This document shows positions 1 through 64,000 of a stretch of DNA of 64,000 nucleotides, piece by piece. Position numbers and translations under genes: made by a program. This stretch comes from Cordylochernes scorpioides (lineage: Eukaryota; Arthropoda; Arachnida; Pseudoscorpiones; Chernetidae), in the NCBI GenBank assembly GCA_030710605.1, contig CP092863.1:120633586-120697585 (forward strand), given 5' to 3'. Within the stretch, counting starts at the first letter, position 1; each line of letters opens with the position of its first letter. Below the pieces are notes generated by a model. That model had not been told where the DNA came from. It worked only from the letters and a program-made list of their open reading frames with translations, and made no database searches.

Positions 1-4
1 TGAG

Positions 5-267
5 GACATATATTAGATCAAAAAATCATTTATTTAACCAATATTTCAGTTGGCTGAATGCCAACCTTTATCAAGGTATTATAACATATTAATGTGTGTC
101 AACAACAAACTCAGCGCCATATTTTTAAAACTTAATTCTATTGACGTTATTTGGCGCTGAGTTTGTTGTTGACACACATTAAAAATGTTATAACACCTTG
201 ATAAAGGTTGGCGTTCAGCCAACTGAAATATTGGTAAAATAAATGATATTTTGATTCAATATATGTC
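5..267. repeat. Foldback element, family A, copy 1
   Basis: Inverted repeat with arms of roughly 115 bp (about 5-118 and 153-267) around a short spacer. The arms carry the motif GCCAACCTTTATC and, on the inner side, AAACTCAGCGCC. The same arm sequence recurs at 483-733, 46736-46835, 49785-49930 and 54370-54649, each time with a different spacer. Outer boundaries of several copies carry GAAAATAGAGCAATCCAT. No protein is encoded. I infer a non-autonomous element, possibly PLE-related because of the hammerhead-like fold in each arm. Confidence 0.8.
195..235 (+). ncRNA. Hammerhead-like fold, degenerate core (family A)
   Basis: Stem I ACC 195-197 with GGT 233-235; heptamer TTGATAA 198-204 in place of CUGANGA; stem II GGTTGGC 206-212 with GCCAACT 218-224; GAA 225-227; self-complementary ATAT 228-231; T232 in the cleavage position. 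Two core positions differ from consensus, so catalysis is doubtful. Architecture matches the better copies elsewhere in the window. Confidence 0.4.
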
Positions 268-482
268 TTTTTAATTAAAGAATAAACATATATAAAATGT
301 AAATTATAGATATTTCTTCTAAAACAATAAAAATGTTTTATCAATAAATCAATAAAATACAGTATACATAAAACATTAACAACTTGTGTTTCACGATAGC
401 AGTACCATATTGTTTTAAGCCTTTTATCAATCAACCAGACGCGATATTTAAATATATTTTTGAAAATAGAGCAATCCATATT

Positions 483-733
483 TAATTCATTAGATAATAA
501 AAAGGCATATATTGGATTTAATAAAATATTTATTTTGCCAATATTTCGGCTGGCTGAACGCCAACCTTTATCGAGGCATTACATCTTTGTATACACTACT
601 TTACTACTTTTGTATATACTACTTTGTATACAAAGATATAATGCCTCGATAAAGGTTGGCGTTCAGCCAGCCGAAATATTGGCAAAATAAATATTTTATT
701 AAATCCAATATATGCCTTTTTATTATCTAATTC
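483..733. repeat. Foldback element, family A, copy 2
   Basis: Arms of about 108 bp (483-591 and 623-733) differ at only a few positions and flank a spacer of short direct repeats (ACTACTTT-like). Outside the left arm lies the family terminal motif GAAAATAGAGCAATCCAT at 462-479. The spacer differs completely from copy 1, which suggests that the arm, not the whole palindrome, is the mobile unit (inference). Confidence 0.8.
642..684 (+). ncRNA. Hammerhead-like fold, degenerate core (family A)
   Basis: Stem I TGCC 642-645 with GGCA 681-684; heptamer TCGATAA 646-652; stem II GGTTGGC 654-660 with GCCAGCC 666-672; GAA 673-675; ATAT 676-679; T680. Relative to the copy at 195-235, stem I has changed on both sides (A-T to G-C at the third pair), a compensatory change that supports selection on, or descent of, a paired RNA. 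Confidence 0.45.
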
Positions 734-740
734 AAATATA

Positions 741-967
741 TAGTTAAACCTGTCTATAGCGCCCCCTCTTGGGACTCACGTAGTACGAAGCGATTTACAT
801 TAAAAGTGATCTGTCTATAGCAACCCCTCCCTCTCTATAGCGCCCGATTTTAAATACGTAGTACGATGCGATTTACATTAAAAGTGACCTATCTATAGCA
901 CCCCCTCTCTATAGCCCCCTATTTTGGTGAGTCCCAAAAGGGGACGCTATAGACAGGTTTAACTGTA
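741..967. mobile_element. TIR MITE, family C (pogo-like ends), copy 1
   Basis: Both ends carry inverted AGTTAAACCTGTCTATAGCG, and the interior holds repeated blocks of TCTATAGC and GATTTACATTAAAAGTGA. Non-coding. Ends of the CAGT-AAACC-TATA type are typical of Tc1/mariner-pogo superfamily MITEs. Further copies: 1402-1579, 5721-5896, 61672-61852. Confidence 0.75.
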
Positions 968-1401
968 TAGAAAAAAAACTAAATTCTACGAATCATTCTT
1001 CATTTCCATCAAATGCAGCTTTCCAACAACAAAAAAAGGCTTAAATTCAATTTCAAATTAATCCTATTTACCTATTCACAAAATATTCCATTAAAAACAT
1101 TCTTTTTATTCTTTAATGAATTTAATGATAAAGATAAATAATAATAAAAAAGAAACGACACATCATTTATCTTCTAATTCAAATTTCTCAAATAATAAAA
1201 AATAAGCAGACGACAATCTAATGATTATTCATTTTCTAGGAATCGTTATAAGAAAAATGATAAATTTTTATCCTCCCCCTTCAAACAGATAAAAAAAAAG
1301 AAATTCATAGATAAATCAATTTTATTGAAATTTTTTTAAAAATCCAAAAGTGCAATATTAACTTTATTTAATCTGCTAATTCTCTCTGTATATAAATGAA
1401 A
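968..1401. other. AT-rich stretch, nothing recognised
   Basis: No open frame of note, no tRNA signature and no long repeat seen. Ordinary AT-rich intergenic DNA by eye. Confidence 0.6.
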
Positions 1402-1579
1402 TACAGTTAAACCTCTCTATAGCGCCTCCTCTTGGGACTCACCAAAATAGGGTGCTATAGAGTGTTATAGACAGGTCACTTTTAATGTAAAAAACGCATC
1501 ATACTACTTATTTAAAATCGGGCGCTATAGAGAGGGAGACGCTATTTAGAGTGGGCGTTATAGACAGGTTTAACTGTAT
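1402..1579. mobile_element. TIR MITE, family C, copy 2
   Basis: Begins TACAGTTAAACC and ends GGTTTAACTGTA, flanked by TA. Shorter interior than copy 1 but with the same GCTATAGAG and TTTTAATGTAAA blocks. Confidence 0.75.
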
Positions 1580-3238
1580 ATATATTTTTTTTTCTAAAAA
1601 GAGAGAGTTTAGTTAGGAATAGTTTAAATAATTATTTTTTCCCGCGCAATTTTCAAATTTTCGGCTGCTGCTCAGCAGGATACTAATTTTATTTTGACCA
1701 ATGAAATATTCAATTTTGATAAAACAAATGAGCACGAAAGTATATTACTTTTCATTTAAAAAAAAAAGGTTTAAAAAATATATAATTCAATTTTTCATAA
1801 ATAAAATATATAAATATAATAATTATATTCAAACACACAAACTTTATAATAGAAAAATGGTCTTCGCTATATAAAATATATATTTTTTAAATCTTGCTGA
1901 TTAAATATTGTATATTTATTTATTTACCAGTTAAGACATGCTATATCCGATCTGGATAATTGCGCGTGAAACTATTTACAATAATTGTAGTAGAGTAGGT
2001 AACAGAATTATCAAAAAGAAAATAAACAACTAAGAAAAAGAACATTAAATAAACATATACATTAAACAAATATGCAACAACATAAGCAGATAGAAGAAAT
2101 AGCAAGGTAGTTATTTACGGTATGTTAAGCAATGATGGAAGTTGATTTAATGAAGTTATCTGTAATAATTAGTATCGTGGAGAGAGAAAGTTGATCAAGT
2201 TGAGTTATTTACAATGAGTTATATTCTAAAGTAACTTATTAATTATTTACATTGATGTAAATCAAGTCGCCTAGTAGTGTAGTTCCTCAAGCTGCATGAA
2301 GCTGTCTATAATGTATATAGTTTAAAACTATAAATATCTTATTAAAAAAAATACCATTTATAATCATAAGAACACAAGACAGACTTTCAAAACATAATTA
2401 TAATATATTTTCAAAAATATATACGTATAATCTTCAATATTTTTCCTTGTGAAAATATTTATTCAATTTAATTATACATCTATTTTTATATAAATTCTAT
2501 TTGCATATAAATTCTAATGCTTTTTTCTTTATTTATCCAGTAAAAATATTTGTTATCTAAATATATATCGATATTTGCGCAAGATAAATATGTAATTATT
2601 TACCTATATATGCAAATATTCCAATTATATCAATATTTAATGCTTAATTTTTTAAATAAATAATGACTATTTAAAAAATCTTTTGATTTTTTTTTATAAT
2701 TTAATTATTAGCCTTAGGCACTAGTTATAATAAATATTAACATTGGTCGCGAGGTAAACCCACAGAATATTTTAAAAATATTTATATATATTTGCTCTTC
2801 TCTATAAAACTTTCTCTTCGCTTATTCCTTTTTTCACCCAGCCTATGACGCGTAACTGCCAATGCTTTTCTGGTGTTACTTTTTTTTTCTATCTTTTTTA
2901 TTATAATATATTCTAACTAATTATTTATTACAAACAAATTTTAAAAAACAAACCTCACATGTTCAAATAAAAAAAATATATATATAAATCTTAAAATTCT
3001 CATAACTATACTATTTGATACAGAATTAGCTTCCTGTTCTGACTCAAAATCAATTCAAAATCTGTAGTTCTTAATATTTTACTTTTCCTATTTTTTTCCA
3101 AATAAAAAATTACTATTAATATATATATATAAACATATACTTTGAAATATAAATATAACATTTTATGAATAATATTCTAAGTGGTGCATTAAGACAAAGA
3201 ATATTTCATATTATATATAAATATATATACAAATTTAT
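1580..3238. other. AT-rich stretch, nothing recognised
   Basis: Runs of A, T and TA with no coding signal, no structured RNA and no clear terminal repeats found. Degraded repeats cannot be excluded. Confidence 0.55.
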
Positions 3239-3470
3239 AAATTTAAATGCCATCTATCGTTAAATTTTGTAACAAATGAAATTACTGGCAATGTGATTAT
3301 TTTCAACAATATCATCAAATATTATCTCTACAGATCTTACTGCAATGATATGAATTATTGAATGAGATAATAAATTATATCGTTGCAGTAAGGTCTGTAG
3401 AGTAATATTTGATGATATCATTTAAAAGAAAGACATTGCCAGTAAATATATTTGTACAATATATATATAT
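3239..3470. repeat. Foldback element, family I, copy 1
   Basis: Imperfect inverted repeat in which TTACTGGCAATGTG and CATTGCCAGTAA bracket inner inverted blocks (CTCTACAGATCTTACTGCAA against TTGCAGTAAGGTCTGTAGAG). A related hairpin with the same outer motif lies at 59280-59400. Confidence 0.65.
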
Positions 3471-4529
3471 TTTCACACTATATATTTGTGAAAACCCCAA
3501 TTACATTTAAATTATATTTTACTAAACTTTTAATCTGTGTGTGTACAAAATAAAATCAATAATAACAATGAAGATATTGACACTTGCTGGAAATTTAATA
3601 ATCGTTTGAAATAAAAGACAACAATGGAGGAAATAATTTCCTATTCAGAAGGTAAGCCATTATTTAAAAACCTTATTTATATATTAATTCTCATATTCTC
3701 TCACTTAATTAAAATATTTATGTAAAGCCTATATATATATACATTTCAATTAGCAATTAAAATTTCATTTATAGAATATTATTTTTAACTAAATACATGA
3801 TCGTGATTTAAAAACAAATATTTACCTAATATTGTATCGATATAATTTAAAGATAAATCGAATTAAAAAGTATAATTTCAAACATTTATAAATTAATATT
3901 CATATATTTTAATTATATATTAATTAAATTTTAAATATATAAAAGTAAATTAAGTTTATTATTATTATCGTATAAAAATTTCTATTAGTTATCTAAACAA
4001 AAAGATAATATAAAATGTGAATTGAAGAAGATTTTAAAATAAATTCAAAAGAATCAAAGAAACTTGTTGCAAATATTTATTAAGATTTTATTTATGCCTA
4101 TAAATATGTATAATTTGAAATACAATATATATATATATAATTACAAAATACAATGTGAATATAAAACGTTTTATTTTATTTTTGAATCCAAAATATGTCG
4201 TTTAATTAATAATTTCCGATGTATTTTTCAATATTAAATAAATTTATATTATATAGATATTATATAGAGTTTATAATTTACACTTTATATAGTATAATTG
4301 TATTTCAAATTAAACATATTTATAGACATTAAAATGAAATTTTAATAAATATTTGCAATAATTTTCATTGTTTTTTTTTTAAATGTATTTATATATCCTT
4401 TTGCAATTCGCCTTTTATATTATCTTTTGGTTTAGATAATAAATGTAAATTTTGTTAGTCAATAATAAACTTATTTAACTTTTGTATATAGGTTATATTA
4501 AAATATAATTCTATTTAAAATTATATTTC
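3471..4529. other. AT-rich stretch, nothing recognised
   Basis: Includes short (TA)n runs. No gene, RNA or bounded repeat supported. Confidence 0.55.
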
Positions 4530-4534
4530 ATAGA

Positions 4535-4765
4535 TCCAAATACTCTGTTAAATCGACCGCCAGAAGTCATGCTTCCCCTATAAAATCTCGTTGTTGTTCT
4601 TTCCCGATGGCCGGCTCAAATCTTTGTACATTATGTAAATAATCTTTTGTTTTCCTTGTTCTACTCGCCTTAAGCCAGGCAGTACCTTTTATCAAATTAT
4701 GTTTTCCATACATATTCCTTAGCTCAAATAAAGAAATATCTTATTCAAAACTATTTTATTATTTC
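4535..4765 (+). repeat. Dispersed repeat, family D, copy 1
   Basis: About 230-320 bp repeat marked by TTAAATCGACCGCCAGA, a GTTGTTGTT run, GGCCGGCTCAAA, TGTACATTATGTAAATA and CGCCTTAAGCCAGGC. Other copies: 19795-20045, 36470-36735, 46950-47200, 47745-48055 (all reverse) and 49370-49690 (forward). No A/B boxes or coding frame seen; class unknown. Confidence 0.7.
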
Positions 4766-4865
4766 CACGACTGCTCAACAAATATCTCTATTCTCAAAAT
4801 AATCAGCATCAAGTATTAATTCTATATAGCTCTAATAATCAAAATACAACATAAATCTAATTATT

Positions 4866-4901
<36 letters not shown>

Positions 4902-5361
4902 CAAGGTAATATGTCTAAATAAACGGTTACTTTTGTTTGTACCTGTTGTTAAACAACGAGGTTTCTATAATAGCAGACGACACGAAGTATCACATTACCC
5001 CCCTAGATTAATTAACATCTAATTTAAACATCATTAAAGAATGATGAAACTGTAAACTTGAGGTCCATTGACAGCTTCTATCATCCCCCCATGATATCAT
5101 GTCACCTCTGATTGAAGGCCTTTTAATTGCTCCTGCCGAGTAATTGGATGACTCTACCTTAATCCCATCGTTAAAGTATCGTCTGATATCTTTACCAAAT
5201 CCGCCATTTTTATTTTTATTTTCGCGCCTATTCTTTCTTTTGTGTCTTACACTTATACCTTTTTCAATTCTTTTTTACTATATAATGGCTATAAAATGAT
5301 TGCCATGATTGTTATTAATTTCTAAATATATTTATTGTTAAGACTTAGAAATAATCTAGAC
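4766..5361. other. (TA)n run and AT-rich stretch, nothing recognised
   Basis: A (TA)n microsatellite lies near 4869-4895. The remainder shows no coding or RNA signal. Confidence 0.55.
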
Positions 5362-5580
5362 CTTTTTCTTTTGCTTATCCCTAGTACACGTAGTACAGGC
5401 AATGATAATCATGGTGGGTAGAAGTAGTCGACTGCTTTTACTGTAAATGCACCACATGTTATACATATGAAAGTCAGTTCGACCTTGCACTTACAAATAT
5501 ACCAGAGCCCAGTTTGGTTGCTTGCACTCGCTGGTGGGGTTGGATTTTTAAAAGAATTGGAGGCTATTGGAGCATTTTTT
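5362..5580 (-). repeat. SINE body, tRNA head missing
   Basis: Reverse-strand copy of the SINE best seen at 28333-28655. It keeps the body (CACCAGCGAGTGCAAG, ACCATGATTATCAT, tail near CTAGGGATAAGC) but the tRNA-derived head is absent at the high-coordinate end. Confidence 0.75.
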
Positions 5581-5720
5581 CTTTAAATATGTATGGTTAT
5601 TTAAGATCTATTATAAGAGAATGTATTTTAAAATTATATATATTAATATTTTGTTTTATATATGTATATAGTGCAATTATTAATTGTCTTTTTATTTATA
5701 CTCCATTTTCAACAACATAT

Positions 5721-5896
5721 AAAGTTAAACCTGTCTATAGCGCCCCCTCTAAATAGCGCCTCCCTCTCTATAGGGCCCCGATTTTAAATACGCAGTACGA
5801 TGCGATTTACATTAAAAGTGACCTGTCTATAGCACCCCCTCTCTCTATAGCAGCCTGTGAGTTCCAAGAGGGGGGCGCTATAGACAGGTTTAACTA
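5721..5896. mobile_element. TIR MITE, family C, copy 3
   Basis: Inverted AGTTAAACCTGTCTATAGCG ends with the family's internal TATAGCGCC blocks. Confidence 0.75.
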
Positions 5897-6569
5897 TTTC
5901 AATATAATTTAGCTAGCGATCCGAAGAGATTCGCTCCCCTGTAGGAAAAAGAAAGCAGTAAGAGTTAGGCTTAGTTTGTTTACATCTACAATAAAATGTT
6001 GTATTTGCTAAGCTGTTGACATACCTTATAAAATCATAACAATTATGATATAGCGAGTTGTTGTTATTATTAGGAATTTTTCAAAATATTATTTTCTTTT
6101 TTATGATTCTATTTTTTTTAAAGGTCATTAATATTTTATAATTATAAAGTCATATGAGCGTTTATATGCTTCCATGTAGTCCTGTAGAAGGACAGAGATG
6201 CCTGAAAGCTCTAGATTACGTTTAATAAAAATGAAAGAAACACATCTCCAGAAAGCTGTAGTATTTTTTTTTTTTATTTCAATCATTTATTGTCAATCCG
6301 TCAAAGATGGTATCCCATCATCATAGGCTCTTCAATGATCCCTGTTGAATATCTCTTCGTAATTAGAGAAGAGGTTTTGTCAAGATGGTTCTTCAACACT
6401 TCCTAATCTCCTCCATTTTGAGAGCTAACTTATTTACTGTTAGGATTTTAAAAAGTTGTTTTTCATAGATTTATATATTTGTTGTTGCGTGATGTGTTGG
6501 TGTGGCTTGTGGAAAGGCCGCTGATAAAATTATAATTAAAATTAATTTATTTAAAGCCAGAAATATATA
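5897..6569. other. AT-rich stretch with a degenerate hammerhead-like motif
   Basis: Around 6183-6222 the plus strand reads CTGTAGAAGGAC ... CTGAAAGCTC, resembling the 56.04-kb motif but without a matching stem I. Otherwise nothing recognised. Confidence 0.4.
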
Positions 6570-6850
6570 AAGAAAAAAAGTAACGGCCGTTAGAGCTAGC
6601 CTTGTTGTTTACCGCGCGTGCCAGATCAAGTGTCGGAAGACGCCTCACGCCCATGCGTAGTCAGGTTGACGCTCGCGGTTGCCGAGGCCGTCCACTGCCC
6701 GTGTGTGTATTGGAGCTTTGCCCCAGTTCGCGCTCGCTGAAGCAAAGTGCGGTCGCCACATATTTATATTTTCGACCAGATGACTGGACTACTTTACATG
6801 TATATAATTGGTTTTGAAATGATGTAAATGAGTTAGTTATAAAAGGCAAT
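6570..6850. promoter_or_regulatory. CpG-rich island, candidate promoter or exon
   Basis: About 200 bp of much higher GC and CpG density than its surroundings (ACCGCGCGTGCC, GACGCTCGCGGTTGCCGAGG, CAGTTCGCGCTCGC). Open frames exist on both strands but neither resembles a known protein. It could be a CpG-island promoter, a short exon or the edge of a transposon; direction undetermined. Confidence 0.35.
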
Positions 6851-6984
6851 TAAAAGTGTTAATTTCTTCGAGGTGTTGATGATTACTCTGCTCGATGGTA
6901 GAATAGGGAAGTCTTAGCTCCTAAAAGTAACTTATTTACATATTCCTTTTTTTACTACTTTACATACAACGTGTCGACAGCCTT

Positions 6985-7150
6985 CTGTCTTCCTTTTCAA
7001 GGCATTATTTGTCTACTCTCTACTTGATAAATCAAGAAAATGGTTTTTGACTAAATATCAAGGAACAGGTTAAATCAATGTTTAGTTGATTTCTGTTCCA
7101 CTAAATAGCACTCTGCTATCTAAAATGCTCATGTACTCGTTTAAAATTTG
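6985..7150 (+). repeat. Partial copy of the hammerhead-bearing repeat (family H)
   Basis: Shares TTGATAAATCAAGAAA, GGTTAAATCAATGTTTAGTTGA and the CTGCTATCTAAAATGCTCATGT segment with 55.6-56.0 kb and 19.3-19.7 kb, but the ribozyme segment itself is not present. Confidence 0.6.
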
Positions 7151-7202
7151 AATATCAACACCTAACCTTTTTTATTATTTAATTTTTTATTATTTTTTCA
7201 CA

Positions 7203-7460
7203 TACAGTAAACTCTCCTATAACGCGATTAATGTGTTCCGTGTTGTATGAAATCGCGTTATAGGAATTCGCGTTGTACGAAATAAAACTTGTATAACGCG
7301 AGAATTGTTAGGGTAAATTGTTAGTGACAATTATAATGTATTTTATTTCATAACGCGTTATACGAAAATTCGCGTTGTATAAATATATTTGTCGCGATTT
7401 TTTTATCGCGTTGTACGAAATCGCGTTGTAAAAACTCGCGTTATAGGAGGGTCTACTGTA
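7203..7460. mobile_element. Pogo-like TIR MITE, copy 1
   Basis: 258 bp bounded by TACAGTAAACTCTCCTATAACG and its inverted form ending TCTACTGTA. The interior is rich in CGCGTTATA / CGCGTTGTA words in both orientations. A near-identical 259-bp copy lies at 53567-53825. Non-coding; TA target site. Confidence 0.85.
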
Positions 7461-8593
7461 TTTATATTAGTAAATAATTATGAAAAATAGTGAATATATT
7501 TTTACTCAGAAAAAAATATATAAAAAATACTATATGTGAAATATTGAAACTCTATCCTGTGCAATCATATTAATCAAAATTTTACAACTTGTCATAAATC
7601 TAACGTAAAGAGATATAAAAAATATTATTACTCTATAAAAATCTTCAAACAATCAAACGACTTAAAAAGAAAAAAAAAATTCCCCCTTTTCTCTACTTCT
7701 TCTTCTTCAAAAAAATAAAATCGAACAAAATTTTAAAAATAGCAAAATTTAATTAAATTATTCAACTGGTTATTTAGATATAATTAGTAATATTAATGAA
7801 CCATAAAATAGAACGAAATATTAAGGTCATTTCAATGATCCAATTAGGCTGTTTTTTTTTTGAAGATGAAAAAAAAAAAAAATCAAAGAAACATCTCTAG
7901 TAAAATTCAATAAAAAAAAAGAGCCCTCTCTTTCTCTCCCAATTTATACAAAGAAACGCTGAAAACTATCAAAAGAGAATTTTCAACTCATTTAGTCTTC
8001 AGAAGCGAGCTAATTTCCTGCGTGTTTTTTTTTTGTTGTTGTTGTTGGGTCGTGTACTTTTAATCTATGAGATTTGTTACCTGGTGTGAGCTCCCGTTAT
8101 AAAAGGAACTCTCCTCCTCGATATTTAATTTTCCAACCGAGATATTGGTGACCGCGCTAACATGTCAAGATAAACATGTTTGCTGTACCGACAGCAATTC
8201 TTACAAATAGAGACTTTTTTTTTACAATTATTATTATTTTTTTGTTATGATGGTTTGGTATTGATTGATATTTTATTGAAAAATTCTTCTTCTACGTGTT
8301 TTTTATTTTTATTTTTCGAAGAAATTTTCCATTTTTTATTTTTATGTGAAATTTTAGAAATATTGCTATTTCCTGAAAAAAAAAAAAAAAAAAGGTTTGG
8401 TTATATTGCATGCTTTATTTGAAATACATTAGCTATTTGCGTGTTAAAAGTAAACAGTTTTCGTATTTGCATATCGAAATTATTATTTCAGAAATTGAAT
8501 TTATTACATTTTAATTAACCTTTATGCAATTTACAATTTCAATTTTGAAAAATCGAACAAATAATGGTTTTTATATGAATTGCCACGTTTTAA
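7461..8593. other. AT-rich stretch, nothing recognised
   Basis: Homopolymer A/T runs and pyrimidine-rich tracts, no supported gene. Confidence 0.5.
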
Positions 8594-9239
8594 TGCATTT
8601 TTAAAGGGAGAGGTGCCTCTTTTGTAACATGAATACCCCCTTCCCACAACTATGTTGTATATATATATATATAACATATACACTCATGGACAAAACTTAA
8701 GGAAGTTGTACCTTTCAGCATGTACGAGGGCCATCCAATGAATAAGTTTCCCTATTTTTTTTTTTTTCATCGAACGAAACGTAGTAAAAATTAGTTAGTA
8801 GTGTAAGAAATGGTCACTAGGATGCGTTGGAAGCGTGTGACCTTCAAAATCACGCTACTCGTACGCGCAAGTCCGTAGCGCTTCAGTTTCCATGGAGATA
8901 CCACTGGTGAACGTGTCCACTTGCGAACTCCGTTCTGTAATTCGTTTTTTTCGCGGCGAAAAATGAAACTGCGGTCAATATTCATCGAATTTAGTGTCAG
9001 TGTATGGCGAAAGATGTATGAGCATCCAAATGATTCGCCGATGGCGTTCATGGTTCTTGGAAGGACAGCAAAACGTGCATGATGACGAGCGAAGCGACAG
9101 GCCCGTTACTGCTACGGACAATGCAGCCGTTGCTGCTGTTCGGAATGTGGTGGAAGCAGATCACCGCGTCACCATTGACGAAATAATGATTCGACTGCCT
9201 CCTGGAATCGAAATTGGACGCTCTTCGATTGCAACAATC

Positions 9240-9589
9240 TGATGTATATAGTTGTTCATTTGTTTTAAATAAATATTAAATTGATGTATATAGTTATTCA
9301 TTTGTTTTAAATAAATATCAAATTGATGTATATATTTGTTTAGTTATTTTGCATATTTTTCATCTGTGAATTAATCTTATAATTTGGTCTGTGAAAGTAA
9401 AAATATTGGACCAGTGACCAAAACAAAATGTAAATAGATCGCTTAATGTTATATAGTGAGTATAGAGAGTTGTTAGGCAGGAAATATATATATTTAAATG
9501 TTATGCTTGTGTAATTATAATCTTAATTGAATAAAAATATTTAAATTATAAATGTATTCTAAATCTTAAATACCAAGCATTAAAACAAC
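9240..9589 (+). repeat. Inverted LTR arm, left
   Basis: 350 bp, by eye identical to the reverse complement of 10784-11133. It contains a near-duplicated segment (GATGTATATAGTT ... AAATAAATAT) at its outer end. Just inside, 9590-9603 is a 14-nt fragment matching the LTR in the opposite sense, marking a recombination junction. Confidence 0.9.
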
Positions 9590-10712
9590 TCTCTATACTC
9601 ACTGATGAGATATTGAAAAGATTAAGGAAATCTCTTCCTAAGAGAAATTTAGTACAATTTAAATTAGTTATTAGTATTTCAATGGTTCTAGAAACATTTC
9701 TTAATTTTATATCAAATTTAGCCTTGCCTAAAATAGGTATTTTAGAGCCACGATAGCCGGTCAAGACTGTATTACATTTATTTAATTTAACATTTTTGAA
9801 ATATTTAAAGTACTCATTTTTAGTTAATGTAGTAATGGCTGCTCCAGTATCAATTTCAGCCAACAATTTTATGTTATTTACATATACAGTTTCAATCAAG
9901 GGAGGATGCAAATTTATATTATTCAATGATAAATTATTTTGAGATCCCGAAGGATTATTATCATTAGCATGCTTTTTAAATTTATTAAAAGTATTTCTAG
10001 GATTTCTGGGCAATTTACGGGCAGAACTATCTTTTTTATAACATATTGTAGAAATATGCCCTACCCTACCACAAACTCTACAATTAGCTGATTTAAAAAA
10101 ACAATTATAGTGTAGATGGTTGTTCTTACCACAGTGTTTGCAGGGATTATTGATGGCATGAAGATGCTGTGGGGACAGATGGGCATCTTCGGATCTCTTG
10201 AGGTTGTGTAGGTCATTATCTGCAGACTCCGCAGACAGAGCGATGTCCAATGCTCCCTCAAAAGTCAATCCCTCTTCCTGTAGCAGCTTCTTTTGGGTTG
10301 GTGTATCAATGATGCCCGCCACAAATCTGTCTCGCAGGGATTCTTGCAGAACATCTCCAAAGTTACACCTTTGAGCCTGTTCCTTAAGGCGTATTATGTA
10401 TTTAGATATTGTTTCGCCTGATTTCTGATCCATTTTCTGGAATACAAATCTTTCATATATTATATTGGTCTTAGGATTGAAATGTTTTAATAAGATCCTG
10501 CATAAATTATCAAAGGGAACTTGATCAACTTCCTCCGGAAAAACCAAATTTCGCAAGATTCCGAAATATTTAGGCCCGATGCATGATATCAGAAATGGCG
10601 TCTTAAAGTCTTCTTTTGTTTTAGAAATTAGCATGAATTGCTTCAATCGATAAATATAATTCTCTACATTCTCTAGATTTTCGTCGAATCTTTCAAACAT
10701 ACTTGAAGACAT
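9546..10712 (-). CDS. Gag-protease of a gypsy-type retroelement, truncated
   Basis: 388 residues from the ATG at 10712; the open frame extends a little upstream only through a GTG. The first ~180 residues look like a gypsy capsid region (e.g. RFVAGIIDTPTQKKLLQ). Two CCHC zinc knuckles follow, CX2CX4HX4C at about residues 191-204 (CKHCGKNNHLHYNC) and 211-224 (CRVCGRVGHISTIC). An aspartic protease follows with EIDTGAAITTL at about 287-297 and LLGRDFLN near 359. The frame then runs into the inverted LTR, which supplies the last ~15 residues and the stop. Reverse transcriptase and integrase are absent, so the product could at most package or process RNA; mobilisation would need another element. 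Closest in style to mag-like elements with fused gag-protease, but the clade is uncertain. Confidence 0.85.
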   Translation of the reverse strand: MSSSMFERFDENLENVENYIYRLKQFMLISKTKEDFKTPFLISCIGPKYFGILRNLVFPEEVDQVPFDNLCRILLKHFNPKTNIIYERFVFQKMDQKSGETISKYIIRLKEQAQRCNFGDVLQESLRDRFVAGIIDTPTQKKLLQEEGLTFEGALDIALSAESADNDLHNLKRSEDAHLSPQHLHAINNPCKHCGKNNHLHYNCFFKSANCRVCGRVGHISTICYKKDSSARKLPRNPRNTFNKFKKHANDNNPSGSQNNLSLNNINLHPPLIETVYVNNIKLLAEIDTGAAITTLTKNEYFKYFKNVKLNKCNTVLTGYRGSKIPILGKAKFDIKLRNVSRTIEILITNLNCTKFLLGRDFLNLFNISSVSIESCFNAWYLRFRIHL

Positions 10713-10783
10713 TTTTAAAGTATAATTTCTTTTCACTATTTAAATTCTTTTTTCTTTACAAAATTTGCTTTTCCTCGTCGCCA

Positions 10784-11133
10784 GTTGTTTTAATGCTTGG
10801 TATTTAAGATTTAGAATACATTTATAATTTAAATATTTTTATTCAATTAAGATTATAATTACACAAGCATAACATTTAAATATATATATTTCCTGCCTAA
10901 CAACTCTCTATACTCACTATATAACATTAAGCGATCTATTTACATTTTGTTTTGGTCACTGGTCCAATATTTTTACTTTCACAGACCAAATTATAAGATT
11001 AATTCACAGATGAAAAATATGCAAAATAACTAAACAAATATATACATCAATTTGATATTTATTTAAAACAAATGAATAACTATATACATCAATTTAATAT
11101 TTATTTAAAACAAATGAACAACTATATACATCA
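10784..11133 (-). repeat. LTR arm, right (5' LTR for the gag frame)
   Basis: Mirror image of 9240-9589. On the minus strand it ends AAAACA(AC), followed by TGGCGACGAGG, the expected position and style of a gypsy primer-binding site. Confidence 0.88.
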
Positions 11134-12819
11134 CAATCATGTCAGATGTTTTGAATTTTCGCAAAGTCTGCGCAAGATGGGTCCCGCGTTTGCTCTCAGA
11201 AAATCACAAGCAACAACGGATGGAGGCAGCCCGAGCTTTCCTGGAAATGCATCGAAGAGATGGAGATCAACTGTTTTCCCGTATTGTCACTGAAGATGAA
11301 AGCTGGGTGCATCATTCAACTCCAGAAACAAAACGACAAAGCATGGTGTGGAAGAAGCCTGAGGAAAGTGCACCAAAAAAGGCGAAGGTCACAATCTCTG
11401 CAGGCAAAGTTATGGCTATCGTCTTTTGGGACTGTAAGGGTGTTTTATTGGTTGAATACCTGCCCCCAAACACTACGGTTAACGCTGCGAGGTACTGCGA
11501 AGTCCTCACTAAACTCAGAGTTGCAATAAAACGGAAACGTCCTGGACTTTTGTCTTGGAAAGTGTTACTCGTCCATGATAATGCTCGCCCTCACGCAGCT
11601 CGAACGACCCAAACGTTGCTGGAAAACTTCAAATGGGAAATTTTCACACATCCACCTTATCTTCCGGATCTTGCCCCAAGCGACTTCCATCTTTTTCCAG
11701 CACTAGAGTTGCACCTTGGAGGCAAGCACTTTGCGAATGATAACGAAGTGCAGACGGAGGCGAACCACTGGCTACCTAGACTGGACACGGCTTGGTACAA
11801 CAGTGGTATCAAAAAATTGCTACAACGGTACCAAAAACGTTTGGACAGAAATGGTGATTATGTAGAGAAGTAGTCTATGAGTTGTATAATGAAAATAAAA
11901 TAACTGCATAATTGTAAATAATGTTGTTTATTTGTGAAAAAAATAGGGAAACTTATTTATTGGATGGCCCTCGTATATCGGGATTGAGACAATAACTCTG
12001 AAAGATATTACAGTGACCTTTATTGAAGACACACGTGATAACCAATATACACTCGTAGACCAAACTTAAGGAAGTTGTACCTTTTAGCATGTATATCGGG
12101 ATTGAGACAATAACTCTGAAAGATATTACAGTGACCTTTATTGAAGACATACGTGATAACCAATATACACTCATGGACAAAACTTAAGGAAGTTGTACCA
12201 TTCAGCATGTATATCGGGATTGAAACAATAACTCTGAAAGATATTTGATGCATAATGACTTTTTTTAAAGACACACGAGATAACCACGTATGAAAAAAAT
12301 ATCCTCATTTCCTAAAAAAAAGCAGACGACCTGCGACATCAAAGACTTTTCTCTTCCTTAAGTTTTTCCATGAGAGTGTTTTTATATTATATAATATATG
12401 TATATAATATAAAGTTGCGGTAAAATGTTATTCATATGCAAAAAGAAGCACCTCTCCCTTTAAAAATGCATTCAATGTGACAATTTACATTTTAAAAAAA
12501 ATTGCTCGCCTTGAAAAGAGTAAAAAAAGATTAAGAAGAAATAAGATGAGACTATGATGATTCATCTCCTGATGAGTCAATTCAATATTAAAAGATGGCT
12601 AGAGCCATCTATCGGAATAAATATAAAATTTTGACATGTCCAATGACATGATAATAAGTGTCTTACTTATCATAAATAGATATATCCTTCACTATAGCTT
12701 ACAATCCTCAACACTATAACTCTTTTAACCTAATCTTATATGTTATTGTTTGGGCTATATGCCAAATAGACGATTAATCAAAGAACTATTTTAGTAACTT
12801 TATATAAAAGGGCATAGCT

Positions 12820-14170
12820 GGATCTGTAAAGAAAAAAATAAATTCTCAAAATATTTCGAGAGATTGCTCCCTCTTTATCAATTTATTTCACAGTGATTCA
12901 TGCCCAATATGCAAATCAGTTTATTATCGAACCAAGTTGCATATACCGGAGTATAAACATTGAATATGGCTATTTTTATTCAACTCGATATCGTTTTACA
13001 GTTTCATCTAGATAGGTCAAATATGGAAGGGTATGCGGATCAAGCATAATATGCAAATTTCAAAACTTATATCCATAGTTTTGCACAGTGTGCAATAAAT
13101 TGATAAAGAGGGAGCAATCTGTCGAAATATTTTGAGAATTTTTTTTTCTTTACAGATCCAGGTTACGTCTTTTTATATAGTCTTAATTGATGGATCGCCT
13201 TTTGACTCAAACTATTATAGTTACATTGGTGTAAATAAGTTGTTCCATATTAGCTGACAATATCCCGGAGAGAACTTCAATAAGATATAGAGTTGCGTGT
13301 CAGAAGGATTCTCAGTTCATAACTCCGGGATATGCAACTTCGCTCCGATGATAATGTATACAAAGCAATAACGCACTATCTATAATATATATAACAAATG
13401 GAAACATTGAGACACAAATGTTTCTTTTCACAAATAAATCAAACTTTTATTGTCCTTACTGCGATGAAAATATAGTGGAAGGGCTTGACTCATCAGTTCT
13501 ACTATCCTAAAAAACGTATGTCCATAGTTTACTTAAATACCATTTCTGAGATTCAACCCTTCAGTGTAGCATATATAAGCAGAATGATCCAATCGACAGA
13601 ACGAGTCTCAGTTCATAACTCCGGGATATGCAACTTTGTCCGATGATAAACTAATTTATACAAAGCAATAATGTGCCATCTATATATTGGAAATGAAATC
13701 CTTTTTAAATCACAATGTTTCTTTTATACACAAAACAAACTTCTACTGCCCTTTCTGCGATGAAAAAATATATTAGAAGGGCTTGGCTCATCAGTGTTGG
13801 ACCCCTCCCAGCGATTTCGCCAATTTAATCTACCAGACCGCTTCTTAGAGATATAATAATGTATTGGACAATTCTGCTTATATATGCCATACTGAAGGGT
13901 GGAATCTCAAAAATGTTTTTCAAGATAATTATGGATATAAGCTTTGAAATTTGCATAGTATGCTTGATCCGCATACCTTTCCATATTTGACCTATCTAGA
14001 TGAAACTGTGAAACGATATCGAGTTGAATTAAAATCAGCCATATTCAATGTTTACACTCCGGTATATGCAACTTGGTCCGACAAGAAACTCATTTGCATA
14101 TTGGGCATGATTCGCATACTCAGATGAAACCTGTCGAATAAGTTCAATAAAGATATATTCTGAGAAATGT
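12820..14170. repeat. Large foldback region built of family F repeats
   Basis: Segments at about 12894-13085 and 13935-14110 are inverted copies (ATGCAAAT, GGTCAAATATGGAA and CAACTCGATATCG words). Outer blocks near 12855-12893 and 13086-13135 also pair (TTGATAAAGAGGGAGCAATC). Between them lie two direct copies (about 13310-13600 and 13606-13900) of a unit with TAACTCCGGGATATGCAACTT and the TACTGCGATGAAAA ... GGCTCATCAG block. No coding capacity seen. Confidence 0.65.
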
Positions 14171-14694
14171 TTTATCTCATTTATAATTTACATAAGTTTT
14201 CTTGTATATAAATAAGTTTTTCTATTGAAGAATAACTCAATAGAACCAGGACAAACTAACCATTCGGAAAAGGTCATATGTAACTTTAACTGAGGTTTCG
14301 TCTAAGAAACTCCTTAAAAGAACTTGCAAAAAAAGGAGAAAATGGAAACTTGGAGATCCATTAAGAGAAAAGACCTCTAATGATGTAGGAGATATTTAGG
14401 ACTAAAACAGGGGAGAAAGATAGAATTAGTCTCAAAGGAAATACTCAGAAGTTATTTCACCAAAAACCTAAAGTGACTCTTTTATATGATTATCTTGAAG
14501 CTTTCGATTCCCGTTCTCAAAAGATATTTAGTTTCTAACGCTAATTAAGATATAAAGGTACACAAAAATTTACCTCTAAACATCTTCAGTGACTTTTTCA
14601 ATTCCTTGAAAGATAAAATATACAGAGTATATGTGCTATTTAGAAATTCTACTCCAGAGAATAAGGAAATTAGGTTTTTAACTTTGCCCCTTAT
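14171..14694. other. AT-rich stretch, nothing recognised
   Basis: No coding, RNA or repeat boundary supported. Confidence 0.5.
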
Positions 14695-15040
14695 AAATTG
14701 ATATCTATGCAACTTGACACAAAAACATATTTACATATTGTACACGATATATATGATATTTGCCATTTTGAAATTGAGTATACGCCATTTTCTATCCCAT
14801 ATATGAATTGGTTTAGGTTTTTACCTGCTCTCTAAAGATTCAAATTGATATTTATGCAACTTGACACAAAATTAAATTTACATATTATACACGATATACA
14901 GAGTATGCGCCATCATATTTTATACTCCATATATGAATTAGATTGGGTTTTACCTATCTCTATTCTCTATAAATTCAATGTAATATTTATGCAACTTTTC
15001 GAAACAATAAATATATATTTACATATTGTACACTCTCTTG
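14695..15040. repeat. Imperfect tandem triplication, ~140-150 bp unit
   Basis: Three successive blocks share TATGCAACTTGACACAAAA or its variant, then TTTACATATTGTACAC and ATATATGAATT. The second and third are progressively diverged. Confidence 0.65.
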
Positions 15041-15479
15041 AAAATTATAATAGTTTCGCGTCTTTTACTGGAAATATTTTAGTTACAATTATATATTTAA
15101 AAAAAAAATAAAAATCACTTTGAAGAGCCTAGCTCATCATTGATAAACCGCGGTTTCGCCAGTTTAAACCTAAGCTACAACTGTATTGTACTGTTTATTC
15201 TAAATATTTAATCACTTCGCTTTTTTAGATCTAAATAAACTCTTCACTCGCTTAAACCTCCGCTACTTCTAGAATAAAACCAAAACTTAAGAACTTTTTT
15301 TTATAAAGGGAGAGGTGATCTTTCTCTTATGAATATCATCTTCCCATCAAATTTACAAAGAATTATGATATTTAATATAATTAAATAGAATCGGCGTCAC
15401 GTGTTCTTTCGTAATTATAGTTGCAAATAAAATAAAAATCACAATATTTATAAATTATTAATATTATTTATTAATATAT

Positions 15480-15975
15480 TATTTTTTAATATCGCAGCAA
15501 TATCACACGCAGGACGGAAAATAGATAAGAGATAGGCAATAATAAAACCAAAAGAAAGTTTGCAGAATATCGGAGCAGAAGACAAGGCTGCAGAAGACTT
15601 CCCCCCTCTAATCCCGGGGTCGATGTCACGTGACAGCTAATCCGTCTTTTGGCGGACTTTGCGCCCGCCTTGCACAGTTTACTTTCTGCTGAAGTCACCG
15701 TTTTGTCACAATGGACCCATTTTACATGCCATTGTTGGAGAGTTAGTTGTTTGTAGGTTTGTTAGAGAACTTAGAAAACGTCTTTCTCTAGCGTTGTTAA
15801 ATCATCTTCTAATTCCAAATTTCTATCATGAAACGACTCTTTCCCTAAATCCTGTATTTGCATAACGTCAAATACCCGTACGCAGTTGGCAAGTTTAGAT
15901 ATTCTCTTTCCCTGAATTCTTTACTGTGTATTTGCATAATGCGAAATACTCGTGCGCAGTTGGTAGGTTCGGATA
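15480..15975. other. Moderately GC-rich segment with a short tandem duplication
   Basis: 15590-15720 is GC-richer (CTAATCCCGGGGTCGATG, TCACGTGA). At about 15835-15975 a ~75-bp block is duplicated (TGTATTTGCATAA ... CGCAGTTGG, twice). No convincing frame. A transposon end or a regulatory segment are both possible. Confidence 0.4.
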
Positions 15976-16345
15976 TCCTTATTGAAGACAACACGAGATA
16001 ACCAAATGTGAACAGCCTCTGTTTTCTTAAAAAAAAACAAAAAACAGACGAGACCGGTGATATCTAAAACTTTTCACTTCCTTAAATTTTGCCCGTGAAT
16101 TTATTAGTCGTAATGTAAAAAAAAACCTTTTAAATCAGTCATGAAATTACAACGAGGAATTGCAATGTGTTTTTATTATTTATAATGCGAAAAGCTTTCG
16201 AGTTTCAACTCTTTCTAAGTCCTGAGAAGGGTTAATACTCGAAAGAGGTAACCAAGTGTAAACAGCCTTTGTCTCCTTAAAAAAAAAAAGACGGCCGGTG
16301 ACATCTAACACTTTCTACTTTCTTAAGTTTTGTTCATGAATGTAG
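15960..16345. repeat. Two partial ends of the 118-bp MITE family
   Basis: Both 15975-16100 and 16250-16343 contain the closing segment of the MITE: GAGATAACCAAATGTGAACAG or a variant, an A-run, AGACGA, then inverted CTTAAATTTTG...GTGAA. A degenerate GAAAGCTTTCGAG inverted motif lies between them. Confidence 0.7.
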
Positions 16346-17457
16346 TTCTTTTTCTCTCTATAGAGTGATTTTCTTAAATGTTAGAATTTTATATAAATGT
16401 TTTAATTTAGACGATAAAACGAAATAAAAGAAGAAATCTTTTAATATAAATAAAAATAATTTATATTCATAAAAACATTTTATATTAATAATTAGAAAAA
16501 TAATCAAATGTAAAATTAAATAGTAGAAGTAATATAATTACATATAAATTAACATTTTATCCAATATATCAATTTATATAACCAATATGTAATATTCGAT
16601 TTTATAAATAAATGTATTAAATATTTTATATATTAATTACAAACTATATTGATGTGTTTCAATTCCTAATTAAATTTAAAAATAATATAAAATTACAATA
16701 GAATATCTATAATTACAAATTAAAAAAAAATACACCTTATAAATATTTTATATACATATTTAATTTATTTAGGAACAAATATTCTCGCTGAGAGAAAATT
16801 AGAAAAATAAAATTACAAACGATAATTTAAAAAATATATTAAAAAAAATAAATAAAAGAATGGGTAACCCTGTGTGTGTATAAAATTGACCAATCACAAT
16901 TGAGGGATTTTCTAATAGATACCTCGTGTTATCACTTAATTGACACGTAGATTGATGAATTCCCTAAGGAATAGCTTCCAAATTTCCATAATTATCCTTC
17001 TACTTAATTGAAATTGATACCGATCTTTTGGTAAAAAAAAATCTCTAAGCCACAATAGAAAGATCAATAAAAAATACAATAAAAAAACTTGTTATTGATC
17101 ATGGTTGGTGGTAAAAGTTACTAGTAAAGAAATAAAGATGTGGAATTAAAAAAAAAAAAAAAGATTTGGTCATCCCTTGATGGTTTGAGCTTGTTAACTT
17201 TGATCGTCTGCCCGCTTTAACCAATCCGCCATCTTTCTTTTTAAGCCTTTTTTTTTTTAATAAAGGCTTATATCGATATTTCTTTTCGATTACGAATATT
17301 TTTATCAATTTTATATTCATTCTTGATATTTATTTTAAGTATTTTTCGAAAATATTTAGGGTATATTTGCATATTATATATTTCATTATTACGGAAGAGA
17401 GAAAGGATTTTATATGTACATGAATGAATATAGGCCTATTTTCAAACATATATATAT
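16346..17457. other. AT-rich stretch, nothing recognised
   Basis: Long A/T runs. A pyrimidine/purine block near 17140-17260 has no identifiable product. Confidence 0.5.
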
Positions 17458-18172
17458 ACTAGCGGATGTACCCGGCTTCGCCCAGGTTTTTCTCGAGGGA
17501 ATGTTTGTAGTCTAGTAATAAGAAAATATACTACACCTAAAAACTATCAGAGAAAAGAGAAACCACGGAAGGTGAACAGAAAAATGCTTACAATGGATGT
17601 TATGTTTACGATATCAAGTTAAATAAAAACAAAGATAAAATTTGCATATGTAGGTCACTATAAATTTGTATATTTGTTAGGCGAAATTAGAAACATGATA
17701 AAACAATTGGGTATTTAAAAACAAATGTAGAAATAAAAGTTGAAGTATAATAAACAATGTTAAAGATTAATTTTAATTATTAATCAAGATTGTGTGTGAA
17801 TATGTGAGAAAGATGTAATATCGTTGTTGTTTTCTTGGCCGACTGTTTTACATATGGTGTTATCTTAAAATTGCTTGTTTTGAATATTTTTTAGATTGAG
17901 ATTATTAGCTAGTATGTAAAAAAATTAACTCTGTTGAAATTTAATTTTGTATTTATATATAAATAAAATTAACTCTGTTGATTTTTTTTGTATTTAATCG
18001 ATAACAGCGAAGTTACGCATGTTAATGTTAGGAAATATATTTTGATGTTAAGCAAAACCTGCTCCATCTCGTTTTACATAAATGTTGAAAATTTGGTTGA
18101 AATTGATGCATTGTAACGAAAGTTTTTAGTGATGTCCACTTATGAAATTTCCATTTTATTAATATAGATATA
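17458..18172. mobile_element. Dispersed element with CTAGC...CCCGGCTTCGCCC end
   Basis: Starts ACTAGCGGATGTACCCGG and ends with TTTTATTAATATAGATA, a start/end combination common to dispersed invertebrate repeats. A related ACCCGGCTTCCCCCGGG start appears near 56670. No open frame remains. Superfamily not assigned. Confidence 0.45.
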
Positions 18173-18565
18173 ACTTTTTAAAAAAACTTTTTATGCATTT
18201 TTTAAAGTAAAAAGAACGATGTATGTGTATTATAAAATTATATTATTGCTAATTTTCTTATTAATTTTATAATAAGATTAAACAAAAAAATATTTATACT
18301 CTAAAAAAGGCTTATAGATGTGACAAGGATAAAAATATTATAGTACTTAAATAAAAAAAAACAAAGGTATTTGGTACGAGCACAAAAATTTACGAGTGGA
18401 ACAGGCCTCGAAAGAATGTTAAAAATGAGATGACAACGCGCCAATGTCGTTTTGTCTCTGTCCCTTACAGAGAACTGGTTCTCTGTGTTTATTCGGGTGT
18501 CGGAGGAAATTGTCCGTTTCCACATGCGTGTTTGCTGACGTAGCCACATAACCTAGGATCTTGAA

Positions 18566-18770
18566 ACTCATAGACAAAATATAAGGTAGTGGAAAGTCTT
18601 TGATGTCGTCGATCACTTTTGTTTTTGAAGGAGACACAGACAATGTTGTGTTCACCCTTGGTTATCTCGTGTGTCTTTAATAAAGGTCACTGTAATATCT
18701 TTCAGAGTTATTGTCTCAATCCCGATATACACGGTAAAAGGTACAACTTCCTTAAGTTTTATCCATGAGT
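18566..18770 (-). mobile_element. 118-bp-family MITE, single-unit copy
   Basis: Full short element: inverted ends ACTCATAGACAAAAT-like and CCATGAGT-like, an AAAGTCTTTGATGTCGTCG segment, then one repeat unit. It shows that the tandem arrays elsewhere are internal expansions of a ~200-bp TIR MITE. Confidence 0.85.
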
Positions 18771-18899
18771 ACACACACATATATATATATATCGTATATT
18801 TTAAACTGTATAATAATGACACTTTCTATTTACTACCACCCCATGTTTTGTATATAAATTATTTGTATTTTAACCCCTATTTGTATTTAAACTAAAAAA

Positions 18900-19310
18900 T
18901 GGTGACGTTAAAATAAAGATCCAAAGATTGGCCGGTCAGCTGGTGGCGGGACAGAGGGGAGGAAAAATTCCAAAGCCCATGTGGGGCCCCCAGGGACTTT
19001 TTATATAGACGACCCCTGAAAACAGGACAAGTTTTGGCAGGGGGTCAGCAGCAGATGGTTCTAGAGGGTGGCCATCGACAGTCCGCTTCGGCCTGACTCT
19101 CACACAGTCTCTCCCTCCATGTTTCGGGGATAAGCATCCAAGTTTGTGTCATGGCCTCTACCTCTGTCCCGTGGGCTGTTCCCGAATACTCTCGGTGTTA
19201 ACATCTAGCCCTGCCTCTGCTTCTTGTTGTCCGCGTGTGGGAATAACATCAACACTCGCCTCACGTACACGACTGCCAGCTCATCCATACATTGACATTT
19301 GCAACAATAT
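18900..19310 (+). promoter_or_regulatory. GC-rich island with TATA-like motif
   Basis: About 400 bp of high GC in AT-rich DNA. A TTATATAG motif at 19001-19008 sits below a GC-rich block (GTGGGGCCCCCAGGGAC). Could be an LTR, a LINE 5' region or a promoter; no long frame and no recognised protein. Confidence 0.3.
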
Positions 19311-19332
19311 TACATATATATATATATATATA

Positions 19333-19690
19333 ATCAAAGGAGGCATATCCTGACCACGAGCACATGTGCTTTTTAGATAGCAGAGTGCCATATAATGGAA
19401 TAGAAATCAACTGAACGTTGATTTAACCTGTTCCTTTATATTTGGCCAACTCATATACCTGATAAATCATTATTTCACACACACACACATATATTAAAAA
19501 TAAAGAAAGCATATCCTGACCAGGAGCACATGTGCTTTACAGAAGGCAGAGCGCCATCTAGTGGAACAGAAATCAACTAAACATTGATTTAGCCTGTTCC
19601 CTGATATTTGGCCAACCCAAATCCACGAACGCGTTTCGCGCTGTTGGCGCTCGTCAGCGTGGAGTAGGCTGTACCACTGCGACCCAAAAA
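19333..19690 (-). repeat. Hammerhead-bearing tandem repeat (family H), copy on minus strand
   Basis: Contains two directly repeated partial units, each with the CCTGACCA(C/G)GAGCACATGTGCTTT segment (about 19350 and 19518) and the GATTTA(A/G)CCTGTTCC segment, followed at the high end by a complete hammerhead motif (19622-19663). The unit is the same as at 55608-56010. Confidence 0.8.
19622..19663 (-). ncRNA. Hammerhead ribozyme, type I, minimal stem III
   Basis: Read on the minus strand: stem I TCCACG / CGTGGA (6 bp); core CTGACGA; stem II GCGC-CAACA-GCGC; GAA; the self-complementary ACGCGT as stem III (A15.1 to U16.1); U at position 17; then stem I. Every conserved hammerhead core base is present. 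A stem III this short would be weak as a monomer and could form between two copies, as described for PLE hammerheads. Identical over 42 nt to 55826-55867. Confidence 0.8.
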
Positions 19691-19794
19691 CATATATATA
19701 TATTATATTAATTTGAAAAAAATATTTTTGAGTGAGTTTCTGCTTGATATTTGATCATGTTGAGGATTATTGTAATGGTGGTGCAGTCGTGGCT

Positions 19795-20045
19795 AAATTT
19801 CTCGAAAGAATAATAATAAAATGGTCTTGATCAGACATTGCTTTATTGAGCTGAGAAATGAATTCATATTAAAAGCATAATTTTGTACAAGTACAGCCTG
19901 GCTTAAGGCGTAAGAATAAAAAAAGATGAAAACAAAATATTATATTTACATAATTACAAACATGTTTGAGCCGACCAGCGGGGAAGAACAACAATGTGAT
20001 TTTATATGGGAAGCATGACCTCTGGCGGCCGATTTAACAGAATAT
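19795..20045 (-). repeat. Dispersed repeat, family D
   Basis: Reverse copy with GCCTGGCTTAAGGCG, ATTTACATAATTACAAA and GGCGGCCGATTTAACAGA. Confidence 0.7.
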
Positions 20046-20140
20046 TTTTATCTATGAAATATATTTTTTTAAATAAAACAATATCTTTATATAACATTTT
20101 AAATAATATCTTAATATAACATTTTAAATAATACCTTTAT

Positions 20141-20176
<36 letters not shown>

Positions 20177-20179
<3 letters not shown>

Positions 20180-20400
20180 TAGAAACTATATAACAAAATT
20201 ATAACAGTGATTCTAATTTTAAAACTTAAGGAGCAAACTGATAATAATGATAACTTATATCAGTTAGATTTGATTAGATTAGCAAGCTAAATCTAAATTA
20301 ATTATAATAATAAATAGTTATTTAATTTTATAGTCCAGTTTTGTATTAAGATTATCTTCACTATTATGATCATTTAAATTCAAATTATAAAAATTTTCAA
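20177..20400. repeat. Dispersed repeat, family J, copy 1
   Basis: Shares CTTAAGGAGCAAACTGATAA and TTAGATTAGCAAGCTAAATC with 24483-24700. Both copies start after a (TA)n run with GTGTA(G/A)AAACTATATAA. Class unknown. Confidence 0.65.
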
Positions 20401-20485
20401 ATTTTTATAATTTGAATTTAAATGATCATAATAGTGAAGATAATCTTAATACAAAACTGGACTATAAAATTAAATAACTATTTAT

Positions 20486-20490
<5 letters not shown>
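20305..20490. repeat. Perfect 92-bp-arm palindrome
   Basis: Arms 20305-20396 and 20399-20490 are perfect inverted copies with a 2-bp centre. It overlaps the end of family J, so the second arm is a flipped copy of the first. (TA)n runs lie on both sides. Confidence 0.85.
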
Positions 20491-20516
<26 letters not shown>

Positions 20517-21371
20517 GCGCCGTTGCTGCCTTATAATTTTACTATACCTAATGCTATGAAAACTATATTGAAAGAGGATTTGACTAAAATATTCCGAAGT
20601 ATATTTCAAATCAACGATTAATTAAAAATTATTCCGATAGATGGCGCAAGCCATCAACATATTACAGTTGCACGACCAAGAGATACCTTTATTTTTCTCA
20701 ATTTAACCACCTATTCCCAACAGAGTTTTAACTTTTGTATTGCTTTTACCCATCAATATAAATTACATTTACGAAGAAATTGCTTATTCTCAACTTAACC
20801 CTTTGCAGCCATCTAGTCGCCTTCCAAAGAGAGCTTAGCACTAATGAAAAATAGACTTAACTATTATTAATCCAGTCCTGTTAGTTAGAGGTGTAATTAA
20901 GAGCTATGCTAAACACGAGAGAAGGAGATATTTCATATTTTCTCCAGCTCTAATCATATAGGGGAAATTAATTTTGATAATTAAATTCTGTCTCCTCTCT
21001 CCTTACTTTTCCCAAAGACAAATTGCGTCAAGACTTTCGAGCAACATATCTTCTTCAACTCTCGTAGATATTACAAGTAATTACTCATGGAACACTACTC
21101 ACACAATCTCCGTTCGTTAGATAAATCGGTAGATAAAACTGGCGAAACTGCTGGAGACAAAGCTAACCATTGATAAACCAGACCATTCAGATATGTTTCA
21201 ATCACCGTGAAGATATTCGAAAGTTTTTTCTTTTTAAACGATAAATTGGCTCTAAGTAGTTTCTTGAATGACATGTAGATGGCGTGTTATTTCTCTATAT
21301 ATAATCGATGCATAAATAGTGTATTCTTGGAAGAGAATTGTTCGATGTATGCAATTATATGTATTTACATA

Positions 21372-21575
21372 CATTAATGGATAAAACTTAAGGAAGTGGA
21401 ATGTGTTTGATGTCGCCGGTTGTCTGTTTTTTTTTTTTTTTTTTTTTTTTTAAGAGACAGAAGTAATTTTGTTCATACGTGGTTATCTCGTGTGTCTTCA
21501 ATAAAGGTCACTGTAATATCTTTCAGAGTTATTGTCTCAATCCCGATATACATGCTGAAAGGTACAACTTCCTTG
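21372..21575 (-). mobile_element. 118-bp-family MITE, single-unit copy
   Basis: Opens with ACATTAATGGATAAAACTTA, has a long T-run, AGAGACAGA, one repeat unit in reverse sense, and closes near CAACTTCCTTGTG. Confidence 0.8.
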
Positions 21576-21851
21576 TGCCTTGTATATATGAATGTATTTT
21601 TCCACTGTCTTCAAAGCATATGGTCACGGCTACCTTAACATTTTGATAAAAATTAAACAAAAGGAGCGCCATCTATATTCAAGAAATGTTATTAAAGCAC
21701 CGACTTCTCTTTTCAAAATAAACAAGCTTTCTACTGTTCTCAACTGTAATACGAATATTTATGTGTAATTCTACTGTTTTCGAAGCTTACGTCTCCATAA
21801 TGTTTGATTAAATTCCATAACCAAGATTTAATCCTTCAATGTCGGATATAC

Positions 21852-22518
21852 ACTCATGGAAAAAATTCAAGGAAGTTGTACCTCTTAGCATGTATATCGG
21901 GGTTGAGACAATAACTCTGAAAGATATTACAGTGACCTTTATTGAAGACATACGAGATAACCAATATACACTCATGGACAAAACTTGTACCTTTCAGCAT
22001 GTATATCGGGATTGAGACAATAACTCTGAAAGATATTACAGTGTCCTTTATTGAAGACATACGAGATAACCAATATACACTCATGGACAAAACTTGAGGA
22101 ATTTGTACCTTTTACCATGTATATCGGGGTTGAGACAATAACTCTGAAAGATATTACAGTGACCTTTATTGAAGACATACGAGATAACCAATATACACTC
22201 ATGGACAAAACTTGTACCTTTCAGCATGTATATCGGGATTGAGACAATAACTCTGAAAGATATTACAGTGTCCTTTATTGAAGACATACGAGATAACCAA
22301 TATACACTCATGGACAAAACTTAAGGAATTTGTACCTTTTACCATGTATATCGGGGTTGAGACAATAACTCTGAAAGATATTACAGTGACCTTTATTGAA
22401 GACATACGAGATAACCAAGTGTGAACAGCCTCTGTCTCTTTAATAATAAAAAAAAAAAAAAAAACAGACGACCAGCGACATCAAAAACTTTCCACTTCTT
22501 TAAGTTTTCTCTATGAGT
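21852..22518 (+). repeat. 118-bp MITE array, about 5 units
   Basis: Units alternate between two forms, one with a 9-bp deletion (ACAAAACTTGTACC) and one full length, giving a two-unit higher-order pattern. It closes with GTGAACAGCCTCTGTCTC, an A-run, ACAGACGACC and an inverted end CTATGAGT. Confidence 0.85.
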
Positions 22519-22787
22519 ATATAAGCAGAATCATCCGATATAATAATAGAGCTCTAAAAAGCGGTATTGGGTATTTTTTTAATTTCGATTGAATTAGAAC
22601 ATATGTAGAGAAAACTGGAGAAACCACTGGGAGGGTTCATGAGCAAATCTTTCCAAATGTTTTTCATAGCAGTTAAAAACAATCGGAGGTATGCTTCATA
22701 TGAAAATAAAAATGTTTACTTTTATTGTGTCATTTCTCTTAAATATTCCTGCCATAAAATCTTGGAAGGTGCCATTATAAAAGGTTA

Positions 22788-23856
22788 TCCCAAAAATTCG
22801 TGTTTTTCTAAAAAGTTGTTTTTTCTCATTACTTGGCGTATAATATTATTACGGCCAATACATAATAATACAATTACTCTTTATACATAATATAAAAACT
22901 TTATATATAACGGCAAATAATATTATTACGGCGAATACATAATATAATATACAATACAATTACTTTATACATAATACAAAGGCATACTATATACAGTTAC
23001 GAGCGTCTTTCCTCATCTCCTAATCAGTCATCTCTCTCTCTCTGTCACCGTTTGCTTTTATTGGTTGGCTACGGTCACGCCACCTTTGCCCCCCCCTGCC
23101 GGCGGCGCGCGCCCGTTGGCTGCCGGCGAGCACGTGACTTCCCTGTGCGCGCGCATGGCGGGCGGTAGGCTATAGTTATTAACTAACATATGCAATTAAT
23201 TAAGGCGCCAATTTAGAATTGCAACAAATAGTATTTGAATCAAAACATTCAATCGGGTAAAACACGGGCGTTGCCCGGGTCATTCGGTTAGTTTTATATA
23301 ACGGCGAATTTTATATACAGTTACGAGCGTCATTCTTCATCAGTCATCTCTGTCACCGTTTGCTTTTTTTTTTGGAATGGCGCCCTCCTATTGGTCGGCT
23401 ACGATCACGCCACCTTTGCCCCCCCCTCCCCCCACTCGCTTTTTCGTTTTTGTAACCATTGTGTTGGAACGGGTCGCTCCTTAAATAAATGCATATATTA
23501 GTTAATAACCAAATGGAATCCTCTCTTTCTTTTTCCCAGTAAGAGACGCCTACGGAAGCCAACAGTACATAGACAGATAAAGCACATAGGCTATAGTTAT
23601 TAACTAACATATGCATTTATTTAAGGCGCCAATTTATAATTGTAACAAATAGTATTTGAATCAAAACATTCAATCGGGTAAAATACGGGCGTTGCCCGGG
23701 TCATTCGGCTAGTAATATTATAACAGCGAATACATAATAACACATAATGATACAATTACTTTATACATAATACAAAGACATTATACATAACGGCAAATAA
23801 TATTGGTATTTCAATTTTTTTGCAAGTGTTTCCGAACTTTTGGGACAACCTTGTAT
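22788..23856. mobile_element. TIR element with mariner-like ends, filled with a duplicated segment
   Basis: Ends AAGGTTATCCCAAAAATTCG and inverted CGAACTTTTGGGACAACCTT resemble mariner TIRs. No transposase remains. The interior holds two direct copies of a segment (about 22985-23293 and 23294-23713), both finishing in GGGCGTTGCCCGGGTCATTCGG. The first contains an 80-bp, very GC-rich block (23092-23170: CCGGCGGCGCGCGCCC, AGCACGTGAC, GCGCGCATGGCGGGC) with NRF1- and YY1-like words, suggesting a former retrotransposon 5' promoter (inference). Confidence 0.5.
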
Positions 23857-23892
23857 ATATATATATATATGCTTGAAAATAGAGCAATCCAT

Positions 23893-24474
23893 ATATATAT
23901 ATATTTAAAAATGCCTATTTTGGATCATAAAGTTTTTATTTCCGATATTTCGTGAGGCAACTCGTCAAACTTCCTCTGGGAACAAAATGGCTTTAGAGAA
24001 GCTCGCGTATCATTTCGCGAGTATATACAACCGCTATAAAATTTAGATATCTAGAATCTACAATATGCATGCCTCTATGAATATAATAATTAATAATAAT
24101 ATAATATGTAAAACATTAATATATAGAGAATTAAGTAAATATATACATTTAAAATAAACGAATTGAAAATCAGCAATTTGCCATATATATACATATATTT
24201 TCAATTCGTTTATTTTAAATGTATATATTTACTTAATTCTCTATATATTAATGTTTTACATATTATATTATTATTAATTATTATATTCATAGAGGCATGC
24301 ATATTGTAGATTCTAGATATTTAAATTTTATAGCGGTTGTATATACTCGCGAAATGATACGCGAGCTTCTCTAAAGCCATTTTGTTCCCAGAGGAAGTTT
24401 GGCGAGTTGCCTCACGAAATATCGGAAATAAAAACTTTATGATCCAAAATAGGCATTTTTAAATATATATATAT
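23893..24474. repeat. Near-perfect 278-bp-arm palindrome
   Basis: Arms about 23893-24170 and 24197-24474 differ at only about two positions seen (one in the GCAACTCG(T/C)CAAAC block, one in ATTTA(G/A)ATATC). The spacer is about 26 bp. Each arm carries a CGAAATATCGGAAATAAA end; a related arm end is at about 47490-47560. Confidence 0.88.
24385..24427 (+). ncRNA. Hammerhead-like fold, degenerate core
   Basis: Stem I TTCC 24385-24388 with GGAA 24424-24427; CAGAGGA 24389-24395 (one base from CUGANGA); imperfect stem II around GGCGAGTTGCC; GAA 24416-24418; ATAT 24419-24422; C24423. An equivalent lies on the minus strand in the other arm. Confidence 0.4.
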
Positions 24475-24482
24475 ATATATAT

Positions 24483-24700
24483 ATAGTGTAAAAACTATAT
24501 AATAAAAATATACCAGTGATTCTACATTTAAAACTTAAGGAGCAAACTGATAAGAATGATAAATCATATCAAGTAGATTTGGTTAGATTAGCAAGCTAAA
24601 TCTAAATTAATTATAAAAATAAATAGTTGTATAGTTTTATAGTTAAGTATTCTATTAAAATTATCTTAATTATTTTGATTATTTAAATTCAAATTATAAA
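24483..24700. repeat. Dispersed repeat, family J, copy 2
   Basis: See 20177-20400; same order of motifs, but without a following palindrome. Confidence 0.65.
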
Positions 24701-25537
24701 ATTAATAAATTGTTATTATTTAGTATAGATAGAGAGAGAAAAAAAAATCCTTAACTTCTAAAACATCATCTAGTTAATTATATATTTATAATTAATAACA
24801 ATAAAATTTAACAACGTAACGTCTTTTGCATCGGCTTTTACACGTCATTTAGACATACTCTAATCCTATATATAGAATAATCGAAGTGAGAATATATATA
24901 ATAGTTAGAAAAAAAAAAAGAAAGACAGAACCATGTACTTTTGATCAAACTAATAATAAGAAGACAAAAAGTTTTGTAAAGAAGGTAGTTAAGATTGTTA
25001 GTATATATATACTATATATATACTATATATGTTTTCTATCAAAACACTAGAAAGAAAAAAATCCTTTTATATGTTCACAAACTGTCATAAAGATAAAATG
25101 ATTTAGATAAAATTATGTAATTCTTTGACCAATATACCTCCAATAATGAACAAAGCCACAAAATGCTAATAAATGAAATTACTAAAATTTGACAATGCGA
25201 CCCACACCGAAATGGTATTGTCATCCCAACATTATTGAAATTGTCTCCAAAAGTATGTCAAACATTCCAACAAAATGTTTTTCTACTCACCCCACTCACA
25301 GTGGTATTAAATAACCTTCAAATATTGAATTACAACAATACATAATTTTAAAAATGTTCACCAGCTTTGAAATATTGAATTTTAAAATACTATTTGTAAA
25401 ATTCCCTATGAGCTAGACCCTTCCAATAGTTGTATCATTGTTTATATATTTATGCCAAATAATAATTTCGTTCAGATACTCCTGTTGATGGGTTTACAGT
25501 ACCTGAAATCTTGAGAGAACATTTGTTAACTTTCATC
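24701..25537. other. AT-rich stretch, nothing recognised
   Basis: Includes short ACTATATATA repeats near 25000. No gene supported. Confidence 0.5.
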
Positions 25538-25746
25538 AAATTACGAAACTATTTTAGACGCGTAATATTCTTTTTAAAATAGAACAATTTCTACTGCCCT
25601 TACTGCAATGGAAAAATTAAAGGGAGGGCCTGGCTCATCAGTGGTGAACCCTCTCAGTGGTTTCGCCAGTTTATATTGCAATAAGGGCAGTAGAAATTGT
25701 TTTATTTTAAAAAGAATATTACGCGTCTAAAATAGTTTCGTAATTT
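25538..25746. repeat. Foldback element, family F
   Basis: Arms of 72 bp (25538-25609 and 25675-25746), nearly perfect, ending inwards with CTACTGCCCTTACTGCAAT. The 65-bp loop holds the conserved GGCTCATCAG ... TTTCGCCAG block that recurs (whole or partial) near 13.5, 13.8, 15.1, 21.1, 22.6, 35.6, 51.9 and 59.0 kb. Confidence 0.8.
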
Positions 25747-25770
25747 GATAACAGATGGAGCGCTAGTGCA

Positions 25771-26985
25771 TCGTAATATTTGTTAACTTTGCTTAGAAAT
25801 TTTCAATGAAACTGATTCCAATAATTATTAATTAAACATTATATTTATTGATTTACAAGAGAGAGAACAAAATATAAAAAGGAAACTAATATTAAAACAA
25901 AGGAACTTTTTTTTCTTTCGGTTAGCGCCTATTTACCTGTGAACTTACACACACTCTGTGGTAACAATTAATTAATATATATATATATACAACAACATTT
26001 AATAAAAGTAAGAAACATATCCTTGGAGACTGTGTTTTATTATAATTTAAATTTCAAAGAATTATTCCAATATTTTACTAATATTAATTTATATCCGAAT
26101 AAAAAAAAATAGAATTGTTAAAAACCCTTTATTTCTATTATCATATATTTCGATTTGATAAATATCCTAGTCCCATATTTATATATCCTTGTTATATATG
26201 TAATCGTCAAACTATCCTTCATATCTTCACATAATTGCATATTTACATATGCAAATTAAACGTGAACTATTTTCTAAAAAAATAAATAAGACCTTAAAAT
26301 ATGTAAATAAAATAAAACGGAAAATATATTAAATACCATAATAATAAGTTTTTGTAATTTTCTCAATAATAAAAATAATAAAAAGCTTTTACAGGATAAA
26401 AAAATGTATAAGTAAAAATTGTAATAACGAATGTAATTTCTTTTTTGACCGGTAGATGGATCTGAAATCTATATACTCTTTTTAAATTGAATTCCTTTAT
26501 ATATTTTAGATATGAAAAAATTCTTCTTTTTACTTATAGCACACATAAAAGGAATATGTATAAGAAAATAAATGAAGGAATACCTTATACAAAAATGGAA
26601 CATATATATATATATATATTCAATATAAAGCAAGCTGTGTTGCATATTTGCCCTAGATTTTCCTCGCAAAAGAAAAAAAAGAACACGGAGCGAACATTTT
26701 ATTATTTACAAGCTCCATGTTGTTCGCTCCTCCGTATATTAAAATTTGCATAGCTAGCTACCTCCCTTTTACATATTTACCTCACGATGTGCATAGTTCC
26801 CGTCGATTGAAGGTTCAAAATATTTAGACTTGTGTATTTATGGAATAGAGTATTGTGTAAAACTGTGTTACAAATCCATATAGAATATCTACTTCTATTT
26901 TACGAGAATTATTTTGTATTTGAACGAATATTTTATTGTCTTTTGAATATTTTTTGATAAAAGCGGAGTCTGTCTTTATCAATAT
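25771..26985. other. AT-rich stretch, nothing recognised
   Basis: Short open frames only, all of low-complexity composition. Confidence 0.5.
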
Positions 26986-27009
26986 TTTATTTTTTAGATA
27001 TTAAGGATT

Positions 27010-27840
27010 CTAGATTCAACAACAACAACAACAAAAAGGTTTTTATTAGGGACCATTGCCCTGTATGGATTCGCCATACAACAACAAAATAATACAGTAA
27101 TATTTTCTCCCTTTCTCCATGTGCACGTGAGCCTTTGTTTGAAAAGGGATTTATTTACACATCTGTTCTGAAACTTTCCTCACTACCTCTTTTGTGTATG
27201 AATCTATTTACAATTGATCTGTAGAAATTATAGCGTTTTATTGCTATATTTTTCTTTTCTGAAATAATTCTCAGCGTCTTCAGTGGGTTGCTAATTCTCT
27301 AGAAGGTGTTTTTAAGAGTGATTCTAGTTTCAACCTTTTTCTGATTGGGTAGATATGTAACTGCAATGTGGGTCTGCTAGGGAGGTCTAGATTGAAATGA
27401 TGGTCGTTATTGACAACATGCTGAGTATTAAGCGAAGAAAAGAGATGACAAAAGTAAACGACAGCCAACTTAGTATTTTAACCAGCGCCATATCAAGTTA
27501 AATGGTTGCTCTGTCCCTATATAACTTTTACAAAGCAGTTAGTAGGAAAAAAAAACTTAGATTCATCCTTTTCTTTTCCATTACATGATGGTGACTGATC
27601 ATCGTGAGGATATCGTTGTAAGCCGGCATTGAGAGAGGAGAATCTGTATAAAACTCGTGTGTCTTAATAAAGGCTTTGTGTATGTATGTATAAGACAGGT
27701 TGTGGAGAATCCATACAGGGCAATGGGCCCTAATAAAAGCCTTTTTGTTGTTGTTATATAAAACTGGTGTCTTAATAAAGACTTTGTCTGTGTGTATAAG
27801 ACTGGTGTCTTAATAAACATTTTGTGCTTGTGTTAACATG
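27010..27840. mobile_element. Several LINE-type 3' tails
   Basis: Near 27015-27075 (reverse) and 27690-27755 (forward) the same tail occurs: GAATCCATACAGGGCAATGG, CCCTAATAAAA(G/A)CC, then (GTT)n. At about 27640-27690 and 27760-27830 a second tail type repeats: GTGTCTTAATAAAG followed by TTTGTGTNTG. These match the style of tails at 57235-57310 and 60945-61015 that end in simple repeats. No reverse transcriptase domain is present here. Confidence 0.55.
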
Positions 27841-28159
27841 TTGAAAAGAAATGGAGATTTGAGCTTTTGATTTTGAAATTATATTCATATATTCCTTAAT
27901 TATCGTTCCTATTTACCTGCTGGCCTCATCTACATATTAGCATGTAATACGAATCTCTCAACCTACAACTATGCCTGTGGAAGGAAGATAAAGATCCGAA
28001 AGCTTTCACTTTTTAAGAATAAGGAAGCACATTGCTACCGTTTATATTTATATATTTCATACTTTATAGTAATTTTATGTTTTAATAATATGATGCATAT
28101 TTTAAACACGGATGTATGAATATATGGTTTCCTCGAAAAGATAGAGGCTGCCTGGCCGG

Positions 28160-28330
28160 CATTCACAGTTCTACAAATTAAAGATACTTCGGCCAGTAAA
28201 TCTATTTTATTGTCTTGACGTTTCGACAAAAATCTTTTGTCCTTGTCCTCGTTTTTTTTTTTCGCTCCTGACGAAGACAAAAGAATTTTGCTAAAACGTC
28301 GAGACAATAAAGAAGATTTACTGGCAGAAT
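28160..28330. repeat. Inverted pair of a hammerhead-like repeat end
   Basis: Arms share GCCAGTAAATCT, TTTATTGTCTTGACGTTTCG and GACAAAAG words in opposite orientation around a T-run (about 28180-28250 and 28265-28335). Confidence 0.65.
28265..28303 (+). ncRNA. Hammerhead-like fold with canonical CUGACGA
   Basis: CTC 28265-28267 with GAG 28301-28303; CTGACGA 28268-28274; stem II GACAAAA / TTTTG(C)T; then AAAACGTC 28293-28300, where G12 is changed to A, so this copy is probably dead. The opposite arm keeps GAAACGTC but has lost CTGANGA. Together they outline an intact ancestor with stem III ACGT. Confidence 0.5.
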
Positions 28331-28332
28331 AA

Positions 28333-28655
28333 TCTTTTTTTTTTTGCTTATACCTAGTACACGTGGTACAGGCCATGATAATGATGGTGCGTAGAAGTAG
28401 GCGACTGCTTTTACTGTAAGTGCATCGCATGTCTACACATGTGAAAAATAGTTCGAATTTGCACTTAAAAATGTTCTAGAGCCCCGTTTGGTTACTTGCA
28501 CTCGCTGGTGGGATTGGACTTTTACAAGAATTGGTGGTCATTGGAGCATTTTTTTTTTTAACCAGAAAAAGTGCCCAATGCGGGATTCGAACCCGGGTCG
28601 TAGCGGTCGAAAATCAACGGTTTAGACCATCCTTCCACCGACCTTCCACCGAAGT
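28333..28655 (-). repeat. tRNA-derived SINE, full length
   Basis: On the minus strand: a tRNA-like head (28655-28568) with a strong B box GGTTCGAATCC near 28590 and a 3' GCACTTTTTCTGG; then a body with CACCAGCGAGTGCAAGTAACC, CATGTGTAGACATG, ACTTACAGTAAAAGC and TATCATGGCCTGTACCACG; then an A-rich tail at 28330. Other copies: 5362-5580, 54983-55212, 58436-58752. The body segment is the source of the satellite at 62.2 kb. Confidence 0.85.
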
Positions 28656-28775
28656 ATCTTTAATTTGAAGAAATATGGTATTCTGTTTCGGTTAGGTGTT
28701 CTGATGATTGATCTGTGTTTGTGAAATAAGAACTGAGTCGATGCTTGTTTTCCTTCGTTTATTGCTAGAGCAGTT

Positions 28776-29507
28776 CTAGAGATCATTCTGGGTGAACCTG
28801 CTGATGATTTTCCTCATATCTTTGGTCTCCAGGACTCTTGATAGGAAGTCCTTCAGGGACTCGAGGTGTTGAGGAAGAGCTAGGAGAAGAATAGAGTCCA
28901 GACACAGCAGCATTCGGCAATGCCCACTTTCGACATAACGCTTCTGTAAGGATGACATTAAGCGATCTGTGCTTAGCATCTCTGCATTTCGCATTCCAGA
29001 TTTCCCTAGATCCTCAAAAATCTCTCTACAGAGGCTGACAAACTCGCTGTAGACGAAAATAAGCGAAAACATTTTAATAAACTGAATAAATGAGACTTTA
29101 TGGTCATCTACATCGATGTCTTCAGATGGTAGTAGCATCTCTACAGTGTCTACAATAGGCTCCAATGGGAAATCATGACAGAGAAGTACAAAGAGAGAAT
29201 GTATATCTTTAGTAAAAAAGGTTTCTCCACATTGTAAAAGCCCGCAGTAAGTCTGGACAAAGACGTCAATCATGGCGCGACGGTTGTGACTCGTGGCATT
29301 AACGAATTCATACTCACGGAATAATACGTGGGTGCCTTTCTTCACTGAGGTGAAGTATTCCAGCAAGAATTTGTCCGGCTTGGTCCCCTGACATCGCTTG
29401 TATTGGACGAATATATCTTCGAGGTAGATTTTAAGATGATGATCCTCGATATAACGACGGTTTTTGTTGAATTCGTCTTCAAGTAAACGCTGCTCGTCTT
29501 GATCCAT
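28776..29507 (-). CDS. CSTPP1 (C11orf49)-like protein, intronless
   Basis: 243 residues from the ATG at 29507. The frame is open a further 13 codons to a GTG and closed by a TGA not far upstream, so this ATG is the only one available. Blocks matching my recollection of vertebrate CSTPP1: YLEDIFVQ near residue 28, YFTSVKKGTHVLFREY near 51, ATSHNR near 71, HSLFVLLCHDFPLEPI near 103 and YSEFVSLCREIFEDL near 153. CSTPP1 is a centriolar-satellite protein that regulates the tubulin polyglutamylase complex; the function here is inferred from that likeness. The human protein is about 330 residues and encoded by many exons, whereas this one is shorter at the C terminus and uninterrupted, suggesting a retrogene or an intron-poor paralogue. 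AATAAA lies about 20 nt after the stop. Its 5' flank runs into the 118-bp satellite within 100 bp. A pyrimidine-rich CAG just upstream could be a 3' splice site. GC content is clearly above that of its surroundings. Confidence 0.72.
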   Translation of the reverse strand: MDQDEQRLLEDEFNKNRRYIEDHHLKIYLEDIFVQYKRCQGTKPDKFLLEYFTSVKKGTHVLFREYEFVNATSHNRRAMIDVFVQTYCGLLQCGETFFTKDIHSLFVLLCHDFPLEPIVDTVEMLLPSEDIDVDDHKVSFIQFIKMFSLIFVYSEFVSLCREIFEDLGKSGMRNAEMLSTDRLMSSLQKRYVESGHCRMLLCLDSILLLALPQHLESLKDFLSRVLETKDMRKIISRFTQNDL

Positions 29508-29605
29508 GCTGAACGAAGGCGCGTTACGTTCGTGCAGCGTGAACACCTGCCTAGCTAGCTTCGAGAGAGAAGGTCAGTTGCCTCATTAAGATCTGAACGA
29601 TTTAT

Positions 29606-32600
29606 ACTCATGGACAAAACTTAAGGAAGTTGTACCTTTCAGCATGTATATCGGGATTGAGACGATAACTCTGAAAGATATTACAGTGACATTTATTGAA
29701 GACACACGAGATAACCAATATACACTCATGGACAAAACTTAAGGAAGTTGTACCTTTCAGCATGTATATCGGGATTGAGACAATAACTCTGAAAGATATT
29801 ACAGTGACCTTTATTGAAGACACACGAGATAACCAATATACACTCATGGACAAAACTTAAGGAAGTTGTACCTTTCAGCATGTACATCGGGATTGAGACA
29901 ATAACTCTGAAAGATATTACAGTGACCTTTATTGAAGACACACGAGATAACCAATATACACTCATGGACAAAACTTAAGGAAGTTGTACCTTTCAGCATG
30001 TATATCGGGATTGAGACAATAACTCTGAAAGATATTACAGTGACCTTTATTGAAGACACACGAGATAACCAATATACACTCATGGACAAAACTTAAGGAA
30101 GTTGTACCTTTCAGCATGTATATCGGGATTGAGACAATAACTCTGAAAGATATTACAGTGACCTTTATTGAAGACACACGAGATAACCAATATATACTCA
30201 TGGACAAAACTTAAGGAAGTTGTACCTTTCAGCATGTATATAGGGATTGAGACAATAACTCTGAAAGATATTACAGTGACCTTTATTGAAGACACACGAG
30301 ATAACCAATATACACTCATGGACAAAACTTAAGGAAGTTGTACCTTTCAGCATGTTTATCGGGATTGAGACAATAACTCTGAAAGATATTACAGTGGCCT
30401 TTATTGAAGACATACGAGATAACCAATATACACTCATGGACAAAACTTAAGGAAGTCGTACCTTTCAGCATGTATATCGGGATTGAGACAATAACTCTGA
30501 AAGATATTACAGTGACCTTTATTGAAGACATACGAGATAACCAATATACACTCATGGACAAAACTTAAGGAAGTTGTACCTTTTAGTATGTATATCGGGT
30601 TTGAGACAATAACTCTGAAAGATATTACAGTGACCTTTATTGAAGATACACGAGATAACCAATATACACTCATGGACAAAACTTAAGGAAGTTTTACCTC
30701 TTAGTATGTATATCGGGATTCAGACAATATCTCTGAAAGATATTACAGTGACCTTTATTGAAGACATACGAGATAACCAATATACACTCATGGACAAAAC
30801 TTAAGGAAGTTGTAACTTTCAGCATGTATATCGGGATTGAGACAATAACTCTGAAAGATATTACAGTGACCTTTATTGAAGACACACGAGATAACCAATA
30901 TACACTCATGGACAAAACTTAAGGAAGTTTTACCTTTCAGCATGTATATCGGGATTGAGACAATAACTCTGAAAGATATTACAGTGACCTTTATTGAAGA
31001 CACACGAGATAACCAATATGCACTCATGGACAAAACTTAAGGAAGTTGTACCTTTCAGCATGTATATCGGGATTGAGACAATAACTCTGAAAGATATTAC
31101 AGTGACCTTTATTGAAGACATACGAGATAACCAATATACACTCATGGACAAAACTTAAGGAAGTTGTACCTTTTAGTATGTATATCGAGTTTGAGACAAT
31201 AACTCTGAAAGATATTACAGTGACCTTTATTGAAGATACACGAGATAACCAATATACACTCATGGACAAAACTTAAGGAAGTTGTACCTTTTAGCATGTA
31301 TATCGGGATTGAGACAATAACTCTGAAATACGTATATTACAGTGACCCTTATTGAAGACATACGAGATAACCAATATACACTCATGGACAAAACTTAAGG
31401 AAGTTGTACCTTTCAGCATGTATATCGGGATTGAGACAATAACTCTGAAAGATATTACAGTGACCTTTATTGAAGACATACGAGATAACCAATATACACT
31501 CATGGACAAAACTTAAGGAAGTTGTACCTTTTAGTATGTATATCGGGTTTGAGACAATAACTCTGAAAGATATTACAGTGACCTTTATTGAAGATACACG
31601 AGATAACCAATATACACTCATGGACAAAACTTAAGGAAGTTGTACCTCTTAGTATGTATATCGGGATTCAGACAATAACTCTGAAAGATATTACAGTGAC
31701 CTTTATTGAAGACATACGAGATAACCAATATACACTCATGGACAAAACTTAAGGAAGTTGTAACTTTCAGCATGTATATCGCAATTGAGACAATAACTCT
31801 GAAAGATATTACATTGACCTTTATTGAAGACATACGAGATAACCAATATACACTCATGGACAAAACTTAAGGAAGTTGTACCTTTTAGCATGTATATCGG
31901 GATTGAGACAATAACTCTGAAATACGTATATTACAGTGACCTTTATTGAAGACATACGAGATAACCAATATACACTCATGGACAAAACTTAAGGAAGTTG
32001 TACCTTTTAGCATGTATATCGGTATTGAGACAATAACTCTGAAATACGTATATTACAGTGACCCTTATTGAAGACATACGAGATAACCAATATACACTCA
32101 TGGACAAAACTTAAGGAAGTTGTACCTTTCAGCATGTATATCGGGATTGAGACAATAACTCTGAAAGATATTACAGTGACCTTTATTGAAGACATACGAG
32201 ATAACCAATATACACTCATGGACAAAACTTAAGGAAGTTGTACCTTTTAGTATGTATATCGGGTTTGAGACAATAACTCTGAAAGATATTACAGTGACCT
32301 TTATTGAAGATACACGAGATAACCAATATACACTCATGGACAAAACTTAAGGAAGTTTTACCTCTTAGTATGTATATCGGGATTCAGACAATAACTCTGA
32401 AAGATATTACAGTGACCTTTATTGAAGACATACGAGATAACCAATATACACTCATGGACAAAACTTAAGGAAGTTTTACCTTTCAGCATGTATATCGGGA
32501 TTGAGACAATAACTCTGAAAGATATTACAGTGACCTTTATTGAAGACACACGAGATAACCAATATACACTCATGGACAAAACTTAAGGAAGTTGTACCTT

Positions 32601-34678
32601 TCAGCATGTATATCGGGATTGAGACAATAACTCTGAAAGATATTACAGTGATCTTTATTGAAGACACACGAGAAAACCAATATATATTCATGGACAAAAC
32701 TTGAGGAATTTGTGCCTTTCAGCATGTATATCGGGATTGAGACAATAATTCTGAAAGATATTACAGTGACCTTTATTGAAGACACACGATATAACCAATA
32801 TACACTCATGGACAAAACTTAAGGAAGTTGTACCTTTCAGCATGTATATCGAGATTGAGACAATAACTCTGAAATACGTATATTACAGTGACCCTTATTG
32901 AAGACATACGAGATAACCAATATACACTCATGGACAAAACTTAAGGAAGTTGTACCTTTCAGCATGTATATCGGGATTGAGACAATAACTCTGAAAGATA
33001 TTACAGTGACCTTTATTGAAGACATACGAGATAACCAATATACACTCATGGACAAAACTTTAAGAGGTTTTACCTTTTACCATGTATATCGTGATTGAGA
33101 CAATAACTCTGAAAGATATTACAGTGACATTTATTGAAGACACACGAGAAAACCAATATATATTCATGGACAAAACTTAAGGAATTTGTGCCTTTCAGCA
33201 TGTATATCGGGATTGAGACAATAATTCTGAAAGATATTACAGTGACCTTTATTGAAGACACACGAGATAACCAATATACACTCATGGCAAAACTTAAGGA
33301 AGTTGTGCCTTTCAGCATGTATATCGGGATTGAGACAATAACTCTGAAAGATATTACAGTGACCTTTATTGAAGACATACGAGATAACCAATATACACTC
33401 ATGGACAAAACTTAAGGAAGTTGTACCTTTTAGCATGTATATCGGGATTGAGACAATAACTCTGAAATACGTATATTACAGTGACCCTTATTGAAGACAT
33501 ACGAGATAACCAATATACACTCATGGACAAAACTTAAGGAAGTTGTACCTTTCAGCATGTATATCGGGATTGAGACAATAACTCTGAAAGATATTACAGT
33601 GACCTTTATTGAAGACATACGAGATAACCAATATACACTCATGGACAAAACTTAAGGAAGTTGTACCTTTTAGTATGTATATCGGGTTTGAGACAATAAC
33701 TCTGAAAGATATTACAGTGACCTTTATTGAAGATACACGAGATAACCAATATACACTCATGGACAAAACTTAAGGAAGTTGTACCTCTTAGTATGTCTAT
33801 CGGGATTCAGACAATAACTCTGAAAGATATTACAGTGACCTTTATTGAAGACACACGAGATAACCAATATACACTCATGGACAAAACTTAAGGAAGTTGT
33901 ACCTTTTAGCATGTATATCGGGATTGAGACAATAACTCTGAAATACGTATATTACAGTGACCTTTATTGAAGACATACGAGATAACCAATATACACTCAT
34001 GGACAAAACTTAAGGAAGTTGTACCTTCCAGCATGTATATCGGGATTGAGACAATAACTCTGAAATACGTATATTACAGTGACCCTTATTGAAGACATAC
34101 GAGATAACCAATATACACACATGGACAAAACTTAAGGAAGTTGTACCTTTCAGCATGTATATCGGGATTGAGACAATAACTCTGAAAGATATTACAGTGA
34201 CCTTTATTGAAGACATACGAGATAACCAATATACACTCATGGACAAAACTTAAGGAAGTTGTACCTTTTAGTATGTATATCGAGTTTGAGACAATAACTC
34301 TGAAAGATATTACAGTGACCTTTATTGAAGATACACGAGATAATCAATATACACTCACGGACAAAACTTAAGGAAGTTGTACCTCTTAGTATGTATATCG
34401 GGATTCAGACAATAACTCTGAAAGATATTACAGTGACCTTTATTGAAGACACACGAGATAACCAATATACACTCTCATGGACAAAACTTAAGGAAGTTTT
34501 ACCTTTCAGCATGTATATCGGGATTGAGACAATAACTCTTAAAGATATTACAGTGATCTTTATTGAAGACACACGAGATAACCAATATACACTCATGGAC
34601 AAAACTTAAGGAAGTTGTACCTTTCAGCATGTAAATCAGGATTGAGACAATAACTCTGAAAGATATCACAGTAACCTC
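29606..34678 (+). repeat. Satellite array: about 43 units of the 118-bp MITE repeat
   Basis: Units start ACTCATGGACAAAACTTAAG and contain TATCGGGATTGAGACAATAA and CACGAGATAACC. The period is 118 bp, 121 bp in units carrying an extra ACGTAT (AAATACGTATATTACAG). Because 118 is not a multiple of 3, each unit reads on into its neighbour in a shifted frame, producing repeated ~80-residue spurious reading frames. The left third is homogeneous (TTTCAGCATG, CACACGAG). From about 30.5 kb, variants recur in a fixed order: TTTTAGTATG with GGGTTTGAG, TCTTAGTATG with GGATTCAG, TTTTAGCATG with ACGTAT. That is a higher-order repeat. The array ends abruptly at AGTAACCTCC near 34678. Confidence 0.95.
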
Positions 34679-35540
34679 CACATCCTAAGATATACCAAGA
34701 CTCTACGCTACAATATGAAGACAGAGATAAAAGGGAGAATTGTAAAACTCCTGTTACACGCAGACAAACTAAGGTACGATACATCAGATGTGTCATTTAT
34801 GAGTAAGATATGATGTGACACAGAAGTTTGGACACTCCATCATTGCGACATGTCGTGACAAGTCTGAATATGTCAAATTTGTCCCCATCCCACCACACCT
34901 TGTCCTCAATCTTGTCATCCAATTTCTTTAATTGATATTAATGATTAGAATTATCACTTTTTTATTATAATAATTAAAGGTTAATAGATAAAAGTTATCT
35001 ATATCCGGGTTACACTCTTTTCTTGTAAAAAAAATAAAGGTTTGGTTAGAAAATGTATATATATTTTTTATTATTATTAGCGATGTTGCGATGATATTAT
35101 GAACGATTAATTGTTATTTATACCGATAGATGACGCTATCTATCATGACCTTCAGTTTACAATCCGGATTTTATTTTTAAATCTAAATTTTATCGACTAG
35201 CAAACAGTGCATTTTCCCTTTAAAAATTTTTTTTCACCCATTTTTGGCCCATTAAAAAGGGTATTATAAATGTTATTCAAGCAAACTATGGACATAAGCT
35301 TTTAGGATAGTAGGATTAAATATAATATATAATATTGCCACGTGAAAAATTAGGGAAGACCAACTTCGGGATGAGACAACAATATATTTATGGCAAGAAC
35401 AAACTATGAATGATAAACAAAAGATAAGCAAAAGAGGGAAGTGTACAGAGTATAGTAAAATATAAACATAAAAAAATTATACTCTGAAAATAAAATAATA
35501 AATACTTTGTTATCAAAATTAGAAATTATTTTAAAGGCGT
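34679..35540. other. AT-rich stretch, nothing recognised
   Basis: Ordinary AT-rich DNA after the satellite. No gene or RNA supported. Confidence 0.5.
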
Positions 35541-35800
35541 AAGATTCTTTTTGAAAATAAACAATTTCTACTGTCCTGACTGCAATGGAAATATTAATGG
35601 GAGGGCCTGGCTCATAAGTGGTGAACACTCCCAGCGATTTCGCCAGTTTAATCTACCATACCGCTGTTATATTGCATTTTTGGAACTTCCTTTTATAGTG
35701 ATACTGATGTTAGACTCTTGGAATGGGTATTTTAGAAGAACTATGGACATAAGTTATGAGGACAGTAGGATAACATACATTTATAATAAATTCTATTTAC
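35541..35800. repeat. Family F repeat
   Basis: CTACTGTCCTGACTGCAATGG, GGCTCATAAGTGG, TTTCGCCAGTTTAATCTACC and GGACATAAG words in the family order; TCATCAG is mutated to TCATAAG. Confidence 0.65.
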
Positions 35801-36465
35801 AATGTTATATTACATATAATATTATGAAAAAATAGTACAAATGTGATATTGTACTGGGATAAGGTGCATAAATTAAGAAAAAGGCATCTCCTTAACGGAG
35901 GCATCTTCTTAATATAATATTATATATTTACAATATAATAAGAATAACTTTTCACAATGAAAATGATTAATTATTAATAGACTTTAATTACTTTTCCTTT
36001 TCTCACCATTTCATTATAACCAGAAATTGTCAATAACACTCTCTATTCACAGCTATAACACCCAGTTAGAGTAACGCACACTTTCAGGAAATAATTTCAC
36101 AAAATAAATATTTACCAAGATATCAAAAGAACCACTCATCATTCTATTCAATTCTGAGAAATGGTTTTAAAACCCACATTCACACACACACCAAAATATC
36201 TCAATTTAAATTTCAAAGAGCCTTTATAAACATGATAATCATTTTATAAGAGAAGGAATATCCAGATATCATTTCGAAAAGGAATCAAAGTTAACAGCGA
36301 CGTGTTTCTTTATTAACCTTATTCGAAACATGATATATTTAAAATATCGAAACATCAATAAGAATTATTGAAATTGTCAAAGAGTGAAATAAATAATCAC
36401 AACGTGGTATATAGATAATAAGTCTTTATATAATGTGTGTCTATATATATCTTATATAAAGAAAA
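35801..36465. other. AT-rich stretch with a family E fragment
   Basis: Near 35850-35915, TGTACTGGGATAAGGTGCATAA and a GGCATCTCCTTAA / TTAAGGAGATGCC pair occur. Similar words occur at 53.1 and 60.4 kb. Nothing else recognised. Confidence 0.45.
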
Positions 36466-36469
36466 GAGA

Positions 36470-36735
36470 TTTTCTGCTTGTATTTAATTATCTTGAGAAT
36501 TATACTATGTTAATGCAGCCGTGTTTAAAATCTTGAAAGAATAATAATAAGAATGGTTTTGATCAGAGGTTGCTTTAATTGAGCTGAGGGATATATAAAA
36601 GAACATAATTTGATAAAAGTAATGCCTGACTTAAGGCGTAAGAAAAAAAAAAGAAAACTTATTGTACATAATGTACAAAAGTTTTGAACCGGCCAACGGG
36701 GAAAAACAACAACGAGTTTTTATGCGTGGCAAGGA
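36470..36735 (-). repeat. Dispersed repeat, family D
   Basis: Reverse copy: GCCTGACTTAAGGCGTAAG, TACATAATGTACAAAAG, CCGGCCAACGGGG. Confidence 0.7.
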
Positions 36736-36778
36736 TAAAATACTCAGGAGATAAGTTTCTTCATTGATTTATTAAGAC

Positions 36779-36816
36779 ATCAAGCTTTCGGGCACAGCGT
36801 GGCCCTTCTACAGGAT
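36779..36816 (-). ncRNA. Hammerhead-like fold downstream of the PLE frame
   Basis: Minus strand: ATC / GAT short stem I; CTGTAGA (A6 changed to T); stem II GGGC / GCCC; GAA; self-complementary AGCT; T at the cleavage position. It lies about 340 bp 3' of the GIY-YIG frame on the same strand, the position expected for a PLE terminal ribozyme. Confidence 0.45.
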
Positions 36817-37152
36817 CAATTGTATAAGAAAAATGATACACTATATACACGAAGAATAAATTTGCATATGTATTATTAGAAATTAGTTGTAAAATTTTGA
36901 AATAATCGGTAATACTTAGGATTTTTGTTTAAAAAGAACATCGAGACTTAAGCAAATTAACAAAATCTGCCAAGAAGAAAAAAATACACGAATATTAAAA
37001 GGCACTAAGACAAAAGCGCAATAAGACCAAAAGGACGTTCCCACGGTTCGACGGAAACTGTGCTAAAACTATGAGTATTTACAAGGTAAAGCAGTTTAAA
37101 AGGATATTAAAATAAATGAACAAAACAGGGAATTCATGGGGTACATCAATGG

Positions 37153-37581
37153 CTATTTATGTAATAAGCTTATATACGGCTCAGGTACATCAATATGTCT
37201 GTTTATACTGTTAAACCTCAGAGATAGCAAGGCCTCGACAACCAATCTTTTGTGTTTATGTGGTATATTAGAATAATGTGATTTTGGATCAGTTGTGTTG
37301 AAACTATGTCCTGTCTGTGAAATGTGCTGGACAATAAGTGATTTCGGATCGTTATGTCTGATGTTTCTGTCGTGTTCCTGTATTCTGTCTTTAATGTAAC
37401 GGCCAGTTTCACCTACATAAACACTGTCGCAATCGTTGCATTTTATGGAATAAACAGCATTGTTTCTTTGAACAGTGTTCCGAGGCGTGTTGTTTTTAGT
37501 GATAGGGTTCCTTAAGATAGTGCCTATACTGGGAGTGTTGGAAAAGTAAGTGCGGATGCCGAAATGTTTGCAGTGATGGCT
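37153..37581 (-). pseudogene. Penelope-like element, C-terminal GIY-YIG fragment
   Basis: An open frame of about 142 codons entered after a TGA and ending at TAG 37153-37155. It reads ...RNTVQRNNAVYSIKC, then CDSVYVGETGRYIKDRIQEH, followed by HISQTGHSF. VY and VYVGE are the two halves of the GIY-YIG nuclease signature, followed by the expected arginine and histidine region. GIY-YIG after a reverse transcriptase is diagnostic of Penelope-like retroelements, which use it to nick target DNA. The RT part is absent from the window, so this is a 5'-truncated copy. The hammerhead-like motif at 36779-36816 follows on the same strand. Confidence 0.82.
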
Positions 37582-38885
37582 TCATTAGGTTGTGCTAACC
37601 TAAAGTTAAATTTACTAAGCAATAAAGCAAAACTAAGGATTAAATTGTACAACTGCCAACAATCAGCAATGTAGGGAGATAGGTTTTACCACCAAAGCTT
37701 TAGTGAAGACATTTTCAAATCATTTCAAATTTGATTTTAGAATGTGGGAGAATGTGGGAATGAAAGGTGGGAGACACGTGTATGCTGTTTAAAAGCTTTC
37801 ATAATTGCATTCAATTCTCCTTTACTAATTTCATATGAAATATTGTACGTAGCTTATCATAGTCATCTGTTGTACATAAACCACAGGTCTTCATCCTCAA
37901 TGATTATCCTTTGCTTATCCAAACAATAGCATATTAATATATTCAAATTAAATAAATAAAAAACATTAAAACCATTTCACAGAAACAAAACAAAAAAATC
38001 AATGATTAAGAGAAACTGAAACAAATAAAGAATCTACAAAACTACCATTTTTTTCATTGGAAAAAAAAGAAATCGAAAATTTAAAAATTCCAGATATAAA
38101 AGAAACCAGTAAATTACAACACTCCCACCTTTTTATTTCTAACACCCTCCATAAAAAAAATAAGAAGTAGTATTATATCGGCATTAAACTAACAAAATAT
38201 ACTATTAGAAAATAAATTAAACAGGATAAATATTGGACATGAGATATTAAAAAAAGGCATCCCCCCTCTCCACTCATCTTTAAGAAAGATGGAGTTAAAA
38301 AATCCATTCAAATAACCGAATTTAAATTTCAAATAAGCGAATCGATCAGGGGCCTCCCTATAAATATTTAAATTTACATTATAGTTGATAGAGGGAGCTG
38401 CTGCAGCCATTTAATAGTTTAAATATAATTTCCATAGCTGCGAGACCTACTACATATATATATATATATGACGGTCTACCCTTTTTACATATTTCCCACT
38501 GGACCTTTCTTTATAGTTCTTTTTTTTACATTTATATAGCAATGCTATATAGTTATCTTATTAGCTGTGTGATGTGATTTATTAATTCTATTTGCATACT
38601 TCTATATTCAATTTGCATAAAAACTCGAATTTTTAATTTTTTAAAAACATTTTTTCAAATAAAGATATTCTATATGTTTTTATTGAGATATTTTATGAAT
38701 AAATTTATTCATTTTTTTGCATTTTGAAATATGATTTTATTCATAAAAATGTTTATGACTTAATCTATTTTCAAATGTTTTTTTAAGTGAGTGTTTTGTG
38801 TTATTGCATATATATTTGTTTATTGATATATAAGGTGGAAATTTTGCCAGGAAAAAAAATATAGAAAAGAAAATATAACTAACAG
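37582..38885. other. AT-rich stretch, nothing recognised
   Basis: Only short low-complexity frames; a (TA)n run near 38453-38470. Confidence 0.5.
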
Positions 38886-38889
38886 AATA

Positions 38890-39105
38890 AGCGTAAAATA
38901 TAATGTGCCATCTATTGACCGTCTCTGCACACAAGTGGACTCGGGTCGGTGACAAGGCCACAACACCAGTTTTGGTAAACTCAAAACTCTCACGTGGAGA
39001 CTCGGGTTTCGGACTAATGGCCCTTGTCAGTCCAAAGCAGTCCTTGATTTCACTATCTTCACAAAATAGTAGTAAATATTACAAATTGATCAAATACGTG
39101 TTTAG

Positions 39106-39145
<40 letters not shown>

Positions 39146-39339
39146 TTGTTAATAGTCAAACTGCTTTCTACATGTATAGACATGTGTTGCACTTACAGTA
39201 AAATCTTTTGTTATGAGAGCTCAGGGTTTATTTCATTCAATTTAATTTGTGATGGTTCATTTTTTATTTATATTCAATCTATATATCTATTTCCAGAATA
39301 GGCTATAAAAGTAAAAACTAAAGGGACGATTATAAATAA

Positions 39340-39382
<43 letters not shown>
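38890..39382. other. Short dispersed motif and (TA)n runs
   Basis: GCCATCTATTGACCGT ... GGACTCGGGTCGGTGA at 38905-38955 recurs near 49045-49092, so it is a repeat fragment. Long (TA)n runs at 39108-39137 and 39342-39382; the second is the target of mariner 2. Confidence 0.5.
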
Positions 39383-39387
<5 letters not shown>

Positions 39388-40303
39388 TGTGGCAAATAAT
39401 TTTTAAGACTCGCGCTAGATAAAAGCCAATAGCAGAGCCAGTTATGAAATTGCGCATGCCTATATATATTCGAAGCCTTATCTAGCGCGTGGCTTTGTTT
39501 CAGCCATTTTGGTTAACTCTTTAAAACCATACAGGCGATTTTCGAAAAGTAAAAATTTTGTTCGTCGGAATTCTGAGAGGGAACAGAGAGCGGTCATTAA
39601 ATTTAATGCAAAACTTGGTATTAGTGCATCGAAAACATATATTTTGATGAAACAAGTTTATGGTACGTTATGTTTGAGTAAATCAAATGTTTTCATTTGG
39701 CACAAACGTTTTTCGGATGGAAGAAACACGCTAGAAGATGATAAGCATACTGGACGACCAAGTACTTCGAAGACATCAGAAAGTATAGAAAAAGTGCGAG
39801 AATTTGTTGCAAACAATCGCAGTGTATCCCTGAGAATGATGGCAGAGGTTCACACATCAACAAAGAAACGATTCGAACCATTCTGCATGGAGATTTGTGT
39901 AAAACTAAAGTCTGTGCTAAATTTGTTCCACACACTTTAACGAGCGAGCAGAAATCATTGAGAATTGCACATTGCAGGGACATAATTTCTGCCTATGAAA
40001 ATGAATCAAACTTCCTGAAATCAATTGTTACGGGTGATGAAACATAGTGTTTTCAGTATGACCCAAAGACAAAGCGCCAAAGTGCCGAATGGAAGTCAAA
40101 AAACTCTCCACAAGCCAAAAAAACGCGAAAAGTGCCATCAAAACAATGCTGATAACCTTTTTCGATAGTAGAGGTATTATCCACCAAGAATTTGTTCCCG
40201 CTGGACACACCATTACTGGAGAGTATTATTTAAACGTTTTGAAACGTTTGATTGACCGAATTCGTCGCATTCGTCCAGAATATCGCGATGCAGACAGTTG
40301 GTG

Positions 40304-40538
40304 TGTGGTGTGTCGATTTACTGGTCCAGCGATGGCTCAGAAAGTCTCTCAAAGTTAGTGTTTATTGGAGTTTCTTGTTGGCTACATTTATATGGGAAGA
40401 CAAAAGAGCACAGCAGCCCGGAATGCACGTCTGGTTCTCTCTGTGGATTCCTCCGCTGTGCTTGGTGATTTATGGCGGCCGCCTGTTTATTTATCTAGGC
40501 GGCGGCGTCGGCGGGGTGCTGCATCCCTGGTCCCCACA
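40304..40538 (-). repeat. 3' LTR of the CsRn1-clade element
   Basis: 235 bp, no difference from 44822-45056 seen by eye. GC-rich interior (GGCGGCCGCC, GGCGGCGGCG). Confidence 0.95.
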
Positions 40539-40641
40539 GTACTCCCCCTCCAGTGGCGTAGTCACGATTTGTGCACAAAGTGGTTAAGTACAATATATAT
40601 ACATCATATAGGCAAGAAAATAAAATAAGGAGAAATATAGT

Positions 40642-43600
40642 CTATTGCTCCTTAAATCTCACGGGTTTCTTGATTATTCTCCCCGATCTTGTCCTAGGCA
40701 GGTCTGGTGCTGATCCTGTTCCTTGGAATTCTGTGTACTTCTCCACATCTGGTGGGTCAGGATTCTGTTGGCACGATGTAGAAGGCAGCGCTCCCGACAC
40801 GATGGGTCTTGGTGCAGTAGGGTGTTCTGCAGTTATATTGTCCGAATCTGCCAGTAAGTATGCAGGTCGCAATCGGTCAATCGATGTGGTAACATTTTTT
40901 CCTTTCACTTTGAGTGTGAAATACTTGTCTGTTCTTTCAAGGACTGGGAAGGGTCCCTCATATGGTGGTTCCAGAGGTTTCTTCACTCGATCTGTCCTGA
41001 TAAATACATGTGAACATGTTTTCAGATCTTTATGAACAAATACTTTAGTCTTCGAATGATGTTTTTCATTTAAGGGTTTGAGCAATTCCATTTGCTTTTG
41101 AAGCTGCTGAACAAATTCTTCAGCATGCAGGTGATGTTTAGAAGCATCAAAGAATTCGCCAGGCAGTCTGATGGTTTTGCCATATACCATCTGAGACAAA
41201 GAATGGTTGGTATCTTTGTTGATAGCAGCACGCAAGCCTAGGAGAACTGTTGGCAGCGTTTCTGTCCACTTAATATTATTGTGGGCACGAATGGCAGTTT
41301 TAATGGTTCTATGAAGCCTTTCAATCTTCCCGTTACACTGAGGGTGGTACGCCGTGGAATGACGAAGTTTGATACCACACAGCGTTGTTAAATCTTTGAA
41401 AAGCTGAGAAGTAAACTGCTTTCCTTGATCTGATATCACTGTATGCGGTGCTCCAAATCTAACAATCCAGTTTTCGTAGAACGCTCTCGCTACCGTTTCA
41501 GACTTCATATCTGGTAGCGGAACAACTTCCATCCAGCTGGTGTACCTGTCGATGCAGGTCAGACAGTAGATGTTACCATTCGATGGAGGTAAAGCACCAA
41601 TTAGATCTATGTGGATAACACTAAATCTTTCATCCACTTCTTGATATTTGCCTATTTCTGATTTTGTGTGTATCGACACCTTGCACTTTTGGCAGTTGAC
41701 ACAAGCTTGAGCCCATTTCCTAATGTCTTTATTCATATTGGGCCATATAAATCTTGATGTTAATTGTTTAATAGTGGCTTTGATGCCTGGGTGTGAGAGT
41801 TCGTGGAAGTTCAAAAAAACCATCATTCGGAATTTAATTGGAATGAATGGTCTAATATTATTAGTAGACACGTCACACCATAACAAATTGCCTGATTGTA
41901 GTGGGCATTGCTTAAATTTTAGAGAAGTATTCTTTGAAATCAGGTTTTGTAGTTCTGAATCACCAGTTTGTTCTTTGGCGATCTCTTCATAGTCGATAGT
42001 TGTGATAGCATCAACTCTGGAAAGAGCATCGGCGACTATGTTGTCAGTACCTTTTATGTACTTGATATCAGTAGTGAATTGGGAAATGTATTGTAGATGT
42101 CTTAATTGTTTAGGAGAAGCTTTCTCATTTTTTTGTTTGAATGCGTAAATTAAAGGTTTGTGATCAGTCAAAATTGTAAATTCACGTGCCTCAAGCAGGT
42201 GCTTGAAGAATTTGATGGACAAATATATTGCGAGAAGCTCTCTATCATATGTACTATAATTGCATTGAGCAGGATTTAATTTTTTAGAGAAAAATGCTAT
42301 TGGTTTCCAATTATTATTGTCAAGCTGTTGGAGAACTGATCCAACTGCCCGATCTGAAGCATCTGTACAGAGTGAGATAGGCAGTTCAGTATCGGGGTAG
42401 GCTAACAGTGCTGTATTAGCTAGGGCTTGTTTGCATTTTTCAAACTGAACTTCAGCTTCTTCAGTCCATTTTATTTCGCTTCTATCCTTTTTCTTGGCTC
42501 CCCTCAAGTATTCATGAAGGATTGCCTGAGTCTCTGCGGCATTGTTGAAAAAAGTTCGATAAAAGTTTAGCATTCCCAAAAATATGCGTAATTCATGAAC
42601 TGTTTTTGGTTTCTTATATTCTAGAATAGCTTTAACCTTTGTTGGGAGTGGTTTCACACCGTGAGAGGTAATTAGATATCCTAGAAAATCAATTTCCTGT
42701 ACTAGGAATTTAGATTTAGAAAGATTGATTCTTAATCCATAGAAATTTAGTCTGCTGAATAAGGTTTCTAGGTGGCTATAATGCTCTTCCTCTGTTTTAG
42801 AGGCTACCAGAATATCATCTAAGTAGACAAATGCAAAGTCCAAGTTTCTTAAGACTTCATGCATGAATCTCTGAAAGGTAGCAGTAGCATTTCTAAGACC
42901 GAAACTCATTACATTAAATTCGAATAGCCCAAAAGGAGTAATGATGGCAGTCTTAGGTTTATCCTCTTCAGCAATTGGAATCTGATGGAATGCTTTGCAT
43001 AGGTCTATTTTTGAGTACACACGAGTACCTTTTAAGATGTGGTGGAAATCGTCCAGTCTAGGGATTGGATAACGATCTGGAAGTGTAACTGCATTGAGTC
43101 TTCTATAATCACCACAAGGTCTTAGTGACTCGTCCTTTTTTGAAACTAAATGTAGTGGACTCGCCCAAGGAGAATTTGAGGGTCTAATTATTCCATTATT
43201 CAACATATATTGAAATTCTGCCTTAGCAAGAGTTAATCTCTGTGAATCTAGACGACGGGCTTTTGAGTGAATTGGCTGACCTCTTGTAGGAATATAATGC
43301 TTAACGCTATGTTTTGCTTCTACAAAATCTGATGGTGGCCTACATAGGTTAGGATATTTGGTTAGGATAACGCTGACCTTGGATGATGAATTTAGAGTGC
43401 TAATATTTCCCATGTCTGAGATTGACTGAATGACGCCTCTTATGGACAGATTAGTTATTCCATCAATTAGGCGTTTATTTTTTATATCGATAATTAATCC
43501 AAAGTTGTTCAAAAAATCGGCTCCTATTATTGCTCTGTTAGTATTGGCGATTACAAAAGGCCATTGGAATTGACGTCGAAGTCCGATATCCAAATTTCTA

Positions 43601-43827
43601 ACCTTTGTTCCATAGGTAACAATTTCTGTACCATTGGCTGCATATAATTTATAATCAGAGCTAGGCATCCTATTTTTATCCTTTGGAGGTATTATAGATA
43701 TATCAGCACCACTGTCCACTAAAAAGCGCAATCCCGTGTTTTTGTCCGTCACAAATAATCGGAGATTGCGACAATCCTGAATGTCGGCGGAAGAGTTTGT
43801 CGCTACTCTGTCCGCCGGTTGGAGTTT
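40642..43827 (-). CDS. Pol polyprotein (protease, RT, RNase H, integrase)
   Basis: The frame is open from just after a TGA near 43834 to the stop at 40642. The main body is at least 1,036 residues counted from GTG 43752, with no stop or gap. Protease: FLVDSGADISIIP (DSG at about 13-15). Reverse transcriptase: SPWASPLHLVSKKD near 194, FVYLDDILVAS with YLDD at 310-313. RNase H: LCTDASDRAVGSVL near 461, TDHKPL near 529. Integrase: HHCC zinc finger (H650, H654, C684, C687) and catalytic D716, D775, E811, with 35 residues between the last two, i.e. D,D35E. The C-terminal tail carries no chromodomain. All catalytic residues are present. It is expressed only as a fusion after gag, in the -1 frame. 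Likely functional, though expression is unproven. Confidence 0.93.
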   Translation of the reverse strand, partial: KLQPADRVATNSSADIQDCRNLRLFVTDKNTGLRFLVDSGADISIIPPKDKNRMPSSDYKLYAANGTEIVTYGTKVRNLDIGLRRQFQWPFVIANTNRAIIGADFLNNFGLIIDIKNKRLIDGITNLSIRGVIQSISDMGNISTLNSSSKVSVILTKYPNLCRPPSDFVEAKHSVKHYIPTRGQPIHSKARRLDSQRLTLAKAEFQYMLNNGIIRPSNSPWASPLHLVSKKDESLRPCGDYRRLNAVTLPDRYPIPRLDDFHHILKGTRVYSKIDLCKAFHQIPIAEEDKPKTAIITPFGLFEFNVMSFGLRNATATFQRFMHEVLRNLDFAFVYLDDILVASKTEEEHYSHLETLFSRLNFYGLRINLSKSKFLVQEIDFLGYLITSHGVKPLPTKVKAILEYKKPKTVHELRIFLGMLNFYRTFFNNAAETQAILHEYLRGAKKKDRSEIKWTEEAEVQFEKCKQALANTALLAYPDTELPISLCTDASDRAVGSVLQQLDNNNWKPIAFFSKKLNPAQCNYSTYDRELLAIYLSIKFFKHLLEAREFTILTDHKPLIYAFKQKNEKASPKQLRHLQYISQFTTDIKYIKGTDNIVADALSRVDAITTIDYEEIAKEQTGDSELQNLISKNTSLKFKQCPLQSGNLLWCDVSTNNIRPFIPIKFRMMVFLNFHELSHPGIKATIKQLTSRFIWPNMNKDIRKWAQACVNCQKCKVSIHTKSEIGKYQEVDERFSVIHIDLIGALPPSNGNIYCLTCIDRYTSWMEVVPLPDMKSETVARAFYENWIVRFGAPHTVISDQGKQFTSQLFKDLTTLCGIKLRHSTAYHPQCNGKIERLHRTIKTAIRAHNNIKWTETLPTVLLGLRAAINKDTNHSLSQMVYGKTIRLPGEFFDASKHHLHAEEFVQQLQKQMELLKPLNEKHHSKTKVFVHKDLKTCSHVFIRTDRVKKPLEPPYEGPFPVLERTDKYFTLKVKGKNVTTSIDRLRPAYLLADSDNITAEHPTAPRPIVSGALPSTSCQQNPDPPDVEKYTEFQGTGSAPDLPRTRSGRIIKKPVRFKEQ

Positions 43828-44597
43828 TCCGACTCATTCCAACTGCACGGAGATCTGCATTTATTTTGCAAGCAATTAGGACCAAATCTAAAATGGTAAT
43901 AGCAGTATTTCCCTTTTGGATCGAAAGATCTTTGAGAATTACTTCTCGGTCTTGACTGAGTCCTATTTTTGGATCGAGATCTAGATCTATCCAGTCTCAA
44001 TTCGGACACCTGCCGTTCAAGATCTTCCAATTTGGCGATCAAGCGATCTGTTGATGAAGAAGGCACTTCCGCATCATATATTTCTTTGGAAGAGTTTATT
44101 TCATTTATTTTATCGGCCATTATGGCCAATTTGCTAATGTCCTCTTCGCTTACAATAAGTATGTTCTTTATGGATGTGGGCAGTTTATCAAGCCATAAAG
44201 TTTTTATTAAATTGTCAGAGATATCTGGGGTAGCGAGGGATCTGAGCTTTTGTAGTAACTGGCTCGGCTTCATGTCTCCGAGCTCAATACCTGAAATTAA
44301 CTTTTTAATTCTCAACCCTTCACTTTCTCTGAACAATTCAAGTAGTCGTGATTTACATTCAGAGTACTTGTTGTCGCTTTTGCTATTAATTATGTCCCAA
44401 ATGTTTTCTATATATTTAGGTTCTAATTGGGAGATCAAATAATTAAATTTAGTGTCTTCCTGAATAATTCCACCTATTTTGAACTGTGCTTCTACCTGGA
44501 AGAACCATATTTCAGGTTTTTCAACCCAGAAAGGCGGTATTTTAACACTAACTTTGCATATTTCTGAGGTATCGCTAGGCTTATTTTCTGTTTCCAT
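43803..44597 (-). CDS. Gag of the CsRn1-clade element
   Basis: 264 residues from the ATG at 44597; the frame extends 8 codons further up only via GTG. Capsid region PPFWVEKPEIWFFQVEAQF, then TKFNYLISQLEPKY, is typical of CsRn1/Kabuki-type Gag. The C-terminal basic RSRSRSKNRTQSRPRS stretch is followed by CYYHFRFGPNC and KCRSPCSW, the unusual C-H-C-C motif that distinguishes this clade from elements with CCHC knuckles. The protein packages the element's RNA into particles. It ends at TAG 43803-43805, overlapping pol by about 30 nt. Confidence 0.9.
   Translation of the reverse strand: METENKPSDTSEICKVSVKIPPFWVEKPEIWFFQVEAQFKIGGIIQEDTKFNYLISQLEPKYIENIWDIINSKSDNKYSECKSRLLELFRESEGLRIKKLISGIELGDMKPSQLLQKLRSLATPDISDNLIKTLWLDKLPTSIKNILIVSEEDISKLAIMADKINEINSSKEIYDAEVPSSSTDRLIAKLEDLERQVSELRLDRSRSRSKNRTQSRPRSNSQRSFDPKGKYCYYHFRFGPNCLQNKCRSPCSWNESENSNRRTE
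43824..43830 (-). promoter_or_regulatory. Candidate -1 frameshift site, gag-pol overlap
   Basis: Minus-strand GGAAAAC sits inside the only window where gag (stop at 43803) and pol (opened by a TGA near 43834) overlap. Pol is -1 relative to gag. The heptamer departs from the strict X-XXY-YYZ form, so the exact slip point is an inference. Confidence 0.4.
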
Positions 44598-44821
44598 TTT
44601 ACGTAAATTTAAATTCGACACAACAGCTTAGAGATAAAGTTAAAAATAAAAATATTGAGATAAAATAACAAGGAAGATAATATAAAAACTTATCTTAGTC
44701 TTGAGATGATATCCCGATATCCTGGATGATGCTTCTTTTCAAGCTTGAATCACTTTTTGCATTTCTTTATCTCTTGAAATCTTCGTATGCTTTTTCTTTT
44801 CAATCACGTCCGGCTCACCAA

Positions 44822-45056
44822 TGTGGTGTGTCGATTTACTGGTCCAGCGATGGCTCAGAAAGTCTCTCAAAGTTAGTGTTTATTGGAGTTTCTTGTTGGC
44901 TACATTTATATGGGAAGACAAAAGAGCACAGCAGCCCGGAATGCACGTCTGGTTCTCTCTGTGGATTCCTCCGCTGTGCTTGGTGATTTATGGCGGCCGC
45001 CTGTTTATTTATCTAGGCGGCGGCGTCGGCGGGGTGCTGCATCCCTGGTCCCCACA
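44822..45056 (-). repeat. 5' LTR of the CsRn1-clade element
   Basis: 235 bp; next to it inwards lies the tRNA-Trp-type primer-binding site (44804-44821 on the plus strand reads CACGTCCGGCTCACCAA). Confidence 0.95.
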
Positions 45057-45569
45057 GGTGTTTGCTGCGTGATAATGCACCGAGTCACTTCTTACTCATT
45101 GTTCGTCGCCTTTTGGCCAAAAATAACGTCTGTGTTTTGAATCATCCTCCGTACTCGCCTGATTTAGCACCATGTGACTTTTATTTATTCCCAAAAATAA
45201 AATTGAAGTTAAAAGGTTGTTTTTTTATGATATCCCGACCATCCAGAGAGCTGCGACGAGCACTTTGGAGGCGATTCCTCAAAGTGGCCTGCAAGAGGCA
45301 TTTAAATCTTTATTAATCGTTGTAACATATGTATTGAATCCGGAGGGGATTATTTTGAATAAAAAAATAGTAGAAATTGAATTAGCTTGTTTCTGTTTTA
45401 TTTTACAAACCCATTCTTAAAAATTATTTGCCACACTGTGTATATATATATTCAAATTTAGCTTGCTTTCGAGCATCAAACCTTCCTCATTCCTCTAAGG
45501 CCTTCAGGGGGACTGAGAAAGGGCTAAATCTCGAAAGCTAGAGGAGTTTTTAATAAATGATAGGCATAC

Positions 45570-45890
45570 ACTCATGGACAAAACTTAAGGAAGTTGCACC
45601 TTTCAGCATGTATATCGGGATTGAGACAATAACTCTGAAAGATATTACAGTGACCTTTATTGAAGACACACGAGATAACCAATATACACTCATGGACAAA
45701 ACTTAAGGAAGTTGTACCTTTCAGCATGTATATCGGGATTAAGACAATAACTCTGAAAGATATTACAGTGACCTTTATTGAAGACACACGAGATAAACAA
45801 ATGTGAACAGCCTCTGTCTCCGTAAAAAAAAAAGGACGACCGACGGCTTCAAAGATTTTCTACCTCCTCAAGTTTGGTATTTCCATTAGT
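45570..45890 (+). mobile_element. 118-bp-family MITE, two-unit copy
   Basis: Two repeat units, then GTGAACAGCCTCTGTCTCC, an A-run, GACGACCGACGGC and the inverted end CCTCAAGTTTGG ... CCATTAGT. An intermediate between the single-unit and the 43-unit forms. Confidence 0.88.
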
Positions 45891-46383
45891 TTACTTCCAT
45901 ATTCTTTTATATAGGTACAAAATAAGTCATTTTAAAGGGAGAGGTGCCATTATTTGGTATATGAATTCCATATTTCAGCAATACTAAGTTACATATTTAC
46001 GTATATATTGAAGAAAATAAAGCTTCAAAACATTGTAAAAAATAATAATAAATAAATAGATACAATATATCTTTATATATATATATATATAAATGTAACT
46101 TATATAATATTCGTTTTAAAATACCCTATTACTATTAAAAATAACCAAAAATAAATTGTTACATAACGTGGAAAATAACAATAAATATTCAACATCATTA
46201 TTTCCTTGTTAAACCGACTGTATAAATTCTACATCCATTTATTTTTATTCTTTCCATGTAAAAAATACCATTTTATAACGTCCGTATTTAAATATCTTTC
46301 TCTCTTTCATTAATATAAATAATTTGTAGAATCTATGTGAATGGATACAATGTACAAAAGAGGTATATAAATATAATTATTTC
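45891..46383. other. AT-rich stretch, nothing recognised
   Basis: Contains one AAAGGGAGAGGTGCC end motif at about 45934 and a (TA)n run. Confidence 0.5.
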
Positions 46384-46385
46384 GA

Positions 46386-46835
46386 AAATAGAGCAATCCA
46401 TAAATAAATCTTTAATTAAAATGGCATATTGTTGCACCAAGTTGGCAGACTCTTCAACCTTGATTCTCTCCTGTGCCGGGTCTTACCGTGTTTCAACCAT
46501 CCTACAAATTTATATAAGTGGAGATAACTTTAAGTAGCCTCCAGAATAATTTATTTATTTCTCACATCAAACAGAGCAGTGAAGTCACACAGTGTACCTA
46601 AATACAAATGGTAATTCTATAATACATATATTTTGCTATAATATATATATTCTGTTTAATAAAATAAAAATTTGAATTTAATATATATGAAAATTAATAT
46701 TACAAATTAAAATAAAATAGGTTCATTAGCCATGATTCAACAATATATTGGATCAAAATATCATTTATTTTACCAATATTTCAGTTGGCTGAATGCCAAC
46801 CTTTATCAAGGTATTATAACATTTTAAAGTGTGTA
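46386..46835 (+). repeat. Family A foldback, left half, itself interrupted
   Basis: GAAAATAGAGCAATCCAT at 46386 leads into the family arm, which breaks off near 46430 and resumes at 46736 (ATATTGGATCAAAATATC) as far as TAACATTTTAAAGTGTG. The complementary right half lies at 49785-49930 with a matching inner end, so the pair may be one palindrome opened by later insertions (inference). Confidence 0.55.
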
Positions 46836-46949
46836 TTATATTCAGAAAAGATATATATTATATTTAATGATGATTTATACTGTTGACTTTGGAATATTAT
46901 TTTCTAATTATATTTTGGATAAATGAGTATCATTATGATATTGTTTTTC

Positions 46950-47200
46950 AGTCGTAGGAATAAAAAAAATAGTTCAGATCATTATTGATTTAATTTAGGT
47001 TTTTAAAAAATAGATAAACATGATTTGATAAAAGTACTGCCTGTCTTAAGGCGAGTAGAAGAAGGAAAAACAAAAACTTATTTACATAATGTACAAAAGA
47101 TTTAAGCCGGCCATCGAGAAACAACAACAATGAGGTTTTATAAGGGAATCGTTACCTCTGGCGGTCGATTTAACAGATTATTTGAATCTATGAAATATAA
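46950..47200 (-). repeat. Dispersed repeat, family D
   Basis: Reverse copy: CTGTCTTAAGGCGAG, TTACATAATGTACAAAAG, GGCGGTCGATTTAACAGA. Confidence 0.7.
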
Positions 47201-47239
47201 TTTTAAATAAAATAATATTTTAATATACGGAAAAATATG

Positions 47240-47312
47240 TCCAGGGTAGCCTAGTGGACGTGGCATCTGCCCGGTAAGCGGAATACTGTGGGTTCGATTC
47301 CCATCCCTGGAC
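47240..47312 (+). tRNA. tRNA-like sequence (anticodon loop CCGGTAA), probably not a true tRNA
   Basis: 73 nt foldable as a cloverleaf: acceptor TCCAGGG / CCCTGGA, perfect A box TAGCCTAGTGG and B box GGTTCGATTCC, anticodon stem TCTGC / GCGGA. The loop would give GGT (Thr), but position 33 is C instead of the universal U. It recurs inside two more foldback elements, so I regard it as the pol III promoter of a mobile element. Confidence 0.5.
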
Positions 47313-47480
47313 ACTTTTATTTTTTCCGTTTATCATTACTCTTCACAATTCACCCTTTCATACCTCATCCCAAAGGTTGGAAATAATCGTTATTTCTCCT
47401 TGAAATAAATTTTGATTTTTCGTTGAAAAGAAACACATGCGGGATAGTTTTCAAATGTCGTTTTACAATATAACATGTAT
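47240..47480 (+). mobile_element. tRNA-bearing foldback element, left arm lost
   Basis: A tRNA-like sequence (47240-47312) is followed by the right arm (AGGTTGGAAATAATCG, TATTTCTCCTTGAAATAA, AAAAGAAACACATGCGG) also found at 61.4-61.55 kb. The left arm is missing apart from CGGAAAAAT. Confidence 0.7.
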
Positions 47481-47489
47481 ATATTGGAT

Positions 47490-47560
47490 TTATAAATATA
47501 TTTTTTATTCCGATATTTCGAGGGGCAACTCGCCTCTCTTTTTCAAGGATGTTTGTCACT
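47490..47560 (-). repeat. Single arm related to the 24-kb palindrome
   Basis: Plus strand TTTATTCCGATATTTCGAGG then GGCAACTCGCCTCT. On the minus strand a stem II (GAG-GGC / GCC-CTC), GAA and ATAT keep the hammerhead-like layout with a poor core. Confidence 0.5.
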
Positions 47561-47744
47561 AAAACACGTGGGAACGCGTGTCTGGTTCTACAAGACCAAT
47601 GAAATATTACAGTTGAATATTACATTTCCAGTATATATACAGCTAATATTAATATACATAATTATTGTTATTTTATCTACATATATAGATTTAGAAAAGT
47701 GTAATTGTAAACAATTGTGTGTACTTATCTTATTAAAATAATCA

Positions 47745-48055
47745 GATTTTCGGCTCATTTTTGATTATCTTGAGAATTATTTTATGGTAATGCAGTCGTG
47801 GTTAAAAATCTTGAAAGTATAATAATAATGGTTTTGATCAGTAATTGCTTTAATTGAGCTTATGGAATATAGAAAACATAATTTGATAAAGGTATGCCTG
47901 ACTTTAGGCGTAAGAATAAAAAAAAAATGAAAAACGTATTTGCATAATGTACAAAAGAATTGAGCCGGCCATAGAGAAACAACAACAATCAGTTTTTATA
48001 GGGGATGATGACCTCTGGCGGTCGATTTAGCAGAGTATTTGAATCTATGAATATA
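47745..48055 (-). repeat. Dispersed repeat, family D
   Basis: Reverse copy: TTTTGATCAGTAATTGC, GCCTGACTTTAGGCGTAAG, GGCGGTCGATTTAGCAGA. Confidence 0.7.
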
Positions 48056-48775
48056 TAATTTTAAAATAAAATATTATTTTAATATAACATATATATAAAT
48101 TATGTATTAATGGTAATGTATATATATATATATATATATAAACATGATAAATAATTGTATCTCAGATGTTCCCCCATTTATATAAATAAAAGTACTATTG
48201 TGAAGAAGGAAGTGGAGAAGAAAGCTTTTAAACAAAGGACGTCTACCCATTCACATGGCAGCTATCTTTCTAACATAATTTCTCCCTCTATTTAATTCTT
48301 TGTATCCTTTTATCTTATAATTAATTTATTTATTGTTTGTTTGTGTCTTTTGTTTGTGGATTTATGTAATCATTTATCGAAAGGTTGTATTTTTTATAGT
48401 TCTATTGTTTTATTGTTATTTATATTTTTGATAATCGATTGCTTTTTTTTTTGGTAATTTGCAGACGATATAAACTGTACGATTGAATATTGTTTGTTTC
48501 CATATTTGCATATCTGTTATTATAATATGTTTTATTTCATATTGTCACGGTAGAGAAGACAAGTATTCTAAAATCATAATTAAAAATAAATAATTAATTA
48601 ATTAAACCTATATATTGCAAAATGTGTCAAAAGGATTTTTCAAGTGGTAATTTACAAGCATGGTAAGGAGTGATGACTATGCAAATATTTATGATGATAA
48701 ACAACAGAATATTTAAAATAATTATTCAGTGACAATATTATACTCTACATATTCTGCTTATATATATATTTTTTT
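48056..48775. other. AT-rich stretch, nothing recognised
   Basis: (TA)n run near 48119-48140; otherwise no supported feature. Confidence 0.5.
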
Positions 48776-48776
48776 G

Positions 48777-48880
48777 AAAATAGAGCAATCCATATTTAAT
48801 TCATTAAATAATAAAAAGACGTATATTGGATTTAATAAAATATTTTATTAAATCCAATATACGCCATTTTATTATTTAAT
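48777..48880. repeat. Short family A hairpin lacking the inner core
   Basis: GAAAATAGAGCAATCCAT then arms ATTGGATTTAATAAAATATT / inverted, meeting directly. The GCCAACCTTTATC core is absent, as if the palindrome were internally deleted. Confidence 0.65.
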
Positions 48881-49199
48881 ATATATATGTTATTGAAAGG
48901 ATTATTCGTCTTAAATCAAAAAGTTAATTTCTGCTCTATAAAAATGAAAAAACAAAGAAACTTATCCTTTTTGAATCTATTCGTTATTATAATATATATA
49001 TGTGTGTTTGTATCCTCTCCATTCAAATTAAACGTCAAAACTAAGCGCCATCTATTGATCGTTACGCAAACTAGCGGACTCGGGTCGGTGAATAGCCGGT
49101 AAATAGATGGCACTTAGTTTTAGCGTCTATTTTGACGAGAGAAGCAACCTTAATTTTTAGTGATCAATTTTCTCCCATTAAAATTTCCATCTTTCAAAA

Positions 49200-49260
49200 T
49201 AAGGAAAAATCTTGACGAAGTAAAGGCGTACAGCCTAGCGAAATATTGGGTTTTTGTAAT
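49200..49260 (+). repeat. Hammerhead-like repeat end
   Basis: TTGACGAAGTAAAGGC ... GCCTAGCGAAATATTGGG: a core one base from consensus (C3 to T), stem II AGGC / GCCT, GAA, ATAT, T. Flanking A-run and T-run could form the rest of stem I. Confidence 0.4.
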
Positions 49261-49369
49261 ATATAAAATGTTTTATTTTATTTTTGATCCAAAATAAGCT
49301 TATTAATATATATACATAATTTATATATATGTTATATTAAAAAAATATTTTATTTAAAAAAATTATATT

Positions 49370-49690
49370 TCATAGATACAAATACTCTGTTAAATCGACC
49401 GCCAGAGGTCACACTTCCCCTATAAAAACTCGTTGTTGTTGTTGTACCCTGTTGGCCGGCTCAAACCTTTTGTACATTATGTAAATAAGTTTTTCATTTT
49501 TTAGATTCTTACGCCTTAAGCCAGGCATTACTTTTATCAAATTATGTTTTTTTATGTATTCCATAAGCTCAATTAAAGCTATTTTTGATAACAAATTTTA
49601 TTTAATTATTGCGACGACTGCCGAACAATGTCACATACTCATGGATTTCGAGATCAAGCAAATGATCAACCATTTTTTCTATTCTCAAAA
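49370..49690 (+). repeat. Dispersed repeat, family D
   Basis: Forward copy: TTAAATCGACCGCCAGAGG, a GTTGTTGTTGT run, TTGGCCGGCTCAAACC, CTTACGCCTTAAGCCAGGC. Confidence 0.7.
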
Positions 49691-49784
49691 CAATCAGCAT
49701 CGATTAATAATTCTATATAACTCTAATAATAAAAAATTAACAAGAAAATATTTTTATTTATAATATATATATATGTTTTTTTAC

Positions 49785-49932
49785 ACACTTTGACACACTT
49801 TAAAATGTTATAACACCTTGATAAAGGTTGGCGTTCAGCCAACTGAAATATTGGTAAAATAAATGTTATTTTGATCCAATATATGCCTTTTTAATTAAAG
49901 ATTTATTTATGGATTGCTCTATTTTCAATATA
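49785..49932. repeat. Family A foldback, right half
   Basis: ACCTTGATAAAGGTTGGCG ... CTGAAATATTGG, ending ATGGATTGCTCTATTTTC. Contains the same hammerhead-like fold as 195-235. Confidence 0.75.
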
Positions 49933-50534
49933 TATGTTTATGTATATATGAAGCCGTTAATTATGTAATATATATCTAAAATTAATGAGAAAATCACTAT
50001 ATCCCTATATGAAGCTGGTAGAACAAAGGCTTGCAATATGTGATATATTAACTTCCATCCCCCTTTTGGTCCTAATATGAAATCAATTTTAATTTTGAAA
50101 GTATTGAATATTTTTGGCACAAATTTATAAAAGTCCCTGAGCGGAGAATAATTATTTTGATTAAAACTTTAACCCATTTACCTAATAAAAATTTTTCTCA
50201 GATTTTCCATTTTTTCCATCTCAGCTCCCTAAGGACTTTCCAAAGAGATTCTAAATTAAGAATCAATAATTTACCATCTTTAATTACAAAAGTCTAAAGT
50301 TAAAACGGTTTCACGTTTAAATAACGATTTTTTTTAAAAAGGTTATAAAAATGGGAGAATATGTAAGTTTTAATTATTATAACTATTCTTAGCAAATTCG
50401 CCCTCTCTCTCTCATTGAGTTTACCGCTCTTAACTATTAAAATTAGGTTTTGGGGAAATATGCAGATTTGGCGATATGTAATTTATTTAAGTATATTTTA
50501 CAAGTAATACTTATAAATGACTGCGGCGTATAAT
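49933..50534. other. AT-rich stretch, nothing recognised
   Basis: No gene, RNA or bounded repeat supported. Confidence 0.5.
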
Positions 50535-51044
50535 TATAAAGCTATACAACCAGTTTAACCGCATAAGTTTCTTTTTATTTATGAAAAATCATTTTTAATT
50601 TCAAAGAGAAATAATTTAATATTTCTTACTTTTGGATGACGTATGAAAAGATTGAATATATGAAGAGTGATGGTCTATATATGAATGGATGACGTATGGA
50701 GGGTGAAAAATATGAAGAGTAATGGCGAACGGAAAAATAAAAGTGTCCAGGAGCGGGAATCGAACCCACAACCTTCTGCTTACCGGGCAGGTGCCATGTC
50801 TACTAGGCTATCCTGGACGATATTTCTCCGTTCGTAACTAATATTTAAACTGACTAATAATACTTATAAAATTGTAATTCCATACGTCATCCATTCATAT
50901 ATAGACCATCACCTTTCATATATTCAACCTTTTCATACGTCATCCAAAAGTTAGAAATATTAAATTATTTCTCTTTGAAATTAAAAATGATTTTTCATAA
51001 ATAAAAAGAAACTTATGCGGTTAAACTGGTTGTATAGCTTTATA
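50535..51044. mobile_element. tRNA-bearing foldback element, complete
   Basis: Arms of about 165 bp (50535-50700 and 50880-51044) share AAGCTATACAACCAGTTTAA, TTTCAAAGAGAAATAA and TGGATGACGTATG in inverted order. In the centre sits a tRNA-like sequence (50745-50817, minus strand). I know of no standard class combining long TIRs with a central tRNA-like promoter; it could be a SINE captured by a MITE. Confidence 0.8.
50745..50817 (-). tRNA. tRNA-like sequence inside foldback element
   Basis: 73 nt; acceptor TCCAGGA / TCCTGGA (compensated relative to the 47.2-kb copy), A box TAGCCTAGTAG, B box GGTTCGATTCC, loop CCGGTAA with C at position 33. Paired change in the acceptor stem but non-canonical anticodon loop. 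Confidence 0.5.
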
Positions 51045-51600
51045 TTTTACAAGTCTTTATAATTTTAAGTAATAAGAAGATAGTTAATTTAATTAACTAT
51101 TTTAAACTATTCACAGTATATAGCACAAATTTGACAACTTAGTTATCGAAGATAATTTTTATTTGCATAAAGGGCCCTATCAGCTATTTTCAACAGTATA
51201 TGCATAATAAAGTTTTCAAAATATGATAAGTAATTTGTCTTATTTATATTTCAATTTGAGATTTTATACGTTTTGATTCTTGATTTTCTCCTGTATTAAG
51301 GAAGCTCGTCTGAAAATATAAGCTTCCTGTTCAAATTTTCATGCGATTAAAAGTTTTAGTTGTCTTTTCCACCGTAAAAATAAATGCTAGTGAGTGAAAC
51401 GTTCATATAAATAAAAGATTTAATTTAATTCGAGATGACAATTCATTGATAGATATAAAAGTCGACTAAGCAATCCCCCACATCTTTAACATAAAAAAAA
51501 ACAAGTATTTAAATTGTTATACCATTTATTTAAATCAATATAAATTAAAAGAGAGTATTTGGTTCTGTGAAAGAGAAAAACGGGTTTTTTTATCAAAATA
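51045..51600. other. AT-rich stretch, nothing recognised
   Basis: No supported feature. Confidence 0.5.
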
Positions 51601-52035
51601 ATTCGAGAGATTGCCCCCTATAGTAAAAGACAGTAGAAGTTTGATTTATTTATGAAAAAAAAAAACATTCGCGTGTCAATGTTTTCATTTGTTATATTTA
51701 GATGGCGTGTTATTGCTATGTATTAATTTATGCTTAGCTAGCTTTGTTCTTATTGTTTGCAAAATAGCATTGCTCGATGCAAATATTTATATATAATTCT
51801 ACTGTCCTAAAAGCTTATGTCAATAGTTTGCTTAAATACCATTTCTAAGATGTGTAGCAGTATCAGTGTAGCATATATAAGCAGATTAATCCAATACAGT
51901 ATTAGAGCTCTAAAGAAACGGTCTTGTAGATTAAATTGACGAAACTGCTGGGAGGGTTCACTACTGATGAGCCAAGCCCTCCCAATATTTTTTTTCATCG
52001 CAGTAAGGACAGTAGAAGTTTGTTTTATTTGTGGA
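51601..52035. repeat. Family F repeats
   Basis: ATTCGAGAGATTGCCCCCTA, then two copies of GACAGTAGAAGTTTG..., with GACGAAACTGCTGGGAGGG and CTGATGAGCCAAGCCCTCCC between (GGGAGGG pairs with CCCTCCC). Confidence 0.65.
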
Positions 52036-52124
52036 AAAAAAACATTCGCGTCTTAATGTTTTCATTTGTTTTACTTATAAAATTATTTGACAAAAAAATA
52101 TATTAAAAACCGTTATAAAAATAC

Positions 52125-52775
52125 TGTTAGGACGAGAAAGTTAAACAGCACCGTGGTAGTAAGCAGGGTCAGTTCGACCACATGTGTTTACCGCCAAGAA
52201 TAGCTGAGATTGAACGGACCAATCAGGAAGGAAGAAATCCAGCTGAAGGCCAGGAATATAAACATCCTCCCTTTTGTTGACTGCTACTCCCTGTATGTTA
52301 CTTGTAAACCAAGGGGTGCACACAGTAGTACCACCCTCCCGCCTACCCGCGGTTCCCCGTGTCAACCTCAGAGGTCCTTGATTCGTCGGCAGATTCAGGG
52401 AGTACTGGGAACTAAGGGTACGAGAGTCCTATTGAAGCGCAGGACGGGTTTAACCAAGTCCAAACGAGAGGACAGCAACCTGGCCATGAACTCTGTGCTA
52501 CTGATTGTTCGACCCCATGGAGATAGACCATAAAGGCGGGCGCGAGGGGCCAAACTAAATGGCCGCTCGAAGCATGGAGAATGCATCATTCCCTTGGCTA
52601 GGTGACTGAAAAAGGATCAGCTTATGGACCGAGATGTCTGGGTGGCTATATTGCTCCTAGGATGTATGTTACTTGTCACTATAATACAGGAAGTTAAATA
52701 AATAACAGACGAACAGATATCCTTACCTATCCTATTTGCATATTTGACCATCCTTGACATAGCAGAAGCCTAACA
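52125..52775. mobile_element. Probable solo LTR
   Basis: 651 bp starting TGTTAGGACG and ending GCCTAACA, so with inverted TGTTAGG / CCTAACA termini. Flanks ATAC and CTAC may be a decayed 4-bp duplication. GC-rich interior, a TATA-like GAATATAAACA near 52254 and AATAAATAACAG near the 3' side. No internal retroelement genes are adjacent. Orientation is suggested as plus by the TATA to poly(A) order. Confidence 0.5.
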
Positions 52776-52794
52776 CTACTATTTGAAAGTTTTT

Positions 52795-52870
52795 GTGCAA
52801 TAAATTGATAAAGAGAGAGCGCAATCTCTCGAAATATTTTGATAAAATTTGATTTTCTTTCTACATATCC
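52795..52870 (+). repeat. Hammerhead-like repeat end (shared with 13.1 kb)
   Basis: AATTGATAAAGAGAGAGCGC ... TCTCTCGAAATATTTTGAT; same heptamer TTGATAA, hairpin, GAA-ATAT-T layout as family A but a different stem II. Confidence 0.4.
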
Positions 52871-53146
52871 AGGTACGCTCTTTTTATATTGTATAGCGTA
52901 GAAGTCTTGGAATACGTAAAGATGTATTTATTGATGACGTCAGTACGACAAATCTACAGCTAGAGAATATTGAACCAGGTATGATGGTTTCTTAAATACA
53001 GAGTAATATTCTGTGTTAAATGTCTTCATTGAATAATTAAATTAAATAATTATTTCTTCGCAACAATTAAGTTATATGGAAAAAAATAGTACAAATGTGA
53101 TATTGTACTGGGATATAAGGTGGATAAATTATGAAAAAAAAGACAT

Positions 53147-53365
53147 CTCCTCATCGTGCAACTGAAAGTTGCTGATGGCTTGCGCCATCTATCGGAATTA
53201 TGAAAAAGGGCATCTCCTTATCGTGTAACTGAAAGTTGCTGATGGCTTGCGCCATCTATCGGAATTACGAAAAAAGGCATCTACTTACCGTGCAACTTCC
53301 GATAGATGGAGCAAGCCATCAGCAACTTTCAGTTGCACGATAAGTAGATGCCTTTTTTCATAATA
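53147..53365. repeat. Family E repeats, tandem then inverted
   Basis: About 2.5 direct units of ~68 bp (GGCATCTCCTTATCGTG, AACTGAAAGTTGCTGATGGC, GCGCCATCTATCGGAAT) followed by an inverted unit. Single hairpin copies lie near 20625, 57572-57670 and 60331-60445. Confidence 0.75.
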
Positions 53366-53566
53366 TAGTTATATTCAATGGATCTTCATTTATCTACTCA
53401 AACTATTCAAATTGTATTTCTATATATCATTTGCTTCATATATCTTTAGATGTTTGTTTTAATTATGAAATTTAATATTTATTCAAGCATTGAATAATTA
53501 AAACATGTATGTAATTATCTTTAATTATAAATGCTATATATATTTCTGGATAAATTTTAAATGTTG

Positions 53567-53825
53567 TACAGTAAACTCTCCTATAACGCGATTAATTTGT
53601 TCCGTGTTGTATGAAATCGCGTTATAGGAATTCGCGTTGTATGAAATAAAACTTGTATAACGTGAATGTTGTAAGGGTAAATTGTTAGTGACAATTATAA
53701 TGTATTTTATTTTATAACGCGTTATACGAAAATTCGCGTTGTATAAATATATTTGTCGCAATTTTTTTTATCGCGTTGTACGAAATCGCGTTGTAAAAAC
53801 TCGCGTTATAGGAGAGTCTACTGTA
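53567..53825. mobile_element. Pogo-like TIR MITE, copy 2
   Basis: 259 bp, same ends and order as 7203-7460 with only scattered substitutions. Confidence 0.85.
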
Positions 53826-53845
53826 TATTCGTAATATAGTTACTA

Positions 53846-54045
53846 TTTAGAAAGAGGGAATCATATATCGCCGCAACTCTTTTTATTAACGCGATTAAGG
53901 AAGCTTTCGGGCAAGCCCTTCTTCAGCTAACTATAGTTACTACTATAGTGTACACTATAGTTAGCTGAAGAAGGGCTTGCCCGAAAGCTTCCTTAATCGC
54001 GTTAATAAAAAGAGTTGCGGCGATATATGATTCCCTCTTTCTAAA
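53846..54045. repeat. Perfect 92-bp-arm palindrome with hammerhead-like cores
   Basis: Arms 53846-53937 and 53954-54045 appear identical as inverted copies; the 16-bp spacer is itself made of TATAGT words. Each arm contains CTGAAGA, GGGC-TT-GCCC, GAAAGCTT. Confidence 0.9.
53965..53990 (+). ncRNA. Hammerhead-like core, canonical heptamer
   Basis: CTGAAGA 53965-53971, stem II GGGC 53973-53976 / GCCC 53979-53982 with a 2-nt loop, GAA 53983-53985, self-complementary AGCT 53986-53989, T53990. Stem I is poor (only the first pair, G-C), so activity is uncertain. The mirror copy is on the minus strand at about 53901-53926. Confidence 0.5.
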
Positions 54046-54369
54046 TTGTCGAAATCCGCAATCCGTTTACCATGAATAGTTACTATTATTATGCATATTT
54101 GCATATATATATATAATATAAATAGTTTGGTAAATTCGACCGATTTCATAACTCATCATGTAGGATGTTATGAAATAGAAGCCATCCCTGTACTGATGAG
54201 GGCCATATCCAGAAACCATGGTATACTGGTTGTTGGATTTTGTCTGGATTTGTCAAAACTGGTGTTGTGGCTTATTATTCATCAATAAAGTTTTTTAATA
54301 GGGTGATGCAAAAGTGCAATCGTTCTGACCCACAAATAAAGGGAGAGGTGCCTCTTTTGGTGTATATAT

Positions 54370-54780
54370 ATTAGATAATGAAAAGACATATATTGGATTT
54401 AATAAAAGATTTATTTGCCAATATTTCGGTTGGCTGAACGCCAACCTTTATCAAGGAATTACAATTTTGTATACACAAACTCAGCGCCGCATAGTGTTAT
54501 AATATAACTGTGATATTATAACATTATGCGGCGCTGAGTTTGTGTATACAAAAATGTAATGCCTCGATAAAGGTTGGCGTTCAGCTAGCCGAAATATTGG
54601 CAATTGAACTTTTATTCTCAATCCAATATATGTCTTTTTATTATCTAATGATTTAAATATGGATTGTTCTATTTTCAGAACAATATATATATAAAGTTTG
54701 GCGTTCAGTCAACTAAAATATTGATGAAATAAATGATATTTTTAATCCAATATATGTATTTTTATTTAAAGAACGATATA
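54370..54780. repeat. Foldback element, family A, copy 3, plus adjacent fragment
   Basis: Arms about 54370-54499 and 54515-54649, meeting at AAACTCAGCGCCGCATA and its inverse. The right end leads to ATGGATTGTTCTATTTTC. A further partial arm follows at 54700-54780. Confidence 0.8.
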
Positions 54781-54982
54781 TATATATGAAGATTCTAAAA
54801 TTATTTTCACACGAGATATAATTAATTCTTTATTTACGATTTATTTTCAGATAGAGATAATTTCTTTCATCCCTTATATATTAAAGTTTTATTATTTAAA
54901 AAATTAAATTTATTGTGTTTATAAATAGAATACGTTCGACCAGGTTTTTTAGGTTTATAATAAATTAAATTTATTATTATCC

Positions 54983-55212
54983 CCCCCCCCCCGAGTACAC
55001 GTGATATAGACCATGATAATCCTTGTTGGTAGTTAGTAACTGATTTTTACTATACGTGCAACACATGTCTACATATGTAGAAAGTTGTTCGACCTTTTTA
55101 TTTACAAGTGTGCCAGAGCCCTGTTTGGTTACTTGCACTAAAAAAAAAAAATTCCAATGCAGGCTTCGTTCCCAAGTCGTAGCTATAAAAATCAACATTT
55201 TATACTATTCCT
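54983..55212 (-). repeat. SINE copy, diverged
   Basis: GAGTACACGTGATATAGACC, CTACATATGTAG and GTTTGGTTACTTGCAC are recognisable, with a decayed tRNA-like head. A C-run of 11 precedes it. Confidence 0.7.
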
Positions 55213-55290
55213 ATAGTAGTATATCAAAAGTGCGAGTTTTTTGCAGCAACATGTTTATTAAAAATTGAAATACAAGGTAATAAGACCAAA

Positions 55291-55400
55291 CTCGCTTGTT
55301 CGGCGGTACATATACTAAAATTGGAAGGATATAGATAAGATTAGCATGGCCCCTGCGCAAGGATGACACGCAAAAGCGTGATACATTTCACTTTTTTTTT
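55291..55400 (+). ncRNA. U6 snRNA copy, altered ACAGAGA box
   Basis: Starts near CTCGCTTGTTCGGC; ACATATACTAAAATTGGA and AAGATTAGCATGGCCCCTGC are as in canonical U6, as is GCGCAAGGATGACACGC. The spliceosomal ACAGAGA box (pairs with the 5' splice site) reads ATAGATA; the AGC triad is retained. The 3' part diverges after ACACGCAAAAGCGTG and ends in a T-run (55392-55400), a pol III terminator. The two box changes make a pseudogene the likeliest reading; a variant U6 is the alternative. Confidence 0.85.
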
Positions 55401-55607
55401 GTCTAATTGCATTGTGTTTATAATCTATAATCCAAATTTTGCCTTATCATTAAAAGTAAAATATAAATATAATAAATATTTATAAGATTATTATTATTTT
55501 TTTATATATTATAATTGTAGCGGCTCCCAAATATTAACTTTTCATATTTTAATTATAAGTTTCAATTTGTTTAATAACTATTTAATTCAAATATTAATAT
55601 CTTATAA

Positions 55608-56010
55608 GGCGCTCTGCCATCTAAAAAGCACATGTGCTCGTGGTCAGGAGATGCCTTCTTTATTTTTAATATCAACACCTGACCCACTTATCTTTTATTT
55701 TTTTCTATTGTTTTTTCATGTGTTAAGCGTCTTTACGCAAATTTGGCCAAAAATACCCATTTCTTGATTTTTCGGCAAGCCATTGGGACCAAAAAATATT
55801 TTTGGTCGCAGTGGTTACAGCCTTCTCCACGCTGACGAGCGCCAACAGCGCGAAACGCGTTCGTGGATGGCTTTTCTTGATTTATCAAGAAATTGGGTTG
55901 GCCAAATATCACGGAGCAAGCTAAATAAACGTTTAGTTTATTTTTGCTCCACTAGATGGCGCTCTGCCATCTAAAAAGCACATGTGCTCGTGGTCAGGAG
56001 ATGCCTTCTT
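55608..56010 (+). repeat. Hammerhead-bearing tandem repeat (family H)
   Basis: GGCGCTCTGCCATCTAAAAAG starts a unit at 55608 and again at 55958, a period of 350 bp; the second unit is truncated after about 53 bp. One full hammerhead (55826-55867) lies in the complete unit. A tandem repeat of a few hundred bp with one type I hammerhead per unit is the layout of metazoan retrozymes. Confidence 0.8.
55826..55867 (+). ncRNA. Hammerhead ribozyme, type I, minimal stem III
   Basis: Stem I TCCACG 55826-55831 with CGTGGA 55862-55867; core CTGACGA 55832-55838; stem II GCGC 55839-55842 / GCGC 55848-55851, loop CAACA; GAA 55852-55854; ACGCGT 55855-55860 as self-complementary stem III with A15.1-U16.1; U55861 as position 17, predicted cleavage after it. 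All invariant hammerhead nucleotides are present. GUU is an allowed, if slower, cleavage triplet. Confidence 0.85.
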
Positions 56011-56039
56011 CATTTTTAAATATAATAAAATAAATAATG

Positions 56040-56077
56040 TTTCCTGTTGAAGGACTGACAAGTCCGAAAGCTTGAAA
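56040..56077 (+). ncRNA. Hammerhead-like fold, one core change
   Basis: Stem I TTTC 56040-56043 / GAAA 56074-56077; CTGTTGA 56044-56050 (A6 to T); stem II GGAC 56052-56055 / GTCC 56062-56065; GAA 56066-56068; AGCT 56069-56072; T56073. All three helices pair, with sequences different from the other copies. Confidence 0.5.
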
Positions 56078-56079
56078 AT

Positions 56080-56640
56080 AAAAAGTTGCACAAGAAACTT
56101 AACCCTGGAACCTTTATTTATTTTCAATATTATAATTGTAGCGGCTCCCAAATATTAACTTTTCATATTTTCATTATAAGTTTTAATTTGTTTAATAACA
56201 ATTTAATTCAAATATTAAATTATCTTATAAATATATAATGCTCATGAAATATACTTTATTAAAATTATATGAATTAACATTAATATCATATTAATTGTTG
56301 TCAAATCAATATGATAAAATAATTATACATCATTCTAAATATAAATCATAAATCATATAAAATGTAAATATTTATCTATAATATATCAAACACATATATC
56401 TAACATTTTATAATCTAGAAATGATATTTGACCACACACACAGATACAAAAAAGAACTTCAACATGTAGTATACAACAATTTAACCCCTTCTGATAATTT
56501 GTATTAAATAAATGTAATTAAAAGTTGATTTTACAATAAATAATTTGTTATCTGACTCCGCCTAGAATTCCATGCCGCCCACATAATATTTAATATTTTA
56601 ATTATTTTAAATATAAATACGCACTAAATTACCTTTTTTA
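56080..56640. other. AT-rich stretch with a duplicated segment
   Basis: GTAGCGGCTCCCAAATATTAACTTTTCAT at about 56140 repeats that at about 55520, so the hammerhead repeat sits between direct copies of a longer segment. Otherwise nothing recognised. Confidence 0.5.
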
Positions 56641-57234
56641 GGTACGAGTATACTTGGTCTTCTTTTATAACCCGGCTTCCCCCGGGTTTTTCTTGGAAGA
56701 GTGTATACCACACTCACATTATATTCTTTATTATCCAACTTTATAGACAATAGTTCAGTAGCTCTAAATCTATATAACTTCCATAAAAATGCTGTAAAAA
56801 AGAAAGACTTAACCGAACATTCAAACATACCAAAAATTTCTGTTTGATGAGAAAGACAGAACCAACATCCAATTATTTGTTTAGGCAGATACGATAAGTT
56901 AACCCCCACACTGATAAAACGGTGTTTACCTTACAACCCTGAACACGCGGATTTTCCTGGGAAATCTCTTAAAGATTTCTTAAAAAATACATGGCCCACC
57001 TGTGCTGTGTGAGAGCTTAAATTGTCTTGTTCCATATGTAAATACCTGTTTTCTTTCCTCTTTTCGCTCTCCACTTCTCCCATCCATATTTCCAAAATTT
57101 TTTTTTTCTTTTTTTGATTTTTTTTTATTCTTCTTATTTTTTTATTCTTTCTTATAATCTGTATATATTTACCAAATGTATATCTTTCTCCATTTTTTAT
57201 TTCCCACTTTCATAGGTTTCTCCGTTTTGTAACC

Positions 57235-57276
57235 CCAAGGAGAATCCTCTGTAAGACCTGTGTGTCTTAATAAAGG

Positions 57277-57312
<36 letters not shown>
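57235..57312 (+). repeat. LINE-type tail ending in (GT)n
   Basis: GGAGAATCCTCTGTAAGACC, GTGTCTTAATAAAGGC, then a (TG)n run; same style as 60945-61015. Confidence 0.5.
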
Positions 57313-57879
57313 CCACACTTAATTTTTTTTAACAAAAATAAATATTAATGCTAAGAAATAGTAATAGCTGTAATCAATATAGGAATGCATCAATGTATAT
57401 TATCATAACCATTTTCCAACCCTCCTTCTCCAAATTGGTCTGTTATCTCATTAATTTGCATATTCCGGGGTTAGGATAGTAATTTCTTCCAGACCCCTAG
57501 CTACATATCGACGCAAAGTTTCATTCAGATTGGTCCATTATTGTAGAAGCGTATATGAGAAAAAAAAATTATTTTGCTGATGGCTTGCGCCAACTATCGG
57601 AATAAATCAAGAAAATTTATTCCGATAGTGGCGCAAGCTATCAATAACATTCAGCTGTATGATCAGGAAATTACTTTTTTAAAATTTACATTCTAACTTG
57701 AAAAAGTCTTCCCTTTAATCTATTTTGAAATATTTTGCCCATTTCTTCTTTTTGGATGCATTTGTATTATTTATTTTTAGTTTCAATATGTTTATGTAAA
57801 TTTTACATATTAAAAAAATGCAATATGCATTATGCAAATTTTTATTTTTTTATTTTTTTATTTTTTGTGAATGTATATT

Positions 57880-58320
57880 AAAGTTAGCAATGAAGTGGTG
57901 TTTTCCTGCGATTATTAATGTGTTATATGCAACTTTTTCCTCTGCTGGGGAATGGAATAAAACTTGGGCCGGGGGTATTATTTACATGATGTAGTCCGCC
58001 AACAAACAGTGCGACAGACTTGCGGAGACAGACTTTCGATTAGGGCTGTGTATTGATCCGCCAGAGAAAGTAGTGCCTCACAAAGAGGAAATGACGTCAA
58101 GGTTAATTGATTTGTGCGCATGACAGGAAATAGGTGAATGGTAGATCGCAAAGAGGTTCTACTTTCCCATTGTTACTCCGCGTGGGTAAATATTTCCTGG
58201 CGTATTGATCGTGTATTACTCCGCTGTGGAATTTATATGGGATGACCTCCCGACCCCTGGATGACACGTGTCACCACCTGCTCTATGCAAATCCACTGCA
58301 TTTGCATATATACCCACCCG
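57880..58320. promoter_or_regulatory. Non-repetitive segment dense in factor-site words
   Basis: TGACGTCA at 58092-58099 (CRE), the palindrome GACACGTGTC at 58263-58272 (E-box core), ATGCAAAT at 58285-58292 and ATTTGCAT at 58300-58307 (octamer, opposite orientations), then TATATA at about 58305-58310. TTACTCCGC occurs twice. The segment is not repeated elsewhere in the window. An enhancer/promoter or a transposon promoter are both possible. Confidence 0.35.
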
Positions 58321-58435
58321 TTTAAAATTCCATTAGCATCTTGACACCCACTATAGTTAAAATAGTGACATACCTTTAAGCTATATTTCATTAATACCAA
58401 ATAACTATAGCTACAGGCACATTATATTGAAATAT

Positions 58436-58752
58436 TTTTTTATCATTAGTACACGTGGTACAGGCCATGATAATCATGGTGGGTAGTAGTTGGCGACTGT
58501 CCGGTGCAACTGTTGCACCACATGTCTACACATGTAAAAATCTACACATGTGAAAAGCAGTTCGACTTTTACACTTACAAATGTGCCGGAGCCTCGTTTG
58601 GTTACTTGCTCTCACTGGTGGGGTTAGACTTGTGCAAGAATCGGGAGCCATTAGATCAATTTTTTTTATTAGAAAAAAAAGTGCCCAATGCTGGATTAGA
58701 TCCCCAGGTCGTAGCTAAAAAAAAAAACAATGGTTTATACCATTCCTCAACC
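58436..58752 (-). repeat. tRNA-derived SINE copy
   Basis: Same order as 28333-28655, with a decayed B box and a small internal duplication of CTACACATGT. Confidence 0.8.
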
Positions 58753-58884
58753 GACCCCCAATACTACAGTGATAAAAATGTTTAATGAAAGTGAATCGCT
58801 CATCAATGGAAAAACCTTCCTTTTTTTCAATACAATTATTTTATTCAAGAAATTAAGGCATTAAAAAAGACGAATATTTATTTT

Positions 58885-59110
58885 ATACATAAAACAAACT
58901 TCTACTGGCTTTACTGCGATGAAAATATATTGGGAGGGCTTGGCTCATCAGTAATAAACTGCATTGTATACAGTATTAGAGCTCTAAAAAAGAGATCTGT
59001 TAGATTAAACTGACGAAACCGCTGGGATGAGCCAGGCCCTCCCATATTTTTTCCATTGCAGTAAGGGCAGTAGATATTGTTTCATTTTTAAAAGAATTAT
59101 ATGGGCCTAT
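58885..59110. repeat. Family F repeats, inverted pair
   Basis: TACTGCGATGAAAATATATTGG ... GGCTCATCAG and, inverted, GCCAGGCCCTCCC ... TTGCAGTAAGGGCAG. Confidence 0.65.
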
Positions 59111-59279
59111 AATAGTTTCGAATTTTCATAACAGATGGCGCGCTAATACGTCATAATATATGTAAATATGTATATATATATATATAAAACAAATTATCCT
59201 CTCATACGTTTTATTTTTACTTATGTAGAAGGGAACAAATGCTTGAAAGCTTGACTTAATAATAAATAAACCTTTACAC

Positions 59280-59400
59280 GAAAATTGGTAACAAATAAAT
59301 TTACTGGCAATGTGTTTCTTTTCAATAATTACATCAAATATTATCTCATTATGATATTATTGAAAATAAACACATTGCCAGTAAATTTATTTGTTACATA
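59280..59400. repeat. Foldback element, family I, copy 2
   Basis: TAACAAATAAATTTACTGGC and its inverse flank a ~45-bp middle; compare 3239-3470. Confidence 0.75.
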
Positions 59401-60330
59401 TTTTATCGCGATAGATGGCAATTAAATTATAAATTACAAGGAAATGTTTATCTATCACGTTTTTATTCTTTTTCTATATAATTATAATATATATATTTTA
59501 AATTCATAATATTTTTTGATAATATAAATTTACTTTCGGTTTAATATGTATATTTCAACAGAGTATATATATAGTCACAAATTTGTTTATTGAAAATGTC
59601 TTCTTTCTTATATACACACTGGGTGAAGTAGAATGCCTTTGTCATTAAGACTGGGAGCACTACTCAGTGGCAGGCCGACTTAGCTCCAAAAGAAATGGCC
59701 GCCTCTGACATGAGGAACAGACGCCATGTGCAGCTACTCCTAACATGGAGTACAAACGCTGCTCATCCTGTATCCCTGGATCCCTTACAGGGTACTATCA
59801 GCCGGGCCAGCTGAACTCAGGTTTTTTAGTGAGCTTGTTACTGCTCCCCCTCCTCCTTTTTTATCCGGGCTTGGGACCGGCAAAGGCGGAGTTTATAGAA
59901 AATGTAAATCAAATGTCTCTATTAGTAAATATGTAAATATAGTTATGTTTAATGTTATATAAGGAAGTTATGTAAATTCTGATTTTTCTAGTTTTGTTGT
60001 GAGGAAAAACATCACTCACAACGTTTATTAATTGATTAATAAAACTCTAATTTTAAATCGCGACAATAATATATAATTTTTATTTATAATTTGACACACT
60101 TGTGATGACACACCGCTTTGCATATTGGCAAAAGAATGGACTATTTTTTTTTTGTCAGGAGCAACGGCCGAGAAAGCTTGGAGCCCCTACGAGGGTAAAA
60201 CAACAAAGAAATAACTTCACAAGGTAAATTCTTTATTATTTACCTTTTTATTATTGTAATATAATTGAAATTAACTCATCAACACAGTTCTGTTATGTAC
60301 ATAGAATGTAAACAATAGAACCTATAATGA
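59401..60330. other. Mostly AT-rich; one GC-richer block unassigned
   Basis: 59630-59890 is GC-richer (GGAACAGACGCCATGTGCAG, CCGGGCCAGCTGAACTCAG) with a short frame that resembles nothing I know. Confidence 0.4.
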
Positions 60331-60649
60331 AAAAGGCATCTCCTTATTGTGCAACTGAAAGTTGCTGATGGCTTGCGCCATCTATCGGAAAAAAATATCA
60401 AGATGCCTTTTTCTTAATTTATGCACCTTATCCCAGTACAATATCACATTTTTACTTTTTTTTTCACAATAGAACCTACATTATTTATCACTAACAACAA
60501 CGACCTGTAAGTAAATAAACATCTAATACCCGAATAAATATATCTTGTAATACGTTTGTTAATTATATAATGTAGATTTTACAATTATCATGTGTCCATA
60601 GGTTCCCTAAACATCCCTAAGATACCGTCCATTTTTAAATTGCTAATTC

Positions 60650-61015
60650 TGCAATGCTGTCATCAAAGACAATTTGGTCCATTATTTATTCCATTGCCCA
60701 TTTCTACAGGAAAAGAGACTGGAAATTCACGAAATTTCGGGGCTAACTCACTACAATGAACAACATGTATATAAAATTTGTACTACTCTCCTGCTGGATA
60801 AAACATTTGTTTATAAATATTTAAAAAATTTCAAGGCGATTGATAAAATGAGGGAAAAAGTGCTCAACTCCACAGACAACGACTGATTGCTCCCCCTCCC
60901 CTCTAAATTGCTTTTCCTCCTCACTCATGTACATATATAACCTCTTAGGGGAATCCCCTTGTAAGACAATAGTGTCTTAATAAAGGTTCTGTTGTTTGTT
61001 GTTGTTGTTGTGAGA
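60650..61015 (+). mobile_element. LINE 3' end: C-terminal frame and (TTG)n tail
   Basis: In the frame ending at TGA 60884-60886, a cysteine followed by DNLVHYLFHCP gives the C...H...C pattern found after the reverse transcriptase/RNase H of many LINEs; then ~55 residues, a stop, and GTGTCTTAATAAAGG followed by a (GTT)n tail. 5'-truncated dead copy. The LINE clade is not resolvable. Confidence 0.6.
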
Positions 61016-61204
61016 TATCGTCCATAGTAAACACAGGGATTATAACAGTAATAGTTACAATAATCAACAATGTTATTTACAATGTATCAAATAAGGGGAA
61101 AGAAGAAAGAAAGGGCTTGGTATAAACTTATATACAAACAATCGAGAACAAGCAGTTCCTTTTCTTAAAGAACAACAATTAGTTGTGTAAAATTATTTAT
61201 AATT

Positions 61205-61552
61205 ATAAAACGACATTTGAAAATTATCCCGCAAATGTTTCTTTTGAACGAAAAATCGAAATTTATTTTAAGGAGAAATAACAATTATTTCTAACCTTAG
61301 GGATGAAGTATGATAGGATGAACTGTGAAGAGTAATGATAAACGGAAAAAAATGAGTATCCAGGGATGGGAATCGAACCCACAGTGTTCCGCTTACCGGG
61401 CAGATGCCATGTACACTAGGCATTACTCTTCTCAATTCATGCTTTCATACTTCATCCCTAAGGTTAGAAATAATCGTTATTTCTCCTTAAAATAAATTTT
61501 GATTTTTCGTTCAAAAGAAACATTTGCGGTTTTCAAACTTCGTTCTACAATC
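61205..61552. mobile_element. tRNA-bearing foldback element, third copy
   Basis: Arms of about 135 bp (61205-61340 and 61418-61552; AAATGTTTCTTTTGAACGAA, AAGGAGAAATAACAATTATT and inverses). The central tRNA-like sequence (about 61352-61420, minus strand) keeps the B box and the CCGGTAA loop but has lost the 5' acceptor half. Confidence 0.78.
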
Positions 61553-61671
61553 ATAAGCCACATTACATTGTATTATAAATTATATATAATTATACATGAA
61601 ATTCTAGTGTATATATTGACATTTATTACGTAATATACTCATGTGTGTGCTGAAGGAAAAGGTGTTGTATA

Positions 61672-61852
61672 TACAGTTAAACCTGTCTATAGCGCCTCCT
61701 CTTAGGACTCACCAAAATAGGGTGCTATAGAGAGGGGGTGCTATAGACAGGTCACTTTTAATTTAAAATGTTTACATTTTATAGTTTAAAATCTGGCGCT
61801 ATAGAGAGGAAGGCGCTATTTAGAGAGGGCGCTATAGACAGGTTTAACTGTA
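61672..61852. mobile_element. TIR MITE, family C, copy 4
   Basis: Inverted ACAGTTAAACCTGTCTATAG ends with internal TATAGAGAGG blocks. Confidence 0.78.
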
Positions 61853-62179
61853 TTTTTAAAGAGAATGGTAATTCTTACCAAAAAATGATTATACATAAGT
61901 ATATATTATTGCAATGATTTATCACTTTTTATTTAATCGAAAACAATACAATTAATTAATTTATTTATTTTTTAAATAAGGGACGATTTTCTCGAAAGCT
62001 TCAAAAAATTGAGACAATTTCGTGTAGTGTCAAAGTTTGTTTACTTTAGTTTAGTTGCATAGTTTGTACTTATATATACATATACCTTTTTGTAATGTAA
62101 TCTCCTAGGAAATATTCATAGAAATATATACTCCGCTAGGTTGCCAAATATATGGTGGAACTGATTTTGTATATGTAAA
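61853..62179. other. AT-rich stretch, nothing recognised
   Basis: No supported feature before the satellite. Confidence 0.5.
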
Positions 62180-64000
62180 TAAGTGGTGTATTTACAGTAC
62201 AAGCTGTCACAATTCTCTAACCACCATGATTATCATGGCCTGGTACTACATGTATAGACATGTGGGGTGTACTTACAGTACAAGTCTCTATTCATCATGA
62301 TTACCATGGCCTGGTACTGCATGTATATAGACGTGTGTTGTACTTACAGTACAAGCTGTCACAACCCTTTACCCACCATGATTATCAAGGCCCGTTACTA
62401 TATAGGTAGACATGTGGTGTACTTACAGTCCCAACACCCTAATCACCATGATTATCATGACCTGGTGCTATGCTAAAACATCTTCAAGATCGAGGTTACC
62501 TGGTCGAAGTGTATTTCATGTTAAAGATGTCTCCACATGTGGCATATACTTAAAGCACCTTCACCTATATGACATATGAACATGTGGTGTACTTTATACA
62601 CACTCTCTACCCACTATGATTATCATTGCCCTGTACTACTTGTATGGACATGTGATGTACATACAGTACAAGCAATCGCAACCCTCTACCCACTATGGTT
62701 ATCATGGCCTGGTAATACACATGTAGACATGTGGTGTAGTTATCACCCACCCTCTACTTACCATGATTATCATTGCCCGTTACTACATGTATAAAGACAT
62801 GTGGTGTACATACAGTACAAGCAATCACAACCCTATACCCACCATGGTTATCATGGCCTGGTAATACACATGTAGACATGTGGTGTAGTTATCACCCACC
62901 CTCTACTTACCATGATTATCATTGCCCGTTACTACATGTATAAGGACATGTGGTGTACATACAGTACAAGCTATCACAACCCTCTACCCACTATGGTTAT
63001 CATGGCCTGGTAATACACATGTAGACATGTGGTGTAGTTATCACCCACCCTCTACCCACCATGGTTATCATTGCCCGTTACTACATGTATAAAGACATGT
63101 GGTGTACATACAGTACAAGCAATCACAACCCTATACCCACCATGGTTATCATGGCCTGGTAATACACATGTAGACATGTGGTGTAGTTATCACCCACCCT
63201 CTACTTACCATGATTATCATTGCCCGTTACTACATGTATAAGGACATGTGGTGTACATACAGTACAAGCAATCACAACCCTATACCCACCATGGTTATCA
63301 TGGCCTGGTAATACACATGTAGACATGTGGTGTAGTTATCACCCACCCTCTACTTACCATGATTATCATTGCCCGTTACTACATGTATAAGGACATGTGG
63401 TGTACTTACAGTACAAGCTATCACAACCTCTACCCACCATGGTTATCATGGCCTGGTAATACACATGTAGACATGTGGTGTAGTTATCACCCACCCTCTA
63501 CCCACCATGGTTATCATTGCCCGTTACTACATGTATAAAGACATGTGGTGTACATACAGTACAAGCAATCACAACCCTATACCCACCATGGTTATCATGG
63601 CCTGGTAATACACATGTAGACATGTGGTGTAGTTATCACCCACCCTCTACTTACCATGATTATCATTGCCCGTTACTACATGTATAAGGACATGTGGTGT
63701 ACATACAGTACAAGCAATCACAACCCTATACCCACCATGGTTATCATGGCCTGGTAATACACATGTAGACATGTGGTGTAGTTATCACCCACCCTCTACT
63801 TACCATGATTATCATTGCCCGTTACTACATGTATAAGGACATGTGGTGTACATACAGTACAAGCAATCACAACCCTATACCCACCATGGTTATCATGGCC
63901 TGGTAATACACATGTAGACATGTGGTGTAGTTATCACCCACCCTCTACTTACCATGATTATCATTGCCCGTTACTACATGTATAAGGACATGTGGTGTAC
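62180..64000 (+). repeat. SINE-derived satellite, 149-bp two-part repeat, open at window end
   Basis: Early, diverged monomers (62180-62640) pass into a regular 149-bp higher-order unit made of two halves: ACCATGGTTATCATGGCC ... ACATGTGGTGTAG and ACCATGATTATCATTGCCC ... GTACATACAGTACAAGC. Starts at 62841, 62990 and 63139 confirm the period. The monomer equals the body of the SINE at 28333-28655 (CATGTG ... ACTTACAGTA ... CCACCATGATTATCATGGCC). The array continues past 64000. Confidence 0.92.

What the first reader, a model, noticed from the sequence alone, without database searches (positions are those of the whole stretch)
195..56077. One RNA layout recurs in many unrelated repeat families
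At 195, 642, 24385, 28265, 36779 (-), 49200, 52805, 53965, 55826 and 56040 the same order appears: short paired stem I, CUGANGA-like heptamer, hairpin, GAA, a palindromic A..T tetramer or hexamer (ATAT, AGCT, ACGT, ACGCGT), a non-G base, stem I partner. Stem sequences differ (ACC/GGT, TGCC/GGCA, TTCC/GGAA, TTTC/GAAA, TCCACG/CGTGGA) yet still pair, and the 195 and 642 copies show compensatory change. This suggests a lineage of hammerhead-derived terminal motifs, many with off-consensus cores (TTGATAA, TCGATAA, CAGAGGA, CTGTNGA). They may be a relaxed ribozyme class or a conserved transposition signal that has lost cleavage.
Basis: partly seen in the sequence, partly recalled or inferred. Interest (0 to 1): 0.85.

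Follow-up and report, generated by a model that had tools for sequence, protein, structure and literature searches.

The report
Penelope and retrozyme hammerhead RNA motifs
The recurring RNA layout is the hammerhead self-cleaving motif of two kinds of jumping elements; in this genome most copies of the Penelope-type version carry an altered catalytic core, while a tiny 'retrozyme' element keeps a perfect core and looks as if it is inserted by the same Penelope-type mechanism.

Summary
The layout is real. It is the type I hammerhead with a palindromic stem III that can only form fully between two copies. Nine of the ten listed sites hold; 28265 is a decayed copy.

Two known kinds of element carry it: (1) pseudo-LTRs of Penelope-like elements (PLEs) and palindromic derivatives with PLE insertion marks, one copy beside a GIY-YIG endonuclease fragment; (2) a 350-bp retrozyme (55826; second copy at 19623-19662 minus) with 19,747 pattern matches genome-wide.

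Stems I and II covary between families. Among minimal-motif matches genome-wide, the canonical core has 489, U3-A8 (a compensated C3-G8 swap) 6,101 and A6U 723. The retrozyme stays canonical: 19,747 against 16 U3-A8 and 85 A6U.

Retrozyme inserts share PLE geometry: head-to-head arms, a variable joint and an extra tail at one outer end in 11 of 12 loci; F8 PLE palindromes show the tail in 10 of 10 and F2 elements in 24 of 24. This supports the published guess that PLE machinery moves animal retrozymes. No cleavage was measured, retrozyme target duplications are masked by (TA)n, and no end sequence clearly shared with a PLE was found.

The parts
1..270 (.). F1 palindromic element; hammerhead-like motifs at 35-79(-) and 193-237(+), core TTGATAA (U3-A8). 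Further F1 copies 46770-46814(-), 49813-49857(+)
460..733 (.). F2 palindromic element with one-sided tail (about 460-490); motifs at 535-579(-) and 641-685(+), core TCGATAA (U3-A8 plus U4C). Further F2 copies 54415-54459(-), 54559-54603(+)
12845..13136 (.). F4 pair: motifs 12845-12886(-) and 13095-13136(+), core TTGATAA; third copy 52800-52843(+)
23873..24470 (.). F3 palindromic element; motifs 23939-23983(-) and 24384-24428(+), core CAGAGGA; tail TTGAAAATAGAGCAATCC (same as F2) near 23873-23893
   Evidence: canonical relatives L069, L094, L097, L098
28263..28305 (+). F12: decayed copy, weak match
   Evidence: E=6.0; intact relatives L065, L090, L096
36722..37563 (-). F8: 5'-truncated Penelope-like element; GIY-YIG reading frame 37153-37581(-), motif 36777-36818(-), core CTGTAGA (A6U)
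47507..47551 (-). F5 motif, core TTGAAAA (U3-A8)
49207..49252 (+). F6 motif, core TTGACGA; family canonical elsewhere (CTGACGA)
53896..53995 (.). F7 palindromic element: motifs 53896-53931(-) and 53960-53995(+), canonical core CTGAAGA; window copy (L031) has a one-sided tail and 12-bp target duplication ATAGTTACTATT
56039..56078 (+). F9 motif, core CTGTTGA (A6U)
55608..56005 (+). F11 retrozyme copy; canonical hammerhead 55827-55866 (extended match 55816-55881)
19509..19694 (-). F11 retrozyme copy; canonical hammerhead 19623-19662(-). Further fragments 19342-19469(-) and 7023-7116(+)

Best explanation
The layout is the type I hammerhead RNA of retroelements. The minimal extra-A copies belong to pseudo-LTRs of Penelope-like elements and to palindromic, non-coding pieces copied in trans by the PLE enzyme (shown for F8 by coding sequence and for F2, F7 and F8 by insertion marks; inferred for the rest). 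The copy at 55826 and its sister belong to a metazoan retrozyme. The palindromic A..T box is stem III, which forms fully only between two copies (inferred, as published for related hammerheads). Retrozyme RNA would cut itself and be closed into a 350-nt circle, so its core stays canonical (inferred). Insertion, as I read it: the PLE enzyme cuts both DNA strands and starts a cDNA at each cut, each on its own RNA, at one of two start sites some 30-55 nt apart; the two cDNAs are joined head to head, so one outer end carries an extra tail; a circular template lets an arm run more than one lap. Shown here: head-to-head order, one-sided tail, variable joint, and target duplications of 11-16 bp for F8 and mostly 11-13 bp for F7. 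Inferred: enzyme, circle and strand events. In the PLE-type motif the core has drifted into large non-canonical lineages: U3-A8, which keeps the core base pair and probably still cuts, and A6U, which probably cuts weakly. Stems I and II are kept, so the fold still matters, perhaps for binding or priming.
For: Motif above chance. Stem I pairs better with its own partner than with re-dealt partners, 0 of 1000 shuffles reaching it, in canonical (n=35) and A6U (n=20) sets; all 11 pairs change on both sides, covariation score 0.344 against 0.159 shuffled and 0.03-0.09 slid. GIY-YIG domain beside F8. One-sided tail: F8 10 of 10 loci read at both ends; F2 24 of 24 loci (21 by score, 3 by eye; 22 after removing duplicated regions); F7 19 one-sided, 0 both, 4 none, 2 not placed by script, the six others one-sided by eye. 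Direct repeats at the insertion site: F8 9 of 9 (mean score 12.3 against 2.5 re-paired); F7 mean 8.9 against 1.4, 17 of 23 loci with score >=9, 13 after removing duplicated regions. Retrozyme: 19,747 matches, control 0, 350-bp tandem spacing; one long and one short outer end in 11 of 12 head-to-head loci. Literature passages.
Against: No cleavage or RNA data. Rfam hammerhead models do not report the minimal motif (18 loci; window at gathering score), and 55826 is below Rfam's gathering score. Contiguous stem I in A6U is not better than re-dealt (345 of 2000); it is only when short offsets are allowed. Retrozyme target duplications cannot be told from (TA)n. One of 12 retrozyme loci (L169) has two short ends. 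Retrozyme ends show no clear similarity to 16 PLE-type pseudo-LTR stretches (3 of 16 just exceed the 95% shuffle level, through T-rich stretches), and its tail is longer (about 53 nt against about 30). Many minimal-motif families were not tied to a PLE here.
Confidence: 0.78

Rival explanations
1. The PLE-type motif is no longer a ribozyme: it is a hairpin plus palindrome recognised by the PLE protein, and the hammerhead look is inherited.
For: U3-A8, U4C and A6U cores far outnumber canonical ones; F8 copies, mostly 98% alike and so young, have A6U. In the Anolis PLE, hammerhead mutants did not change insertion in vitro and no cleavage was seen without protein (PMC11167929, passages).
Against: N7 is the free core position in all classes while positions 5 and 9 hardly vary (partly fixed by the patterns); positions 3 and 8 keep a base pair (odds ratio about 42); stem I, needed for a hammerhead but not for a plain hairpin, is kept.
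Confidence: 0.3
2. The palindromic elements are MITEs or foldback DNA transposons and the motif is a transposase site.
For: Near-perfect inverted repeats with AT-rich ends.
Against: In the F2 and F8 loci read, one end has a tail and the other does not; target duplications of 11-16 bp and a joint that differs between copies; F8 palindromes hold PLE coding sequence in both arms.
Confidence: 0.03
3. Retrozyme head-to-head arms come from LINE-type twin priming or from later recombination, not from a PLE.
For: No clear end similarity between retrozyme and PLE pseudo-LTRs; other non-LTR machinery is also named as possible in print (PMC7229834, passage).
Against: Both outer ends are fixed unit positions differing by about 53 nt; opposite-strand neighbours are 11 head-to-head and 0 tail-to-tail in the printed retrozyme rows and 15 to 0 in the F8 pairs.
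Confidence: 0.25
4. The off-consensus cores are only decay of old copies.
For: True for single copies such as 49200; mixed C3-A8 and U3-G8 rows are largely one-step neighbours of paired families.
Against: The U3-A8 and A6U classes outnumber canonical matches of the same pattern 12 to 1 and 1.5 to 1, occur with varied stem II sequences, and A6U is in copies that are mostly 98% alike.
Confidence: 0.08

Closest known systems
Minimal type I hammerheads in Penelope-like elements (Cervera and de la Pena 2014; Luense et al. 2017, both seen only as references; described in PMC6155905, PMC7761336, passages)
   Same: Site in pseudo-LTRs, minimal stem III, dimer action, dispersed copies in non-coding DNA.
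   Different: Here most matches have a non-canonical core; how far that is so in other genomes was not tested.
Penelope elements of Adineta vaga and Anolis (PMC3846280, PMC11167929, passages)
   Same: Head-to-head pseudo-LTRs, optional tail of about 30 bp on one of them, short target duplications; in Anolis both strands cut and extended from two start sites.
   Different: Here non-coding palindromes built of little more than the pseudo-LTR are common; no full PLE frame was recovered.
Metazoan non-LTR retrozymes (PMC7229834, passages)
   Same: Type I hammerhead, 350-bp tandem units, helix III of one base pair capped by a palindromic tetraloop, thousands of copies.
   Different: Head-to-head arms and a one-sided tail: the word 'inverted' does not occur in that paper.
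Hammerheads with U3-A8, A6C or U4C cores (PMC3088659, passages)
   Same: C3-G8 to U3-A8 covariation in several natural hammerheads.
   Different: Rare there, and core mutants of repeated elements were rejected from the alignments; here U3-A8 is the largest class of the minimal motif.

Membership tests
Type I hammerhead ribozyme | Stems I and II with covariation | tested here: met
Type I hammerhead ribozyme | Core CUGANGA...GAAA with A15.1-U16.1 and H17 | tested here: inconclusive
   met for F7 and F11 in the window and 489 genome matches; not met for U3-A8, A6U and U4C classes
Type I hammerhead ribozyme | Match to an Rfam hammerhead model at gathering score | tested here: not met
   window at gathering score: none; 55816-55881 HH9 28 bits against 52; 18 minimal-motif loci: none
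Type I hammerhead ribozyme | Self-cleavage | not testable with these tools
   needs RNA
Penelope-like element (F8) | GIY-YIG endonuclease | tested here: met
   PF01541, E=2.9e-5
Penelope-like element (F8) | Telomerase-like reverse transcriptase | not tested
   truncated copies only were read
Penelope-like element (F2, F7, F8) | Head-to-head arms, one-sided tail, short target duplication | tested here: met
   target duplications scored for F7 and F8 only
Metazoan retrozyme (F11) | Type I hammerhead in tandem units of 170-400 nt, no coding | tested here: met
   350-bp spacing in printed places, L158
Metazoan retrozyme (F11) | Circular RNA in tissues | not testable with these tools
   no RNA data
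PLE-mobilised cargo (F11) | PLE insertion geometry | tested here: met
   11 of 12 loci
PLE-mobilised cargo (F11) | 11-16 bp target duplication | tested here: inconclusive
   targets are (TA)n in most of 8 loci examined
PLE-mobilised cargo (F11) | Shared end sequence with a PLE | tested here: inconclusive
   no clear similarity in 16 stretches; not all PLE families were available

The most novel reading that the evidence does not exclude
Penelope enzymes insert animal retrozymes: each insert is two independent reverse-transcription runs on RNA circles, primed on the two cut strands at two fixed start sites and joined head to head. In the same genome the demand for cleavage has split: the retrozyme, which needs circles, keeps a perfect core, while the PLE pseudo-LTR hammerheads have largely moved to U3-A8, U4C and A6U cores and may persist as a recognition fold rather than a cutter.
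Probability: 0.5. Interest if true: 0.8.

Novelty: new variant of a known kind. Interest (0 to 1): 0.62.

Why it matters
Which enzyme moves animal retrozymes is a stated guess in print, resting on co-occurrence, tandem copies and shared hammerheads (PMC7229834, PMC7761336, PMC11722881, PMC8969392; passages). A shared insertion geometry is structural evidence that can be checked in any good assembly. What the PLE hammerhead is for is called a mystery in PMC7761336. A genome where the minimal motif mostly has altered cores while a retrozyme keeps a perfect one makes that question testable class by class. I saw no report of the one-sided tail in retrozymes in the searches, which cover only an open-licence library and were read as listings and passages.

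Tried and rejected
Strict layout without the extra A: only 55826 and its sister. Rfam on the minimal motif: no hammerhead. The motif in IMG/VR: 15 matches with poorly paired stem II, taken as chance background. F11 as a tRNA-derived SINE: raised from a box-B-like stretch (recalled); ARAGORN finds no tRNA at 55700-56050 and the 350-bp tandem units favour a retrozyme. DNA search with F11: empty, and the tool warns that it skips very common words. End similarity of retrozyme and PLE: not clear. Tree of pseudo-LTRs: 7 of 36 inner branches starred, too weak to count switches; it needs 2 C3-G8/U3-A8 changes by parsimony and shows four U3-G8 rows together (90/76). Stem tests that were weaker: A6U stem II re-dealt 2.14 against 1.96, 6 of 3000; A6U contiguous stem I 345 of 2000.
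Full report
What was checked. The ten places were read directly. Nine have the stated order; 28265 is weak (E=6.0). With that allowed, and up to two heptamer mismatches, the window has 10 hits in 6 families (one perhaps chance) against a mean of 0.31 and a maximum of 3 in 300 dinucleotide shuffles.

The genome. The window lies in an unnamed assembly of 2.62 Gb and 24 contigs. Whole-genome pattern counts, with the pattern read backwards as control: canonical extra-A core 489 (control 11); U3-A8 6,101 (370); C3-A8 248 (10); U3-G8 286 (19); A6U 723 (49). The raw odds ratio for positions 3 and 8 is about 42. The copies are related, so this is descriptive. The patterns need C11.1 and a fixed G near the end, so F1 and F2 copies with other letters there are missed, and the U4C core TCGATAA (44 of 53 F1/F2-like copies in the fetched loci) was not counted genome-wide. 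Printed rows of the mixed classes are largely one-step neighbours of a paired family; four U3-G8 rows (L116, L117, L118, L121) group together with modest support, as a wobble intermediate might, while the three C3-A8 rows do not group.

The fold. With partners re-dealt among rows, stem I pairing falls from 2.53 to 1.83 (canonical, n=35) and from 2.70 to 1.92 (A6U, n=20), with 0 of 1000 shuffles reaching the observed value (short offsets allowed). Without offsets the A6U set is not significant (345 of 2000), and stem II in A6U is significant but modest. On a structure-fitted alignment of 71 matches (68 distinct) all 11 pairs show changes on both sides, score 0.344 against 0.159 shuffled and 0.03-0.09 slid. 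Those rows were chosen by core pattern, so the 3-8 pair in that table reflects sampling; stems I and II do not. In the 74 typed A6U rows N7 takes all four bases and AGCT is stem III in 47.

What carries the minimal motif. F8 lies in a truncated element with a GIY-YIG domain; its listed copies are 94-98% identical, nearly all long ones 98%. L061 is a head-to-head palindrome with coding sequence in both arms. In 10 of 10 F8 loci read at both ends a tail of about 29 nt is at exactly one outer end, and 9 of 9 scored loci have direct repeats of 11-16 bp. F7 has 12-bp-type duplications (17 of 23 scored loci, 13 after removing duplicated regions) and a one-sided tail in 19 of 25 by script, the others by eye. 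F2 has the tail on one side in 24 of 24, 22 after removing duplicated regions. These are published PLE marks (PMC3846280 and PMC11167929, passages). In the Anolis PLE the tail equals the stretch between two reverse-transcription starts and both DNA strands are cut and extended. F2, F3 and the canonical L094, L098, L099 and L101 share one tail sequence, so canonical and U3-A8 hammerheads occur within one pseudo-LTR group. Many other minimal-motif families were not tied to a PLE here.

The retrozyme. The perfect hammerhead at 55827-55866 scores 28 bits against Rfam Hammerhead_HH9 (E=4.5e-5, gathering score 52). Its pattern has 9,817 and 9,930 matches, control 0. Printed places fall into units of about 350 bp, and stem II occurs as GCGC/GCGC and GGGC/GCCC. 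Stem III is one A-U pair capped by palindromic CGCG, as described for amphibian retrozymes that act as dimers (PMC7229834, passages). Its core stays canonical: 16 U3-A8 and 85 A6U matches.

The link. The 11 head-to-head clusters printed, and L172, were mapped. In 11 of 12 one outer end is at unit position 226-240 and the other at 156-197; in L169 both are short. No two of the 12 share flanks by BLAST of their first 330 nt. The joint in the middle differs between loci. Opposite-strand neighbours are 11 head-to-head, 0 tail-to-tail, as for F8 (15 to 0) and the typed U3-A8 rows (5 to 0). Against a PLE link: the tail is longer, target duplications are hidden in (TA)n, and no clear end similarity was found.

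Reading. The layout is the hammerhead of PLEs and of a retrozyme, both known kinds. U3-A8 is reported in several natural hammerheads and active in vitro (PMC3088659, passages), so the largest class may still cut; A6U has no visible compensation. Since hammerhead mutants did not change insertion in vitro in the Anolis system, loss of cleavage may be tolerable for a PLE but not for an element that lives as an RNA circle. The contrast in core constraint fits that, but no cleavage was measured.

Noticed in passing
L114 (C1:178702280-178703450): An 80-bp tandem array of more than ten units, each holding one CTGATAA hammerhead-like motif and the pseudo-LTR end; a candidate ribozyme satellite.
   Followed up: partly
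L062-L101, 3' of the motif: AATAAA lies within 30 nt 3' of the motif in 15 of 40 copies, against 5 and 5 in the next two 30-nt bins and 2, 2 and 2 upstream; a possible poly(A) signal beside the ribozyme.
   Followed up: partly
window 55608-56078 and L124: A retrozyme and an F9 hammerhead lie side by side in both places, in different order; chimera or nested insertion was not resolved.
   Followed up: no
window 29606-34677; also 11973, 21876, 45566: A 118-bp satellite with about 43 units and dispersed short arrays.
   Followed up: no
window 62580-64000: A 149-bp tandem array running off the window end.
   Followed up: no
window 11118-11873 (+) and 40642-44627 (-): A mariner-type transposase (PF01359) and a long gag-pol-like reading frame of an LTR retrotransposon (judged by eye).
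   Followed up: no
window 55292-55397 (+): U6 snRNA match at gathering score a few hundred bases from the retrozyme copy; may be a retro-copy.
   Followed up: no
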